A stretch of DNA of 64,000 nucleotides, from NCBI GenBank assembly GCA_918797485.1, contig CAKKNE010000002.1, positions 5,112,501 to 5,176,500 on the forward strand. Direction: 5' to 3'. The position numbers and the translations under genes were made by a program. The stretch's first letter is position 1. Each line of letters starts with the position of its first letter. This DNA is from Pelagomonas calceolata (taxonomy: Eukaryota; Sar; Pelagophyceae; Pelagomonadales; Pelagomonadaceae). A model generated the notes under the pieces. That model was given only the letters and a program-made list of their open reading frames with translations. It did no database searches and was not told where the DNA came from. Positions 1 to 64,000 of the stretch are shown here, in pieces.

Positions 1-269
1 GCCTTGAAATCGACGGCCTCCGGCGAGACGCCGCGTGCCTTGAGTACGCGTGCGAGACTGCTTTCCAGCGACACGCGCAGCGCCCGCGTCGCGCGCGGGA
101 CGTCGTTTTCCTTGACGTGGAATGACTTCGCCGTCAGACAGAGCGCGTACGTCTGCGGCGGCCTCAGAAACCCTGCCAGTGTGCGGAGGCAGTGCGCCAT
201 GGTGCCGGCGGGGGCGGAGTGGTACTTTTGGGCATAGCTGGCACAGGTGCGCCTCGGACGGCGCGCCAT
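1..269 (-). CDS. 5' part of an unrecognised protein running off the left edge
   Basis: An open frame on the minus strand starts at an ATG at 267-269 and stays open to the window edge, giving about 89 residues. It begins MARRPRRTCASYAQKYHSAP and includes the stretch TYALCLTAKSFHVKENDVPR. I do not recognise a family. The basic N-terminus could be a targeting peptide, or the start could be the second methionine 24 residues in. Support is indirect: a copy of the recurrent intergenic motif lies 80 bp upstream at 349-372, as for many genes here. The competing plus-strand frame (4-237) looks like a shadow. Confidence 0.4.
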   Translation of the reverse strand, partial: MARRPRRTCASYAQKYHSAPAGTMAHCLRTLAGFLRPPQTYALCLTAKSFHVKENDVPRATRALRVSLESSLARVLKARGVSPEAVDFK

Positions 270-348
270 GATGGAGCAAGGCTGCCCGAATTGAACTCCT
301 GGAGTCCTGCTCTTCCTGATGATCGATTTGGTTGGGCTTGCTATGCTT

Positions 349-372
349 GCTAGTGTGTTACAGGCCGCTAGT
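349..372. promoter_or_regulatory. Recurrent near-palindromic motif, copy 1
   Basis: Reads GCTAGTGTGTTACAGG then CCGCTAGT. It lies 80 bp upstream of the minus gene starting at 269 and 177 bp upstream of the plus-strand signal-peptide frame at 550. The arms GCTAG and CTAGC are inverted; the centre is not. A promoter role is inferred from the position of all copies. Confidence 0.6.
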
Positions 373-547
373 TATTGTTATCCACCAATTTTTCGACGCC
401 CAGCCGCCAGCCGCGCGAGTTTGTGAGGGCGGTAGAATTCGACGTATTAGCACACGAGTCAACGCCGACAATTATTAGTTAGCCCGCGGAGACGCGACGC
501 GCTCGCGAGAAAAACAAGAGCCTGCAGCAGTTTCAGTAATCAGTGGA

Positions 548-2728
548 TTATGAGGCTCGCCTGCGCGATACTCTTGCTCGTCGGAGCCCGCGGGGCCGGC
601 GTCGCGCCCGCCGAGACGCTCGCCAGCGCCGTGCCGGCGGAGAAGAAGAACCCGATCGACGCCGTCGAGGCGACGTACGGCCGCGTAGTAGCAATCGCGT
701 CACTTCGAGATGACCTTCTCTGGCGGCGGAGTAAATAGGCGAATTTCCTAGGCGACCGCTGCGTCTGTTAATATCTACCTTCCCCTCATCGAGTAGCACT
801 TCGACGACTCTCCGATGACCCTTAGAGGCAGCGACGTGCAACGGTTCCCGGTCACGCACTGTACCGTTTAAGCTTCCTAGCGTAGCGTTTGCATTTTCGC
901 GCAGAAGAAGCTGGACGGCCTCCGTCTTCCCGGAGTCCGCGGCGATAATAAGTGCTGTGTACGCACCTTCCCCCATCCGCCGTCCCGCCAAGTTCACGGC
1001 CGCGCCTGCCCTCAGGAGCATCTCCATCATCTGCGTATCTCCTCTGCTCGACGCAGTGCAAAGAGCGGTCTCCGTCCAACTTTTGGACCGTCCAAATACT
1101 AGGCACGGGTAGTCGACGTCGACACCCTGGCTGATCGAGAGCTGCGCCGCTTCAATATCGCCGTCTGCAACCGCGTCGCAAAACGCTTCGGAGGCGGGAA
1201 CGCGGCCCTCCAATAAGGCGACGACCTCGTGATGGCCATTTTCCGACGCGATGTCGGCTGGAGTCCAGCTATCCGGGCCCCACGCGATCGACGCGTCGGC
1301 GCCGTGGCGCAGGAGGGATTTTACAGCCCGAAGCGCCCCAAATTGAGCGGCATAAAATAATGGCGTACAACCTTCGTCCGAGAGGCCATTTATGGCAAGC
1401 CGTCCGTCGTCGAGCAACACACTCAACGCTGCAGTACTGTTTACTTGCGCTGCTGCGTGGAGACAAGAGAAGCCGCCTTTCGCAATCGAATGACGGGGAT
1501 CGACTAACTCTAGTAGAAGCCGCACGATGTCGCTGTGGTTACGCTCGGCTGCTGCGTATAGGGCGTCGCGACCATCAGTCGTCTCGATTGACACGTCCGC
1601 GCCGCGTTCTACTAATGCCACGACCGCCCCGAGCTGACCATTTTGTGCAGCAAAATGTAGTGGAGTTCTGCCTGCATCGTCAAGACCGTCCATAGGAAGC
1701 CTACCGTCCTCCAGCACAACTTCTAAAACTGCAACATTGCCTCTTTCGGCTGCTATGTGGAGCACGGTAAAGCCACCCGGATTATACGTCGCGTCGAATG
1801 GATTGACTTCGGAATCCTCCAACAGGAGCTGCACGATCTCGCCGTGGCCACGTTCGGCTGCTATGTAAAGAAGATGGAGGCCCTGGCTGTCCACGACGTT
1901 CGCATCGGCGCCCCAAGAGAGTACCACCTTGAGGACTTCCGTGTGCCCATGGAACGACGCGATATGTACAGCGGCAAACGTCCCTGTTGTTGTCAGGCAT
2001 GGATAGTCGACATCGACGCCATTGCTGAGGGACTTCTCCACCGCTTTGGCATCGCCGTCCTCGACCGCGGCGCAGAACGCTTCGGAGGGGGTCCATCCCT
2101 CGGCCTCCTTCAGTAAGGCGGCGACCTCGTCGTGGCCGTTTTGCGACGCGACGTCGGCTGGAGTCATTCCATTCCACGCGATCGTCGCGTCGGCACCGTG
2201 GCGCAGCAGTGCCTCAATTATCTTGAGCCGGCCTTCCTGGGCGGCTTGATGTAATGGGGTATGGCCTTCTGTTGTACGGCCGTCAATCGGCAGCCGTCCG
2301 TCTTCGAGCAACGTCTCTAAAGCTGCAGTACCACCCTGGAACGCTGCTACGTGGAGGGGGCCGGAACCGCTTGGCTTTAAAATCGAGTCCCGGGGATCGA
2401 CCTCCGCGAGCAGAAGCCGCACCACATCGCCATGTTTTTCCTGAGCAGCAATGTAAAGAGGAGTCCCGCCCTGATGGTCCACGATGTTCGCATCGGCCCC
2501 GGCCTCTAATAGCAACCGCACGACCTCCGTGTGCCCGTTTTGCGACGCGATAAACAGAGCGGTCTCTTTCCCGATTGATGTGGGGCACCGATAGTCGATG
2601 TCGGCGCCATCGCGAATGGACTTCTTCACCGCTTCGAGATTCCCATCATTAGCCGCTCGGCAAAACGCTTTTGAGGCGGCCGCGTCCGCGGTCGCCGCGC
2701 AGACGAGCGCCGCGACCAGCAATCTCAT
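548..2728 (-). CDS. Secreted or membrane-exported ankyrin-repeat protein
   Basis: The 726-residue frame starts with a signal peptide (MRLLVAALVCAATADAAA). It then has about 15-18 ankyrin repeats with cores such as GHTEVVRLLLEAGADAN. The repeats form three large modules, each opening with a variant of SEAFCAAVEDGD followed by a hydrophobic Asp-Tyr-Pro-Cys turn (residues about 18, 215 and 505). Each module therefore begins with a conserved Cys pair, fitting an oxidising compartment. From about residue 680 the sequence turns into Arg/Ser-rich text in the middle of a repeat, and it runs antisense to a signal-peptide-like frame at 550-684. The true 3' end is therefore doubtful: either an intron donor (GTACGTC, near 684) or a truncation. 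Ankyrin identity is secure; function is unknown. Confidence 0.85.
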   Translation of the reverse strand: MRLLVAALVCAATADAAASKAFCRAANDGNLEAVKKSIRDGADIDYRCPTSIGKETALFIASQNGHTEVVRLLLEAGADANIVDHQGGTPLYIAAQEKHGDVVRLLLAEVDPRDSILKPSGSGPLHVAAFQGGTAALETLLEDGRLPIDGRTTEGHTPLHQAAQEGRLKIIEALLRHGADATIAWNGMTPADVASQNGHDEVAALLKEAEGWTPSEAFCAAVEDGDAKAVEKSLSNGVDVDYPCLTTTGTFAAVHIASFHGHTEVLKVVLSWGADANVVDSQGLHLLYIAAERGHGEIVQLLLEDSEVNPFDATYNPGGFTVLHIAAERGNVAVLEVVLEDGRLPMDGLDDAGRTPLHFAAQNGQLGAVVALVERGADVSIETTDGRDALYAAAERNHSDIVRLLLELVDPRHSIAKGGFSCLHAAAQVNSTAALSVLLDDGRLAINGLSDEGCTPLFYAAQFGALRAVKSLLRHGADASIAWGPDSWTPADIASENGHHEVVALLEGRVPASEAFCDAVADGDIEAAQLSISQGVDVDYPCLVFGRSKSWTETALCTASSRGDTQMMEMLLRAGAAVNLAGRRMGEGAYTALIIAADSGKTEAVQLLLRENANATLGSLNGTVRDREPLHVAASKGHRRVVEVLLDEGKVDINRRSGRLGNSPIYSAAREGHLEVTRLLLRGRTSPRRRRSGSSSPPARRWRASRRARRRPRGLRRARVSRRRAS
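550..684 (+). CDS. Possible signal-peptide first exon, rest not found
   Basis: From the ATG at 550 the plus strand reads MRLACAILLLVGARGAGVAP, a good secretory signal peptide, then an acidic mature stretch to about residue 45. After ACGGCCGC a GTAGTAG follows that could be a donor site. No continuation is visible: the downstream DNA codes for the ankyrin protein on the other strand. Read in the ankyrin frame, this same DNA gives an arginine-rich non-ankyrin tail, which suggests that the plus strand is (or was) the coding one here. It may be the remnant of a gene truncated by a rearrangement at about 680. Confidence 0.25.
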
Positions 2729-2941
2729 GTCTATCGCGCCCCGCGGGCGGCGATGCGCCGCAGAGCGTGTTGGCGCGTCCAGCGCTGCTGAGTGTCAGGC
2801 CCACAGATCGCAGCGCTGCGAAGCTCCTCAAAAACTACCAGCGCAGCGCAGCGATGCGATCGTCAGGATCGTCAGGACGGCCCGACAGGTCGCTAGCGAG
2901 GCGCAAAAGGCGCAAGACGACTTGCTTGTTTGCTAGGCATC

Positions 2942-2965
2942 CCTAGTGTCTTACAGGCCGCTAGC
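2942..2965. promoter_or_regulatory. Recurrent near-palindromic motif, copy 2
   Basis: Reads CCTAGTGTCTTACAGG then CCGCTAGC. It is 213 bp upstream of the ankyrin start on the minus strand and 55 bp beyond the 3' end of the PH/coiled-coil gene, so the ankyrin gene is the only start it could serve. Confidence 0.65.
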
Positions 2966-3020
2966 GCGCGGATTTCCTCACGACCTGTCAAAACCCGGAT
3001 AATTAACCCTGAACTACGTA

Positions 3021-4232
3021 TTACACCCCCGCAGAAGAATCCCCCGCCCGCGATACGTGCTTCCGCCGCGACCGCGGCCCCGTATCCAAGGAACTCCGCC
3101 ACGCGGGCTGGCGGCCCTGGTCCGACCGCGCGCGCGTCCGCGACCGCGTCGTCGACGGCACGTCCTTGGAACCGAAGAAGGGCCGCGGCGTCCGGGCCTT
3201 GCCCCCATACACGATCGCGTCCGTCCTATTTATGGTCGACAGCAACCGGTCGCGGTCGCGGCGCTGCCGCGACTGCGCTCCTCTCAATAGTTCGACCTCG
3301 TCGTGGGCGATATCCAGCTGCTGCTGCAACCGCACGGCGCGCATCTCGTGGGCGTCACTGGCCGCCTCGGCTTTCCGCCGCCGCGTCGCCTCGATCTTCA
3401 CGCGCTCCTCGAGGGCCTCGGCCCGGCCTTCGAGCCGCGCGCACTGCTTCTGCAACCGCCTCAGCTCGTCAAGCTGGCCCTTCTGCGACAACCTACTATG
3501 CTCGGAGGCCTCGTAGCGCTCGCGCCACTTTTGCGTCTCCGTCTTCTGCTTCGCGACGGCCTCGCTGGCCTTCAGCCGCTCCTGGGACCGCGCTTCGACG
3601 TCGCCGGCGCGCTGGAGCGCCAGGGCCGCCAGGTCCTCGCGGACGGCGGCGACCTGCGTCCGCGCGGCGGCCTCGGCCGCGACGGCCCGGCGCGTCCGAT
3701 CCTCCGCTGTTTCAGCTCGTGCCAGCTCCACGGCGTCCGTCGTATCGACCGCGAGGGTGTCCTCGACCACTTCCGGGTCCTGCTGGCGCGCAACGGCGGT
3801 CGACGGCGCGGGCGGCGGCGACGCCGACCGCTTCGACTCATCCTCGGGCTCGTCCTCGGGCGTCTCCTCGGCCTCGGACACGGTCCGGCGTTGTGGAGGA
3901 GGCGGCGGCGGCGCCTCCGGCTCCAACTCCTCCAAAGCCTCCTCGCCCGCCGCCCGCCGCTTGATGGCTTTCACCCACTCCTCCGCCGCCGCGGCGCTCT
4001 CCGCAATATAAGACTCGGCGCCGCCGCCCACCGTGTCCACGTCGAAGCCACAGGGGCCGGGGTCGCCGGCGTCCGCCGCGCGCCACGCCCGCGCGTCCAC
4101 AATGACATTCCAAGACTTCAGGTCCTTCGCGGCGACGATGCCGTCCGCACTTAACCCGAAGCTCACCGGCGTCCACCTCCACAGCCCCTCTCCATCGAGC
4201 TCGCGCCGCTTGACGGTGCCGGGGAGCTCCAT
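3021..4232 (-). CDS. PH-domain and coiled-coil protein
   Basis: I take the ATG at 4230-4232 (MELPGTVKRRELDGEGLWRW). Upstream in-frame codons to 4400 add a low-quality Arg-rich leader. Residues 1 to about 105 look like a pleckstrin-homology domain: basic beta strands, then SAAAAEEWVKAIKRR as the C-terminal amphipathic helix with the usual Trp. An acidic, proline-rich linker (six consecutive Pro) follows, then a long coiled coil (residues about 160-340) rich in Arg, Glu and Ala with heptads such as LDELRRLQKQCARLEGRAEA. The tail is basic and disordered. It is probably a phosphoinositide-binding membrane adaptor; no catalytic motif is seen. Confidence 0.75.
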   Translation of the reverse strand: MELPGTVKRRELDGEGLWRWTPVSFGLSADGIVAAKDLKSWNVIVDARAWRAADAGDPGPCGFDVDTVGGGAESYIAESAAAAEEWVKAIKRRAAGEEALEELEPEAPPPPPPQRRTVSEAEETPEDEPEDESKRSASPPPAPSTAVARQQDPEVVEDTLAVDTTDAVELARAETAEDRTRRAVAAEAAARTQVAAVREDLAALALQRAGDVEARSQERLKASEAVAKQKTETQKWRERYEASEHSRLSQKGQLDELRRLQKQCARLEGRAEALEERVKIEATRRRKAEAASDAHEMRAVRLQQQLDIAHDEVELLRGAQSRQRRDRDRLLSTINRTDAIVYGGKARTPRPFFGSKDVPSTTRSRTRARSDQGRQPAWRSSLDTGPRSRRKHVSRAGDSSAGV

Positions 4233-4585
4233 GATGTAGCGTGGGGGCAGCGCGCCGACGGCGGGGGCTGCGCGGTGCACGAACCGCGTCTGTTTCCGGC
4301 CGCGCGCCGACGGCGTCGGACAAACCGCGTTTGTTTCGTGTTGTTGGCACTGGCTCAACCGATTCGTGCGGGGTCCGCATACGAAAGCGGACGCGTCCAA
4401 GACGCACGCACTGGACGCCTGGCACGTGTGAGAGAGGACGCGTGACAGGGCGCGACTGTTCCTAAAAATCCTGGAGCGTTTCCTTGCGCTAGATAACTTT
4501 TGCGGCGGCGCTTTGGTTGCTGTTCAGAGCACAGCCATCAGCGCTCGCGTCTGTGCAGTTGCCGCTGTGCATTGAGAAGGCATTG
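4233..4585. other. Divergent intergenic region without the recurrent motif
   Basis: This 353-bp gap separates the divergent PH/coiled-coil and KsgA genes. No copy of the GCTAG motif, no TATA box and no repeat was found. Weak minus-strand coding upstream of 4232 and plus-strand coding upstream of 4586 mean the first codons of either gene could lie inside it. Confidence 0.5.
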
Positions 4586-5566
4586 ATGCCGCGCGGCACC
4601 GGCCTCCGCATGCTGGCCGCACTCGGCGCCGCGCGAGCATTGGTGCTGCCGCGGCGATGCGCCGCGCGCAGCCTAGTACGATGCGCCGCCACGGACACGG
4701 AACGCGGCGCCCCGAAGCTCCCCAAAGGACAATTTCGGCCGAAGCAGTCGCTCGGCCAGAACTACCTCCAAGACCCGAACTACGCGGCGCGCATCGTCGA
4801 CGCGTTGCAATGTGATTCCGAAAGAGGCAAGCGTGTCGTGGAATTGGGTCCTGGACTCGGCGCATTGACGAAGTTACTGTCCAGAGAGTACCCGGAAATG
4901 GTGGCCGTAGAACTCGATGAAAGAGCTATACCCCTACTGCGAGAGAGGTACCCTGAACCTATTACTATCTTGGAAGGCGATGTATTGGCCGTGGACTACT
5001 CAGCCTTATCTGCAGCCAGAGGTGGCAAACTGTCTATAATAGGCAACCTACCTTACTATATTACCTCACAAATATTGTTCTGCCTGTGCGACCACCACGC
5101 CTCCGTAAAAAAAGCCGTAGTGACGATGCAGTGGGAGGTCGCGCAGAGATTGGTGGCCAAGCCGCGGACGCGAGACTACGGTATCCTATCCGTGGTCTTC
5201 CAACTCTACGCTTCACCAAAAATAACGTGCAAAATCCCGAACACGGCCTTTTATCCCGTGCCGAAGGTCACGTCGGCGCTCGTGACCGTCGACTTTCCCG
5301 AGGATCGGGAATTGTTCCCCGTGCAGCCCGCGAAACTACGCACCGTTCTGAACACGGCGTTCAGGCAAAGGCGCAAGATGCTGCGCCAGTCGCTCAAAAG
5401 TATCTTGAACGGGAAGCCGTGTCCCGAGGAATTCGCTACCAAAAGACCGGAGGAGCTGAAGCCCGAGGAGTTCCTCGAGTTGACGGCGCTCATCTTCGGG
5501 CGCGATCCCGAAACGCCGGACTCGTCCGGCGAGGCCGTCTGGCGGACGCAGAAGCTGCGGGAGTAA
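4586..5566 (+). CDS. ksgA: rRNA adenine N6,N6-dimethyltransferase (KsgA/Dim1 family), organelle type
   Basis: The enzyme dimethylates two adjacent adenines in the 3' helix of small-subunit rRNA using S-adenosylmethionine. Motifs are complete: QNYLQDP near the N-terminus, the SAM loop VELGPGLGALTKLL, the acidic VAVELDERAIPLL, and the catalytic NLPYYIT. The basic C-terminal domain includes FRQRRKMLRQSLK. A presequence of about 45 residues (MPRGTGLRMLAALGAARALV) precedes the core, so a plastid or mitochondrial rRNA is the likely substrate rather than the cytosolic one. An in-frame ATG at 4517 would lengthen the leader by 23 residues; I prefer 4586 because the leader then looks like a targeting peptide. 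Single exon. Confidence 0.92.
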   Translation: MPRGTGLRMLAALGAARALVLPRRCAARSLVRCAATDTERGAPKLPKGQFRPKQSLGQNYLQDPNYAARIVDALQCDSERGKRVVELGPGLGALTKLLSREYPEMVAVELDERAIPLLRERYPEPITILEGDVLAVDYSALSAARGGKLSIIGNLPYYITSQILFCLCDHHASVKKAVVTMQWEVAQRLVAKPRTRDYGILSVVFQLYASPKITCKIPNTAFYPVPKVTSALVTVDFPEDRELFPVQPAKLRTVLNTAFRQRRKMLRQSLKSILNGKPCPEEFATKRPEELKPEEFLELTALIFGRDPETPDSSGEAVWRTQKLRE

Positions 5567-5729
5567 TACTGTTGTGCATCCTTCTCAAGCCCTCGTCGAC
5601 GGCGTGAGGGAGGCGATCGCGTCTGTCAAATCGGGTTTTTCACGCAGCAAGGCAGCATTTGGCTCAGCTATAGCTCCTTTAGTAGCACTGGATGATCACC
5701 AACTCAGCTGACTAGGTTTTTAACGCCCA

Positions 5730-6587
5730 ATGTCATCAATTCATGAGTCAATTTATGAGCCAAGCCCAATTATTGAAGCCATAGAAAATGGCCTTGACCT
5801 AGACGCCATCAAAGCGCTCCTCGCGGCGGGATACAACGTCAACTATTCGAGCCATATTTATGGGAGGCCGCTGATGACGGCGTGCTCGCATGGCTCGCTG
5901 TCAGAGCGGCTGTCTGTAGTGGAATTGCTTTTGAGACACGGCGCCGACCCCAACAAGGGCATTAGCGGAGGATTGTATGATTACATAACGCCATTGGCGC
6001 GGTGTTGTGGTGGGAGGTGGGGTTTCACGAAAGAAGATGTGGTCCAATTGTGTGATTTGCTCATCAGTTACGGCGCCTTCCTCGACTCCACGGACGGCGA
6101 TGATAACGAGCGCGGCGGCCGGAGTCCCCTTATGGTCGCGTCTAATAATGGTAACCTTGATCTGATGCGACTGTTGCTTGACCGTGGAGCGGGCGTGGAC
6201 TGGTCGCCTCACCCTCGCTGGTCGAGACACCCTCGCCCGACGGTGTTGACGGAGTTGTGCAAAACTCATGCTGAAGGAGTTGTGGGAGTCAAACCCGCCG
6301 TCGCGCAGCTGCTCATCAGCCGCGGTGCCGAAGTTGACAATGAAACTGGCCGTTGGACGCCGTTGAAATACGCGCAAAAACATAGGAGAACCTATCCCGA
6401 GTCGGACCTGTATGCGCTGTTCGACCCCCTCCCACCTCCGCCGCGCGTACGCCTCCGCACGCACTGGCGGCTTCGGATCCTGTTCCACGTCGTCGGTCGG
6501 CGCGCCTGCCATCCGCGCTCGAAGCGCCACGAACTCGGCCAATGGCGCATCTCCGACGTCGCGGCGTTCCTGCTACCGCGGGAGTAA
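5730..6587 (+). CDS. Ankyrin-repeat protein
   Basis: 285 residues with no signal peptide. At least five ankyrin repeats are readable, for example VVELLLRHGADPN, PLMVASNNGNLDLMRLLLDR and AVAQLLISRGAEVDN, with longer than usual loops. Ankyrin character ends near residue 225 (SDLYALFDPLPPPP). The remaining 55 residues (RLRTHWRLRILFHVVGRRAC, then to LLPRE) are basic and hydrophobic. A SOCS- or F-box-like tail often follows such repeats, but I cannot assign one. The stop lies only 24 bp from the end of the convergent transporter gene. It is not a close copy of the secreted ankyrin protein at 548-2728. Confidence 0.8.
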   Translation: MSSIHESIYEPSPIIEAIENGLDLDAIKALLAAGYNVNYSSHIYGRPLMTACSHGSLSERLSVVELLLRHGADPNKGISGGLYDYITPLARCCGGRWGFTKEDVVQLCDLLISYGAFLDSTDGDDNERGGRSPLMVASNNGNLDLMRLLLDRGAGVDWSPHPRWSRHPRPTVLTELCKTHAEGVVGVKPAVAQLLISRGAEVDNETGRWTPLKYAQKHRRTYPESDLYALFDPLPPPPRVRLRTHWRLRILFHVVGRRACHPRSKRHELGQWRISDVAAFLLPRE

Positions 6588-6611
6588 AAAGGTTGTCTAT
6601 GCACACTTACA

Positions 6612-9578
6612 CTACTGGAAGAACTGCACCTTCTCCGCCCCCGACTCGCGAATCAGAATGACGCGCCGCAGGCCCTCGATCAGGCGATCCACGGAGACCA
6701 TCCATTCTTGGGGAGGCTGCTCGCGTTTCTGTGGGGGGAGGCGGATCAGCACGAGTTCGCTCGACCCCGAGTGCTCCTTCAGCAGCACCGTGAGCTTCGT
6801 CTTGCCCGTCGAGTCGATGCGCCGCATGGGCGACGGCGGCGAGACCGGCGTGGGCGGCTCCGGGGGCAGTGGCTGGCTGGAAAACTCCTCGCTCAAAATA
6901 AATTCTTCTTCCGCAGTTAACGAGGACCCGCGCGTGAGCTTTGCGCGCGTCCGCACGGACGGCTGCCTCGTAGGTGTTAGTAGGGAATCGTCCCGGGCGA
7001 AGCGCGGGGCGTCTTCCTCGCCCAGGCGCAGCACGAGCACCTTCGCCAGCACGCCGCCCGCCTTGAGCATGGACTTGACGGCCTCCTCCAGCTTCCCGTC
7101 GTCCTCCTTCCCCGCGTCCGTCCGCGGCGACACGATGATGAGCCGCAGCTCGCAGTGCTTCCACTTGTCGTCCCGTAACAGCAAGAACGGGATCAGTAGC
7201 AATAACCCCGCCGCGGGGAACAAATCAAAAACCATCCACACGTCGACTCTGCCTCTTAAAGGTGGGTCCTTGGCGCCGGGGAAATCGCGATCCCCCGCGA
7301 AGACGAGCAAGGTCTTCAGCATCGCCGTCGTGTCGTCCATGGTCCGCAGGAAACCTCGGGCGTCCCTCTTATTATTATCCGTGGGCCAGCCCAGCGCCAC
7401 GGTGTTCGGCCGGAAATACCCGAGGCCCTTCGCTTGGAGGAGGAGTTTGCGCCCTTCTTCGTGCGACGGCGCGACCACCACGTCCGCGAAGCCCTGGACG
7501 CCCCGATCTCGTAATAAAGCACGGAGCCGCCGCCGCGCCTTCCGCGCCTTCCTTAGGGAAGGTTCCGCGACCTCGTCGACGACCACTCCATTCACCAAAG
7601 CTAAACCTTTGCCCCGCCGCACGAGCTGCGCCAACGCGTCCAACATGCCCCGCTGCCGCACGTAATTCGCATCGCCATCGATGGCGCATAAAAATAAAAC
7701 GAAGGGCCGCCAGTACTTGAACTGGAGGTCGCCCTCCTCCAATGCCAACATCGCCGTCCGCGCCGTCTTGAACCTTGATCCTGAACGCCAGTCCGACGGC
7801 CCCGTCCGGTGCGCCGGCGACACGCACATCGTCTCCGTCTCCGAGTCGGACCCTTTATCCGTGTTGCTCGGGCTCTCGGGCTCGCGCTCGAAGATGGGGA
7901 GCTCGGACTCCCCATGTGCTGTATGGGCTGACGCTCCGGGCTGCGTTTCTATATATTTATATAATAAGCCGGCCGCAGCTAACGCGCCCAACGCTGAGAG
8001 AGGCTGCGTATAAAACATGATGAAGAAACACACGCAGCAGCCCACCAACGACACCTGCCACTTGAAGAGGCGGTACGTCGGCCGGAAGCTGGGATGTTTC
8101 TCGTATCCCAGATAGGCGCAGGCGATGTTTATGATCGCGTAGCACGTCAGGAACCAGAGCGTGATGAACGGCGCTACCGCATTCAGGTCCCCGACCATGA
8201 CGAGACACATCGATAAAGAGGCGCAAAACAATATGGCCTTGCGCGGTTCTGCGCCATCCGAGGGCGCGAAGTGCCTCAGGATAGGTACGAGGTCGTCCTT
8301 GCCCAGCGCTGCCAGTAAGCGAGGCGCTCCGGCTAAGGACTGGAGGCCCGCGCCTAACGTCGAGAGCAAGACGCCGACCACCACAATCATCTCGTGCGGC
8401 CAGGCCAGATCTTTCACCACGAAGCGCGGCACGCGCGGGAAGTCGTCCAGAGGGAACTCGATCAACGCATCTCTTCGCACGGCGCCGCCCGCCACGACCA
8501 CGACTTGGATCGAGAACACGATCGTCGTCACAATAACCGCGGCGATGGTGCCCGGCGGGATCGACGCTTGCGGGTCCTTCAAATCGCCCGACAAATTGGA
8601 GCCCGCGAGGGGGTCGGTCACCGCGGGAAAAAACAACGCCAGGCACGCCTTGAAGGACCACTCGACGCCCGCCTTTTCTTTGTACTCCGACATGAGGTTT
8701 CTCCGCATGTTCTCTCCGGACACTCCCACAATACCTTGGCGCGGCTTCCCGTCGCCCACGCTATGCACTATTACTCCAGCCCAGATCGCGGCCACAGCCA
8801 ATAACACTCCAAACAGGAACAACACGGCAAAGCGCGCGACGTACTCGACGCCCACGAAGACGATGACCGCCAGGCCCGTTAATATAATAGCACCCAACAC
8901 GCGCATCGGCAGGTCCCCGAACGTCGCCGGGAAGCTCAGCTGCAGCACCTCGACGCAGCCGAGGACGTACATGGCCACGCCAAAGGTGTTGCTGAGGAAG
9001 AGCAAGGCACCCGTCACGCCGCCGAACTGCGCGCCGAGCGAGTTCTTGACCATGGCGTAGCAGCCCCCGGACCGGGGCCGGCCGTTCGTCGCGACCGCGG
9101 ACATGGACACCGCCGTCAGCAACGCCGTGGCGCACGACAGCCAGATGATACCCAGTCCTTCCAAAATGCCCGCCTGCCCGACGATGAACGGCACGCGCAC
9201 GAACAGGATGATGCCCATGATGTTCTGGAGCGTCGGCACGAAGACGCCCTTGACCGTGCCGAGCTTCGTGGCCGCGGGCGCCGCGGCCTCCTGGCGCCGC
9301 GACTCGGCCTCGAAGACGATGCTGTCGACGTCGGTCTTGCGGACCCGCGGCGTCGCGAGCATCTTCCGCAGCCTGTCTATGTACAGTGGGGCTGCTTGTC
9401 TATGTACAGTGGGGCTGCCCGTATCGGTGATGGTGGAGTCCGCCTCGCCGGCGCGACGCACGGCTGCACAACTGCGTCCTCTCCACGGCTCGCGGAACGC
9501 TTCGCGGATGGCAACCGGAGAGAGGAGTCCTGGCATCAAAACACCTCCGGACTGTGCCGCGCCCCCGCGACCGATCAA
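6612..9578 (-). CDS. SLC12-family cation-chloride cotransporter
   Basis: Up to 988 residues. SLC12 proteins move Cl- together with K+ and/or Na+ electroneutrally across membranes. The core starts at LGTVKGVFVPTLQNIMGIIL, the conserved TM1 signature of NKCC/KCC proteins, and has about 12 membrane spans to residue 560. Other family motifs are SGGCYAMVKNSLGAQFGG (TM3), FFPAVTDPLAGSNLSGDLKD and AGAPRLLAALGKDDLVP. The large cytosolic C-terminal SLC12 domain follows (WRPFVLFLCAIDGD near residue 640) and ends in a Ser/Thr/Pro-rich stretch. The residue before the TM1 signature cannot tell NKCC from KCC. A 23-bp tandem duplication (9374-9418) lies in the N-terminal leader, and an ATG at 9362 downstream of it would give a cleaner start. 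Confidence 0.93.
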   Translation of the reverse strand: MIGRGGAAQSGGVLMPGLLSPVAIREAFREPWRGRSCAAVRRAGEADSTITDTGSPTVHRQAAPLYIDRLRKMLATPRVRKTDVDSIVFEAESRRQEAAAPAATKLGTVKGVFVPTLQNIMGIILFVRVPFIVGQAGILEGLGIIWLSCATALLTAVSMSAVATNGRPRSGGCYAMVKNSLGAQFGGVTGALLFLSNTFGVAMYVLGCVEVLQLSFPATFGDLPMRVLGAIILTGLAVIVFVGVEYVARFAVLFLFGVLLAVAAIWAGVIVHSVGDGKPRQGIVGVSGENMRRNLMSEYKEKAGVEWSFKACLALFFPAVTDPLAGSNLSGDLKDPQASIPPGTIAAVIVTTIVFSIQVVVVAGGAVRRDALIEFPLDDFPRVPRFVVKDLAWPHEMIVVVGVLLSTLGAGLQSLAGAPRLLAALGKDDLVPILRHFAPSDGAEPRKAILFCASLSMCLVMVGDLNAVAPFITLWFLTCYAIINIACAYLGYEKHPSFRPTYRLFKWQVSLVGCCVCFFIMFYTQPLSALGALAAAGLLYKYIETQPGASAHTAHGESELPIFEREPESPSNTDKGSDSETETMCVSPAHRTGPSDWRSGSRFKTARTAMLALEEGDLQFKYWRPFVLFLCAIDGDANYVRQRGMLDALAQLVRRGKGLALVNGVVVDEVAEPSLRKARKARRRLRALLRDRGVQGFADVVVAPSHEEGRKLLLQAKGLGYFRPNTVALGWPTDNNKRDARGFLRTMDDTTAMLKTLLVFAGDRDFPGAKDPPLRGRVDVWMVFDLFPAAGLLLLIPFLLLRDDKWKHCELRLIIVSPRTDAGKEDDGKLEEAVKSMLKAGGVLAKVLVLRLGEEDAPRFARDDSLLTPTRQPSVRTRAKLTRGSSLTAEEEFILSEEFSSQPLPPEPPTPVSPPSPMRRIDSTGKTKLTVLLKEHSGSSELVLIRLPPQKREQPPQEWMVSVDRLIEGLRRVILIRESGAEKVQFFQ
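9374..9418 (+). repeat. 23-bp tandem duplication in the transporter leader
   Basis: TGTCTATGTACAGTGGGGCT occurs twice, 23 bp apart. The unit is not a multiple of three, so the minus-strand frame reads the two copies as different peptides (SPTVHRQ and PLYIDRL). This suggests that the stretch is untranslated or freely varying, and favours the start codon at 9362. Confidence 0.8.
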
Positions 9579-9646
9579 GGTCCGTCCGAGGGGCTCCGAG
9601 GCTTCGCGGGGAACGGTAGTATCACCCGAACCCCTCCTGCTTGCTT

Positions 9647-9670
9647 GCTAGTGTCTTACAGGCCGCTAGC
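9647..9670. promoter_or_regulatory. Recurrent near-palindromic motif, copy 3
   Basis: Full form GCTAGTGTCTTACAGG then CCGCTAGC, in the 302-bp divergent region between the SLC12 gene (68 bp away) and the hydrolase gene (210 bp away). Nothing else was recognised in this region apart from a T-rich run at about 9690. Confidence 0.75.
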
Positions 9671-9880
9671 TCTCGCTCGCCTCGATCGATTTTTTTTTGC
9701 CTTGATTGCGCGGCGGCGCACCTGAAAATAATCAATCTTACGCCAGCCATCGCTGTCGGCAAGTGCGCGCGATCTCTATCCCTGCCGAGCTCCAGAGCCT
9801 CTGCTGAGTGGCTGGCCTACAGCGCAGCCCATCCCTAGTGACCGCATCCGTCGCGCACGCCCCCCCAGGGAAGGCGAATC

Positions 9881-11266
9881 ATGGCCGAGGCGCTGCGCGC
9901 CGCCGGCTTCCCGCTCCTCGCATCAAAGTTGTCCGGCGAATCCATCGAGGAGGACCGCAGCGAGGCCAATCCAACAAATTGGGGCCCCGACGACGCGCGC
10001 ATCATCTTCACGGCCTACTTCGAAGGCACGGCGAACGTCGTGGAGCGAAGGACGACGCAGATTGGGTTGTTTCACGAATTGGATCGAGGCATCGATGTTG
10101 GTAGCGATGCGACGTCGGCGGCGCAGGCGGCGCGGACCGCGCGCGAGAACGGGCGGCGCTCGAAGCCGCTGCGGTTCAAGATGGGTGTTGATGGCTGCGG
10201 CCACGAGCACGGGTTGGCCGGTGTTGTGTTCGCGTTCGGGCTGCGAGGCCAGTGCGAACGTCTAGCGGCGTGCGTGCGAGCGGTACGAGGCGTGCTGGGC
10301 GAGCCGAAGACGCAGCTCAACATTGTTGGTTTGAGTCGGGGCGCCGTCGCGGCTTTGGCCGTCGCGGAGATGCTCGGCGCGACGCCACAGCTGTTCGTGG
10401 GCGAGAGCGCCGAGCTGCCTTCACTCAATTCGCAGAATTCGAGTGACGACGGCGCCTCGACGCCGCCCTCGTCGTCCGGAAGCCTGAACATCCTCGCGGA
10501 CTCGCCACGGATACCCGACTCGGACCCCCGACCTAGGGCCGAGTCCATTACTGATGCCGTGCATTACCCATCTCCATCGATAAATGAGGAGGAGGTAAAG
10601 GCCGACCCGCGATCATTATCAAGGCGCACTTTGAGGTTACATTTGTTACTTTTTGATCCGGTACCCGGGAATCAAGTATATACGACGCGGTACCTGGACC
10701 CCTTGAATTGGTCTACTGGTAACCAGGCCATGGACGTGTCCTCGTGTTCTGAACTCAGAAGGGTGCTCGCCATCTACCCCTATGAACCTTTACCGGCGAT
10801 TACTTTCCATGCGCCTCTCATTCCCACTTATCCTTCTTCAGCTTCTGTTGATGAGATCGCATCTTTAGGATGCCACCAGGGCGCCTTGCTCTGCGCCCCG
10901 AATCGGATTTCTTGTAGACTGTCCTACGCCATGCTGCGGTCCTTCCTGGCGAACGAGTGCGGTGTGAAGTTGCGGGGCTGCCGGCCCTTCGACGAGTCGT
11001 TAGCGACGCGGCAGGCGACGCTCCGAGTCCTGGAGATGTTACGGGCGGCGGCGGTCGACGATGCGGCAAAAGCGGGCACCTTCGACGGCACCTACGTGTC
11101 GCGCGCCGCGCATTCGCCAACGCCCGGCGCCGCCGTCGTGCGTCGTGCGACAGGACGCTACCTGAACGCCTTCCATCGGCGCCTGGCGACGCGCGAAGGG
11201 GCCTCAACAGACGTCGACGACGGCCGGCCGCTCTACGTCCTCGACGTCGTGCGCGGAGACGAATGA
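9881..11266 (+). CDS. Alpha/beta-hydrolase, DUF2235-like
   Basis: 461 residues, no signal peptide. The pattern resembles the DUF2235-type hydrolases: an early IIFTAYFEGTANVVE strand, a VDGCGHEHGLAG loop, a nucleophile elbow NIVGLSRGAVAALAVAE (Gly-x-Ser-x-Gly, Ser about residue 153), and a later strand LHLLLFDPVPGN whose Asp can serve as the acid. A disordered Ser/Pro/Asp-rich insert (about residues 178-245) splits the domain. The C-terminal third has no motif I know. Members of such families are phospholipases or esterases in bacteria; the substrate here is unknown. The 3' end faces the C3HC gene across about 105 bp with a hairpin. Confidence 0.6.
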   Translation: MAEALRAAGFPLLASKLSGESIEEDRSEANPTNWGPDDARIIFTAYFEGTANVVERRTTQIGLFHELDRGIDVGSDATSAAQAARTARENGRRSKPLRFKMGVDGCGHEHGLAGVVFAFGLRGQCERLAACVRAVRGVLGEPKTQLNIVGLSRGAVAALAVAEMLGATPQLFVGESAELPSLNSQNSSDDGASTPPSSSGSLNILADSPRIPDSDPRPRAESITDAVHYPSPSINEEEVKADPRSLSRRTLRLHLLLFDPVPGNQVYTTRYLDPLNWSTGNQAMDVSSCSELRRVLAIYPYEPLPAITFHAPLIPTYPSSASVDEIASLGCHQGALLCAPNRISCRLSYAMLRSFLANECGVKLRGCRPFDESLATRQATLRVLEMLRAAAVDDAAKAGTFDGTYVSRAAHSPTPGAAVVRRATGRYLNAFHRRLATREGASTDVDDGRPLYVLDVVRGDE

Positions 11267-11282
11267 GGATGAATGAGGCCGC

Positions 11283-11306
11283 CCTCGCGAAACTTCCCTC
11301 GCGAGG
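11283..11306. terminator. Hairpin between convergent genes
   Basis: CCTCGCG and CGCGAGG form a 7-bp perfect stem around a 10-base loop, 17 bp after the hydrolase stop and 67 bp before the end of the convergent C3HC gene. A role in 3'-end formation is only suggested by position. Confidence 0.35.
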
Positions 11307-11372
11307 CGCGTGGACTCTCCGACGGCCACGTCGACGCCATCGCAGCGACCAGGTCAAGTTCAAGTAACAGTT

Positions 11373-12098
11373 TTATTGTGCTAGTCTTGACCGTTTCGCG
11401 GGAGGCAGGTTGTCCTCGCGGGTACGCAGGCGCGCGCGGGGGCACCAGCACCGGTGCGCGACGTCCTCGACGTCCGCCGTGACCGTCACGACGCGCGCGC
11501 AGAAGGCGCACTCCACTTCCGTGGCCGAAGCAGCATCCCAGCCGCGCCGCGCTAAAGAGGAGGCGCCCTTCATACTTTCAGAATCGCGCACCGCGAACAG
11601 ATCCAGCGTCTCCAGGAGCTGCTGCTCCCGTTCCCGGACGCAGGCCGGGCTGTAGTCCCACACCGATGAAGGGACGGTGCAGCCCTTGCGCGCGCAGCCC
11701 TTTTTATGGGCCGCTTCCGCTTGGTCTACTGATGCGAAAGGGGGCGCGCCGGCGCCGCACTCCACGCACTTGAGTATTGTGACAATCTCAGTACTAATCA
11801 ATTCAAAACCCATCCGCGCGAGGAGTTCGGGCGGCGCGCCGTCGTCCGTCGGCAGGCGCCGCGACGTCGCAAAGCTGCGCAAGCGCTTCGCGCAGGCCCG
11901 CTTGCTGAAGGGCGCCGTCGTCGTCGGTTCCGGCTCGCGCTCGTTTGTCGCCTCGAGGTCCGGGTCCTCTATACTCTTTAATCGCGTGAGGATGTCCCGC
12001 GCGAGCGCGGCGGAGCGCTGGCTGCTCGCGCGGTGGTAGGTCGGGCGGTAGCGCTCTGGGCGTGCGGCGTCCGCATCGTTTGGGGGCGGAGCTTCCAT
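11373..12098 (-). CDS. C3HC-type zinc-finger protein (NIPA/ZC3HC1/Rsm1-like)
   Basis: 241 residues. The central region carries the C3HC pattern: RACAKRLRSFATSRRL, then LARMGFELISTEIVTILKCV and ECGAG, with a later His and Cys in EAAHKKGCARKGC. It continues to a second Cys/His set near the C-terminus (VECAFCARVV and VAHRCWCPRARLR). That tail matches the layout of animal NIPA and fungal Rsm1, nuclear-pore basket and mRNA-export-linked proteins, where a second half-domain ends in an H-R-x-x-C-P-like signature. The tail PPAKRSRLAQ is a plausible nuclear localisation signal. At 241 residues it is shorter than animal NIPA. Function is inferred from the family. Confidence 0.75.
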   Translation of the reverse strand: MEAPPPNDADAARPERYRPTYHRASSQRSAALARDILTRLKSIEDPDLEATNEREPEPTTTAPFSKRACAKRLRSFATSRRLPTDDGAPPELLARMGFELISTEIVTILKCVECGAGAPPFASVDQAEAAHKKGCARKGCTVPSSVWDYSPACVREREQQLLETLDLFAVRDSESMKGASSLARRGWDAASATEVECAFCARVVTVTADVEDVAHRCWCPRARLRTREDNLPPAKRSRLAQ

Positions 12099-12286
12099 TG
12101 GTAACGCGTTTACGCAACGTAGCGCAAGGCAGTCTAATAGGGCAGACAGTGGGCAGGCTGCTAGCGCCCCTCAATGGGTTCCGGCGGGCCGGGGACCGGA
12201 CTGGTGAGTGCGAAACTGTCTCCTCGCGCTGTGCTGCTTATCAGAGGAGCCGTACTGCGCAGTTTGCGGCTCCGGCAGGCCTGCTT

Positions 12287-12310
12287 GCTAGTGTCTTACA
12301 GAACGCTAGC
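12287..12310. promoter_or_regulatory. Recurrent near-palindromic motif, copy 4
   Basis: GCTAGTGTCTTACAGA then ACGCTAGC, in the 429-bp divergent region between the C3HC gene (188 bp) and the GNAT gene (217 bp). No other structure was seen in that region. Confidence 0.7.
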
Positions 12311-12527
12311 TCCTGCCGGGCGGCAACGCCTTTATCTCGTGGTGTGCTGGCGTTACGTACACGTTGAGCACCTCAGAGTCGCATCGGTGCTCGTCGCTAC
12401 CACCGCCAAATTTTCACGAGCGCTCGAACCGGGTCGGCGGAGTTAGGCTGCACAGTGTGCCCAGGTGGGCTTGCATCTACAGCGCGCGGAGCGCGCAAGC
12501 ATCTGTGCTGGCTGCATCAGTGCTAGG

Positions 12528-13268
12528 ATGGCAACTCTGCCCGAACGGCTGGGCAACTTCGCATTCCTTGGTGTCCTACCTCTAGGCATCGTCCACGCGA
12601 TCCGCCAGCGACGCCCTCGATCTGGCGCAACCGTTAAAGCAACCGACGACGCCTCGCCGCCGAAGCCGCCGCTCTCGCCCGACTGGCGCAGCACCGTCAG
12701 CCGCATCGCCGCCGACGACGACACGCGCGACGTGACCACACAACTCTTCGACGCCTTCGCGAAGGCGCTCTCGTTTACGCCAGGCGACGCGCCCCAACTG
12801 GAAATCAGCAGCATGGCGCCGGACGACGCCAGTGCCAAGGACTTCGTCGTCCAGGGATATGTGGATGTGAGGGCAGCCGAGGGCGCGAAGGCGGCGCGGC
12901 CGGAGCTCGATTTCGTAAGAGCGGGTCTCGAGGCGGGCCACGGCGGCGTCCTGCTCTGTCGAGCCGAGGACAAATTGGTAGGCTACCTCTGGTGGCTCGA
13001 CACCGAGAACTGCCCCTACGGCCCGGGCTGCTACGCGGACAAGGAGCCCTTCCTCTGGGTCCACACGGTTTATACAATACCTTCGTATCGTCGACGAGGC
13101 GTCGCGCGGGCGCTACATACTGAACTCGAGCGCGTCGCGCGGCGACGGAAACGCGCGTCGATCTGGCTCGACGTCTACGCGAACAATCCGATCTCACAGA
13201 AGCTCCACGACAACCTCGGGTACAAACCAGTGACAGTCGTGCAGAAGAAAGTAATTACTAGTCTATGA
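12528..13268 (+). CDS. GNAT-family N-acetyltransferase
   Basis: I use the ATG at 12528 (MATLPERLGNFAFLG), 246 residues; an upstream in-frame ATG at 12465 adds only a weak leader. The N-terminal 30 residues could be a targeting or membrane segment. The acetyl-CoA domain occupies the C-terminal half: VGYLWWLDTENCPYG (strand beta-4 region), then motif A VYTIPSYRRRGVARALHTEL with the R-R-G-V-A pyrophosphate loop, then motif B NNPISQKLHDNLGYKPV with the usual Tyr. The acceptor substrate is not predictable. The last codons overlap the end of the convergent EF-hand gene by 11 bp. Confidence 0.85.
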   Translation: MATLPERLGNFAFLGVLPLGIVHAIRQRRPRSGATVKATDDASPPKPPLSPDWRSTVSRIAADDDTRDVTTQLFDAFAKALSFTPGDAPQLEISSMAPDDASAKDFVVQGYVDVRAAEGAKAARPELDFVRAGLEAGHGGVLLCRAEDKLVGYLWWLDTENCPYGPGCYADKEPFLWVHTVYTIPSYRRRGVARALHTELERVARRRKRASIWLDVYANNPISQKLHDNLGYKPVTVVQKKVITSL

Positions 13269-13845
13269 CGAAGTCCTTCAGTCCACCCACCATCTTCTCC
13301 GACTCCTCGGCGGCCTTCTTCCGCTCTTCTTCCTTCTTGCGTTTGGCCAGGTTCCTCGCCTTCTTCTCCTCGTTCGCCTGGGCCTCCAATACATAGTTGA
13401 CGAGCTCGTCCTCCGTAAAGTAGTCCTCGCCCGTATGTGAAATCAGCTCCGTGATGCGCTCGGCGTGGTCCTCGGAGCACTCCAGGCCTTGGGATCTCAG
13501 AAACGTGCCAAACTCAGAATGCGTCATGCGCTGCGGGTGCTCCTTCTTCATCAAATGAAAAGCTCGTCTCACTTCCCCGCCCTTGCCCAATGAAGCCTCC
13601 ATGCTCATCACACACGACGAAAACACGTTGAACGAGATGTCGTCCGTCGTCGGCAGCGTCGGGTTCCCGAACCCGATCAAGTCGCACATCTTGCGCATCG
13701 TCCGCCGGTCGATGCGCCCATCCCTGTCGGTGTCGTAATAATCAAACACGGCGTGCAATTGGCTCAGCTTCTCGACCGTCTCGGGCGGGTAGCCGGCCTC
13801 CTCGAAGTTCCGCGGCGCCGGGCCCCGCGGCGTCGTCTCGGCCAT
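13258..13845 (-). CDS. EF-hand calcium-binding protein
   Basis: 195 residues. One canonical EF-hand loop is clear at DTDRDGRIDRRT (residues about 36-48), with D-x-D-x-D-G-x-I spacing. A degenerate second hand follows (HPQRMTHSEFGTFL), and a third possible one at HTGEDYFTEDELVNYV. The domain order resembles calmodulin-like sensors with only the first loop intact. A highly charged coiled-coil tail (ANEEKKARNLAKRKKEEER) takes up the last 50 residues. The stop codon lies inside the stop region of the plus-strand GNAT gene (11-bp tail-to-tail overlap). Confidence 0.85.
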   Translation of the reverse strand: MAETTPRGPAPRNFEEAGYPPETVEKLSQLHAVFDYYDTDRDGRIDRRTMRKMCDLIGFGNPTLPTTDDISFNVFSSCVMSMEASLGKGGEVRRAFHLMKKEHPQRMTHSEFGTFLRSQGLECSEDHAERITELISHTGEDYFTEDELVNYVLEAQANEEKKARNLAKRKKEEERKKAAEESEKMVGGLKDFVID

Positions 13846-14301
13846 GGTCGAGCGGCGGCACGGAGGCCGGTCTGGCGGGTGATGGGCAGCCCGCTCCCTT
13901 GTGCTGGAGCAGTCGTCCCTTTGGCTGCTACGCGTCGACGGGACCGGCGGCTCGCGGAGGTGCTGTGAGAGACCCTGCGAGTCTTGGGCTGTCGCTTGTC
14001 GTCGCTGGGCGTCGACGGCGGCCGGCGCTGTACAGGTCTGAGACTAGCTGAGACCCACTAGCAGCGGGCCGAGAATTGAACAGCTGAGCCCGGCATTCGC
14101 CCTGTTGGGCCTAAAACAGCGTGTGTGGGTGCCTTGGCGACTTACTTTTTTAAGGGCTGCCCGGGCACCGCGCACCGAAGGGCTACCGCTGGGATCCAGG
14201 CAGTTTGAGTGCCCAACCAATTAAAGCACCGCTTAGATTGCGGGCGGAGGACCAGCCTCGGGTGCCCGACCAATTGAAACAACACCAGAAGCACCGACGC
14301 G
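13846..14301. other. 456-bp divergent intergenic region with a direct repeat and motif variant
   Basis: Besides the motif variant at 14043-14062, two related 22-25 bp segments occur just upstream of the plus gene: GTGCCCAACCAATTAAAGCA at 14209 and GTGCCCGACCAATTGAAACA at 14262, 53 bp apart. Both contain a CCAAT-like core and could be duplicated activator sites of the large PH gene. A tRNA-like ATTGAAC box near 14080 does not fold as a tRNA. Confidence 0.45.
14043..14062. promoter_or_regulatory. Recurrent motif, diverged copy 5
   Basis: ACTAGCTGAGACCCACTAGC keeps both CTAG arms and the ACTAGC end of the motif but has a changed core. It sits 197 bp from the EF-hand start and 239 bp from the PH-protein start, as expected for a copy serving a divergent pair. 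Confidence 0.4.
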
Positions 14302-17300
14302 ATGCTCTTCCAGGGCGCCGGCCCGGACATCACGCCGTCGGCGCGGCGGCGCAGCGGCGGCTCCGGCGGTAGGCTCTGGGACCTCCTGAGGCGCAACGCC
14401 AATTCGGCCAAAGACGCAATGGAGCTCGCGCCCGGCGACACCGTCGACGTGCCCTTCGATGCTGTTGATGACGCTCTACGACTGCAGTTCGCCTTCGGCA
14501 AGGGGTTATGTGTCGTGACGCAAGCGTTCGGTGCCAAGCTCCTCCCCACTGATGAACTGAGGAAGATCAACGGCATTCACGCAAAAGAAGACGCCTCGAC
14601 CCTACGCAATTCTTTGAGGAGGCAGAGCGCTCCCATCCTTCTGACATTTGCGAGGCGGAAGGGGCGCCAGTTACTCACGCAAATTTCTGAAGACGCCTTC
14701 ACGACGCAAAGCAGCGCGTCCTGCGGCTGGTTCGAGAGAAGAGCGAGGAACGATGCGGATGCCGAGACACTACTAAGGTGCGCTTCAGCAGTCTGCGCGT
14801 CCTTCGCGGACGCCGCGGGCCTATCGCCAACCACAGCTCTCAAGATGACTAGGGGTGGCTCTGTCCAGGAGCGCACGTCGAAAAAGTGGGCCAAAGCCTA
14901 CGCCTATTGTTCTGTGGATCTAAAGCATCTCTGCGTGGCCAAGGACAAAGCATCAACGTCCGCGAAATGCGTTTCTTTGAAACGAGTGCTGAACGTCGGC
15001 ATGGCGAGCGATCTGGGCGACGGGTCGATCGGGTGTCGCGTGGTGGTTACGACGGACTCTGGAAGGATAACTCTGGAACTCAAGGCCTCGAATTCCGAAC
15101 GGTGGGGCACGTGGTGGGTGGATGGTCTTGCGAAGTGCGTCCAGGCGGCTCGAAAAACACCCGTGGCACAACGGGACGACTCGTCGGATGACGAGCGCCA
15201 GTCCGTGCGGTCGTACGCCGAGAGCTTCGTGAAGGATGTTTTTGAGGAGCCCTCCGTGCCGCGGGCCCGGTCGCGGTCGCCCGCGCCGCTCGCGCCGACG
15301 GCCGACGACGCAGCGCCGCTCGACGACGCCGCGTTGGCCGACAAGATCGTCGTGAACCACATCGCCGCGAAGCTGGAAGCTAAACGAAGGAAGCACGTCC
15401 TCAAAAGAGGTGTGTTGCAACAGAAGATGCCGTCGACGCTCGGCCGATCCTCCTACAAGAAGCGGTTCTTCGAGCTCGATGAGAAGAAATTGACAGGTTT
15501 CGTCGACGAGGCGGATTCGCAAAGGCCGGACGCGCACGCGACGTGCACCTGGCCTTTACTGGACTTCGTGGGCGCGACACCCTCACAAAATAATGAGATC
15601 GACCTCGCGGCGGCGACGCAGGGCGGTTCTGACAAAACCTTGAGGTGCGAGTCTTCGGAAGAGCGGGACGCCTGGGTCGGTATCATAGACGGAGCTATTA
15701 GAACAGCGCGCGGCGCGTCGCCTTCATCATTAGCGTCGTCGTCGGTGCGGTCGTTAGATGCCGTGCCGGGCCACGTCGCGCACGAGAACATTGACGACGT
15801 CTTCGCGACCGCCCTCCGCGAATCTGAGGAGCGCTCTCCCTCACTACACGACCGCCTCGACGACCTCGAGGGCGCGCTCGCGGAGCGACCGGACGAGGCC
15901 AAGGTCCCGGACGAGCCGCCGCCCTTCCTGGCGCCGTCGCCGTCCTTCGAGGCGCTCGAGCCGCTCTCACCGACGGACGCCTTCCTCGCGGGAGAGGGCT
16001 CGTCGTCCTCCGACGAGCGACCGGCGTCGCCGACCGAGGCGTTGCCGGCGGACCCTGACCGGTCGCCGTCGCCGGCAGAGGCCTGCGACGACGACGAGCG
16101 GCTTCTGTTAGATCCAAGAAGCCCGAGGCCCGACCGGTCGCCGGCCTTTGCGGCCGCGCCCGCGCCGTTCTTCGAGGAACCGCCATCTCCACCACCACCA
16201 CCGGCAGACACCCCCCAAACGCCGGGCGGCTGGCTCTTGGAAAGAGCGGCCGACGGGCGCGCCTGGCGGCGGCGCCACTTTGTGCTGGAGGGAAGCATTC
16301 TGAGGGCGCGCGAGAAAAAGGACGGCGCGGACGTCTCGAAGGTCGACGTCTCGTCCTACTTGCGGGTCGAGGCCGTCGCGGCGACGGATACGAACGGCGT
16401 GGCCTTCGAGTTCGAGCTCGTGGGCGTTCCTGGTACGCTCGTCGGGCGCCGGTTCCGCGCGGCGACGTGGAACGGCCGCGACGCCTGGCTGAAGCGATTA
16501 AGGGCGGCCGCGGCGCTGTCGCCACGTTCATCAAAGGCGAGTCCCCCGGCGCCGGCCTCGCCGAAGCGGCCCTCGGCCGACGAGCCCGACGACGCGACGG
16601 CCGCGGCTTTGCGGCCGGGGCCGGCGCCGCGGACGCCGTCGCGCGCCGACGTCGAGAACTCGCTGCGGCCGTCGCCGTCGCCCCGCGCGTCTTCGATTCC
16701 TTCTTTGGGCCGGCAGGCCTGGCAGCGGTCCGTCGCCTTAGCGGCCGAGTCCTCCGACGAGGACATGCGCGAGCGGCGGCGCGAGCGCGCGTCCTTCGCG
16801 TCGTCGCGGTCGCCGCGGTCGCCGGCCGCGGCGGTGTCGCCCGTGGCCGCCGCAGTGTCGCCGGCGTCTGCGGTGCGGACGCTGTCCACGGCGTCGCCGG
16901 CGAGTCCTCCGGCGGCCGCGTCGCCGCCGGCCTCGCGGAGGCCGTCCGCCTCGTCTCCATCGGCCTCACGACGGCCGTCTGCCGCGTCGCCGCCGGCCTC
17001 ACGGAGGCCGTCCGCCTCGTCGCCGCCGGCCTCGCGGAGGCCGTCCGCCTCGTCGCCGGCCGCGCGCTCGCCGTCGCCCGCGAGCCCGCCGCCGCCGCCG
17101 GCCGGGAGCCCGCCGTCATCCGACAGCGACATGCGCGAGCGGCGGCGCGAGCGCGCCGCGTCGGCCGAGCGGTCCGCGGCGTCGTCGGCCGCGGCGTCAC
17201 CGCTGATCGCGCGCCCCCCGTCGCCGGCGGCGCCGTCGCCGGCCGCGTCGTCGTCGCCGTCCCCGGCGCGCGCGGCGGCGAAACAGGCGGCGCGGGACCG

Positions 17301-18258
17301 GGCGCCGTGGCCCGAGTCACAGCCGCCGTCGCCCGCGGACGTGCCCGCCGCCGCGCCCACGCCCGCGCCGGTGCCCGAGCCCGTGCCTGCGACGCCACAA
17401 GCGGCGCCGGCGCCGGCGCCGCTCGTGTCGCCCGCCTCGCGGCGCTCTCACGTTACGCCGGCCGCGCAGCGGACCGTCGACCTCGACGCCGCCGCCGCCC
17501 CGACGCCGGCGGCGGCGGCGCCCGCACCGACGCGGCGCTGCGCCGGCCTGCTCTATACAAAAGCGGCGCGTGGCGACGAGCCCGGCACGGAGACGTGGCG
17601 CCTGCGCTGGCACGCCTTCGACGGAAACGTGCTGCGGTGGCGCGACCCCGAGGCGACGGAGTGGCTCGGGGCCATCCGGCTTGGGCCAAACGCGCGCTGC
17701 CGCCGCGGCGCCTCGCGCGACGACGGCTACGTGGCCCTGGACGTGGTTTGTGATGATTGGGCTGCGACGTTATTAGCGCCGTCGCGCGACGAGCGGCGCC
17801 GCTGGCTCGCGGCGCTCGACCCCCGGCCCGTCCCTGCGCGACCGACGCCCCGGAAGCTCGTCCTCAAGTCGCCGCGCGTGCGCCGGCCTCCCGATTCGCC
17901 TCCATCAACACCCTCGCCGTCGACCACGGACTTCGAGGCGCTGCTGCCGCTGACACATCGCGAGCGGTCGCGCGCCGCCGCGGTCGCGCGAGCCGTGGAC
18001 GCGTACCTCGAGACGCGGAGCGGCCGCGCCCGGAAGGTTGTGGTTGAGGCTGCTAAACGGTCGGCGCCGCTCGCGGACGAGGTCTACTGTCGGCTGCTCC
18101 TCGTTTGTACTGATCAAGCTTGGGAGCTCCTCGGCGCCGTCGCGGACTGTAGGGCGCCCTCGGACGCGGCGCTGTGCGGCGTCGTGCGCGAGGCGGCGGT
18201 CGGTGCTCGTGTTGACTCCGTCGTGGGGGCGATGGATGCGGCTTTGTCTTCGGCGTAA
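14302..18258 (+). CDS. Large protein with several PH domains and Ser/Pro/Ala-rich linkers
   Basis: 1318 residues, single exon. PH-like domains are readable at about residues 187-300 (SKKWAKAYAYCSVDLKHLCV to RWGTWWVDGLAKCV), 360-470 (VLKRGVLQQKMPSTLG, YKKRFFELDE, SEERDAWVGIIDGAI), 640-740 (GGWLLERAADGRAW, RRRHFVLEGSI, NGRDAWLKRLRAA) and 1075-1175 (AGLLYTKAARG, WRLRWHAFDGNVLRW, SRDERRRWLAALD). Each ends with the typical Trp in its last helix. Between the third and fourth lies about 330 residues of low complexity with 33-36 bp tandem units (16929-17060) and two copies of SDMRERRRERA-like boxes. It is probably a membrane-associated scaffold. A C-terminal helical segment (residues about 1230-1318) is unassigned. 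Confidence 0.8.
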   Translation: MLFQGAGPDITPSARRRSGGSGGRLWDLLRRNANSAKDAMELAPGDTVDVPFDAVDDALRLQFAFGKGLCVVTQAFGAKLLPTDELRKINGIHAKEDASTLRNSLRRQSAPILLTFARRKGRQLLTQISEDAFTTQSSASCGWFERRARNDADAETLLRCASAVCASFADAAGLSPTTALKMTRGGSVQERTSKKWAKAYAYCSVDLKHLCVAKDKASTSAKCVSLKRVLNVGMASDLGDGSIGCRVVVTTDSGRITLELKASNSERWGTWWVDGLAKCVQAARKTPVAQRDDSSDDERQSVRSYAESFVKDVFEEPSVPRARSRSPAPLAPTADDAAPLDDAALADKIVVNHIAAKLEAKRRKHVLKRGVLQQKMPSTLGRSSYKKRFFELDEKKLTGFVDEADSQRPDAHATCTWPLLDFVGATPSQNNEIDLAAATQGGSDKTLRCESSEERDAWVGIIDGAIRTARGASPSSLASSSVRSLDAVPGHVAHENIDDVFATALRESEERSPSLHDRLDDLEGALAERPDEAKVPDEPPPFLAPSPSFEALEPLSPTDAFLAGEGSSSSDERPASPTEALPADPDRSPSPAEACDDDERLLLDPRSPRPDRSPAFAAAPAPFFEEPPSPPPPPADTPQTPGGWLLERAADGRAWRRRHFVLEGSILRAREKKDGADVSKVDVSSYLRVEAVAATDTNGVAFEFELVGVPGTLVGRRFRAATWNGRDAWLKRLRAAAALSPRSSKASPPAPASPKRPSADEPDDATAAALRPGPAPRTPSRADVENSLRPSPSPRASSIPSLGRQAWQRSVALAAESSDEDMRERRRERASFASSRSPRSPAAAVSPVAAAVSPASAVRTLSTASPASPPAAASPPASRRPSASSPSASRRPSAASPPASRRPSASSPPASRRPSASSPAARSPSPASPPPPPAGSPPSSDSDMRERRRERAASAERSAASSAAASPLIARPPSPAAPSPAASSSPSPARAAAKQAARDRAPWPESQPPSPADVPAAAPTPAPVPEPVPATPQAAPAPAPLVSPASRRSHVTPAAQRTVDLDAAAAPTPAAAAPAPTRRCAGLLYTKAARGDEPGTETWRLRWHAFDGNVLRWRDPEATEWLGAIRLGPNARCRRGASRDDGYVALDVVCDDWAATLLAPSRDERRRWLAALDPRPVPARPTPRKLVLKSPRVRRPPDSPPSTPSPSTTDFEALLPLTHRERSRAAAVARAVDAYLETRSGRARKVVVEAAKRSAPLADEVYCRLLLVCTDQAWELLGAVADCRAPSDAALCGVVREAAVGARVDSVVGAMDAALSSA
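16925..17060 (+). repeat. Degenerate 33-36 bp tandem repeat in the PH protein
   Basis: The segment CGGCCTCGCGGAGGCCGTCC and near copies recur four times at 33-36 bp steps and encode Ser-Arg-Arg-Pro-Ser-rich text. The GC-rich periodicity keeps several other frames open, which explains the long overlapping false frames on both strands here. Confidence 0.7.
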
Positions 18259-18539
18259 TTGTGTTTGATGTGATCAATTATGCCAGTGTGATCTGTCTAT
18301 CTGTCTGAAAGTGCCACGGCAGGGAAACTCGCGCTCGCCGACGCGTCGCCGGTCTCGGAGGTGCTGAACGTTCACGCGCTGGGTGCGGCGCAAATTTACG
18401 GATGCGCACCCTGGAGGAGAGCCTCGACTGGATCGGGGGGAAGGCGGACGCCTCGTGCTCTTCGAGGGGGAGTGCATGTAAGTTCATTACTCTGTGTGCA
18501 TAAAGGAGTGGGGATAATGGGGAAGTCCGGAGAGGGAAT

Positions 18540-20111
18540 CTACACGGAGAGCATGAGCGCGAGGACCAAAGCGGCGAGACCCTTCGGGCAGCGCCCCGGT
18601 GTAGCCGCGTCGACGACGGACGTGGCGACGGGGGGCGTTGTCGGCGCGGGCGTAAGGTGTCCCACGCGCCGATGTCCTCGTTGAAGGACGCTGCGGCGTT
18701 GTTGCAGAGAGGCCGATCGGTCGCATCATAATACGCGCAAAACAAATACGACATGTCCGTCACCCCCCCAGTCGCCCACGTCGAGATGTGGCCGTACGTT
18801 TCCTCGGCGACCGTCGGGTTCGAGACCCACGCAGCGACTGCCGTTCTGATTGTGCCATCGGTCATGGTCCCACCACTGCCACCGCACCTGACTGCAGCCA
18901 CCCAGGCGACGCCGCACGACGTCGCTTCGCACGGGGTGTAGTAGAACGCATAGCCCAGGTCCACGCCGTCGTCTACGCACCAGCCGAGGTCCTGGTTAAA
19001 GGCCGTGGCGCCTTCGAACATGGAGTTCATGCTCGTAACGCCGGAGGTGTCCCACGCGCCGATGTCCTGGTTAAAGGCCGAGGCGCTTTCGAACATCCAG
19101 CTCATGCTTTCGACGCCGGAGGTGTCCCACGCGCCGATGTCCTGGTTAAAGGCCGAGGCGAAGCCAAACATCCAGTACATCGTCGTGACGCCGGAGGTGT
19201 CCCACGCGCCGATGTCCTCGTTGAAGGACGCCGCGGCCGCGTTGCAAGAACTCGACAACCATGAAGGTGCGCAAAACAAATACGACATGTCCGTCACCCC
19301 CAGTCTCCCACGTCGAGATGTGGCCGTACGTCGTCTCGGCGGCGGACTGGTCGGCAAACCAAGCCACCACTGCATCTCTAATGCTATCGTCGTCCATCAC
19401 ATAGCCCGTGAGCGCGCGCCGCTGCGCGAGGCCTCCCGCCGGCGCGCGCGGTGCGTTATTGGTCTTGGTTTTGGACTTGGTGTTGTCGTCGCTGCGGCCG
19501 CTGCGGCCGCGGACCGAAGTCTCCGCCGCCACGCGAGTGGCGTCCCCCCAAATAACCAGGTAGCCGACGACGGACAAGCGCCAGGCCGCGCCCTTCGCCG
19601 AGCTACTGCGCCGCGGAACCACCGAAGCGAGTAAGAGGCACCAGGAGGCCCGCCCAAGGTAACTCTGGGCCGCTGCTTCTCCGTCGACGCCGCCCTTGGT
19701 CGCGTCTGGGGCCATGAACTGCATCGTGGTACCGGGCGTAGGCGCCAGCTCGGCGGACGCGACGTCCAAGACGTCGACGCCGCCCTTGGCCGGGGCCGCC
19801 AACATCAATATGGTGCCGTCCGACCGGTAGTTCTTGTATTGCACGTCGCTGCCGACCGTCTGCTCGATGGCGTGCACCCCGCCCGCCTGGAACTCGTTCG
19901 CTACGTGCTCGGCCGTCGCCGCGCCTTTGATAGTCTCGGAGTCGAACGCGTCGCCCGCCCCGGAGTTCTTGTAGAGCTGGAGCCACGTGTTCCTCGCTGC
20001 GGCGCTCGTCGCCAGGGCCTTGGGGGCAGCGCCGTCGAGGCCGTTCTCGCCCGCGGATCCTACGGCGGACAGCCCCAGCAATGAGAGGGAGATGGTGATT
20101 AAATTTTTCAT
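18540..20111 (-). CDS. DUF285/BspA-type surface protein, frame broken twice
   Basis: Starts at 20111 ([20 protein letters not shown], a signal peptide). An N-terminal region of about 200 residues, which may span a membrane, is followed by 25-residue DUF285 repeats with cores [13 protein letters not shown] and [11 protein letters not shown], at 75-bp steps between 19030 and 19260. A 540-bp unit (spacer, [26 protein letters not shown]) is present twice. The frame changes at a G run (five G at about 19297, against seven in the matching place at about 18763) and again at about 18665. Past the second change another frame gives a Thr/Pro-rich stalk ([14 protein letters not shown]) and a hydrophobic C-terminus ([13 protein letters not shown]) like a GPI-anchor signal. 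Either two indels in the assembly or a decaying gene. Cell-surface location is inferred. Confidence 0.7.
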
Positions 20112-20345
20112 CTGGGCAGCTTTCCGCAGCGCGTCTGCGCTGCGATGGCGTAAGGCTATTAACCACTGGGCGTCTGGGACCCAGGCGCGGTGTCCAACTA
20201 GGATCCCGCGAGCTGTCACGTGCACCGCTTTGCTGCTTTAGGCTGCAATATCGCAAGTAAATAGTTGAACCCACTAGACAACTCGCAAGGATCGATGCGC
20301 GTTGTCCGATACGGAGAAAGATCCTTCGAGCACCCCGAAACCGTG

Positions 20346-20368
20346 GCTAGCGGCAGTAAGACACTAGC
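20346..20368. promoter_or_regulatory. Recurrent near-palindromic motif, copy 6 (reverse orientation)
   Basis: GCTAGCGGCAGTAAGACACT then AGC, in the 419-bp divergent region between the surface protein (234 bp) and cyclophilin (162 bp). The rest of the region holds no repeat or further site that I can see. Confidence 0.7.
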
Positions 20369-20530
20369 AGGCAATTTATGGCAACCAGTTTTTGTGCCGC
20401 AGCGATTGGCACGCTGCATTTTTGCGGTTAGGATTCATTTGTAACATCGTATTGCTGCGCTTGGAAGGTGTCGTTCATCTCTTGCCGCGCAACACGCCCG
20501 CAGAGCACAGCAAAGCTCGCCCGGCGCGCA

Positions 20531-21103
20531 ATGGCGGCCCAAGCCGAAGCCGCCGATGCGGCTCCTTATGTAATATTCGAGACGTCGCTCGGCGCCTTCA
20601 GCGTCGAGCTCTACAGCCAGCACGCGCCCCAGTCGTGCAAGAACTTCCGCGAGCTGGCGCGGACGGGCTACTACGACAGCACGACGTTCCATCGCGTCAT
20701 ACGAGGCTTCATGGCCCAGGGCGGCGACCCGACGGGCACCGGAAGAGGGGGCGAATCTATATACGGCGGCAAATTTAGGGACGAGATCACTCGGGAACTG
20801 AAGCACGTCGGCGCGGGGGTCCTGGCGATGGCCAACAGCGGGCCGCACACGAACGGGTCGCAGTTCTACATCACGCTGGCGCCGGCGCCGTGGTTGGATG
20901 GAAAACATAGTATTTTCGGGCGCATCGCGTCGGGCATGGGCGCCGTGCGCAAATTAGGGATGGTGCCCGTCGACGCCAATGACAGGCCCTCTACTACAAT
21001 TACGGTGCGCCGCGCGTACCCGTCGATGACCTCGGACCTGCCGCTGCCCGCGACGACGGCGGCCATCGCTGCCGGGGCGCCGATGGGGCTGCTGACGAGG
21101 TAG
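20531..21103 (+). CDS. PPIL1: Cyclophilin-type peptidyl-prolyl isomerase, PPIL1-like
   Basis: 190 residues from MAAQAEAADAAPYVIFETSL. The fold is complete: FHRVIRGFMAQGGDPTGTGR with the catalytic Arg, GGESIYGGKF, MANSGPHTNGSQFYIT, WLDGKHSIFGRI. The GGDPTGTGRGG-ESIYG wording and overall size match PPIL1/CypE, a cyclophilin that joins the spliceosome through SKIP. The C-terminus extends about 20 Ala/Pro-rich residues beyond the usual end (AYPS), with no known role. An ATG at 20468 upstream is less likely. Confidence 0.93.
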   Translation: MAAQAEAADAAPYVIFETSLGAFSVELYSQHAPQSCKNFRELARTGYYDSTTFHRVIRGFMAQGGDPTGTGRGGESIYGGKFRDEITRELKHVGAGVLAMANSGPHTNGSQFYITLAPAPWLDGKHSIFGRIASGMGAVRKLGMVPVDANDRPSTTITVRRAYPSMTSDLPLPATTAAIAAGAPMGLLTR

Positions 21104-21184
21104 TAAGAGGCTTGGATCTTATTTTCGAGGCCTCTAGGGATGGCCTGGAGGCGTTTGGCGCGGCTGCACTGGTTTTCTCGGCTC

Positions 21185-21208
21185 GCTAGTGTGTTACAGA
21201 CCGCTAGC
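21185..21208. promoter_or_regulatory. Recurrent near-palindromic motif, copy 7
   Basis: GCTAGTGTGTTACAGA then CCGCTAGC, between two co-directional genes: 82 bp after the cyclophilin stop and 73 bp before the MYND start. Here only the MYND gene can be served. Confidence 0.7.
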
Positions 21209-21281
21209 TCGTCCTGGGTCGCCTTGTATATTGCCTTGTTCACCCGCAGCGCGAGCCTCAGCCTTCAACGCCCAGCAAAAA

Positions 21282-22496
21282 ATGATCCTCACAACCTGCG
21301 CCGCCTGCGCCGCCCCACTGGCCCACACCGCGCCGCAGTGCGGCCGCTGCCAGACGCGCTACTGCGGACGCCCCTGCCAGGTCAAGCACTGGAACGAGGG
21401 CGGCCACAAGGCTCTATGTAAGAAAATCAAGAAGGGCGGCGGCGCGGAACAATACCACGCCGACAAAAAGTATAAGGAGGCCGTCGCGGTTGCGGTCGAG
21501 AAATGCGCCGACGACACAAAGGGCCAGACGTGCTACATCTGCACGCAAGCCGTCCACTGGAAAACAAAGGAGGGCCTCGTGCGCGGGTGTGCGTGCCGCG
21601 GGACGTCGGGAGTTGCGCACGTGTCCTGCTTGGCGGAGCAGGTGAAGATTTTGTGCGAGGAGGCGGAGGAGAACAATTTGGGTGATAAGGCGTGGAATGA
21701 GCGGTCGAACAGATGGCAAAAGTGCAGTTTGTGCAATCAGTGCTACCACGGCGCCGTGCACCACGCGCTCGGGTGGGCGTGCTGGAAGACGTACGTCGGG
21801 CGGCCGGAGATTGACTCCTCTCGGCGCACTGCCATGTGCCATCTCGGGGATTCTCTTATCAGAAACGGCGACGCAAAGGGTGCACTCGCACTCTTTGAAT
21901 ACCATTTGAATTTGGAGCGACGTTATCATGGCCCAAACTTCGAAGAACGGTCGAGCCAGGATGATGTGCTGTCAGTCGAAGAAGACATCGCGTATTGCTA
22001 CGTGGAGCTTGGACGGCACGAGGACGCGATCAACCTGAGACGATCGGTCTACAGAAAATACTTAGCCAAGTACGGACCGACACACAGGAAGGTACTTGGT
22101 GCTGGGCTGGACTTAGGACGCTCGCTCGTCGATGATTATTTTTTTGAAGACGCAAAACCTTTTCTGCTTGATCTCATTCCAAAGGCCAAGATCGCGTTCG
22201 GGAATGAACACCAGAACACTCTTTTGATGATTCTATATCATGCAATAGCTGTTCAAAAACACTGCGAGTCCTCTCTCGACGAGCAGCGCGAGGCCATTGC
22301 GAGGCTCGAGGATGTCTGTCGTATATATCGGCAGGTCTACGGAGCCGACCATCCGATGCGTGGTATTGCGGACGGGCGCCTGAAAGATGCACGCAAGAGA
22401 CTCTCGCTCCAGGAAGCGCGCCTGGTGGAGGACGCGTCCGAGAAGCTCGCCCAGGGCCTACGCATCGACGGCGACGACGAGAGCGAAGCCCCGTAG
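21282..22496 (+). CDS. MYND zinc finger, RING-CH-like and TPR protein, paralogue 1
   Basis: 404 residues from MILTTCAACAAPLAHTAP. Residues about 6-45 form a MYND finger (CAAC, CGRCQTRYCGRPCQ, HWNEGGHKALC). Residues about 80-160 have a RING-CH-like set: CYICTQAV, RGCACRG, HVSCLAEQ and, after a spacer, KCSLCNQCYHG. The C-terminal half holds TPR-like helical pairs (SVEEDIAYCYVELGRHEDAI). A close relative lies at 40656-41783; the first 180 residues agree nearly throughout while the TPR part has drifted. MYND fingers bind proline-rich peptides and RING-CH domains are often E3 ligases, so a ubiquitin-linked adaptor is plausible but not shown. Many copies of such proteins are known in pelagophyte genomes. 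Confidence 0.88.
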   Translation: MILTTCAACAAPLAHTAPQCGRCQTRYCGRPCQVKHWNEGGHKALCKKIKKGGGAEQYHADKKYKEAVAVAVEKCADDTKGQTCYICTQAVHWKTKEGLVRGCACRGTSGVAHVSCLAEQVKILCEEAEENNLGDKAWNERSNRWQKCSLCNQCYHGAVHHALGWACWKTYVGRPEIDSSRRTAMCHLGDSLIRNGDAKGALALFEYHLNLERRYHGPNFEERSSQDDVLSVEEDIAYCYVELGRHEDAINLRRSVYRKYLAKYGPTHRKVLGAGLDLGRSLVDDYFFEDAKPFLLDLIPKAKIAFGNEHQNTLLMILYHAIAVQKHCESSLDEQREAIARLEDVCRIYRQVYGADHPMRGIADGRLKDARKRLSLQEARLVEDASEKLAQGLRIDGDDESEAP

Positions 22497-22518
22497 TGTA
22501 TGTAAGTCATCACAATAG

Positions 22519-23961
22519 TTACTCGTCGTCGTACACGACGTCCTCCACCCCCGCGCGGCAGGACGCCTCGACGCCGTCCACCCGACACCGCCGCCGGGGC
22601 AGCGCCGCGGCGCAGCGGCGGCATTCCTCGTTCGCATCATTGCCCCGCTCGTGGTCCTTGACGCGCCAGTCGCAAAAGCCGTAGAAGCCCTGCGCGTCGC
22701 GGACCAGACCGGCACCATAGGCCTTTTGCAAGGCGTCGAAGCGCCGCTTCGATTCCTCACCGTTATGAGCCATGATGAGGCGCTCCTCGCTCAACGCTCT
22801 AGCGGTCTTCCAGAGGTGCCTATCATCAGCATTGCGTTTCTCAATATACTTTTGCGTCTCGGCCCGGAGCTTGCCTTTTTTAGGAGCGTTCCAGCCCAGC
22901 AGCGGCCAGACGCCCGACCACTTGATTTCTGTGTTATTGCGGTGCGTCAGCGCGTCGGCGCGCTTCGCGAGGCGCTCGTCGCGTCGTTCGCCCAGCCGGC
23001 CCTGGATTAAATCTGTCCGCGGTTGGACAGTACGCGAGCAGGGCGGCGTTTTAGTAGAACCGTGGAGCGCGTGGCTTTTTCGGGTCGCAAACACAAAGTT
23101 ATCTGTGTCCCAGCCGAGATTTAATGATAGTAGCGTGAAGAACGTCGACAGGTCCTCGAGGACGCCAACCACCGCAAAGTCCTCGCGGAGCGCCCGCTCG
23201 GCCTCCTTTCTATATTCACGTAACCGCCGCAAATTCGTCGTGGGAGGCGCGATGTGTGGGTCTGGTGCATCAACAGATCCGCCGCTCCGCTGCAGGGCGC
23301 CGCGCCGCCCGTAGTAGCCCAGTTTACTGAGGACCACGGTGTATTCTTGCGGGGAATCACAAATCCCGCCCTTCCACTGGCAGTGGCCGCCATTTATATG
23401 AGAACACGCTTCGCAGGCGATGCGCTCCATGCGTCTGATGTCATATGGTGTCCAGCTCGACGTATTTGTGGAGAAGGGCGCCTTCAGCAGTAAATCCGTG
23501 GCGCCGCCGAGCTCGTAGTAGAGCCGCGAGACGAAGCGGGGGGTGGGGTCCCTAAGCAACGTCACTAACCTTGCTGTTCTTCGGGGCACGCCGCCACACA
23601 GCTTCATGCCCGTCGCACCGGCGACTCTATAAACTTGCGTCGCCCAGTGGCCGTCGTAGTTGCCGCAGAACTTTCCCAGTTTTCGTAATGGAAAAGACGA
23701 CCCCTCGCGCCCGTCCAAGCGCGCGCGCCACGCGCCGTAGGCCGTGTCGTCGTTGAGCACGACCCGGGCTAGTGCCGAGGCCACGGACGTGCCGCCCGTT
23801 TTATGGAGTTTGAGGTATAATGGAAGCGGCCGCTGCAGGTCTTTCGGCGACGGGCCGCTCGCGAGAGCGAGCTGGGCCACGAGGTATACGAAAACGGCGC
23901 CGGCGCCGGCGACGGCGTAGAGGCGCCTCCGTCGCTGTCTTGTTTGCATTGCTGGTCCCAT
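22519..23961 (-). CDS. Golgi-type sulfotransferase
   Basis: 480 residues with type II membrane topology: a short basic N-terminus, then a single span AVAGAGAVFVYLVAQLAL (about residues 16-34). The PAPS-binding 5' loop is LKLHKTGGTSVASAL (about residue 48) and the 3'-phosphate motif is VTLLRDPTPRFVSRLYYE (about residue 133), the pattern of carbohydrate or heparan-type sulfotransferases. The luminal domain is Cys-rich (CEACSHINGGHC, CRRCAAALPRRRC), as usual in the Golgi. The acceptor sugar is unknown. The gene ends 22 bp from the convergent MYND gene. Confidence 0.8.
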   Translation of the reverse strand: MGPAMQTRQRRRRLYAVAGAGAVFVYLVAQLALASGPSPKDLQRPLPLYLKLHKTGGTSVASALARVVLNDDTAYGAWRARLDGREGSSFPLRKLGKFCGNYDGHWATQVYRVAGATGMKLCGGVPRRTARLVTLLRDPTPRFVSRLYYELGGATDLLLKAPFSTNTSSWTPYDIRRMERIACEACSHINGGHCQWKGGICDSPQEYTVVLSKLGYYGRRGALQRSGGSVDAPDPHIAPPTTNLRRLREYRKEAERALREDFAVVGVLEDLSTFFTLLSLNLGWDTDNFVFATRKSHALHGSTKTPPCSRTVQPRTDLIQGRLGERRDERLAKRADALTHRNNTEIKWSGVWPLLGWNAPKKGKLRAETQKYIEKRNADDRHLWKTARALSEERLIMAHNGEESKRRFDALQKAYGAGLVRDAQGFYGFCDWRVKDHERGNDANEECRRCAAALPRRRCRVDGVEASCRAGVEDVVYDDE

Positions 23962-24142
23962 GAGTGGTGCGGCGCGCCGCGGCGGCGTCGGCGCTCACGT
24001 GGTCCAGAGGCACGCAGGAATGCTCGGCCCTTTACGCGCAAGCTAGCAGGTGTTGCTGGCGATGCAATTAGCGCGAATCACCATCGCTTTTTGGACTCCG
24101 TCCCGCACCGGTCGATTTGTCAAAGTTGCTAATTCGACTGCT

Positions 24143-24164
24143 GCTAGCGGCCTGAGACACTAGC
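24143..24164. promoter_or_regulatory. Recurrent near-palindromic motif, copy 8 (reverse orientation)
   Basis: GCTAGCGGCCTGAGACACTA then GC. It is 181 bp upstream of the sulfotransferase start on the minus strand and 66 bp past the end of the transporter gene. Confidence 0.65.
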
Positions 24165-24230
24165 GCACCGGTCCAAAATAGGCCGCTGTCGAACAAGTGG
24201 CAACAAGTGGCACGTACGACGAATTACACA

Positions 24231-25364
24231 CTAGACCTCACAATTTTCGACCCCGCAATTCGGATCGGGCTCGGGCGCCGTCGCCGCGAGGAAACATGCG
24301 GCGATGAAGAGCGCACCGCCGACGCAGCCCTCGACGCCGACGGTCTCTCCCAGGAATATCAGCGAGAGGATCGCGGCCCACAAGGGCTGAGACGCGTACA
24401 CGACCTGCGCCCGCGCCGGGCCGACGGCCTGCTGCCCGCTGACTTGGAGCACGGACGCGAACGCGTTCACGAACACGCCGGACCAGATCGCGGCGGCGGC
24501 GACCGGCCAGAGGTCGCCGTCGAACGCGTCGAGCTGCGGCCCGACCGAGGACCACGCGGCGACCGCCGCCAGCACGGAGAGCCCGGCCTGCGCCGTGATC
24601 TTCGTCGTGATCAGCGTCAATGGTGCAACGCGTGAACCGTGTTCGAAGAGCCGCAAATCATAGGTCGCGTAGAAAATGGCGGCCAGCACGCAAAGGGCAT
24701 CGCCTTGCTGCGACGCGGCGGTCGCGGCGGCGGCAGGATCGAGCGTGAACACGAAAACACCCGTCAGGGCGAGGACGACGGCGGCCCAGATCCGCGGCGG
24801 GATCGGGACCCCGCGCGCGCCCTGCACCAGCGGCACGATGAGCGTCGTGAGCTGAATCAGGAACGCGCCGTGGTCCGACGACGTCAGCGAGAGGCCGTAC
24901 AAATTCGCCGTCGCGCCCAGGAACTTCCACAGACCCAATTCGCCGCCGCGGCGCCACGCCTCCGCGTCGGCGCGCGTGGCGTCCGCCGCCGCCGTCGGCG
25001 CGAGCGGCGCGGCCAGCGGCCCGAACACGAGCAGGCCCGCGAGCGCCAGCACCGCGCAGGCCGCATTCAGCAGCAACACGGGCGGCGCGTGATCTCCGCT
25101 CGTCGCGGCGTGCAGCACGGGGCTGTTCGACGCGAAGATGAGCGTGATGCCGCCGATCGTCGCGAGGCCGCGGGCGTAACTGGCCGGCGCTGCCTCGACC
25201 GCTACTGATGGCTCGGCAGCGAGCACGATGTCGCCGCGGGGGGTGTCGACCGGCAGCGGCTTATCTGTCACTGACACGGTTGGAGCGAGGCGACGTAGCG
25301 GTGCCTGCAGTGCCGCACCGGTTTGCAGGACGCATGTGATCTGCACGAGTATGACTCCTCGCAT
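24231..25364 (-). CDS. Drug/metabolite transporter superfamily (EamA-like) protein
   Basis: 377 residues. After a hydrophobic leader (MRGVILVQITCVLQTGAALQ) and about 50 polar residues come about ten membrane spans. The two EamA halves are recognisable, the first around ANLYGLSLTSSDHGAFLIQL and the second ending ASQPLWAAILSLIFLGETVG, the typical P-L-x-x-x-x-x-x-x-F-L-G-E signature. The leader plus spacer could be a plastid or secretory presequence. Plant relatives move small metabolites across plastid or plasma membranes; the substrate here is unknown. Confidence 0.85.
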   Translation of the reverse strand: MRGVILVQITCVLQTGAALQAPLRRLAPTVSVTDKPLPVDTPRGDIVLAAEPSVAVEAAPASYARGLATIGGITLIFASNSPVLHAATSGDHAPPVLLLNAACAVLALAGLLVFGPLAAPLAPTAAADATRADAEAWRRGGELGLWKFLGATANLYGLSLTSSDHGAFLIQLTTLIVPLVQGARGVPIPPRIWAAVVLALTGVFVFTLDPAAAATAASQQGDALCVLAAIFYATYDLRLFEHGSRVAPLTLITTKITAQAGLSVLAAVAAWSSVGPQLDAFDGDLWPVAAAAIWSGVFVNAFASVLQVSGQQAVGPARAQVVYASQPLWAAILSLIFLGETVGVEGCVGGALFIAACFLAATAPEPDPNCGVENCEV

Positions 25365-25532
25365 GATTTGTCAGGAGCAATCCCAGGAGCAGTATGGTTT
25401 TGAGTAATGACTGCACGCTAGGCACTTATTGCTCGTCGTGGCCCTTGCCCCTCATGTGGAACAACGTGTAATTGCTGGCAACGCTATGCAAGGAGCCATA
25501 TGCAAGGAGCAAGCGGGGCTGCATCAGCTGGA

Positions 25533-25556
25533 GCTAGCGGTTGATAGACACACTAG
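25533..25556. promoter_or_regulatory. Recurrent near-palindromic motif, copy 9 (reverse orientation)
   Basis: GCTAGCGGTTGATAGACACA then CTAG, in a 280-bp divergent region: 168 bp from the transporter start and 88 bp from the start at 25645. Confidence 0.7.
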
Positions 25557-25644
25557 AAACAGGTCGAGGTCGGACGCACAGCCGTGCCGTTCACACCAGA
25601 AGGGCAGCCCCAGCCCCAAACGACCAAAAACCGCTCCAGGAACG

Positions 25645-26541
25645 ATGCCGCCGGACCCCTACAAGCGCAGCGGCAGCAACAGCGACCTCACCGGACTGGA
25701 AGGACTGTCCAATCGACTCACGCGCGACCTGAAGCAGAACATCCGCTTGATCAAGGACTGCCCCGTGTTGTCAGATGCCTGGTGCGAGATGGCGGACTTT
25801 GTCGGGCGGATCAAGTCGATCACGGATATCGAGGCCGCGCTTCCGAAGGAGGACGAGTCGCAGACGATGTGGGAGGGCGACGAGCTAGCGTTGCGGTACG
25901 TCATGGAGGAGGGCAAGCTCAACCTGTGCTTGCGGACGTTGGTCGCGTTCCGCGAAAGTAGCTATGGCGACAGAACGGACAATGAGGCCAAGGATTGTCA
26001 TGATAGAAGTTATAGAACACAGAAGCTGGACGCCTTCGAGATCGGCATGGGCGGTTTATTAAGGAACGCCTGGGCCCACGACGAGGCCGTGCAGACGACG
26101 GACTTGCCTTTGTTGGTCGGATATGTTGCTGGCGTGTTACGGGACGCTTGCGAAAATGAAAGAATGAATAAAGAGGACATCACACAACGGCAGGAGGTCT
26201 CGTCATTGCATTACCTGAGGCATCTGTGCCGCCACATCGATAGATTACCGCGGTTCACGACATTAGCAAAAGACGAGCGCATCGTCGAAAGGGTGGTCAG
26301 TTTCTTAGATGCGCACGCGGATAAGCTGCCGAAGGACGACCTGCTCGTAGCATGTCAAGCCCTCTCCGAACTTATTGACAGCGAGGACTTCCAGACGTTC
26401 GAGGAGCAGTACCTGCCCGAGAAGAGTGGGGACCGGCTCGCCACGTTCAAAAATCGGTTCCTCGGGCCCTTCCTCGACGACTACGACACGCGCAAGACGA
26501 TCCAGCCGCTCCTGCGCCAGATCCAGGACCTCAATTACTAA
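25645..26541 (+). CDS. Unrecognised all-helical protein
   Basis: 298 residues from MPPDPYKRSGSNSDL; upstream in-frame codons to 25429 look like leader sequence. It is rich in charged amphipathic helices (RLTRDLKQNIRLIKD, SSLHYLRHLCRHIDRLP, KTIQPLLRQIQDLNY), with no signal peptide, membrane span or catalytic motif. Helical pairs of this kind could form an ARM/HEAT-like solenoid, but I cannot name a family. The stop is only 12 bp from the end of the convergent RVxF gene. Confidence 0.7.
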   Translation: MPPDPYKRSGSNSDLTGLEGLSNRLTRDLKQNIRLIKDCPVLSDAWCEMADFVGRIKSITDIEAALPKEDESQTMWEGDELALRYVMEEGKLNLCLRTLVAFRESSYGDRTDNEAKDCHDRSYRTQKLDAFEIGMGGLLRNAWAHDEAVQTTDLPLLVGYVAGVLRDACENERMNKEDITQRQEVSSLHYLRHLCRHIDRLPRFTTLAKDERIVERVVSFLDAHADKLPKDDLLVACQALSELIDSEDFQTFEEQYLPEKSGDRLATFKNRFLGPFLDDYDTRKTIQPLLRQIQDLNY

Positions 26542-26553
26542 GTGTGTTAAAAA

Positions 26554-27107
26554 TTATTCCTCGAGATTCGCGCGCCAGAAGGGCACGCGCGGCGGGCTCG
26601 CCGGCGGCTGCATGCGCGCCACCAGGTCCGTCACGTCCGACGCGTCGAACGTCTTCAGCGAGAAGGACACGCGCCTTCTACGCTTCGCGAAGGCCGTCGT
26701 CTGAGAAGAGAAGGCGGCCTTGCGCCGCGTCGGCGTCCGCGGCAAGCTATCGGTCCGCGGCCGCGGCGACGCCACGCGTCGTCGCGCTCGTCGTCCGGCG
26801 TCACCGCAGCCACAGCTCTTTCGGAGGGCGACGGCTGGCCGAACTTGTTGAGGATGGTGTTCAGCCTCAGCTCGTCGTCGTCGGCGTCGCTCTCGTCGTC
26901 GAGGGCGCGCCCCGGCGCGTCGCAGCGGACGCTTGCGTCCTGGCGCGCGTCGGGCCGCGGCCGGCGCCGCTTAAAGGTCTGGGCGTCTTGGACCCAGGGC
27001 GGCGGCGGCGCCTCGTAGGGCTGGGGCGCCTCCCACCACTTGGTGGGGCTGCCCGCGCGCCTCGGCTCGGGCTGGGGCTGCTCGTCCTCGTCGCTCGTCC
27101 AGCCCAT
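26554..27107 (-). CDS. Disordered protein with RVxF motif, coding in two frames
   Basis: From 27107 the frame reads MGWTSDEDEQPQPEPRR, then acidic and proline-rich text with LRLNTILNKFGQPSPSE. Near 26770 it loses its character, while the next frame continues with SPRPRTDSLPRTP and then RRVSFSLKTFDASDVTDLV and a clean stop at 26554. RRVSF followed by an acidic patch fits the RVxF docking motif for protein phosphatase 1, so a PP1 regulator is possible. The break is either a one- to two-base indel or a very short unrecognised intron; a 29-base GT-AG candidate exists but is shorter than any other intron here. An upstream start at 27203 is possible. Confidence 0.5.
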
Positions 27108-27254
27108 GTGAGATATCGGGGATCGGGGGCGGAAAAGGGGGCGCTCCCGGGCCCGGGCGTGCGCGCCTCGCCCCTGTTTTACGCTGGTGGATGATAAGTC
27201 CACGATCTGGTTGGTCGCCCGCGACCGAGGCGTAGTACTTTAACACACTCTATC

Positions 27255-27929
27255 TTACGAACAGACAAACGGCGGTTCCGCCGTGGGAAAAGAGACCGGC
27301 GCGACGGGATACGACGCCCCGCGCCAGTCGAGGCGCACGTCGTCGCCATCGCGCACGTCGAGGCGCTCGGACAGGCCGTGCGCCACGTGCGAGCCCACGA
27401 GTCCGAGCTTGCCGAAGCGTGACGCAGTGGTGAGCTCGTGGTACAAGCGGCCGCTCGCGCACCAGCGGAGCCGCGACGGGTCGAACGCCTCGCGCAGCGT
27501 GCCCGCGTAGCCGAGACCGTCGTCGTTGAGCCGATCGAAGACCACGATGATCTCGGCGTCAGCGGCACTATCTCCCGTGTCCGCGCGCAGCAGCGAGTAT
27601 TCGCCCAGACATTGCGACGCCCACTTACCACCGCGACGGCGTCTCAGCCCGGTGTAAAGCTCGTCGAGGAAGGTTGGGTCCTTGTATGCGGTCGCCAGCG
27701 TTCGCGCTTTATTCGTGTCCAGGTGCACGGCGCCGGCATGGTCGACGACGTACCTGTAGGAGCGCGGCCGGCCGCTACCGCGTTTTGAGGAGGCGCATCT
27801 TGCTGCGCATATGCGTGCTGGTCCGCTGCAACGACCTGACATGCTTTGGTGCCTCGCTCGCACGAATGCCGCCGCAGAGCGCTGGAGGGTCAGGAGTCTC
27901 ATGCGTGCCCAAGTCGTGCCGGCGCGCAA
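27255..27929 (-). CDS. UPF0598 family protein (C8orf82-like)
   Basis: 224 residues. After an Arg/Ala-rich N-terminus that looks like a mitochondrial presequence (MRLLTLQRSAAAFVRARHQS) comes the UPF0598 core: SYRYVVDHAGAVHLDTNKAR, DPTFLDELYTGLRRR, CLGEYSLLRAD, GYAGTLREAFDPSRLRW and GRLYHELTT. These match the order in the human C8orf82-type proteins. The biochemical role of the family is not known to me. The next gene on the same strand starts at 27107, 147 bp downstream. Confidence 0.8.
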   Translation of the reverse strand: MRAGTTWARMRLLTLQRSAAAFVRARHQSMSGRCSGPARICAARCASSKRGSGRPRSYRYVVDHAGAVHLDTNKARTLATAYKDPTFLDELYTGLRRRRGGKWASQCLGEYSLLRADTGDSAADAEIIVVFDRLNDDGLGYAGTLREAFDPSRLRWCASGRLYHELTTASRFGKLGLVGSHVAHGLSERLDVRDGDDVRLDWRGASYPVAPVSFPTAEPPFVCS

Positions 27930-28026
27930 CCTCCGACACGGAGCAGCGATATTAATGCGTCCACAACGTCCTCAAGAGTGGAGATCCATCGATGCGGCTT
28001 GCTGCGGCTCGTTGGGATTCGATCGG

Positions 28027-28049
28027 GCTAGCGTAATCGACACACTAGG
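28027..28049. promoter_or_regulatory. Recurrent near-palindromic motif, copy 10 (reverse orientation)
   Basis: GCTAGCGTAATCGACACACT then AGG, between the divergent UPF0598 gene (97 bp) and acyltransferase gene (168 bp). Confidence 0.65.
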
Positions 28050-28217
28050 CTTCAGTCTGATTATTGGTTCATTTTGAACTCATTCGAGCCCTTCGCACGA
28101 CAGCGAAGCGCACGACTGTCCAATCGCCGCCGCATCACTTCGCGCTCAGTACCACGAGCACACCGCGCGCGCACCGGCGGGGCAGCCCTGGCAATGCAGC
28201 CCAGCCTGTGAGCACCA

Positions 28218-30691
28218 ATGGAGGACTACGACGAGACGCGCGCCGCAACAGACACAGGAGACGCAAGTCACCACCGCCGGGACGACGTCGACGGCCTGCG
28301 CTGCCTCGCCGTCGCCGCCGTCGTCGCCTTCCACGCGGTCGATGAGTACGACGCGGGCTTTTGTGGGGTTGACGTGTTCTTTGCGATCAGCGGTTTTGTG
28401 GTCGCGGCCTCGCTCAAAAGGCGAGAGCGCACGTCCACACGCGAGTTCCTGGTCGACTTCTACGCGCGGCGAGCGAAGCGGCTGGCGCCCGCGCTGTTTC
28501 TCACGATCCTGGCGACGGCGATTGGTCTTAGACTCGTGCCGCTACACGAACGCGACGCTCGCATAGCCTACGACGCCGCACTATGTGCTTTAGGCGGTGC
28601 GTCAAATATATTCTTCGCGGTGCTTTTTACCAATGAAAAAAAACGAGAAGCGAGGAGCTCGACCACGGAGCCGGCGGGCTACTTCGCGTCGTGGACCCGG
28701 ACGGAAGAAGACGTCTTCCTCCACAACGCCGAGGCGGACCCGTTCCTCCACACGTGGTCGCTCGGCGTCGAGGAGCAGTTCTACCTCGTCCTGCCTTGTT
28801 TATTTTTACTCGCCCATTCGGAGCGCATCCTGAACGACAACGTGGCTATTGCGGTCGCTTTGGTAGCGTGTGTACTCTCGCTCGTCTGTGGGATCGTTTT
28901 GCATGTGTTAGGCGAGGCCGACTACGCCTTCTATTTGCTACCCTCGCGGTTGTGGGAGCTCGCAGCGGGCTGGCTCGTCTGTGAATTAAATAGAGACGTG
29001 CCGGAGCGGCATGCGTTGAAAATTGATGTACTAGGGGCCGCTCTATTAGCGTGCGCGCTGGCCGTTTCGAAACCACACCAGTACCCGCTTCCCGGCGCGC
29101 TGCCCGCCATTTTGGGGACGTGCTGTATCTTGATGAATCCCCACGGCAAACTGAACGCACTACTCGCAAAAAAACCGTTCCCGGAGATCGGCCGCGCGTC
29201 GTACGGCCTCTACCTCTGCCACTGGCCCCTTTTAGTGTTATTACGGCTCGGACTCGCCCACCAGATCCTCGCGACATGTATTGCTCTGGTCATTAGTCTT
29301 CCGCTGACCTATGTTTCGTTCACTTACGTCGAAACGCCGGCGCGCAAGTGGGCGCCCAAAAGACGCGCCGCGCCGCTATTTGCCACTCTATTTGGTTTCG
29401 GGGCCTGCGCCATCGCCGTGAGTCAGCTGCGGCCGGGCGACCGATCATCATCAAGTTCAGGCGGCTACCCGGCGGAGGACGCGCTACCGGGCCCGCCCTT
29501 CTTCGGCGCCGAGTTCGACCCGAACGCGTGGGAGCGTATCAATACAAACGCCACGTGCGGCGCGGAAGCGTACTACGCGTCTTGTGACGTCATGGACAGA
29601 GGCGTGCCGTGCGCGTGTGCCACGAATTGTACGGCCACGACGCACCTCCCGGAAAAAGCGGGGCAGGGCACCATACCCTGCATGCGCACCGCGACCCCCC
29701 AGTGCCAGGGCTGGTACAGTACAAATTTCGACGCGGGGAGCTGGCCCTTTGGTGTGTGGCGGTCGGAGTGTTTCTTCCTGTCGTCCGCGGTCCGTGACTC
29801 TGTGTAGAACTTGACGCGGTCTTCATGAAGACGTCGACGCGATGCCACGCCGCCTCGACGTCGTCGAAGCGGCCGCACGAGAGGATACGCGCCTCGCGAG
29901 CGAGCCGTCGTCCCGCGCAGGCCGGCCAGAGCAGCTTCTCCTCCGAGAACGTTCGTAATTGCCTGGCACCCTGCGGCGCGGCGCGGACCGCGTATTTGAT
30001 AGGAGACTCGCACGCGGGCTCGCACGCGGCTGGTTTAGCCGCATCTTTACAAGCCTACGGCATTGAATTAAGGCACGCCTTCGCGGGCTACGGCTGCTCC
30101 TTCGCGTCGGACGCCTTCAACGAGAAGTTGTTAGATCCGGTCGGGAGCGGCTGGGCCTACGGGAAATGCACGGAATGGGTCGCTACCGTCAAAGCAGCAT
30201 TGGTCGAGTTCGCGGCGCCCGACGATCTGATCTTCACAACCACAGCAGCCTGGAAGTACGACGTCGTTGGTAATGTTGATGTGGCATTCGTGGAAGAAAT
30301 AGCGACAATCGCGCCCCTGGTCGTTTTGGGCGACGCGCCGCTGCTGAGAGGTATTTTTGGAGTCAACTGCGCCGCGCCGGAGACGCGGCCATCGTGTCTT
30401 ACGGATGAGAAGGATACGATTCCCGACGGCGCTTTACTCGCGGAGGAGACCTGGGCTGCGCGGGGCGTACGACACATCTCGGTGCGGGAGCTCTTCTGCT
30501 CGAATGGGCTGTGCGATACATACATCCCGGGCACGGATATCCTAGGATTGGTGGACTACGGCCACCTGACGACGGCGGGGTCTTTGTACCTGGCGCCGTT
30601 CCTGTCGTGCGCGCTCGAGGGACTGGGGCTCGTCGACGCCGCCGTGGCCTCTGATGACGGAGAGTGTCTGGGGTCGGTGACGGACTTGTGA
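28218..30691 (+). CDS. Membrane O-acyltransferase (AT3) fused to an SGNH domain, two exons
   Basis: The first exon (28218-29801) carries the acyltransferase-3 domain: DGLRCLAVAAVVAFHAVDEY with the essential His, CGVDVFFAISGFVV, FYARRAKRLAPALFLT, then HTWSLGVEEQFYLVLPCLF and about ten spans. The second exon (about 29921-30691) holds the SGNH part with AYLIGDSHAGSHAAGL (nucleophile Ser) and a late Asp-x-x-His in VDYGHLTTAG. A GT-AG intron at 29802-29920 (donor GTGTAG, acceptor CCCGCGCAG) joins the two in phase, 784 residues in all; I infer it from frame only. OafA-type AT3-SGNH proteins acetylate surface glycans, so this may acylate an algal cell-surface polysaccharide. An algal AT3-SGNH fusion resembles bacterial enzymes; old transfer is possible. 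Confidence 0.8.
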
Positions 30692-30844
30692 TAAGTATAT
30701 AGTGTGTAGGGACGCCTCCGGCAGGGCCGCCTCCCTGTTCCTTGGCATTGCAGGAAGCTCATTTTTTAGAGAGCCCTCGCGGCGCGCTCGCGCGACTTGA
30801 TACATAAGTAGCGTCGTTAGTCGTAAGACGCCACAGTGCCAGAG

Positions 30845-32536
30845 ATGACGGAGACGAGCGAGGAGAACAAGGAGGCGCCCGAGGGCAACAACACTGGCAC
30901 AGCCAGTCCCCAGTGTCAGTGAAACTGAGGTCGCCGCGCGCCGCCGCCCGCTCGCGTCACCTCACAACGCGCGTCCGGACGGCCTCCGACCGCCGCCGCG
31001 ACACACCACTCGCGTGCGCGCGGCGCGCGCACGCTCGCAAGTCGCGACTCGACAGCCGTCGGCCCATCGCAGGCCGAGGAGAACAAGGAGAAGAAGAAGG
31101 AGAAGATAGATCCGAAGGATCCGCCCAAAAGATTCCTCAATGACGAGGAAAAGACCAAGCTGGGAGCGAACCTCGCGCCGACGATCGTGCCGACGGTCGA
31201 GACCATGCACGCCCAAATCGCCGAGAGCAAGAAGAACTCGAAGGCCGACAACAAGAAAGCTTTAAATGAGTGCGTCGAGAAGCACTGTATCCCGATGATC
31301 AACTCGCTGGCCCAGCAGATCCAAGCGGAGCGCTGGCGCCCGCGCTCAAGCCGGCGCTCATGAGCATGACAGAGCAGGTCCAAGCGGCCGAGACGGTGAA
31401 ACCCATCGATGAAAAGAAGTTGTACTCGGTGATCGGCGTGTCCTGCGCGCCGCAGATCGAGAGCCTCGCGGAGCTTGTTTCCAACGAGCGCGATAGGATT
31501 GTGGAGGACAAGTTAAGTAATACTATAGCGGCGGCAAAAGCGGCGGCGGCGAAGAAGGAGGAGGAGAAGGAGTTGATGGCCAGGGATAACCTGGCCTCGT
31601 TGAAAACTAGCTTCACCCGGAAGTCCTCGACGCATCTCATTGCGAGTCGCATCTTCCACAACAAGCACCAGTACTTCATCTTCATTCCCCTGCAGGTGAT
31701 TGTTGCGGCCATCGCAATCATCGCGTTCGTGGCCTCCTACCAAGAGGGAGAAGGGAACGTCGCTGCGGCGACGGTGCTCACGGTGATCGCGGGCGTCCTC
31801 GGCATCGTCGCGGGCTCGACGCGGCGTCCTACGCTACGTGTTTCTGACAAGACTCGTCGATTCTTTTTTGCTCTTAGGTTTCATCAACGCGCTGGATCGG
31901 TACCTAGATTGGCGCACGCAATCCGCAATGCACAAGGGGAACTCTGCTACGTATGCTAGGTTGAAAGAAGATATTATGATGGTCTCGTTGAAAAGAGAGA
32001 ACGTTGCCGAAACAATTAATCGTTACGATCAACAGCTGAAAACTCTCGAACAAAGCAACGGCGATTTACAAGTACCTTTGGAGCTCATTACCGTGTTCGA
32101 CGATGTCGAGAATATGATCCACAAGCGGGTTGAGGCCTACAACGACATGGTCAGGAAGTGCGTGGTCGTTTTCGCAGATAGACGCCACCTCATCATTGAC
32201 TACGTGAAGCAGCAAGCGATTTTGATGACCGCTTACGGATTTCTCGCAAGTAGGATTTTGACGCACAAAAGCACAAATTGTTTCTGTATCCATTGCTGCT
32301 GCCCCTGTCTGGCCCAGGAGTTCCCCTACGCGCTCCCCGAACACAGGATGCTGACTAAAATCGTGAAGAAATTGGTCGAGGAGGAAATCGCGGAGATCAC
32401 GGACGCAAAATTTTCGGAGCCGTCGGAGGACGAGTACAAGAAAGCTCAAAAATTGTCTCAGAGTATCGACGGCAGCCGGGCGCCGAAGGTTCCCGACCAG
32501 GGCGGTGCGTCTCCCTCCGCGGACAACAACGTCTGA
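30845..32536 (+). CDS. SLATT-like two-TM membrane protein, frame broken
   Basis: Coding evidence runs from MTETSEENKEAPEGNNTG (30845) through a frame starting near 31075 (EENKEKKKEKIDPKDPPKRF), then a frame with NKHQYFIFIPLQVIVAAIAI and IAFVAS (first span) and GVLGIVAG, then a third frame with VFLTRLVDSFLLLGF and the cytosolic helix MHKGNSATYARLKEDIMMVS. The hairpin of two spans followed by an x-x-x-R-x-x-L-x-x-x-I helix resembles SLATT/DUF4231 proteins. Frame changes fall near 31320 and 31830 with no room for introns. The first exon boundary is unresolved: a 16-bp direct repeat (30859 and 31075) flanks a 216-bp segment with a stop. Either assembly indels or a decayed gene. The family is tentative. 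Confidence 0.5.
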
Positions 32537-32659
32537 AGCGCCTCGGCGCCTACGACGACGCTCGGCCCGGGCGCGGTCACCCCCATAAGCAAAATCCCCT
32601 GCGTGCGACAGCACAGCAATCCAACGAGTAAAAGAAAACACTAAATATACATACACTCC

Positions 32660-35600
32660 TCACGCCAGCACGCACCCTTCCGGCGGCGCCTCCACAGCTG
32701 GCACGGGTGGCGCGGCCTCAGACCCGCTGCTCAGCGAGCGCCGGCGCCGCCGCGGCGACCGGCGGTCGCGCGGCGAGCGCCGCGCGGGAGAGCTCCGGTC
32801 CGATGCCGCCGGCGACTGGTAGAGCGCGTCGCGCTCGCGCCGCAGTTCGGGGGACGTCTTGAAGATGTCCGCGAGATGGGGCCGCTCATTATCCCAGGAC
32901 CGCGGCCGCGGGCGGTCGATGCGCTCCGGCGACTGGGCGCGGTCCGCGGCGCAGACGCGGTCCACCCTCAGCAGTAACGCGGCGAGCACGTCGCGTGCGG
33001 CGCGTCTTATCGAAGCTAAATCCGCGGCGTCGAGCGGCGGCCCGTTCCGCGCCGCGACGACGTCGGCGCGCGCCGCCGTCTCGGCCGTCGCCGCCACGAC
33101 GACCAGCGCCGCGACGCAGGCCTCGTTGCGTGTTATTAAAGGGACCGTGTAGGACGGGCGTCTCCCCTCCGTGCTCGCCAGCTTGACGTTCCTCGCCTTG
33201 GCCACGACCGTCAGAACGTCGTGCCACGGGACACTCCGTCGTCGCAATACTTCGGTGAGGGCCGGAGCCCACCTTGATAAGGGCCTCCTCAAAAAGTGCG
33301 ACGCGTGGCGTTTTAAAGTAGCTCGATCTAATGCGCCGGCGCCGGCCCGGGCGAGCTTCGACGCCGCGTTCGCCGCCGCACCCCTCGCGTCGGCCCGCGC
33401 GGCGACCTCGCGACCTGCGAAACGGACGGTGATCGTATGCCGGCGTCACCGCGCCATCGCCGCGACGCAAAAGAAACTCGGACGCCGAAGACGCACAGGC
33501 GGCCCAGAAGTCGTTCGAGACATGGGCCCCGCACGCGTACGCCGAGACGACGTCCCGCGACCCGTGCACGTGCACGAGCGCCGCGCCCCGGTTCGCCAGC
33601 CGCACGCCGAAGGGCGCGCGCGGCGCCGGTGGCCGCTCGACGACCGGAGCCGCATCATCTCCCGAGCTCTCCGACTCGTCGTCCGCCGTGTCGGTTTGGT
33701 CGTCTTCGTCCGACCAAGGCATCCTAGCTGCCGCCCCGACGGCCCAGGCCGCCCCCGCCTCGTCGGCATCTGAATGCATCCCGAAGACCCGCGACAGCGC
33801 CATCGAGAGCTTTGGTGAAGAGTCGCGCTGGCGCGGCGCGGCGCGCCACGTCGTCGCGAAGGCGCCGTCTTCGAGCTTGTGGGCCGTCACTTGGCTTGAA
33901 GAGCGTCTCGCTAGTACATCTGCGACGAGTAGAACAGCAGCATCTCGTCTTTGCAACAAACCCCCTCTTCGACAGGCCGCCTGAGCTAACCGCGCCGCGA
34001 AGGCCGTGGCTTGCTGATCGACTTTCGCTCGAGCTAACAAAGCTTTCGCCGCGGCCCCGGCGCCGCCCCGCGTCGAACCATCCACGGACGCCAAAACGTC
34101 GGCCACCAGAGCCCACGACGCTCTGGAAGCGGTATCTTCCTCTTCCACCACAGCACCTACGGATCTAGCGCGCCTTAAAGGCTTCACCGCACTTCCAGAT
34201 CGTTGGAGTCGCACTTTCAGGAGTAACGAACCACCGGTCTTGTCGCACCGCAGCAGATCGGACTGCGCCGTCGTCCGCTCCAGCTCAAAACCAGCTGCAC
34301 GCCACTCAAGCACCACATTAGCTCTAAACGCTAACGCGCAGGCACACGCCTCGGCGACCTCGGTCGCCTCCGGCCCGCAGTCGTGCTCGTCTTCCTTCAT
34401 GCGTCTCTCACCGTCACTGCTGTCCGACTCTTCGTCGTAGGCGTGGACGTGGTCCGCCCGGCGCTTCCGAGCCGGTCGTCTTACTGCCACTCGTAGGATG
34501 GTCGCCGTCGTCGCCGCCTCCTCGTCGTCAACGAATACGTCATCAAAGCGCTTCAATACAGGTAACTGGTCCCGTCCCGTGCCGTCCTCTGAGGAAGAGT
34601 CGTCCTCGCCCAATTGATATGAAGAAGTCTTGGGTCTCTCACGAGGTAACGGCGCCGCAATACCACTCCCGGGCTCGCCCCACCAGGGCGACGCCTTCGC
34701 TAAGTAGGACTCGGCGTCCGCGTCGGACTTCCTTTCTCGTTGATTCGACCGGCGCCGTCTCCGGTTTCGACGTCGTTGCCGCGGCGCGTCCTCTTCATTA
34801 ACACGGGCGCTCGTCGCCTTGGCTACGCGTCGGTCTCTATCTCGTTGCCGATCGCGAGCTCTACGTGCCGCGACTCCTAACGACGTCGCCAACCGATCGT
34901 GCGCGGCATCCCCTACTCCAAACGTATATAATGATCTTTTGGCACCATGTATGGAAGCAATAGCTATAGCTGGGGCGTCCGCCGGCGTTCTACGACCGCA
35001 CGCTACCACCCGCCAAGGACCATCAGTAACTCTAGGTCGCAATATGTCCGCCCGACCCCGATTGCCCGAGAACGCGCCTCCCGCATCTCTCGCGAACGAC
35101 GCCTGGGCCTTCACTGCCAGCGTCTGCAGCGCCCAGGGCGGACTTATGGAACTGTCGCGACTGGCCCGGGCGTCGCCGCAGCCCGCCCGATGTGCTGCTT
35201 TTAAAGCTGACTGTAATCTACGAGCACCCAATCTAGAATGAGCCGCCTGGGCGAGCCAGCGGGAAGCTGCCGCTCGCGTTCGAGCCGCTAAAGCGCCTCT
35301 AGCAGCCACGCGTTCGAGCCAGTTCCCCAGGTTATGTTCCGAGGAATCCCCACCAAATAACGCCCACGACGCCCGCGCGACTCCATCTTCGAGTCTCAAA
35401 TCACAGAGAGCCGCCCGGAAACCGGGCTCCTTGTCCGGCAGGGCAGCTAAACAAAGCCGCACGCCTTCGCCCGACCTGTCTGGGAATAAGGCGTCCCACC
35501 TGTCCGAAGAGCCCTTTAGCTCCACCGGACGACTGGCAAACTGGTCCCGCGAGAAATAGCCGGACGCCGTTCTTCTAAGACCAGCCGCCGCCGCACCGAG

Positions 35601-38600
35601 ACTTCGACCTTTCTCCAGAGCCACATCGGACGTCCTAAAAACCGAAGAAGGCGCTCCCAGTGCATTCAAATCATCCTCGTCCAGATTCAGCGACGCGCAT
35701 CGCTCGACGCCCTGATCGGCGAAGAAGTCGCTCTGCAGGGCTCTTCTAGCGACCACAGCGACATCCTCATTAAAAGCGGCAGCACAAGCCGCCGCGCAGG
35801 CGTCCGAGAACGGTCTACACCCAAAAATTCGCAATTCGCACCGTTTTTGATCTGGGGTCCATAAACGAGCATAACACGAGCTACCATCAGAAGCGTCGGC
35901 CGGCGTCGCCGGTACGATCTTCTCTCTCCTTGGTAGGACGTAGACGCGAGGCCTATTCACGACGGGAGCTGCGGCCTTACCCATCAGTGACGGCGTCTCC
36001 TCTAAATATTTAGCTAGTCGTTCGATGACGTCTTGCGGTGACCGGAACCAGCTCCTTTGTGAGTATAGGGGCACCTGTATGGTCGACAGCAACTCGCAAC
36101 TAAATGGAGACACATCTACATCAGCGTGGCCGCCGCCACCCGCTGGTACTAACAACTCGTGGGCATGCCTCGTCGACGCCAGCGCCGACAACAGTCGTAA
36201 TTGGGAAGCCACTCGAGACGCTCGTGACAAGGCGCATCGCAGCGTCCGAGCTACCGCTTCATCTTCCCCATCCTCCTCCACGATGCCTCGCTTCTCTCTT
36301 GCTAATGCTATTGTCGTCGATAGGCCAGCGGCAACAGCGTCGCCGGAGGGCGGCGCCTTGTCCTTCGGTGACGACGCGCTCATCTGTCTACCTCTGTCTC
36401 TGCGAGAAGGTGGTGGCGCCCTACGACCATATCTGCCACCAGTAGGTACGGGACCGCCATATCTCCGTTTGGGCAACGCAACGACGTCAGCTTGTCTAGC
36501 ATGATAGTGGATCTGGCAAGTTGAGACTCTAACAGAAGCTAGGTAAGTAGATGGTGCATTTGACAAGTCCTTCGCGTCGACGACGACGTAAGCGCCGGCG
36601 ACCGCTCGAAAGGCGACCCTTGTGAGCCGTCGTTCAACAGCTAAGGCCGCGTTCTCGGAAGGGTCCCCATCAGCTAAGGCTTCGTCGGGCTTCGCCCAAC
36701 TACTTCTTTCGGTCAATGCCCTCCTGAGAAAGCCCTCCAAACCAGCGGGCATGGCTCCATCACCGACGCCCGCATCGTCGCCCGCGAAGGCCACGACGTC
36801 GATGCGACAGGATAGTCTCCTAGCATCCAATCCAGGTCTAAATCTAGTAGCTTTGGCCTCCTCGGCGCATTTCAATGCCACAGCGTTTAACGCTGCCGCT
36901 AAGCCGCCGCCGCCGTCGGGGATGGGGGTTGGATTAGCTAATCGAGCGTGCAGAGCCGCGGCGGCCAAACAGGCGTCTACCGCCCTAGCTAGGTCCTCGC
37001 ACTTGGCTATCGCGGCCGAAGATAACGTCTCGTCTCCGACCAAGCCCACATCAACCTCAAGAGGCCGTCCCGACTCCTGCCGCGCCCGCGCGAAGAATCC
37101 TGATTGGACCTCAGGTAACCGAGCCGGGGAATTGCTTCGTCGTTCATCTTCATCTTCCTTTGACGCAATAGGTGCAGAATACGCGAAAACGTCTTCCCGC
37201 AGCGTCTGGAAGCCGCAGGCCTCCCAGGCCTCGCTGACGGCCTCGTCCGTGTCCTCCCAGTCCTCTTCTTGCAATGCTCGGGCGGCTAGAGCGGCTACCG
37301 CCGCATCTGCACTTACAGCTTTGGTCCACCGTACGGAATCGAGCGCGGCAGACACTTCTGAGGACGAAGCTTTCGATTGACCTAGTAATTGTAGGGCACC
37401 TCGTGCATATGCGGCAGCATGGGCGCGCTTCACGGCACCGGCGACCCTCTTAGTGGTTGAGCCGACCTCGTCTTCATTGCGCACCCCATAACCCCGCGCC
37501 ACGTCCCTCGCGGACACTTCGTGCAGGTGCACGCCTTGGGAAGAACCATCACCTTCACAGACCTCCGCAACTAAAGCACAGGCCTCTCCTAGAGATTTGT
37601 TGGTTGTTAAACCAGTGACCCAAGTCGAGTCGTCGACCCTTGTGGCCACTTGATCTAAAGAAGCGGATATCGCAGCATGAACACCTTTCGCCGCTACGGA
37701 TCGTTCCGCGTCGTCGTCCCCGAACGTCGCCAGGTCCAACGCTAAGGTACGGGTAGCATACGTAGCCAATGCTACGGCAGAGGCGCCATCAACTGCCGAA
37801 GCCCCTCTACCCCCAGCACCTAACGCTCTCAGAGCTCGTAAGGCGTTGTGGGCCCGCCCATCTTTCCGTCGCAGCTGACTACGTATTTGCGTAACCACGG
37901 CCATATCTACCGACAAGCCTCGTCCCGGCTCGACCCACAACTCACTCACCAATTCATTCCCGTCGAACTCCACGACACTCTGCACGAGCGGGACTGACGA
38001 AGAGTCGTCTTCGATGCGCGCTTCGTCCTCCTGGGGCCTCAGTTCATTACTATCGGCGACGAGCAGACACGCGACCACATTCCCCTTCGTGCGGCGTTCG
38101 TCAGCTAAGGAGAAGCCCAGAGCTTCCCTCGATGCCCTAAAGGCAGCTAAAGCCGCGTTTCCGTCGACAACGGTCGCGTCGTACTTGTCCCGATAACCCG
38201 CTAAACTTGTTCGTAGCCATCTCTGAGCTACGGCGTGGGGCGTGCCGTACACATCGTCGTCGCCTTCTTTGGCCACTTGACGTATTAAAAACGGGGCCGC
38301 CTGCGCTAGCGAGTGGGGCTCGCCGCCCGGCGCCGCCGCGGCCGACAGGCGAGCTCGTAAGTCCCGCGCCGCGTTCTCATTGCGGGAACCAACCGTAGCC
38401 AGAGCGACTTCCAGCACGCGCGACGCGCGCCATCGCGCGCGCGCCACAGTCAATTCTTCCTCTGAAGATTTACGGGCGTAGGCACCGGACACGCCCTGCA
38501 CGGGCCGGCCCCATCGCGACAGGGCGTCTGCGACTCGCCGCGCCGCGCCGGCCTCCGGGCCGGACGTGGCGACGTGGAAGCGCTCGACGTCGGCCAGAGC

Positions 38601-40415
38601 AGCTAAATCTCTAGCGGGTAATGCCGCAACCAATCGCTCTAGCGCATCGGCCGTCGGCTTCTTCCGTCGCGACCGCCGTCCTCGTTGAGATGAGTCCTCC
38701 TGGATGTCCCCGAGCTCATCATCTCTCAGATGATCCAACACAGATTCGACGAGCGTCGAGTGCTTCTTCTCCTCCTCTTGCCGTTCCGTGGTCGACGACG
38801 AGGTCTGGGATAATGAGGACAGGGCGCCGTCCCTCCTCAAAAGCCATGCTGCTAGATCCCTAAGTCTCCGAGCGCGCGCCTGGGACGCCTCGTCGCGCGC
38901 CTGTTGCGGCGAGGGGCTTCGAGAGGTTGAGGGAGTTCGCGACGCGTCGTCGGACCGCTCGATCGGTCTTGACCGTCTTTGTATACTTCTTGCTTCTTGA
39001 GGCGGTCCTAATGCAGCAACACCGAGATTCTCGAGGGGTGGTAGCGTTCTTAAAGCTTCCACGACGGACAGGGGCCCGATGACCTCGATGCGCGCGGACA
39101 CGGCCCCGGATTTTGTGGACAACGCCGCAGCTGCTAAGTCGGAGGGCGTCGCCGTCCGACCAGACGTTCTTCGTCGCGCCTCATTCACCAACTCGTGCTG
39201 CGGCGGCGGTCTCAGTTCCACGACATATCGTAGAGTCGTCGCGTCGTCGACCAAACGAGGCAGCTCCCACGTAATCGAGAGCGGCTCGCGCGGTCGTCGC
39301 TTCTGGGACGCGGTCTGGATCTTGAACGACGTGAGATCTAGAGGCCCCGACGCGCGTAATCGAGCCACATCCGATAAAGACGCGCGCGGCAGCGGATAGG
39401 CAGCTAATTGCTCGACGTTCTGATCAGTCGATGACGTATGCGGCCGCAGCGAGAGGGGACTTCGTCTCCACACTAGAGATGAACCGACGTCCTCGTCCCT
39501 TCTCCGGACGACGCGCTTACTGGCGACACTACCTTTGACCAGTTTGTTGCGAGAAGGGTGGTAGGACATGAACCCGCCACCAGTGCGTTCACACGCGACG
39601 GTCGCGCCGGCCCAGTCCGCCACCAAACCCCACGTCGCGTCGGACTCGTCATCAAAGGCCGCACCCGCATAATCCAAGACGTGTAACGCGACACCTTCCC
39701 TTCTGGCATGTGCTCCCGCGCCGCCCTCGGCCCGCCCACCCAGCAAGCCGCAATCCCTAGGTGCGGCCACACCGTCGCCGTCCGTCGCTACTACGATCGT
39801 TCGGGCGCCTCCTGACTCACAAAACCGTAGAGCGAACAACCCGGCTCGCGCGCAGCGCTCGACCGAGGGTGCACCACCACATTCCTCCGTCTTGTGCGTC
39901 GCGAGGCGCTTCTCCGACGCATGTATAGCTGCAGCGATTCTCTCGGAAGCTTCTTGGAGTGATTGATTTGTCTCTACCATAACTCGCGCACAAGGTCTCC
40001 ACACGACGTCATCTGCTGCCACAACTAATAACTGGGCGTCCACCACGATCTTCTCCAGGGGCGAGCAGGCTCGTTGGGACGTGATGGCTTCGAGCAGACA
40101 GGAGATCGCTTTTGGTGCTAACGCGAGCGGCACCCTCCCATTTCTAGCGGTCCGCGCATGCTGGCTTGCGTCTAACACAATGACCAGAGAATGGCGTCGC
40201 GGCGCGAATCTTATAGTTGTGGAAGGCGACACGAGGGCCCGGTGCTCGCCGCCTCGTCGGCCAAGGACCTGGCGCGGCGTCGGCAGCCGCGCGTCGTCCG
40301 ACGGCGCGACGGTGCGCCAGAGGTGCTGGAGGTGCCAGGCGGCAGCCGCGCGCGGGCCCCAGGCCCGGTCCGGCGCCTCGACGTGGACTTCTACCGCGGG
40401 TGGCGGCGGGGCCAT
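32660..40415 (-). CDS. SZT2: SZT2-like KICSTOR component, two exons
   Basis: The first exon (33497-40415) and second exon (32660-33414) join through an 82-bp GT-AG intron (33415-33496, donor GTGCGT, acceptor TTTCGCAG) to give 2557 residues in frame. SZT2 anchors the KICSTOR complex, which places GATOR1 on lysosomes to restrain TORC1 when amino acids are low. The N-terminus matches SZT2 in order: STTIRFAPRRHSLVIVLDAS (vWA-like strand), LALAPKAISCLLEAI, IVVDAQLLVVAADDV, ASERIAAAIHASEKRLA. Later regions are long and divergent, with acidic and Arg-rich inserts (RQRRRNRRRRRS) between conserved strands. The protein is shorter than human SZT2 (about 3400). The call rests on the N-terminal pattern, so a related giant protein cannot be excluded. 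Confidence 0.6.
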
Positions 40416-40570
40416 GCTCCGAGAGCAATTCTGTGTTTGCTCTGCACCGCGTGCGCGGTTAAGCGAGTGCGCCCAGCGCTATGTCCAGCAAGAATATAGG
40501 TTGCACGACACCTCAGCAGGCCTGCCAGCTCTCCAGCGCTGGCGCTCCCGCGTGCACGAGCAAGCTGCCA

Positions 40571-40593
40571 GCTAGCGTTTCTAACACACTAGC
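40571..40593. promoter_or_regulatory. Recurrent near-palindromic motif, copy 11 (reverse orientation)
   Basis: GCTAGCGTTTCTAACACACT then AGC, between the SZT2-like gene (155 bp) and MYND paralogue 2 (62 bp). Both MYND paralogues thus have a full copy about 60-75 bp before the ATG, in opposite orientations. Confidence 0.7.
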
Positions 40594-40655
40594 AATTGGG
40601 ACAAAGCACCACTGCAGCTACCACGCGACCGCACAAACGCCTCACGCAAGCCAAA

Positions 40656-41783
40656 ATGATCCTCACAAACTGCGCCGCCTGCGCTGCCCCGCTGGGCTTA
40701 TCCTTGGGGAAGAAATGCGGCCGCTGCAGCACGCGCTACTGTGGGCCTGAATGCCAGGTGCAGCACTGGAAAGAAGGCGGGCACGACCAGCTCTGCAAAC
40801 CAATAAAAAAGGCAGGCGGCGCTGAGCAGTACAACGCAAATAAGAAATACACGGAGGCCGTCGCGGTCGCGGCCGAGAAATGCGCCGAGGACGTGAAGGG
40901 GCAGACGTGCTACATCTGCACGCAGGCCCTCCATTGGAAAACGAAGGAGGGCCTCGTGCGCGGGTGTTCGTGCCGCGGGACGGCGGGCTTCGTGCATGTG
41001 TCGTGCCTGGCGGAGCAGGCCAAGATCTTGCTAGCGGAGGGCGAGGAGAACAATTTGGGTTTCAAGGCGATGAATGAGAGGTGGGGGCGGTGGGAGAAGT
41101 GTAGCCTGTGCGAGCAACTGCACCACGGCGTTGTGCGGGGTGCGCTCGGTTGGGCCTGCTGGAAGACGTACCTGGGGCGGCCGGAGCGGGATCCGATTCG
41201 GATAAACGCGATGACGCAGCTTGGGAACGGTTTAACTGCTCTGGATCATCACGATGACGCGTTGTCCGTGAGAGAAGTCGAGTTGGCTACGATGAGGCGC
41301 CTTGGCACGCCAGAAGAAGTTACGATAATGACAAAAGCGAACATAGCCCATTCTTACGAATGTCTAGGACGATACGAGGAGACTCTCGCCCTTCGCCGCG
41401 AGGTGTACGCCCAAGCGGTGGCATTTAAACATCCGACCGACCAAATCATTATCTACGCCAACAACCTTGCAGTCTCGCTAAAAAGAGCTGAGCGTTACGA
41501 GGAAGCAAAGTGTTTTTTACGCGAGAGGATCGCGGAGGGATTTGACCGGACGCTCGGCGCAAATCATATCAGCGTAATAAAGCTCCGCTGGAATTACGCG
41601 GGTGCCTTTTGCGACGACGACAAAGCCTCCCGCGACGACGTTGTCAAGGCGGTGGCAACCTTCGAGGAGCTCTTCTCGACGACGCAGCGGCTCTTAGGGA
41701 AATTTCATCCGACTACGAAGAGTGCCAAGGCGTACTTAGAGAGCGGGCGATCGAAGCTCGCGCGTTTCGACGCCCAGTCATAG
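40656..41783 (+). CDS. MYND zinc finger, RING-CH-like and TPR protein, paralogue 2
   Basis: 375 residues from MILTNCAACAAPLGLSLG. MYND ligands (CAAC, CGRCSTRYCGPECQ, HWKEGGHDQLC) and the RING-CH-like set (CYICTQALHW, RGCSCRG, HVSCLAEQ, KCSLCEQLHHG) match the copy at 21282 almost residue for residue, including WACWKTYLGRPE after them. The TPR part (SYECLGRYEETLALRREVYA, NNLAVSLKRAERYEEAKCFL) has diverged and is shorter. Concerted conservation of the first 180 residues with drift in the repeats suggests a shared partner or reaction and different cargo. Confidence 0.88.
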   Translation: MILTNCAACAAPLGLSLGKKCGRCSTRYCGPECQVQHWKEGGHDQLCKPIKKAGGAEQYNANKKYTEAVAVAAEKCAEDVKGQTCYICTQALHWKTKEGLVRGCSCRGTAGFVHVSCLAEQAKILLAEGEENNLGFKAMNERWGRWEKCSLCEQLHHGVVRGALGWACWKTYLGRPERDPIRINAMTQLGNGLTALDHHDDALSVREVELATMRRLGTPEEVTIMTKANIAHSYECLGRYEETLALRREVYAQAVAFKHPTDQIIIYANNLAVSLKRAERYEEAKCFLRERIAEGFDRTLGANHISVIKLRWNYAGAFCDDDKASRDDVVKAVATFEELFSTTQRLLGKFHPTTKSAKAYLESGRSKLARFDAQS

Positions 41784-41903
41784 TTTCTCGAGCCTAACAT
41801 AACTCCTCGTATGTATCATCAGAGTAACCTTTACGCCCGCGCACCTATGGCCGCGGCGATTGGGGAGTGGTCGGGGGAAGTGGTGAAGGTCCAGATGAGG
41901 GCC

Positions 41904-42744
41904 TCAGGCGACCGCGCAGCCGCGGCCCTCGGGCGAAGAGCCCTGGAGCGGCACCTCGACGGGCGCGTCCGCGTCGTCGACTCGCGCGGGCGGATCGTCC
42001 TGCCCCGGGAGCGTCAGCCGCGTCGTCGACGCGTCGGGCCCCTTACCGAGGCGCGGCCGGCCCAGCTCGTCGAGGTCCTCGTCCTCATTATTCGTGAGGG
42101 CCTTCTCCTCCTCGTCAGCGTCCTTGGAGAAGTACTTGCGTAAAGCCCGGCAGCGGTTCCGGACCACGTGCACCAGCCACGGACCAATTAGCGCGGCGAC
42201 GGGCGCGCAGACGACGACGATCAATATAATATCAATGTCGTTCTGCGAATAGTTCGCCAGCGACGAATCCTCGGACTGCGTCTTGATCTGCAGCAGTATG
42301 ACGCCGAGCATGACCAGGATCTGCGCCAAGCAACAAAGGTCCTTGATGATGTTGTCCCTCCTTTCCCGGAACGGGTGCGCGCTCGCGAAGAAGAAGAGCC
42401 AAAATCCGGACACCGCCAGGCCCAGCGCCGCCTGCTTCATGACGTCCTTGACGAAGACCAAGACGCCGGCGATGGTGCACTTCTCGAGGCACACTATCAC
42501 TTCGGTGTACCACCAGTTCGGCTTGTAGACCAGGTGCCTGTGTGGACATCAACCGGTGAGTTAGGTTTCGGGGACAACATCACGTCGATGGCGTGGGGCG
42601 CCCGAAATTTGATTTCCACGCAGCTAAGTGCAGTATAGAGAGCTGATCCAAAGCCCGTTCGTCCTGATTCTTCCTAGCCGAATATACTAAATAGAACATC
42701 GACGCCGGGATGCCGATGACGTAAAACGCCGTGAACGTACAGGA
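41904..42744 (-). CDS. C-terminal module of an ephrin-receptor-like multi-pass membrane protein, 5' end missing
   Basis: Exons 42632-42744 and 41904-42537 join across an introner. The text is FYVIGIPASMFYLVYSARK, then ILHLVYKPNWWYTEVIVCLE, KCTIAGVLVFVKDVMKQAAL, further spans, and an acidic tail (DADEEEKALTNNEDED). The G-I-P then W-W-x-x-E-V-x-x-x-x-E-K pattern is typical of the C-terminal five-span region of large stramenopile proteins with ephrin-receptor-like Cys-rich ectodomains. Here nothing upstream fits in the 200 bp before the kinase gene, and an in-frame TAG lies at 42745-42747. The first in-frame ATG is 42699 (233 residues). It is either an orphaned module or the 3' end of a gene broken by rearrangement. 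Confidence 0.6.
42538..42631 (-). mobile_element. Introner element acting as intron (ephrin-like gene)
   Basis: TIRs GTGGAAATCAAA and TTGATGTCCACAC bound the element on the gene strand. The flanks are GCACTTAG and GCACCTGG, a diverged 8-bp target duplication. Taking the GC at the start of the upstream duplicate as donor and the terminal CAG as acceptor gives a 94-base intron and a seamless ILHLVYK. Using GTGG inside the TIR instead leaves four extra codons (HLAA); both are in frame. Confidence 0.85.
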
Positions 42745-42944
42745 CTAGACTAGACTTACTAGCCGTGTTTTCGGGTCCAACGCGGAAGGCCTTCCAGGTC
42801 ACAGCCCACCGCTGAGACTTCGTGGCACAGCCCTGAGGCAGATCCCCACTCCCTCCGATTCAGGCGGACGACCCCCGCTCGTGCCCCGCCCGCGAAAAAC
42901 GATAAATATATAAACACATAGCTATAAACAAAAGAGAGCGGTCC

Positions 42945-43413
42945 TCAAAGGACCTCGATCCCCAATCCCGGCGCCGCGGTCCTATCAACGGCAGCGCCCT
43001 CGACGAATGGAGCGACCTCCTCCGTCGTACATTCGTCGACCATGAACGCGTGCCGCAGCACTTCATTAGATGCCAGCCGATCATCAGCAACAGTAAGCAG
43101 CCGCGCCACGAGGTCCCGGCAATTTCGGGACGAAGACCGCCAGAGACTGTCCGTTCGCAGCGCCCGCAAATCGCACTGGACAACTTTCCGCGCGATGCGC
43201 GCGTCGTCGGCATCGTCAAACGGATGATTGCCACTGACCAGCAAGAATAATACCACTCCGATAGCCCAGGTGTCGACCTTGTAGTCATATGCAGATTGGA
43301 GAACAATTTCGGGCGCGACGTACTGCGGCGTACCGACCGACGCCGTCAGGCGTTGGCCCGGCCGTACTAATGCAGACAATCCAAAGTCGCACAGCACCAC
43401 ATCCTCCCCGATC

Positions 43414-43448
<35 letters not shown>

Positions 43449-45284
43449 ACCCAGCTCGTGCAAATAAGCGACAGCGCTACATAACGGCCGCAGGATCTTT
43501 CGAGCGTTGTGCTCGCCCCAGCAGTCCGCGTCTCCGGTAGCCATGATGGCCTTCAAATCACCCCTTGCCACGAGGGGCATCACGAGATGCACCGCATTAA
43601 TATCCTCATAGAGCTCTTCGAGGCGCATGACGTGCGGGTGCCTCGCGAGCCGCATCACCGCGACTTCCACCCTCAGCGCGTCTCTCACAGCTCGCGGCGC
43701 GCCAGCCGTGCGCACGCGCTTGATCGCGAGCATGTCCCCCGTCGAACGTTTCTTGGCAGAAAATACATCGGAAAACTGGCCAGTGCCCAGTTTCGATTGC
43801 AGCTCGTACGCGTCGGCGACGGGCGTCTGGGCCGAGGCCTTCCGCAGCGCTCGCACCCAGGCGTCCCGCTCCGATCTAGAAGAAGCGTAGAGAATGCGCT
43901 CCTTGGCGCCGTGCTTCGAGCTGTCCAATTCATCATTGACCGGCGAGGGCGGCCACGACGTGCCCGGCTGGACGTGCTTCGTGAGTCTCCTGAGATTTGT
44001 CGCGGAGTTGGCCGCTCGTCGTAGGATCGAGGGAGAGCCGGGCCGTCGTCTCTGACTGTTGGCGGCCGAGCCCCAGGACGAGGGCGAACCATCAGTAGAA
44101 TCAGAGTTCAACAGTGGACTATGAGCGCCGTACTGCGAGTCGTCCAGTTCATCAAATAAGGAAGCGTGCTCGCCCGGTAAGCTTAGTACAAAACCGTGGT
44201 AGACCTCGTTCTGTTGCCCTCTTAAAGGTGAGGTCGCCGGCCGCGGTCTGTCGAGAGGCTGGACGCGACACCCCGGCAAGAACAAGACACCTTTCAATCT
44301 CTCAAGGCGGTTGTCGGCGTACTGGTAGAGATTCTTGTCGGCGAGCACATAATGCCGTCGTCTACGCGCCCCGAACCACGTCCCGAACTTGTAGAGCCAG
44401 CCCTCGCAGTCGTACGTGTCCGAGACTCTTCTCGCTAATAGTTTCGAGGCGATCCTAGGGACGTCTGACGACTCTCGCCTAGGCGAGGCCATCCTCGGTG
44501 GACTTTCTTGGGGAGTCGAGCCTTCCTTGAGTTCTAGCGCGAGGAGGGAAGGCGTCGGTCGCTGAGGTGGAGGCGGCGGTTGTTCACCCAAGCCTAGCGA
44601 AGCCAGGGCCGCCAACGACGAGGAAGACGTCTCCCTAGTAGGACTTCGCACCGTAGTGTCCGTCCAGTAGGTCGGCTCATCAGCTTGTATGGGAGGGGGC
44701 CTTTTGACAGTCGTAACTTCGGGCGCTACCTTGTTGTTGTTCCTCGGTGTTAATACTCTAGGAGCCAATGCGGCAACGGGTGGCACGAGCGCTTTGAGCA
44801 CAAAATCGGCCACGGCCGGTTGTGATCGTAGCCACCGCCCGAACTGCGCCTCATCTAATGGTGCCTGTGCACCTTTCACGAGCTCTTCGTTCGTCAACCC
44901 GTCGCCTTGTGGGGGAAAATGATTGAGCATCGCTCTTAACTCGTTCTCGTCCACTACTTGATCCGCATTCAGGTCGAACATCGCGAACAACAACGCTCGC
45001 GCCTCGAAGGCGTCTCCCCTCAGACCGACTGCCAATATACCCACGAAATTCGAGAACTCCACGCCTTCGTGGTCGCCCTGCGCTACGGCGAATAGGCGTT
45101 CTCCGACCAAGCCCGGTAAATCAAAAGCTCTCCTAAAGGTGCCCGCATCTATGCTGTCCTTCTTCGAGTGGCGTCCGGCGAGATCTCGGAAGGACTCGGT
45201 GAGGTATTGTAATTCTCTCTCATCAAAGCGGCCGGGGTGCGGCGTGTCCGGCACTGGGGCTTCTCGGGAGGCCGTGGAGCCCAT
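42945..45284 (-). CDS. EF-hand, PH and protein-kinase protein, probably myristoylated
   Basis: I use the ATG at 45284 because [10 protein letters not shown] is an N-myristoylation consensus (Gly2, Ser6); an ATG four codons earlier would abolish it. Order: an EF-hand pair (canonical loop [13 protein letters not shown]), a Ser/Pro linker, a PH domain with a long insert ([20 protein letters not shown] to [13 protein letters not shown], about residues 290-480), then a CAMK-like Ser/Thr kinase (about 495-755). Kinase residues are complete: [34 protein letters not shown] and [16 protein letters not shown] Ca2+- and lipid-responsive membrane kinase is likely. EF-hand before PH before kinase on one chain is not an arrangement I recognise. 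Confidence 0.88.
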
Positions 45285-45544
45285 GGCTCCTACCACGTCG
45301 CGAGGAGCGCCGGGCGTCGGCGCGGCTGCGAAGGGCGCACGCTGGCCGCTTGACGCCGCCTTGGCGCGCGGCAGCTTCGCGGCGCTGCCTGGAGCTCCTA
45401 TGCCTCGGGCGTCGCTGGGTTCTCGTCCGCTGAGTTGTCCAGCGCAGCTCGTACTCCTCCGTTTACAGTTGCACCCAAACTAGACCACCGGTGCACTGGC
45501 CGGCTTAACTTTGTCAAATTACGAGATTGAAGGTTAACTCATAG

Positions 45545-45559
45545 GCGTGACACACTAGA
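45545..45559. promoter_or_regulatory. Partial recurrent motif, copy 12
   Basis: GCGTGACACACTAGA keeps the ACACACTAG arm but not the other. It is 260 bp upstream of the kinase start and just past the end of the bL35 gene. The 329-bp gap 45285-45613 holds nothing else that I can identify. Confidence 0.4.
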
Positions 45560-45613
45560 AAAAAATTCAAACGGAGCCCCTCTCACTCTCGAAGAACAGC
45601 TACAAACAACGAC

Positions 45614-45880
45614 TTATCGCCCGATCATGCGTCGCACGGTGCGCAGGATCGCCGGCGTCGCGACGAGGCTCGTCTGCGCGCGCTTCCGCGTCTGCCGGTG
45701 CTGGCGCCGGAGGCCCGTGTTGTGGCCCATGCCCGCGGCCTTGCGTTTGATCGCGCCGCGCTGCGTCGCGCGGAACCGTTTCTTGGCGCCGCTATGCCGT
45801 TTATTTGAAAGGAAACGCGCGAGGAGGTCGCGCGCGCCGAGCGGTGCGCGAGTAGCGAGCAGTGCGCGCCAGGGCAGCAT
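45614..45880 (-). CDS. Mitochondrial ribosomal protein bL35
   Basis: 88 residues from MLPWRALLATRAPLGARDLL, an Arg-containing mitochondrial presequence. The bL35 core follows: SGAKKRFRATQRGAIKRKAA, GMGHNTGLRRQHRQTRKR. It is a large-subunit protein of the bacterial-type ribosome. The plastid has its own copy in most algae, so mitochondrial targeting is inferred from the leader. An upstream ATG at 46021 would add an unlikely 47-residue extension. Confidence 0.88.
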   Translation of the reverse strand: MLPWRALLATRAPLGARDLLARFLSNKRHSGAKKRFRATQRGAIKRKAAGMGHNTGLRRQHRQTRKRAQTSLVATPAILRTVRRMIGR

Positions 45881-46375
45881 GGTCGCGCGATGTGTAGACC
45901 TTCGCCGGTTCGACTGTCGCTCGCGCGGCGCGGCAAGGGCTGCAGCAGCAGCAGTGCAGCAAGGATAGTGCCGGCGGGCGGGCAAGTTGGGGCGTTTCAA
46001 CGTCGCACCGATGAAAATCAATCAAATTTGCCAGCCTTAGCCCAACAGCCGCACAAATACGCTCGCGCAAGCCAACCAAGCCCAGCTAGCTAGGCATGGC
46101 AACCCGCACGGATTGCTCCGGGCCCGGCGGGGAACGGCTAAACGACGATAGATGAATGTGGCGAGTCGCGTAGGCTAAGCCATATATGCCGCGCGCGCAA
46201 GCGCAGCGCCCACTAGGAGGCAGCACAACAGCCAACCTCGAGTCGCGCAGCGCGCACGCTGCGCGGCGAGTTCCTCAGAGGCTGCCTCGCGCGGTCCCAT
46301 CCACACAACACCCAACGAGCACCCGCGCGCCGCCGCGACGGCATCGCGCACGACACCGACGGTCGACCTCCACAG
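45881..46375. other. Divergent intergenic region bL35/Kv channel
   Basis: 495 bp without a full copy of the recurrent motif; only a GCTAGCTAGG fragment at about 46086. A CCATATATGCCG stretch at about 46180 is the sole TATA-like sequence. No repeat or RNA gene was found. Confidence 0.45.
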
Positions 46376-47773
46376 ATGGCTGCTACGACCTCGGCCGTCG
46401 CGGCGCACGCCGCCGCCACGGCCGACGCAACGGAGGAACAGGAAGAGAAGGCGCAGGACCCGCCTCCGCTCTCGCGCCAGCAGAGCTTCCTCCAGGGCGT
46501 GCCGCACTCGCCCCAAGGCGGCTGCTGCGCGCTGCTCCTCGACTCGCACGCGGTCTACCACGGGCTGGAAGACGATCCGGATGAACCTACATACATACCG
46601 ACATCCCTAGCCCAGAAGCTCTTTCTGATCCTCGAGGATCCAAACTACAATTGTACGGCGCAACTGGTGTCTATCGTGATACTGTTACTGATCGTGCTAG
46701 GATGTATCACGTATGTGATGGAGTCGATGAGGGCGTTCCAGTACGTGAAGGATCGGTGCGATCGGATGGACCCGAAGGCTGGTGATTGTGAACCGGTAGC
46801 AAAGCCCATCTTTTTCAGGATCGAAGCCGTGTGTATTGGCGTGTTTACGGTCGAGTACGTCCTACGAATTGTTTTAGTTGGCATAGTGCCAGAACAGTGC
46901 TGGAACCCGACGTCGAAGCAAGAGCGGCCTAGGTGGAAACGGTTGAGGGCGTACGCGCTGCAGCCGATGAACGTCGTGGATCTCGTGGCCATCTTGCCCT
47001 TCTACATCGGGTTGTTCGATCTTGGGGGAGGCGGTTTTGGGGTGTTGCGTATAGTGCGTCTCGCGCGAGCGCTGCGGATGGCTCGCTCACCTAAAGTGGC
47101 GGGGTCAGTAGCCGTCTTCGGCAAGGCCATGTACGCTTCCAGTCCAGCTCTTGGTATATTGTTCTTCTTCAGCATGATGGCCTTCGTGCTGGCCGGGTCG
47201 ATAATCTTTATGTTCGAACGCGGGCACTTCAGTACGGATGAGGCCTATCGAGATTTGTGTCGGAGATCAGAGCACGACTACACGCCGCATGGCTGTTATC
47301 TGCGGCAAACGACGGACGGCCTGCAGATGGAGGCGTCGCCATATGTAAACATACCTATCAGTATGTACTGGGTGGTCGTCACAATGACGACCACGGGCTA
47401 TGGCGATTTATATCCTACGTCGACCGGTGGCAGAATCATTTCCATCCTCGTCGTCTACATGGGCATCATCGCCATCGCGTTGCCCATTACCGTAATTGGG
47501 ACGAATTTCACGCGGGAGTACGACGCGTACCGCGAGATGGAACGGCGGCTCGCGGAGAAGAAGAAGCTGCGGTGGAAGGCTTCTTTGAGAAGGGTCGTGA
47601 AGAATACCCCGGGGGGAAAGGGCAAGGTCGGCGCGGCGCCGAGTCCGCCGGCGAAGAACCCCGATAAAGAACTGCTCGAGCAGCTGCGGAGCACGCTGCA
47701 CCAGCAAAAACTGGGCCTCGAGGAGATCAGCGCGAAGGTCGAGGGCATCGCGGCGCGCGTGCTTAAGACGTAG
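46376..47773 (+). CDS. Voltage-gated potassium channel (Kv type)
   Basis: 465 residues with six spans. S1 lies at about 95-114, S2 at 148-170, and S3 at about 199-214 (VVDLVAILPFYIGLF). S4 is FGVLRIVRLARALRMARSPK, with Arg every third residue (225, 228, 231, 234, 237). S5 starts near 255, and the selectivity filter TMTTTGYGDLYP (residues 337-348) is canonical. S6 (YMGIIAIALPITVIGTNF) has the Pro-x-x bend. The N-terminus is Ala/Pro-rich and has no T1 domain. The C-terminus is a coiled coil (EQLRSTLHQQKLGLEEISAK) that could tetramerise the channel in place of T1. K+ selectivity is well supported. Confidence 0.95.
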   Translation: MAATTSAVAAHAAATADATEEQEEKAQDPPPLSRQQSFLQGVPHSPQGGCCALLLDSHAVYHGLEDDPDEPTYIPTSLAQKLFLILEDPNYNCTAQLVSIVILLLIVLGCITYVMESMRAFQYVKDRCDRMDPKAGDCEPVAKPIFFRIEAVCIGVFTVEYVLRIVLVGIVPEQCWNPTSKQERPRWKRLRAYALQPMNVVDLVAILPFYIGLFDLGGGGFGVLRIVRLARALRMARSPKVAGSVAVFGKAMYASSPALGILFFFSMMAFVLAGSIIFMFERGHFSTDEAYRDLCRRSEHDYTPHGCYLRQTTDGLQMEASPYVNIPISMYWVVVTMTTTGYGDLYPTSTGGRIISILVVYMGIIAIALPITVIGTNFTREYDAYREMERRLAEKKKLRWKASLRRVVKNTPGGKGKVGAAPSPPAKNPDKELLEQLRSTLHQQKLGLEEISAKVEGIAARVLKT

Positions 47774-47824
47774 AAGACACTAGCCTTGTGGGGGCGCGGC
47801 GACGGCGTGTACACCGCGATCCTT

Positions 47825-47840
47825 CGGGACCGCGGTCCCG
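47825..47840. terminator. 16-bp perfect palindrome between convergent genes
   Basis: CGGGACCGCGGTCCCG lies in the 191-bp gap between the Kv channel and PdxT 3' ends. It may act in 3'-end formation or as a protein site; the position is the only evidence. Confidence 0.35.
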
Positions 47841-47964
47841 CGGCGGCGAGGCGGTCCGCCAGCGGATCAGCATGCCAACCACTCGCACTGGCACGCCGTC
47901 GCAGCGATCCCGGTTCAGAGGGCATCGGCACGGTGGCTAGGCGGCCTTAGATCTAAGATGCACA

Positions 47965-48799
47965 TTACTCCTTCTTCCGCTCGCGCACCATGTCGAGGAA
48001 CATGGCGTGCCAGCGCGAGTCCGACGTCAGCTCGGGGTGGAACGACGTCGCAAGGATGTGGCCCTGGCGCGCAGCGACGCAGACCTCCCGCTCACCAGAA
48101 GAAGACCCCTTGCGCTTCTTCTTGGCCGGCTCGAAGGCCTCGACGTGCGGCGCGGCGTCGCGCGACGGCGCCGACGTGACGGACGCCAGGGCCTCGCAGG
48201 TCGGCCCCCGCTTCAGGATCGCCGGCGCTCTAATAAATACGGCCGGCGCCGCGTCCGGAAAGCCCTCGAGGGGCAGCTCGAAGGACGAGACTTGCGCGCC
48301 AAAGTAGTTGCGGCAGACCGTGCAGTCGAGGCCGCCGACGAGCGCCTGGCCGCCCGCCTTCTGGCCGACGCAGTCGTCCGCCAGCAGGATGAGGCCCGCG
48401 CACGTGCCGTAGGCCGGCACGCCGTTTCCTACTGCCTCGCGCAGCGCCGGAAATAAACCGTCGCCCTCGGTCATGATGGCCTGTGCGTAAATCAACCAGT
48501 GACTCGGGTGCTGTCGATGTCGTGCATGAATCGCCGCGAAATTGATTTGTGCACTGGAAGGTTGCCATCGCCGTCGACTCGCCGCCCGGGAAAATCAAGC
48601 CGTCGACGCCCGCGACCTCCTCCTTGACTCTTATTTCCCTCGTGGCTGCGCCGAGCTTGTGCAAGACGTCGATGTGCTCCTCGACGCTGCCCTGCAGCGC
48701 TAATACGCCGATGAGGGGCTTGCCGTCCGTCGCCTTTTCGTCGTGCGGCGCGTCGCCTGGCCGGCGGCCCGCGATGCGGTGCGGTGCTGCCTCAGCCAT
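47965..48799 (-). CDS. pdxT: Pyridoxal 5'-phosphate synthase glutaminase subunit (PdxT/SNO), two exons
   Basis: PdxT hydrolyses glutamine and passes ammonia to PdxS, which builds vitamin B6. Exons 48566-48799 and 47965-48480 join across an introner to 249 residues. Motifs: PLIGVLALQGSVEEHIDVLH, LIFPGGESTAMA, the nucleophile AYGTCAGLILLADD, and the His-Glu pair ATSFHPELTSDSRWH. Splicing from the GC at 48565 gives 16 residues between GGEST and the L-R before the helix, as in Bacillus and plant homologues; the alternative GT donor would add four. An acidic insert (residues about 195-220, AKKKRKGSSSGERE) is unusual. The PdxS partner is not in this window. Confidence 0.93.
48481..48565 (-). mobile_element. 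Introner element acting as intron (pdxT)
   Basis: On the gene strand the element runs GTGCACAAATCAATTT to GGTTGATTTACGCACAG, with inverted ends AAATCAA and TTGATTT. Flanks GCAACCTT and GCCATCAT agree at 5 of 8 bases. A GC donor (85-base intron) fits the length of homologous proteins; a GT donor 11 bases further in is also in frame. Confidence 0.8.
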
Positions 48800-48970
48800 G
48801 ATTGTTGTGTTGCCGTCAGTGGCGCTGACTGCGTTGTTTACTTCGCTGCGAGACCCAACGGTGGTCGATATGTTGCAGCGGTCCTTCAGAGCAGCAGTAC
48901 TGGTGCTGCTGGTGCAATGGGACGGACTCTCCAAGCGAGACCACCGCGTTTGCCCTCGACACGCAGATTA

Positions 48971-48992
48971 TTAGCGTGATCAACACACTAGC
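48971..48992. promoter_or_regulatory. Recurrent near-palindromic motif, copy 13 (reverse orientation)
   Basis: TTAGCGTGATCAACACACTA then GC, 171 bp upstream of the PdxT start and 97 bp past the end of the DUSP gene. Only PdxT starts nearby. Confidence 0.6.
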
Positions 48993-49089
48993 CCCGCGGA
49001 AAGCTATCGAGGCAAGGCCAAAAGGATAAATATTTGGCCACGGCACGCCGTCGACGACGCGGGATATCATCAACAACAGAGATTACTCA

Positions 49090-50577
49090 TCACGGCCACT
49101 CCGCGTCGCTCGCGTCGCCGCGCGGCGGCAGCGCATCGTGCAGCGGCGACAGCGTCGGCAGCTCGCCCATCTCGACGGAGCCCGGTTCCCGCTGACGCTG
49201 TCCACCGAAGCACGTCGTCTCGTCGGCGTCGGACTCGTCCTCCTCGACGCGCGGCGGCGGCGCCGGCTTCGGTGGAGGCGCCGGCTTGCGCCGTAGGCGC
49301 GCCCGTCGGGACACGAACGCCGCAACCACGCTAGCAGCGACACACGGCGCCTGCTCCGCCGGCAAAGCGTACAGATCCACCGCGCCCCGCGCGCGCGGCA
49401 GCCGGACGCCGCCGCCGCCGTGGCACAGGACCAAATAGGCATACAACGACGGCCCGACGGCCCGGTAGTCGGCGCCGAGCTTCAAACCGTCACTCTTCAA
49501 CCGAGATGACGACAGCGGGCCCGGCGGTACTGGAGGCAGCTCGGGGTCGCCGCCTTTTGTTTCTGGTACTCCGTCACTAGGTTTTGGCGGGCTCCAGAAG
49601 GCCCAGGCGCGCCAGGTCGCGAGCCACCGTTCGTCGACGAGGTAGAGCACTTTCGACTTTGAATCGCCGGCCTCTAATAAGCGCGCGACGCGCGGCTCCT
49701 CTTCGCGCCACACGCGATCGGGATCTAGTTGGAGCACCTCCTCCAGGAGCATGGGGCTGTAGGCCCTCAATAACACGGCGGTAGCCCGATGCAACGATTG
49801 GAGCCGCCTTGCGATAACACGGCCCGCCACTGACGGCGCCTCGGGTTGGCGCGAGCGGCAGGCCTTGTCGATCGGAGATGAAACGGCGCAGAGCTTCGCG
49901 ACGCGTCCGTGGCTGTCGGGGTCCGCCCGCAACAGCTCGGCGAGCTCCCTCGTTAATATCAATGATAGACTTCGTTTGAGGAACGCGCCGGACACGCCTC
50001 TGGCGACTGAGGTGCGCCCGCAGTAGCGCACCTCGAAGTCAAATCTCAGGTCCATCGCCGTCGGCTCGGGACCCACGGAAGGACCTTGCGCCGCGACAAG
50101 AGCCCGCCGCGCGCCGACGCAGCGCACCGCGATCATCGTGGACGCGCGTTTTGGGGAAGAGCGCTTTTGAGTCAAAGGCCTTAAAACGTGGAGCAGATCG
50201 CAGGGCCCGCCGTCGAACGCGCCGTCGTGCACTAATGACGACATCCGCCTCTCCAATTCACCGGACGTGCGCCTTGCTTTGGCATCCAGTAAAGCGTGGG
50301 CCACGAGGGCAGCAGCGTGCGCTCTTGGTGGTTTTTTGCCTAGATTATTTGTGAGTGCTCTTGAAAACACGCCCTGCCTCGCTAGTAATCGCACGCAGTT
50401 CAGCCGCAATCTATCGCGCGCGACCCACGGTGGCGCGTTCTCGGGGACGTCGAGGATGGCGTGCGGGGCCTGCACCGCGTTGAGGATGCTGCTCGTGAGG
50501 TTCGGTTGTATGTGGTCCTCCTCTATCACATCTCTGTCGTCGCCGCAGATGGCGTCGAGGAAGGAGAAGTCGGCCAT
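49090..50577 (-). CDS. DUSP-domain protein without a protease domain
   Basis: 495 residues starting MADFSFLDAICGDDRDVIEE. A DUSP domain, found in ubiquitin-specific proteases, is readable at about residues 310-400: KVLYLVDERWLATWRAWAFW, PGPLSSSRLKSDGLKLGADY, then YAYLVLCHGGGG. The N-terminal 300 residues are helical, with RDRLRLNCVRLLARQGVFS and a conserved-looking RKRSLSLILTRELAELLRAD-like region that I cannot assign. The tail is acidic and proline-rich. With no USP Cys or His boxes it may recruit rather than cleave ubiquitin substrates. Confidence 0.7.
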   Translation of the reverse strand: MADFSFLDAICGDDRDVIEEDHIQPNLTSSILNAVQAPHAILDVPENAPPWVARDRLRLNCVRLLARQGVFSRALTNNLGKKPPRAHAAALVAHALLDAKARRTSGELERRMSSLVHDGAFDGGPCDLLHVLRPLTQKRSSPKRASTMIAVRCVGARRALVAAQGPSVGPEPTAMDLRFDFEVRYCGRTSVARGVSGAFLKRSLSLILTRELAELLRADPDSHGRVAKLCAVSSPIDKACRSRQPEAPSVAGRVIARRLQSLHRATAVLLRAYSPMLLEEVLQLDPDRVWREEEPRVARLLEAGDSKSKVLYLVDERWLATWRAWAFWSPPKPSDGVPETKGGDPELPPVPPGPLSSSRLKSDGLKLGADYRAVGPSLYAYLVLCHGGGGVRLPRARGAVDLYALPAEQAPCVAASVVAAFVSRRARLRRKPAPPPKPAPPPRVEEDESDADETTCFGGQRQREPGSVEMGELPTLSPLHDALPPRGDASDAEWP

Positions 50578-51228
50578 CTTTCGTCGCGCTCTGCAGCTCT
50601 GTATTGTGGTCTCTTGGAGTTACGGCAGTACAGCGGCGTCGGCGGCGCTTTGGACACTCTGAGCGCTGTGGAGCTGTGTTGGGCCGATGAGATATGTCTA
50701 CTCTGCGTTCAGCTTCACTGATTAGGTCGTTATAGCACCGTTCTACGCTGCGCCGAGCTTGCTTTGCTATTCCTAGTGCCTTACATGCCGCTAGCAAAAT
50801 TTTGGTTTGGGAGGACTCCCTCGGAGCCAGGGAGCGTTCCTTTTCCCCCTTGCGAGCGATTCTTTGAGCTTTTGTGAACCTCATTTTATAGTCGCCGCAT
50901 TTTGGAGACGGGCTTAATTGCAGCCTAGCTCGCTCATCGTGCATTGCCGTGTCGACAGAAGTTGCGTACGCTATTAGAAGTGATTGAGCCAGCGGTGGAG
51001 AAAAAATCGAGGCCGCGCGAGTCGCGGCGGGGCTAATAAGCGGCCTCTCTCGCTGACTGCTTGAGCACCGCCAAGCGAGCAGCGCGCGGGCCCGCCGTGC
51101 CGCTGGACCCGACGCCAGCCGACGAGAGGCCGCCGCGGCAATACGCGCTCCTCACAACCGTCACATTCACCCTTCTCGAACGCAGGTCGAACGCCGCACG
51201 GAGACGCCGCGCGGCTGAGACGACAAAT
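50578..51228. other. 651-bp divergent intergenic region DUSP/uS17
   Basis: It contains one full motif copy (50773-50796). The last 170 bp are open in the uS17 frame (from 51061), which may be translated leader or an upstream exon. The rest shows no repeat or gene. Confidence 0.45.
50773..50796. promoter_or_regulatory. Recurrent near-palindromic motif, copy 14
   Basis: CCTAGTGCCTTACATG then CCGCTAGC, 195 bp upstream of the DUSP gene on the minus strand and 432 bp before the uS17 ATG. Confidence 0.7.
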
Positions 51229-51868
51229 ATGCCGCAGGCTCATCGGGAAGCCGATCAGACCGAGAAGGCGTACCAGAAGCAGGACGCCGTGTTCCTCGGC
51301 CGCAAGCGCACGCTCGCGAAGAAGAGCAAGAAGGGTTTGAGGTATGTCCGCAACGTCGGCCTCGGCTTCAAGACCCCCAAGCTCGCGCTCGAGGGCTCGT
51401 ACGTCGACAAGAAGTGCCCCTTCACGGGCAACGTTTCTATTAGAGGACGCATCCTGAAGGGTATGGTCATCTCCACGAAAATGACGCGCACCGTCGTCAT
51501 CCGCCGGGACTACCTGAACTGGTGCGGCAAGTACCGTACTGCTACCGCGTCTTAACCGCCCATTTCCGCCGACGACGACGTCGAGGCGTCGCGTCGATGG
51601 CGTCAATGGCACCGCCGCAACGCGAGCGGGGCGCTCTCGTGATCCGGCCAGTATTCCTCACCGTCCATTCCACGCAGGCCGTTTCGAGAAGAGACATAAG
51701 AACATGTCGGTCCACGTCTCGCCCTGCTTCGAGAACGTCAAGGAGGGCGACATCGTGACCGTGGGCCAGTGCCGGCCGCTCACGAAGACGGTGCGCTTCA
51801 ACGTGCTCACGCACGAGCCGTCGGTGAACGAGGCGCTCAACGTGAAGAAGGTCTTCCGCGTCTTCTAG
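51229..51868 (+). CDS. RPS11: Cytosolic ribosomal protein uS17 (RPS11), two exons
   Basis: Exons 51229-51535 and 51678-51868 encode 165 residues. Signature: [56 protein letters not shown], then across the intron [20 protein letters not shown] and [14 protein letters not shown]. The joint [11 protein letters not shown] is the conserved wording in eukaryotic RPS11, which fixes the GT-AG intron 51536-51677. The start is [13 protein letters not shown]; most homologues begin at the Ala-Asp-Gln-Thr-Glu, so the first seven residues are extra or an upstream exon exists. Confidence 0.95.
51536..51677 (+). other. 142-bp intron of uS17 with an introner-like internal box
   Basis: Donor GTACTG, acceptor TCCATTCCACGCAG. 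The acceptor end resembles the introner terminus GATTTCCACACAG, and the intron holds GTCGCGTCGATGGCGTC (51588-51604), a box also present inside two clear introners. It may be an old introner that lost its 5' TIR. Confidence 0.5.
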
Positions 51869-52064
51869 AGGAAGAGGGTAATTGTTCGGTACGTTAGTCT
51901 TGCCTTGTCACAGCGACGGCATGGAGCTGGGCCAGTGTCGCGTCGATGGCGTCGGTGGGACCACCTTGTTTTGCGGCGGTTCGTTATCTGTTACGGTGCT
52001 AGGGCTAAGGAGACACCGCGCGTCGCCGATTCAAATTGCCCGATAGCTCTAAAACCTAGTATGT

Positions 52065-52088
52065 CTAGGCGCGCTAGGGTCGCTGCCA
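52065..52088. promoter_or_regulatory. Recurrent motif, diverged copy 15
   Basis: CCTAGTATGTCTAGGC then GCGCTAGG keeps both CTAG arms at the right spacing but not the TTACA core. It is 637 bp upstream of the lipase gene. Confidence 0.3.
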
Positions 52089-52282
52089 AAACTTTGCTTT
52101 GCGGGAGCTATTGAACCGGTTACGACTCTTGTTCGCGCCTACTGTGTGACACCACAAGCAACCCTGATAAGAGCAGCGGGTCTACTACAACCTGCGCGCC
52201 ACCCGTACAATTAGACCAATAAGCTCACTCGCTGTGCAGCAGCCGAACGCGTGCCGTGAGCGCCCGCGCGGAAATGACCCGT

Positions 52283-52309
52283 AACACACACGCACGCACG
52301 CACACACAT
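52283..52309. repeat. CA/GCAC microsatellite
   Basis: An ACACAC/GCAC alternation of about 27 bp in intergenic DNA; purine-pyrimidine alternation can adopt Z-form. Confidence 0.7.
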
Positions 52310-52725
52310 GTAGCAATAGAAGATTCATAACCGCGTGGACGGTCGCGTGCCGCCGCCACCAATGCGGCAGCGCGCAACAAAATCCCGCGGGAGACTTGAC
52401 AGGACGCTCGTACTGGGCCGCCGCGGGGCGCCGCGCAAAACGTCCGGCCCCGTCGCGGCGGTCCGTTAAACGCGCCCGACACTCGCAGGTTTCAACCGAC
52501 GCCGCACGGCCGAAAAACGCGTCCGCCGCCGAGCAAAAAAAAAAAACTTCGACAGACCCCAGGGACGAAAGAACGAAAGGACCTCGCGCAGGGGTTTGGA
52601 CGCCTAGAAATAGGCGCGTGAAACGAACACATATGCAAACGTTTACTAGGGCCGAGGGGTTTCTGTCTTACACATACCGAGAGAGGAGTCAAGGCTCGTC
52701 ATGACGCGTCTCGCGCACAGGCAAA

Positions 52726-54917
52726 ATGGACATGTTAGGAGCCATGGGCCGGTCGGCCATGCGGTCGGGATCCATGGCGGCGCGAGCGGCCACCCAGGCC
52801 GGCGCCGCGGCCGTCGATAATGTTAGCTCAAAAGTCTGCGAGCGCTGCGGCGACACCAAAACGGGCTTTCGACTGACGACGTGCCCGTGCTGCGAGCGGA
52901 AGATCTGTGGGAGCTGTGGCGTCAAGGTCGTCGTGCCATCACAATGTGCCAAGTCTGGTGAAGGATGCGAGAAGGTGTCCTGCAAGGAGGAGTGCGCTCC
53001 TAGGTGTGTCGAAGTAGCTAGACAGATGTTCAGCGACGCGCTGAAGGCTTCTGTGGATGCGAACGTCGATTCCATATTAAACGGCAAGGACGACTTATTT
53101 GAGCGGCCGGACAAACCTGTGGTGGATGTCTCGGCGACGGCGTCCGCGAGGCGACTCTTACCGTTAGCCCTGAAGGCTGTGGAGTTGGCGGGCTACTCGG
53201 AGGTCATTTATGCTTACAAGCTCGCGGAGGGCGGCATCGTCGCCGCGCTGCTGACGCCGACCTTCCGCGTCTTCGTCGAGCGCGTTTTACCGATGCTGTC
53301 CAAGCACATCGAACGCGCGGGCGCCGAGATGGACACGAAGAAGAAGGGCGCGAAGGAGGCGGAGCTGGCTTTACGTTTATATTATCTAGCTTGCGGGGAG
53401 GCCGTGAAAAGGTTAAGTCATCCGCCGGACGAGGCGAAAGGCTCGCCCGCCTCGTCCAGGGAATTGGACTCGCTCGGCGCCTACGTCGGGCCGGCGCAGT
53501 GGCTCTACGCTGCTCATGAGTTAAGAGCACCGCAAGCGACGGCGGCGTGGGGCGCGTGGTACGTCAGTCGCTTGTGTCGGGCGGACGGCTGGCGGCTCGT
53601 CGCGTGTGTCGGGGCTTCTCGAGCTGAAGATTTTCGATTGGCGGTGCCGGGGTTGCCTCCCGTGCGGTTCCCGGCCTGGTGCTTGGCGTGTCGGGGCAAG
53701 GAGGCGGTCCTAGCCTTCCGCGGGTCGACGTCGCCGCAGGACTCTGCGTGGAAATCAACCAGTGAGTTAGGTTATCCACGCCATCGAGCAGATGCAGTTA
53801 CGGTGGGCACCCCGAAATTTGATTTCCACACAGGCAAGACTGGGCCATCAACAGCGAGTGTGATGAAGTAGCAATCTGCCACGAGAACGCTCCGAGTGAC
53901 TGGTCCGCCCACGGCGGCATGGTGCGGGCCGCTCGCGCGATTTTGTATGATTGTGGGGCCGCCTCAGCTGTTGCGAAGCTAAGGGCGAATGGTTTCCGAG
54001 TGAGATGTATAGGCCACTCCTTAGGTGCGGGTGTGGCCGCCCTAGCGACGACGCTGCTGAATCTCGACGACCCCTCGCACCCGCAAGTGACCGCTTCCCT
54101 CTATGCGGTGCCCGCATGTGCCTCACCAGCATTGGCCGAAGCGCTTAAGGAAACTGTAGAAGCAGCTATCCTGCGGGACGACGTCGTACCTAGATTATCG
54201 GAAAAACACTGCGCGCGACTCGCTAGAGAGGTGGTGGCGGACGACGCGCACTACCGCGAGGCCTTCGCGAAAGATCGGGCCGCGTATACGCGGTACTGCA
54301 ACACGCTCGGTAAGAAAGAAGGCATGGTCCACGCGAGTGAGGAGCCGCCGACGCCGCCGCCTCCCGTCCAAAAGGTGGAGCCTGTCAGGCTGCTCTCGGA
54401 TGATGATGTTAGGCCGCTCGTGCCGCCCGGGCGGCTCGTGTTCTGCCAGGGGCGCGACGGGGTGTTTGAAGCTCAATCAGCAGATTACACTTTGGAACCC
54501 TTGCAAGCGGTGCAGGTGACGCCGCGGGCCGTCGACGACCACTCGCTGGACGCCATCGCTTTTTCTTTGCGAGCCGTCAAGGCGCGGCGCGGGTCATCAC
54601 CAATCGTGAAGCCCGCACCATTAGCGCCAGCGAAGGTTGATGAGAAGTGGGTGCCGTGCTCCGTCTGCGGGTCGGACGTGACCTGGACGTCGTCCGTCCG
54701 CGGCAGCGACACGGCGCGCGCGTACTCGACACACCACTGCCGCGCGTGCGGTCAGGTGGTCTGCGCCTTCTGCGCGCCGGCGGCGGATTCCGTGGCTGCG
54801 GATGCCTTGGGCGAGACGCTGACCCTGCCGGACAAGCGCGTGACGCTGCCGTCCCGAGGTTGTCTCGGGCCTGTGAGGGTGTGCCGGCCGTGCCACTTCC
54901 GGGCCTACGACCTCTAA
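52726..54917 (+). CDS. Class 3 lipase flanked by two FYVE-like zinc fingers, two exons
   Basis: Exons 52726-53735 and 53834-54917 give 697 residues. An N-terminal Cys cluster (VCERCGDTKTGF, CPCCERKICGSCG, CKEEC, residues about 37-90) looks like a FYVE/zinc-ribbon finger. The lipase core has RGSTSPQDWAINSE after splicing (family pattern R-G-x-x-S-x-x-x-W), the nucleophile elbow RCIGHSLGAGVAALA, and a likely Asp in ILRDDVVPRL. A second, better FYVE-like finger ends the protein: CSVCGSDVTW, STHHCRACGQVVCAFCAP, VRVCRPCHFRAYDL. FYVE fingers bind PI3P on endosomes, so an endosomal or vacuolar lipase is inferred. Confidence 0.85.
53736..53833 (+). mobile_element. Introner element acting as intron (lipase gene)
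   Basis: TIRs GTGGAAATCAACCAG and AATTTGATTTCCACAC. The target duplication GCAGGACT/GCAAGACT agrees at 7 of 8 bases. A GC donor at the duplicate start and terminal CAG acceptor (98 bases) restore SPQDW, matching the spacing in class 3 lipases. A GT donor 12 bases further in would insert SAQD. Confidence 0.9.
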
Positions 54918-55149
54918 TTCCCCACGTCCCTTGTGCGTCGTTGCGACGATGGCGTGACCGTGGCTTCTACACCACATCCACGCCGTCGCGGCGGCGCCTA
55001 CGGACTCCGCGAACGCGCGGCGACGGCGCGCTCGCGAGATTCCTCCCCGCCGTTTTTGTTTAAACTTTTTACTACGGAGCGTTGCCAGTGCCGTCCACGC
55101 CAGGGCACACAGATGGACACGCCCCATTTTTTTGCTACACTTACTTATA

Positions 55150-55173
55150 ACATATCCCGCCGACGGGATATGT
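55150..55173. terminator. Perfect 10-bp hairpin at the meeting of convergent genes
   Basis: ACATATCCCG, loop CCGA, CGGGATATGT. It lies 232 bp after the lipase stop and touches the stop codon of the convergent gene at 55173. Its form recalls a 3'-processing stem-loop, but no such role is known here. Confidence 0.4.
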
Positions 55174-55880
55174 CACCGCTCCGCTCTTAAATATTCCCGC
55201 GCCCGAGCTTCGACCCGTTTCCGCACGACGACGAAGCCGATGTCCCTTTTTTTATCCTTCATCTTCTTGAGGGGCATGGGGTTGCTGTCCGCCAGCGTCT
55301 TGAGCGAGTCCTCGCCCGAAGCATCTATGAGTCGATCTTGTCGGGAGATCTCGCGATCCACCGCGTTTTGTTTCAACCACTTGTTGTGGCCTTCGATGCG
55401 CTTCTCGTGCTTGTGGAGCCACGACCGCGTGCCGTCGTGGATATTCGCCAATTGATTATAGGCCGCCGTAGGCATGACTTCCAGCTCGAGACCGGGCAGG
55501 TCTTCTTTATTCCTTTTTTGTTCCTCGACCGCCAACTTGATCTCGTGCTCGTCCATGCCCTTCTTCGCTAACCGTAGAGTTCGTCGTCGCTGGTGGGGCG
55601 TTTGCGTCGAGCCAGGAAATTGTTCGTGGGACAAAATAACCGTTTCTTTCTTGTCGACCAACTCCTCCAGGTCCTTCTTCATGCGCTCAAAGTCCTCCCT
55701 CTCGGAACCGAAGGCTATGCGTTCGCACTTTTCGTCGCTGACACTTTCCCGGAATCGCCGCTTGCACCGTTCGCAGAACTCGACCTCGCCTCTACAATAT
55801 TTGCAGGGGCTCATCCGACCGGTGCTCTTCGTTGACGCCGTGGAGGCGGTGCTGGCCGTCTTGGAGATGGTGCTGGCCAT
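55173..55880 (-). CDS. Unrecognised zinc-ribbon and coiled-coil protein
   Basis: 235 residues from MASTISKTASTASTAS (Ser/Thr-rich start). A Cys4 cluster, CKYCRGEVEFCERCKRRF, at residues about 26-43 suggests a small zinc ribbon. The rest is strongly helical and charged (ERMKKDLEELVDKKETVI, KLAVEEQKRNKEDLPGLE, WLHKHEKRIEGHNKWLKQ). The frame stays open upstream to 56195 with low-complexity Arg/Pro text that I do not count as coding. No family is recognised; a nucleic-acid or protein scaffold is possible. Confidence 0.65.
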   Translation of the reverse strand: MASTISKTASTASTASTKSTGRMSPCKYCRGEVEFCERCKRRFRESVSDEKCERIAFGSEREDFERMKKDLEELVDKKETVILSHEQFPGSTQTPHQRRRTLRLAKKGMDEHEIKLAVEEQKRNKEDLPGLELEVMPTAAYNQLANIHDGTRSWLHKHEKRIEGHNKWLKQNAVDREISRQDRLIDASGEDSLKTLADSNPMPLKKMKDKKRDIGFVVVRKRVEARAREYLRAER

Positions 55881-56484
55881 CTTTATTGTACGCTTCGGCT
55901 GGCGTGGGGCTGCCCTGGTGCTGCCCAGGTGTTGTTGCCTGGGGCGGTGAGGCACGCCCGCGAGGCGCGTGAGACCGCTGCCGGCGCCGTCGAGCACCGA
56001 GCAGAGGCTGCCCGGAATGCGTCGTCGACGTGTGCGACCCGCCGGGCCGCGAGGGACGTGCTTTTTGGCCGGCGCTGCGAGGCGCTCCTCTCGCATGGGA
56101 GCTAGTGCCCCAAGGGCGAGCAGGCGTCCTGCTTCGCACAGCCTCCCGCGGCACTGATGGGCCGCGACGGTAGTGTAGTAGGGATCCGGCCCCACGAGCC
56201 GCCGGGCCTGTGCAACATGGGCTTTCGGCCTGGGTGCCCATCGCGCCGCGCCGCATTGTGCGCGCGCCGCAGCCGACGGCGCCCCAGAGGCTGCCCCAGC
56301 AACATCAGACGGACGTCCAGGGACCCGTCGAGCGGCCTGCAGCCGCGCGTGGCAAGCGCAGGAGCGAGGGCGGCAACAGAGTAGCGAGTAGGCCTAGCCT
56401 GCAGCATCGACGCGCGCGCGGGGCTGCCTAGGCGGCACATAGCGAGCAAGTGGGCACGCCGGCGGCGCGGGCCACACGACAAAG
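55881..56484. other. 604-bp divergent region upstream of the four-P-loop channel
   Basis: No full copy of the recurrent motif; GGAGCTAGTGCCCC at about 56101 is only one arm. The minus strand is open to 56195 and could encode an N-terminal extension of the zinc-ribbon protein. Otherwise no structure was seen. Confidence 0.4.
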
Positions 56485-58113
56485 ATGGCCTCGCTCTACG
56501 AGCGCCTGCGAGCCTGCTTAGATCCGGCGCAGATCGTCCTATTGGAGATTGGCATCCTGGTCGTCGTCTGGCTGACCGTCGGCACGGTCGTTTTCGCGCT
56601 CAACCAGCCGAACTTCGACGCGATCGCGGACCGATGGATCTACTCCTTCTTCTTTTGTGTGAACGCGGGGCTGGGCGTGGGGAACGTACCTCTAGAACCT
56701 ACAAGATGGTACACGAAAATAATAGCGAGCGCGTTCTGTTTCGTGGGCCACACCATGGTGATTGGTGGCGCCGCCGTCTACTTTGCCGTACAAAGCGACA
56801 CGGTCATGAAGAAGGTCGCTCTGTCACCGGTACGGGAGGAACAGGTCCGACGGCAACGACTGCTGTATCACTTCTCCATATTTCTCTTCTTCGTGCTGGT
56901 GGGCGTCGTCATCGCGTTCACCACAGCTCAGTTGTCGGGATGGATGATGGCTTTCGAGTTCTCCGTGACGATGCTCACGAGTGCCGGTCTCGTGGAAGGC
57001 GTCGAGGACGATAGCGACTGGATCTGCCAGGCCTTGTGGATGCTGGCCGGTATTCCCTTCAGTATCGCCTTCTTCTCGGAACTCAGTGCGTATGTCTGGC
57101 ACGTCGCGCGGCACCATAGACACCGGAGGCACCATAGACAACACGGTTTCTCTGAATCTACGACGCAGCCCCTCCAAGATCGGTCTACCGATTCAATGCC
57201 GGCGACGGAATATATATACTTGGAGAGGCTAGCGCGGGCGGCCGGCTACCTACGGGAGCGGGACGCCGTACCAACAGAAAACGTCGAGCTAGAGGACCTC
57301 CAAGCGACCTTGCAGGTTGGGGAACTTATAGTATCACTGATCATATGGTGGCTCGCCGGTACTTTATTTTACTACTTGTACCAGGGCTTTTCTCTCGTAT
57401 ATTCCTTCTACTACGCGATCAACGTCGGGTTAGGTATCGGGAACTGCCCGTATCAGCCCGACAAGACGTGGAGTCGTTTGTACACGATCTTCCATTGTAT
57501 CGCTGGTTCAAGTTTGATCTATGGTGGCGTGTCCACGGTCTTCAAGGAAGCGACCGAGCGCCTACGGCAGCGCATGGATGATGATGATGTGAGTACCGAT
57601 AGCGAGGACGACGAGAGCGAGGAAGCCCAATTGGGCAGAGTGTACATATATGGTGTGATATATGTCATCTGCTTACTCCTTGGAATACCGGTGGCCTGGG
57701 TCTGCGGCTACACGAAATGGTACGACGTTGTCGAATTTACGATCACCTACATGACGACGGCGGGCTTGCTGTCCTTCGACCGGGATAACAGTCATGGCCC
57801 GATCTACTTCGTGTCGGCGTGCTACATCGCTCTGGCGATTCCCGTGGCCGCCGTGTTTATTTCGGAGCTGGCCTCGGAGGCCTTTGTGCACAGGGAGCAT
57901 AGGGTCATCAGCGACAGAATACGCGAGTCGGAAGATTCCGCCGCTGGAGGTTTCCAACCGCCACCCGCACCGCCCCCGTCGGGCCAGAAGAAGACGAACG
58001 TGCGCGTTCCCTCCGCCTACGCGCGCTTTTTGCGCGGCGTGAAGCGGCGCGTCGGCTTCTCGCGCTCGTCGTCATCGTCGGAGCGGCGGCCGTCGGCCGA
58101 CCGCGAGGCATGA
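56485..58113 (+). CDS. Eight-span, four-P-loop K2P-like channel
   Basis: 542 residues made of two similar halves, each TM-P-TM-TM-P-TM like a whole K2P subunit. P-loop filters are GLGVGN (62-67), TSAGL (165-169), GLGIGN (315-320) and TTAGL (424-428). Spans include EIGILVVVWLTVGTVVFAL, LLYHFSIFLFFVLVGVVIAF, LIVSLIIWWLAGTLFYYLY and VIYVICLLLGIPVAWVCGY. The first and third loops share NxGLGxGNxPxxP; the second and fourth share FxxTxxTxAGL. A His/Arg linker (HHRHRRHHRQ) and an acidic linker (DDDDVSTDSEDDESEE) separate the parts. Four P-loops on one chain could form a complete pore. The filters depart from T-x-G-Y-G, so K+ selectivity is uncertain. The C-terminus is basic and Ser-rich. Confidence 0.85.
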   Translation: MASLYERLRACLDPAQIVLLEIGILVVVWLTVGTVVFALNQPNFDAIADRWIYSFFFCVNAGLGVGNVPLEPTRWYTKIIASAFCFVGHTMVIGGAAVYFAVQSDTVMKKVALSPVREEQVRRQRLLYHFSIFLFFVLVGVVIAFTTAQLSGWMMAFEFSVTMLTSAGLVEGVEDDSDWICQALWMLAGIPFSIAFFSELSAYVWHVARHHRHRRHHRQHGFSESTTQPLQDRSTDSMPATEYIYLERLARAAGYLRERDAVPTENVELEDLQATLQVGELIVSLIIWWLAGTLFYYLYQGFSLVYSFYYAINVGLGIGNCPYQPDKTWSRLYTIFHCIAGSSLIYGGVSTVFKEATERLRQRMDDDDVSTDSEDDESEEAQLGRVYIYGVIYVICLLLGIPVAWVCGYTKWYDVVEFTITYMTTAGLLSFDRDNSHGPIYFVSACYIALAIPVAAVFISELASEAFVHREHRVISDRIRESEDSAAGGFQPPPAPPPSGQKKTNVRVPSAYARFLRGVKRRVGFSRSSSSSERRPSADREA

Positions 58114-58259
58114 CGACTCTTGTTTAATTTTATTTAGGATCAGTTTTGCTTTTTCGACCGCCTTCAAACCCGTGAGATAGAATTGATCAGGCTGCCCGCT
58201 TGTGCCCTGCCCCCGGGAATGGGCTGCTTTGTGCGTGACTGGCCGAAAAACAGGGATCC

Positions 58260-58766
58260 ATGATGCGGCGACGCAGTGGCCGAAGGCTGTTCCATCTCTT
58301 CGGCATCGCAGCACTCACACGCAGCAGCAGAGCACTCCTTGCCATTCCGACCGCACGACGACGGGCCGCACCATTGATGGCGGAGGGACGGGGCGTCGAC
58401 CACTTGAGCGCTGCGCTTGAAGAGGGAGATTTAGTGCTCTATCAAACCGGGCAATGGGCCGTCGACGGCGTGACAATTGGTGACGGTGAACCAGCACTTG
58501 CGTACGCCGTCGTCGATACGTTGCAGCTCGTCTTCACGCACAACTGCGAACATGGGTGGATCTACGGCAGCGCGCTGGAACGCGACGACTCTGACGGCTC
58601 GCTGCGGCCGCCGGACGGCGACGCGTTCGTCCAGCTAGGGCCGGAGCAGCTACTTGCTCGCTTGGACGGCGACGCGCTCGGCGACGGCGTCTCCTACGAG
58701 CTCGGAGACGCGGGGCGGCGGGCGGTGGAGGAGGCGCGCGTGCGACTGGCTAGTTGGGGGGATTAG
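58260..58766 (+). CDS. Small unrecognised protein with a basic leader
   Basis: 168 residues from 58260, or 129 from the ATG at 58377 (MAEGRGVDHLSAALEEGDLV). The longer form adds MMRRRSGRRLFHLFGIAALT, which looks like a mitochondrial presequence. The body has a short beta-rich stretch (DLVLYQTGQWAVDGVTIGDG), a His/Cys pair in THNCEHGWIYGSAL, and an acidic Leu-rich end. It suggests a compact globular domain; no family is known to me. It sits 147 bp after the channel gene on the same strand. Confidence 0.6.
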   Translation: MMRRRSGRRLFHLFGIAALTRSSRALLAIPTARRRAAPLMAEGRGVDHLSAALEEGDLVLYQTGQWAVDGVTIGDGEPALAYAVVDTLQLVFTHNCEHGWIYGSALERDDSDGSLRPPDGDAFVQLGPEQLLARLDGDALGDGVSYELGDAGRRAVEEARVRLASWGD

Positions 58767-58966
58767 TATCGTTCTCTAGCAAAAGGCAGCCCTGGGCAAA
58801 CGAAGAGCGATCCAAACGGACTCATCAAAGAGACGGATGTTGGTCGACCCCGTGCCCTGGCCATCTCCGACCGCGAGGACTTCGGCCGCAGACTGCCAAG
58901 TGTCGCCCCTCGTGCGCGCTCGCTACGCAATAACCTGTAAAGCTGTTGCAGCCACCGACTCCCACC

Positions 58967-60543
58967 ATGATTAGACGGATCGTGCTGGCACTCGCTGTGG
59001 CTCAGGCCTCGGCGAAAGTCTTTTTTGAGGAGGTCCCGAACCAGCGCCCAAGCAAGCCGCACGCGCGCGCGGCTGCACTGCATGCAAAACCGAGGCGTAG
59101 CAGCGCATCTGTCACACACACTGGCGCTGCGCGTGACGTATAACAACGCGAAACCACTGCCGCGCGGGCGACCCGCGCTGCCGACCCGCGGCGGCCAGCA
59201 AGCGCAGCGGTCCACACACACGCCGCCGCCGCCGCGCCGCAGCACCGACCCGCGCGCCCCCCGCACGCAGACCTTCGACAAGGACATCGGCAAGCGCTGG
59301 ACCGTGTCCGAGTGGAAGGACGCCGACAGCACCGGTAAATGGGTCCACACGCCCGGCGAGTGGTTCGTGGAAAGCGCCAAGAAGGAGGCCCACGGCATGC
59401 AGGCCTCCGAGGACATGAAATTTCATTCTATCAGTGCGCCGTTGGACAAGAAGGCGTCGACGACGGACGGTACTTTGGTGGTCCAGTTCACCGTGAAGCA
59501 CGAGAAGAAGGATTATGCGTTTTGCGGCGGCGGCTACATCAAGTTGCTGCCGGGGAAGGTCGACGCCAAGGCCTTCGGCGGGGACACGCCCTACAGCATC
59601 ATGTTCGGTCCTGATCTGTGTGGCTATGATGTTTCTAGAATTCATCTGATCTTCGAGCACAACGGCGAGAACCTGCTTAAAGAAGATGAAATTAAATTAG
59701 ACTACGCGGACAAGGACGAGTTCACGCATCTCTACACTCTTGTCTTGGAGAAGGACGGTAGCTACGAGGTCTTCCTCGACCAGGACTCCAAGGCCCAGGG
59801 CAACATCGTGGACGGCTGGGCCTTCCCCGACAAGGAGATCAAGGACCCGGAGGTCAGCAAGCCCGAGGACTGGGTCGACACGAAGAAGATCCCCGACCCC
59901 GAGGCCGTCAAGCCCGACGGCTACGACGACATCCCCGCCGAGATCCCGGACCCCGAGGCGGAGCAGCCCGAGGACTGGGACGCGGAAGAGGACGGCGAGT
60001 GGGAGCCGTGCGCAGCGGCGTCCTTTCTTATTTTATGGTTGCGCGCGCCCGACGCCGTCGAAGCGGCCTTCTGAGAGTCACCGCGTCACCGCGACGCCGT
60101 CGACGCGTCACCGCGATGCGACTCTCACCTATGCCCACGCTAGGCCTATGATCGACAACCCCGACTACAAGGGCGAGTGGAAGGCGCCGATGATCGACAA
60201 CCCCGACTACAAGGGCCCCTGGGAGCACCCGCTGATCCCGAACAAGGACTACGCGCCCGAGACCTACGCGAAATACAAGGACCTCACGACCGTCGGCTTC
60301 GAGCTCTGGACGGTGAACGGCGGCTCGATCTTCGACAACATTTTGGTGACCGACGATAAAAAATATGCCGACAAGATGGCCGAGAAGACGTGGAAGAAGA
60401 TCAAGGGCGAGGAAGGTAGTGGAGAGAAGGAGGCCAAGGAGGCCTGGAAGAAGGAGAACGAGCCCGAGGAGGAGGAGCCGGAGGAGGACGAGGATGATGA
60501 CGACGAGGACGACGACGACGAGGAGGAGCACGACGAGCTCTAG
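58967..60543 (+). CDS. Calreticulin, three exons, HDEL retention signal
   Basis: Calreticulin is the ER lectin chaperone that binds monoglucosylated glycans and Ca2+. Exons 58967-59032, 59271-60007 and 60144-60543 encode 400 residues. The signal peptide MIRRIVLALAVAQASA is followed across intron 1 by KVFFEETFDKDIGKRW, the family start. The globular domain has FCGGGYIKLLPG, SIMFGPDLCGYD and IHLIFEHNGENLL. The P-domain repeats are IPDPEAVKPDGYDD, IPDPEAEQPEDWD, GEWEPPMIDNPDYKGEW and GPWEHPLIPNKDY. The acidic C-domain ends in HDEL. Both introns are GT-AG with phases fixed by conserved protein text and have no introner TIR. Confidence 0.96.
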
Positions 60544-60975
60544 GTCGTCGCCCGTTTTTCGTTCCCCTGTCATTAGTAATTCTCTCTTATGAAGTCTTTT
60601 ACCCATGCCCTAGGCCTCGCCGATGCCCGCGAGGCACGCGAGCACGTGCGCGATCGACTTGACGCCGAAGGCCGAGCCCAGTCGCGGCGATGGTGCATTT
60701 TTATAAGGAAGGAACTTTACGAGGGGGGAGAGGTAGGGGGAGGGGGGGGGATGTCTGACGCCCGGCGGACAGCACACCCCGTCGGCACTATGCTATCTTG
60801 CCCATTGAACAGGCTCCTGCCTTGCGCGGTCGATCGCAGGCAGCGCCGCAATACCGGGTGGAGCTCCTTGTGCACGCTGGGGAAGGCGACGCTCACGGTA
60901 CGTCACCACGTGCGCTCGGCGCCCGACGGGAGGGAAGTGGGGAGGGGGGCGGGAAAACGGAGGATGACGAGCTGA
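60544..60975. other. 432-bp convergent region with G-rich tracts
   Basis: Between the calreticulin and BRCT-like 3' ends lie G-runs at 60722-60750 (runs of about 6, 5 and 8 G) and 60937-60953. On the plus strand they could fold as G-quadruplexes and might pause polymerase between the two genes. The crossing frame 60589-60975 is not protein-like. Confidence 0.5.
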
Positions 60976-63590
60976 TCAGGCCTGCTTCTTCGAGGACCGC
61001 GTGCTCCGCGACGTCGACGGAGGCTTGCGCTTGCTGCTCTTCTTCGACACGAGGACGTCGAGCTGCGACGCCTGGAGCACCTTGATGTATCGGCGCCGCG
61101 CCGCGATGAGCTTCGCGCTCAGCTGGTGCTTCGCGGGCAGCGTGCCCTGGATGACTAGCGTCGTCCTGGACGTCATGGCGTTACTCGTGGAGGCGACGCC
61201 GCGGGTCATCAGGTACTCGCAGACCGCGGCCTTGTCGTCGAAGCCTTCGACGTGGCCGGTAATGACCACCTGTGTGGAATCAACCAGTGAGTTAGGTCAC
61301 TGGGACATCGTCGCGTCGATGGCGTAGACTCTTAAGCCATCGCGCAGACCCAGTTACGGAAATATGTCGCGTCGACGGGTGGGGCGCCCGAGATTTGATT
61401 TCCACACAGATGACCACGTCCTTGGCGCCCTTCAAATCGTCGACGCGGCCGCGCTTCACGGCCGGCAGGGTGCCCACTACCGAGGCAATCACCGTCTCGA
61501 GCGCGTTGTCCGGCAGGAGTCGGCACAGGTCCTCCTCCGCGATCAATTTGGTCGAGGTCGACGACCTTTCAGCAAATCTAATGGAGTCCGACGTCGCGCC
61601 CGAAGGAGCGATGACGTAGTCGTCCTTTTTGCACGCCTTGCTCCTAGAAACCTTCGATACGTCCAGCACGTCGGTCAGTATGAGCGCCCAGTTGTCGTGC
61701 GTGAATTCCTTCGGGCAGCCTGTATGGAAATCAACAAGTGAGTAGACGTCGCGCCATAAAATTGTGGTCCGCGCCGGGGCTTACTGACGCGCACGCGTTT
61801 TCCTTCGAAGTCTTCCAACTTCAAATCCGAAACCGGAGACTCTGTCATCTCAACGTCAGTGGCCGTGGGAACAGCAGCCTCCGCGGCGGCCGCGATGAAC
61901 TTCTCCTTCTCCTTCTCGAACGCGGCCTTGTGCCTGTGTGGAAATCAGATGTCGCGTCGATGGCTTGAGATGCGCGTGAAATTTGATCTCCACACTTGTA
62001 CCAACTCTTCGTAGCGCTTTTCAGCAATGAATCGGTCGTGGGCGCGGACAAATCCGACAAATTCATGCGGAATCCCGAGCGATTCGATAGGTACCCAGCC
62101 CTCGACGGGTTCGACGAGGTAGCACTCACCCTCGCGAAGGTTCCCGATACAGAGGTGACGCTCCATGACCGTCGTCTCTGCTGGGAGGTATTTTGGTCCA
62201 GATGTCGTGTTGACTAAAACGCCGGCCGCGTCGACGACTTTGCGTTCAACGTCAGGATAAATGGAACGTAGCGCAGGCTGAGGTCCGAACTCGAATCGCT
62301 GAAGCCCGAGCGATTCGAGAGGCACCCAGCCCAAGACTGGTTTCCTGATGAAGCACTCGCCCTCGCGAAGGTTCTTTGTCGACACGTGGCCCTCCATGAC
62401 CTTCGTTCCCGCTCCGAGGTATTTCCTGGGACCAGATGTCGTGTTGACTATAACGCCGGCCGCGTCGACGACTTTGTGCTCAAAGCCAGGATAAGAGGAA
62501 CGTAGTTTCGGCTTCGGCCGAGCCTTCGCGGTCTTAGGTGCGTACGAGGAGCGTTCGACGGGAGTCAGAGCCGCCCACTCAGCCTCCCGCGCGGCCTGGG
62601 CCTCGGGCGAGTCGACGATGGCGTCGGCGTGCTCGGCGCACTCGCGTAACTCATCATCCGAGAGGACGGAGGCTTCGACTGGAAAGAGTGGTGGCTGCTT
62701 GACCGGCGGCGCATCAGGCCGTTCCGACGCGTACCGCACGTACAACGCCCGGAGATTGTAACGCAAAGCGTCGCGGTGTGACCGGTCCCCGCCGAACTTC
62801 AGCAGGTAGCCGTCGGCGAGCCCGCCCCAGTCGCGATCCTCGTCGCCCTTCGACGCCACATGGGCGACCTGTGTGCAAATTTATCAATCTGTGAGTCGAC
62901 GTCGCGTCGTCGTCGCGTGATTTGTACACTGCAGTCGACGACGAAGGCGATCTGTTCTTCCGTGTAGCTCATCTGTTTCCCACGAGCGCCAACCTTGTAC
63001 TCGCCGAGGCGCTCCGCTTCAAGTCTTAGGTCGCGCGGCAGGCTCTTGTCGACGGGGACTGTGCTGAGGACGAGGTAGAGGGCGAGCTGGCCGTTTAAGC
63101 CGGTCGTGACGTTCTTGCCGCACTCATCAACGTTGAATTCCTGCAGCTTATTACCAAAGGCCGCGTGCGCGTTCTTGCACCAGTTTTCCTCGGCGCCGGT
63201 TTCCCCGTCGTGCTTGTCGCCGTCGGCCGTGAACCGCTCGTCTACGGACGGCCAGACGACTGCGATGGAGAGCACCTTGTCGTCGCCGTCGGCGAGGTCG
63301 CGGATGCCGATGTTGTTTAACTCCTTCGTGTGAACACCGATCATTTTAGTAGCGTTGTGCCCGGTCTTCGAGCCGCCGGCGTACATACCAACGGCGTTGA
63401 AACCGCTCTTGGCCGTTTGATTGGCGATGTGCCCGAGCATCGCCTTGGCGTTCTCCTCGTTGTAGGGCAGCTTGCTGTGAATAATGCCATATGTGCGGTC
63501 GTGCGACGTGTGCGACTTTACGGCTTTGGGCGCAAGGCCGGCGGCCGCGGCGACGGCCATCGCCAGCAGGATACCCCTTCTCGTAGCCAT
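60976..63590 (-). CDS. Signal-peptide, SH3-like repeat and BRCT-like protein, five exons
   Basis: Exons 62940-63590, 61994-62868, 61785-61933, 61418-61719 and 60976-61269 join in frame to 756 residues. Exon 1 starts MATRRGILLAMAVAAAAGLA (signal-like) and encodes an unrecognised domain of about 200 residues. Exon 2 has two tandem 75-residue units (KVVDAAGVIVNTTSGP, LREGECFIRKPVLGW, VPLESLG; then the same at LREGECYLVEPVEGWVPIES) that resemble bacterial-type SH3 domains. Exons 3-4 include KLEDFEGKRVRVS and CPKEFTHDNWALILTDVLDV. Exon 5 holds VVITGHVEGFDDKAAVCEYL and TTLVIQGTLP, a BRCT-like strand-helix pattern, then a Lys/Arg/Ser-rich tail. Every intron is an introner. A secretory leader on a BRCT-like protein is odd, and exon 1 could belong to a separate older gene. 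Confidence 0.7.
61270..61417 (-). mobile_element. Introner element acting as intron 4 of the BRCT-like gene
   Basis: 148 bases. Exact 8-bp target duplication ATGACCAC (61262-61269 and 61410-61417), TIRs CTGTGTGGAATC and GATTTCCACACAG. On the gene strand the upstream duplicate starts GTGGTCAT, which supplies the GT donor; the element supplies CAG. Splicing recreates KDVVITGH with no added residue. The youngest copy by its perfect duplication. Confidence 0.95.
61720..61784 (-). mobile_element. Introner-derived intron 3 of the BRCT-like gene
   Basis: 65 bases with a consensus GTAAGC donor and an introner end (CTTGTTGATTTCCATACAG). The 5' TIR is gone. Phase 1 splicing gives RVRVSCPKEF. It looks like an older copy that has acquired a stronger donor. 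Confidence 0.8.
61934..61993 (-). mobile_element. Introner element acting as intron 2 of the BRCT-like gene
   Basis: 60 bases, GTGGAGATCAAATTTC to CTGATTTCCACACAG, with the internal GTCGCGTCGATGGC box. Only the GT inside the TIR keeps the frame (VQVHKAAF). Flanks GTACAAGT/GCACAAGG agree at 6 of 8 bases, as a worn target duplication would. Confidence 0.88.
62869..62939 (-). mobile_element. Introner element acting as intron 1 of the BRCT-like gene
   Basis: 71 bases. Ends CAGTGTACAAATCA and TGATAAATTTGCACACAG. Flanks GTCGACTG/GTCGCCCA share the first four bases; the GT of the upstream flank as donor gives IAFVVAHVASK in frame. The most diverged TIR of the set. Confidence 0.8.
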
Positions 63591-64000
63591 GGTTGGTGTT
63601 GCCTCGTGGCGCTCGTGGCGTGTCGTGAGCTGTGAGCGGCGTCGAGACGGTTGAGCGCCGGCGTCTCAATGAACGCGGCGCAAAATGAAACGCGGCGCAG
63701 TACCGGCGCGTGCCGGGGCCGTACTAGAGGCACGTGAGCGGCCGCGGTGTCCCCGTAGCGCGAGTTATGCGCAGGTCGTTAATTAATCTGGAAGAGTTTG
63801 TTGGGCCCACAGATTCGTCGCGCGTGAGAAACAGAGCTCCCGTCACTGTAACGCTTCGTCCGTGTGACCGCGAGAAGACCCCGTACCGCGAGATACCGGT
63901 CAGTCTGATGGCAACGAGCTTGCGTTTGCTAAGTGCTAAGACACACTAGGAAGCACCAAGGCTGCATGTGTTTCAGCAGCTGGCGCTGCTGTACGCCCTC
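63591..64000. other. 410-bp edge region upstream of the BRCT-like gene
   Basis: It holds one motif copy at 63928-63950. The plus frame 63734-63949 has no protein-like features. Nothing else was identified up to the window edge. Confidence 0.45.
63928..63950. promoter_or_regulatory. Recurrent near-palindromic motif, copy 16 (reverse orientation)
   Basis: GCTAAGTGCTAAGACACACT then AGG, 337 bp upstream of the minus-strand gene; it may instead serve a plus-strand gene beyond the window edge. Confidence 0.55.

What the first reader, a model, noticed from the sequence alone, without database searches (positions are those of the whole stretch)
349..63950. A near-palindromic 22-24 bp motif marks gene starts across the window
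About 14 clear and two weak copies (349, 2942, 9647, 12287, 14043, 20346, 21185, 24143, 25533, 28027, 40571, 45545, 48971, 50773, 52065, 63928) share GCTAGTGTSTTACA and an inverted CCGCTAGC end in either orientation. None is in a coding region. Nearly all lie 60-260 bp from a start codon, and seven sit in divergent promoters. No convergent gap has a full copy. The arms are inverted while the core is directional, so a dimeric factor or a bidirectional initiation element would fit. I know of no described pelagophyte core element of this form.
Basis: partly seen in the sequence, partly recalled or inferred. Interest (0 to 1): 0.85.

Follow-up and report, generated by a model that had tools for sequence, protein, structure and literature searches.

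The report
Paired DNA motif at gene starts
A small ocean alga carries thousands of copies of one two-armed, near-palindromic DNA motif that sits, one at a time, in roughly half of its gene-start regions and hardly anywhere else, so it probably marks where transcription of neighbouring genes begins, often in both directions.

Summary
The motif is real and far above chance. The window lies in a 32.4 Mb, 8-contig genome that matches Pelagomonas calceolata. CTAGTGT-N5..11-CGCTAG occurs 3,500 times genome-wide against 8 for the reversed pattern. In a 304 kb sample with my own gene models, all 49 sites with at most one mismatch are noncoding; the 42 in bounded gaps are all in gaps with a gene start. 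Divergent gaps carry it in 28 of 54 cases, convergent gaps in 0 of 16; no start-containing gap holds more than one (50 hold one, 68 none). It sits at a median 193 bp from start codons on both sides, without orientation preference (11 against 11). Upstream-ATG depletion, a proxy for 5' UTR, begins at the motif and follows it from promoter to promoter (2 of 2,000 shuffles as good). Best reading: a bipartite site for an unidentified, probably dimeric factor at the centre of promoters that are often shared by two divergent genes. Transposon end and RNA hairpin are disfavoured. My limited paper searches found no described pelagophyte element of this form. RNA, chromatin and comparative data are missing.

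The parts
349..372 (+). motif copy, 1 mismatch, spacer 9, divergent gap
2942..2965 (+). motif copy, 1 mismatch, spacer 9, single-start gap
9647..9670 (+). motif copy, exact arms, spacer 9, divergent gap
12287..12310 (+). motif copy, exact arms, spacer 9, divergent gap
20346..20368 (-). motif copy, exact arms, spacer 8, divergent gap
21185..21208 (+). motif copy, exact arms, spacer 9, tandem gap
24143..24164 (-). motif copy, exact arms, spacer 7, single-start gap
25533..25557 (-). motif copy, 1 mismatch, spacer 10, divergent gap
28027..28049 (-). motif copy, 1 mismatch, spacer 8, single-start gap
40571..40593 (-). motif copy, exact arms, spacer 8, divergent gap
48970..48992 (-). motif copy, 2 mismatches, spacer 8, single-start gap
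50772..50795 (+). motif copy, 2 mismatches, spacer 9, divergent gap
14043..14062 (-). weak copy (matrix score 6.9; shuffled 95% level 6.6) in a divergent gap
45545..45558 (-). weak copy, arm A only (matrix score 4.6)
63928..63950 (-). weak copy at the window end, not within 2 mismatches, not scored

Best explanation
The motif is a bipartite DNA-level promoter element: GCTT-GCTAGTGT-STTACA..-MCGCTAGC-TC, arms of the form GCTAGYGK in inverted orientation, spacer 5-11 bp between GCTAGTGT and CGCTAGC, mostly 7-10. A still unknown sequence-specific protein, most likely a dimer with a flexible linker, binds one copy per promoter, keeps the region free of nucleosomes and lets transcription complexes assemble on both sides. 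One site thus serves both genes of a divergent pair, or the one downstream gene in a tandem gap. Shown by computation: sequence, abundance, confinement to start-containing gaps, one copy per gap, orientation independence, distance to start codons, and a drop in upstream ATGs that begins at the motif. Inferred: start sites within some tens of bases of the motif edges, the nucleosome-free region, the dimer, and a function in transcription.
For: 3,500 copies of CTAGTGT-N5..11-CGCTAG against 8 reversed. 49 of 49 sites with at most one mismatch noncoding; 42 of 42 placed ones in start-containing gaps (74% of the gap bases, P=4e-6), and outside the window 32 of 32 (P=1.5e-4). 28 of 54 divergent, 0 of 16 convergent gaps. 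50 gaps with exactly one site, where random placement gives 9.1 gaps with two or more and never none in 20,000 trials. Median distance 193 bp to start codons, alike from both arms (193, 194); orientation 11 same, 11 opposite. ATG on the gene strand falls from 1.26 to 0.45 per 100 positions at the motif, CAT mirrors this; a boundary at the motif beats the best fixed distance from the start codon by 6.3 lnL units; change point -45 to +10 bp of the gene-facing edge. Precedents: NRF1, a homodimer on inverted half sites whose flexible linker may explain binding at altered spacers (PMC10810270, passages); the palindromic CGCG element that drives divergent transcription (PMC6192621, abstract and passages).
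Against: 68 of 118 start-containing gaps, and 26 of 54 divergent ones, lack it. At two mismatches, 2 of 52 placed sites lie in gaps without a predicted start, both very long gaps (1,641 and 1,518 bp) where a gene may have been missed. A/T skew of the gene strand rises only from about 120 bp outward, which would place start sites further away than the ATG signal does. No fixed-distance initiator-like word was found. Gene starts are my predictions, not annotated or mapped; the two sides of a divergent gap are not independent in the ATG test. No binding protein is known.
Confidence: 0.68

Rival explanations
1. An ordinary orientation-free activator site somewhat upstream of the start sites: an unknown factor activates a large regulon but does not itself place the start sites.
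For: Absent from 68 of 118 start-containing gaps; A/T skew rises only about 120 bp out. In Phytophthora infestans, motifs 75-300 nt upstream without orientation bias were taken for enhancers or proximal elements (PMC3599244, passage).
Against: Strictly one copy per gap and an ATG boundary that tracks the motif fit an initiation-centre better than an additive activator.
Confidence: 0.18
2. A boundary or uncoupling site: a bound roadblock that keeps two divergent promoters apart or limits antisense transcription, as discussed for yeast Reb1 and Rap1.
For: Lies between divergent starts, one copy per gap. Yeast precedents in PMC7618759 and PMC6602560 (passages).
Against: Also present in gaps with a single start (22 of 58 gaps of 60 bp or more), where no divergent coding promoter needs separating; absent from 16 of 16 convergent gaps.
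Confidence: 0.07
3. A replication-licensing (ORC-type) site that lies in open promoters.
For: One copy per promoter region, thousands per genome, symmetric. Nothing more direct.
Against: The ATG boundary at the motif speaks for a link to transcription; about one site per 6 kb (49 in 304 kb) would be dense for origins (my judgement).
Confidence: 0.03
4. Termini or footprints of a transposon or MITE family that is tolerated only in promoters.
For: Inverted arms, thousands of copies, and this genome has Introner-Element-like introns (PMC9481584, passage).
Against: Information falls to background 4 bp outside arm A and 2 bp outside arm B. Flanking direct repeats are no longer than for shuffled pairings (1.10 against 1.07 +/- 0.20). 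Among 110 flanks of 150 bp only 6 pairs match at E 0.01, at differing offsets from the motif. No unbounded insertion into coding sequence.
Confidence: 0.02
5. An RNA hairpin in the 5' UTR, stem GCUAGUG/CGCUAGC with a variable loop.
For: On one strand the arms could pair (one G-U), and the loop length varies.
Against: No orientation preference (11 against 11). The outer bases of the two arms vary almost independently: 2064, 408, 825, 203, odds ratio 1.24, P=0.02, where pairing predicts strong compensation. 5' UTRs seem to begin at the motif, not before it.
Confidence: 0.02

Closest known systems
Vertebrate CGCG element TCTCGCGAGA (PMC6192621; abstract and passages)
   Same: Palindromic element of TATA-less promoters that drives divergent transcription, also in imperfect palindromes; can lie between the two start sites of a gene pair.
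   Different: Sequence unrelated and only 10 bp without spacer; it may occur in several copies per promoter; 93% of human copies are in annotated unidirectional promoters. Function there was tested, here not.
NRF1 site GCGCATGCGC (PMC10810270; passages)
   Same: Inverted half sites in promoters, bound by a homodimer whose flexible linker may allow other spacers.
   Different: Sequence unrelated; best spacer 2 bp, with weaker binding at other spacers tested; here 5-11 bp with a conserved directional linker. No factor known here.
Yeast general regulatory factors Reb1, Abf1, Rap1 (PMC7618759, PMC6602560; passages)
   Same: Single strong sites in promoter nucleosome-depleted regions, some between divergent transcription units.
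   Different: Sequences unrelated as far as recalled; Rap1 and Reb1 can also restrict divergent transcription. Nucleosomes and binding untested here.
Oomycete core promoter elements INR, FPR, DPEP (PMC3599244; passages)
   Same: Stramenopile promoter elements placed by distance to the start codon.
   Different: Directional (forward to reverse 1.8-5.9), mostly within 50-100 nt of the start codon, in 7-18% of promoters; here no orientation, median 193 bp, 50 of 118 start-containing gaps.
Drosophila Motif 1 (M1BP; recalled, no call)
   Same: Recalled consensus shares CACACTA with the reverse of arm A.
   Different: Recalled as one short directional motif of fly housekeeping promoters; a superficial likeness, not tested.

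Membership tests
Oomycete/stramenopile core elements (INR, FPR, DPEP) | Forward orientation bias relative to the gene | tested here: not met
   11 same, 11 opposite in single-start gaps; published ratios 1.8-5.9
Oomycete/stramenopile core elements (INR, FPR, DPEP) | Location mostly within 50-100 nt of the start codon | tested here: not met
   Median 193 bp, quartiles 156-234, n=78
TATA box | TATAWA near the inferred start | tested here: inconclusive
   0 of 78 arms within 100 bp outward of the motif, but only 1.04 expected by chance
DNA transposon termini or MITE | Target-site duplication | tested here: not met
   Mean flanking direct repeat 1.10 against 1.07 +/- 0.20 for shuffled pairings
DNA transposon termini or MITE | Shared sequence next to the inverted repeats | tested here: not met
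   Background within 2-4 bp of the arms; 6 matching flank pairs among 110 flanks, at differing offsets
General regulatory factor / NRF1-like dimer site | Inverted half sites | tested here: met
   Arms GCTAGTGT and CGCTAGC, read inward GCTAGYGK
General regulatory factor / NRF1-like dimer site | Concentration in promoters | tested here: met
   42 of 42 placed sites with at most 1 mismatch in start-containing gaps
General regulatory factor / NRF1-like dimer site | Nucleosome-depleted region and a bound protein | not testable with these tools
   No chromatin or binding data
CGCG-type bidirectional initiation element | Start sites on both sides of the element | tested here: inconclusive
   Only by proxy: ATG depletion begins at the motif in both directions; A/T skew points further out
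CGCG-type or NRF1 element | Consensus TCTCGCGAGA or GCGCATGCGC | tested here: not met
   By inspection of the site list and the column counts
RNA hairpin element | Compensatory changes in the arms | tested here: not met
   Odds ratio 1.24 for the outer bases only; other pairs were not tested

The most novel reading that the evidence does not exclude
Pelagophytes may have a lineage-specific initiation system in which one bipartite DNA-bound dimer with a stretchable spacer, and not TATA or a directional initiator, places two opposed transcription complexes, so that roughly half of the gene starts of a very abundant oceanic alga hang on one type of shared bidirectional initiator.
Probability: 0.3. 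Interest if true: 0.8.

Novelty: new variant of a known kind. Interest (0 to 1): 0.62.

Why it matters
Promoter architecture is little studied outside a few groups of eukaryotes. [quoted passage not shown] It gives a direct bait for finding an unknown promoter factor. It also makes testable whether gene pairs in compact genomes are driven from one shared initiation centre.

Tried and rejected
RNA families and tRNAs in the window: none. A fixed-distance initiator word in the 78 motif-to-start arms: only weak words. A comparable palindrome in motif-less promoters: none, two other words noted. Pfam matches of first-exon pieces beside divergent gaps with and without the motif: 32 of 50 and 36 of 50, P=0.52, no difference. 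Transposon, hairpin and chance: rejected as given under the rivals.

Rows dropped before counts: 75 hits were merged to 61 non-overlapping ones; one coding hit with 2 mismatches (window 25012) was dropped as chance, leaving 60; 8 sites at stretch ends had no bounded gap and are left out of gap counts. Of the 100+ genes beside divergent gaps, pieces under 300 bp were left out (50 of 56 and 50 of 52 kept).

Mended on review: one search computed P=2.7e-7 for a motif-free stretch on contig 1 with a two-strand rate, but the listing shows only forward sites there; that number is withdrawn and a forward-only estimate is given under things noticed. Of the 6 matching flank pairs, three seem to begin at start codons of related genes, two are a repeat at differing offsets, one is an 18-base match; this reading is inferred from coordinates.
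Full report
WHAT WAS CHECKED. The window is C2:5112501-5176500 of a genome of 32,445,274 bases in 8 contigs. Size and contig number match Pelagomonas calceolata (32.4 Mb, six nuclear contigs, contigs 7 and 8 organellar; PMC9481584, passages); the species name is my inference from that. All 16 places of the finding were read: twelve are clear, four weak or half sites.

FAR ABOVE CHANCE. Genome-wide, GCTAGTGTSTTACA occurs 680+667 times, its reversed control 0; GCTAGTGT-N0..25-CGCTAGC 1050+1039 against 0+4; CTAGTGT-N5..11-CGCTAG 1759+1741 against 5+3. Spacers of 5-11 account for 2,064 of the 2,089 exact pairs with spacers 0-25. For placement I used 304 kb: the window plus 24 stretches of 10 kb, 20 from contig 1 and one each from contigs 3-6, so the sample leans on contig 1. 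With at most one mismatch there are 49 sites and none for four control arm pairs; at exactly two mismatches the controls give 10-23 hits, 1-7 of them noncoding. By length, 49 in 304 kb extrapolates to about 5,200 per genome (my arithmetic).

ANATOMY. From the 60 sites with at most two mismatches (59 with full flanks) the consensus is GCTT-GCTAGTGT-STTACA-N..-MCGCTAGC-TC; information reaches background 4 bp outside arm A and 2 bp outside arm B. Spacers among the 49: 9 bp in 21, 8 in 12, 7 in 7, 10 in 6, 11 in 2, 5 in 1. Read inward both arms are GCTAGYGK, so the arms are inverted while the linker is directional. In noncoding DNA CTAGTGTST is found 45 times in motifs and 8 times alone; CGCTAGC 56 times in motifs and 15 times alone.

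WHERE IT SITS. Genes were called with my own Viterbi model trained on long ORFs; 26% of the sample is noncoding. Of the 49 sites with at most one mismatch none is coding; 42 lie in gaps with a predicted start codon, 0 in gaps without, 7 at stretch ends; start-containing gaps make up 74% of gap bases, P=4e-6. Outside the window, a hold-out because the arms came from the window, it is 32 and 0, P=1.5e-4. With two mismatches allowed, 50 of 52 placed sites are in start-containing gaps; the two others lie in long gaps of 1,641 and 1,518 bp. By gap type: divergent 28 of 54, tandem 9 of 28, start plus predicted splice edge 13 of 36, convergent 0 of 16, other gaps without start 2 of 70. A weight matrix gives the same: above the 99% level of shuffled gaps are 28 of 54 divergent, 22 of 58 single-start and 2 of 58 no-start gaps of at least 60 bp, and 0 of 200 coding segments; the best score of any gap without a listed site is 10.0, while the training sites score 24.8 or more. 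The training sites were part of the gaps scored, so this is a consistency check.

GEOMETRY. Distance to start codons: median 193 bp, quartiles 156-234, n=78, the same from both arms (193, 194). Orientation relative to the gene in single-start gaps: 11 same, 11 opposite. In divergent gaps the motif keeps further from the starts than random placement in the same gaps (mean smaller distance 156 against 103 bp, 0 of 2,000 trials as large) (all). Each of the 50 occupied start-containing gaps has exactly one site; random placement gives 9.1 gaps with two or more, and none in 0 of 20,000 trials. Close pairs do exist elsewhere: two copies 37 bp apart at C1:575887. The DNA within about 100 bp of the motif is AT-richer (mostly 0.56-0.62 GC) than further out (about 0.62-0.69).

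WHERE TRANSCRIPTION MAY START. No RNA data are in reach, so I used depletion of ATG in 5' UTRs, which is seen in promoters with and without the motif. In motif-bearing promoters ATG on the gene strand occurs 201 times in 15,950 positions beyond the motif (1.26 per 100) and 70 times in 15,531 between motif and start codon (0.45); CAT shows the mirror image (0.55 and 1.23), as expected if the neighbour is transcribed the other way. The change point is best placed at -45 to +10 bp of the gene-facing motif edge. A boundary at the motif fits better than the best fixed distance from the start codon (lnL -1257.3 against -1263.6), and motif distances shuffled among promoters do as well in 2 of 2,000 trials (P=0.001). 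So 5' UTRs seem to begin near the motif. Cautions: start codons are predicted, the two sides of a divergent gap are not independent, and A/T skew of the gene strand rises only about 120 bp out, which points further away. TATAWA is in 0 of 78 arms within 100 bp of the motif, but only 1.04 would be expected by chance.

WHAT IT IS PROBABLY NOT. Transposon end: no shared flank at a constant offset, no target-site duplication. RNA hairpin: no orientation preference, and the outer bases of the arms vary nearly independently (2064, 408, 825, 203; odds ratio 1.24, P=0.02). A mark of all genes: 68 of 118 start-containing gaps lack it. A mark of conserved genes: first-exon pieces beside motif-bearing and motif-less divergent gaps have Pfam matches equally often (32 of 50, 36 of 50, P=0.52).

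MECHANISM. Most likely a dimeric DNA-binding protein at the centre of the promoter, serving both neighbours where there are two. NRF1 is a precedent for inverted half sites read by a dimer with a flexible linker (PMC10810270, passages), the vertebrate CGCG element for a palindrome that drives divergent transcription from TATA-less promoters (PMC6192621, abstract and passages), yeast general regulatory factors for single sites in nucleosome-depleted promoters, some of which also restrict divergent transcription (PMC7618759, PMC6602560, passages). None matches in sequence, so this may work like them but is not filed as a member. Oomycete core elements are directional and nearer the start codon; the same paper reports orientation-free upstream motifs that it takes for enhancers or proximal elements (PMC3599244, passages), which is the nearest published rival reading.

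NOVELTY. Searches, seen as listings: Pelagomonas calceolata with genome, motif, promoter, 0 papers; Aureococcus with promoter motif, 9, mostly about giant viruses, of which PMC5917014 describes the virus's own motif (passages); at least two of pelagophyte, transcription factor binding and palindromic, 1,657 papers of which the 12 listed hold no 'pelagophyte'; core promoter with stramenopile and motif discovery, 6; the string CTAGTGTGT with motif, 39 papers, 10 listed, none on pelagophytes by title; Pelagophyceae with cis-regulatory, 2, on other topics by title. The genome paper's main text has no word beginning with 'motif'; a 2026 expression paper has neither 'motif' nor 'promoter'. A paper on Phytophthora infestans factor specificities has no GCTAG, CACACTA or TAGTGT in its main text. 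Only open-licence papers are held, so an earlier description elsewhere cannot be excluded.

Noticed in passing
L018 and L269 (C1:2800001-2810000, C1:2700001-2710000): Contig 1 has no listed forward exact site between 2,591,481 and 2,963,178 (about 12 expected, my arithmetic, place chosen after the fact). Two stretches inside have GC 0.513 and 0.482, like the low-GC centromeric regions of PMC9481584. L269 has ORFs of 784 and 554 codons that my GC-rich gene model missed, so promoters there may be of another type.
   Followed up: partly
window and L009-L032, noncoding gaps: A second word, GGCTGCCC: 47 occurrences in start-containing gaps (16 in gaps with, 31 in gaps without the main motif), 0 in gaps without a start, 23 in coding sequence, 1 unplaced. 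It was picked from an enrichment list after the fact and may be another promoter word.
   Followed up: partly
e.g. window 51596, 51945, 61318; L009 1651; L014 5588: A longer recurring word around ACGCCATCGACGCGACG, in 24 placements in gaps without a start, 23 in start-containing gaps, 28 coding, 3 unplaced for ACGCCATC; perhaps a dispersed repeat.
   Followed up: partly
first-exon pieces beside divergent gaps: Counted by eye after the fact: EF-hand, ion-channel or BBS1 proteins are 9 of 50 beside motif-less divergent gaps and 0 of 50 beside motif-bearing ones. Not a planned test.
   Followed up: no
window 33498-40415: A predicted 2,306-residue reading frame on the - strand beside a motif copy, without a Pfam match at E 1e-5.
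   Followed up: no
motif variants, e.g. L014 7011, L012 9841, window 52055: A minority of sites read CTAGTRTGTC with other linkers in place of CTAGTGTCTTACA, perhaps a second subclass or a second factor.
   Followed up: no
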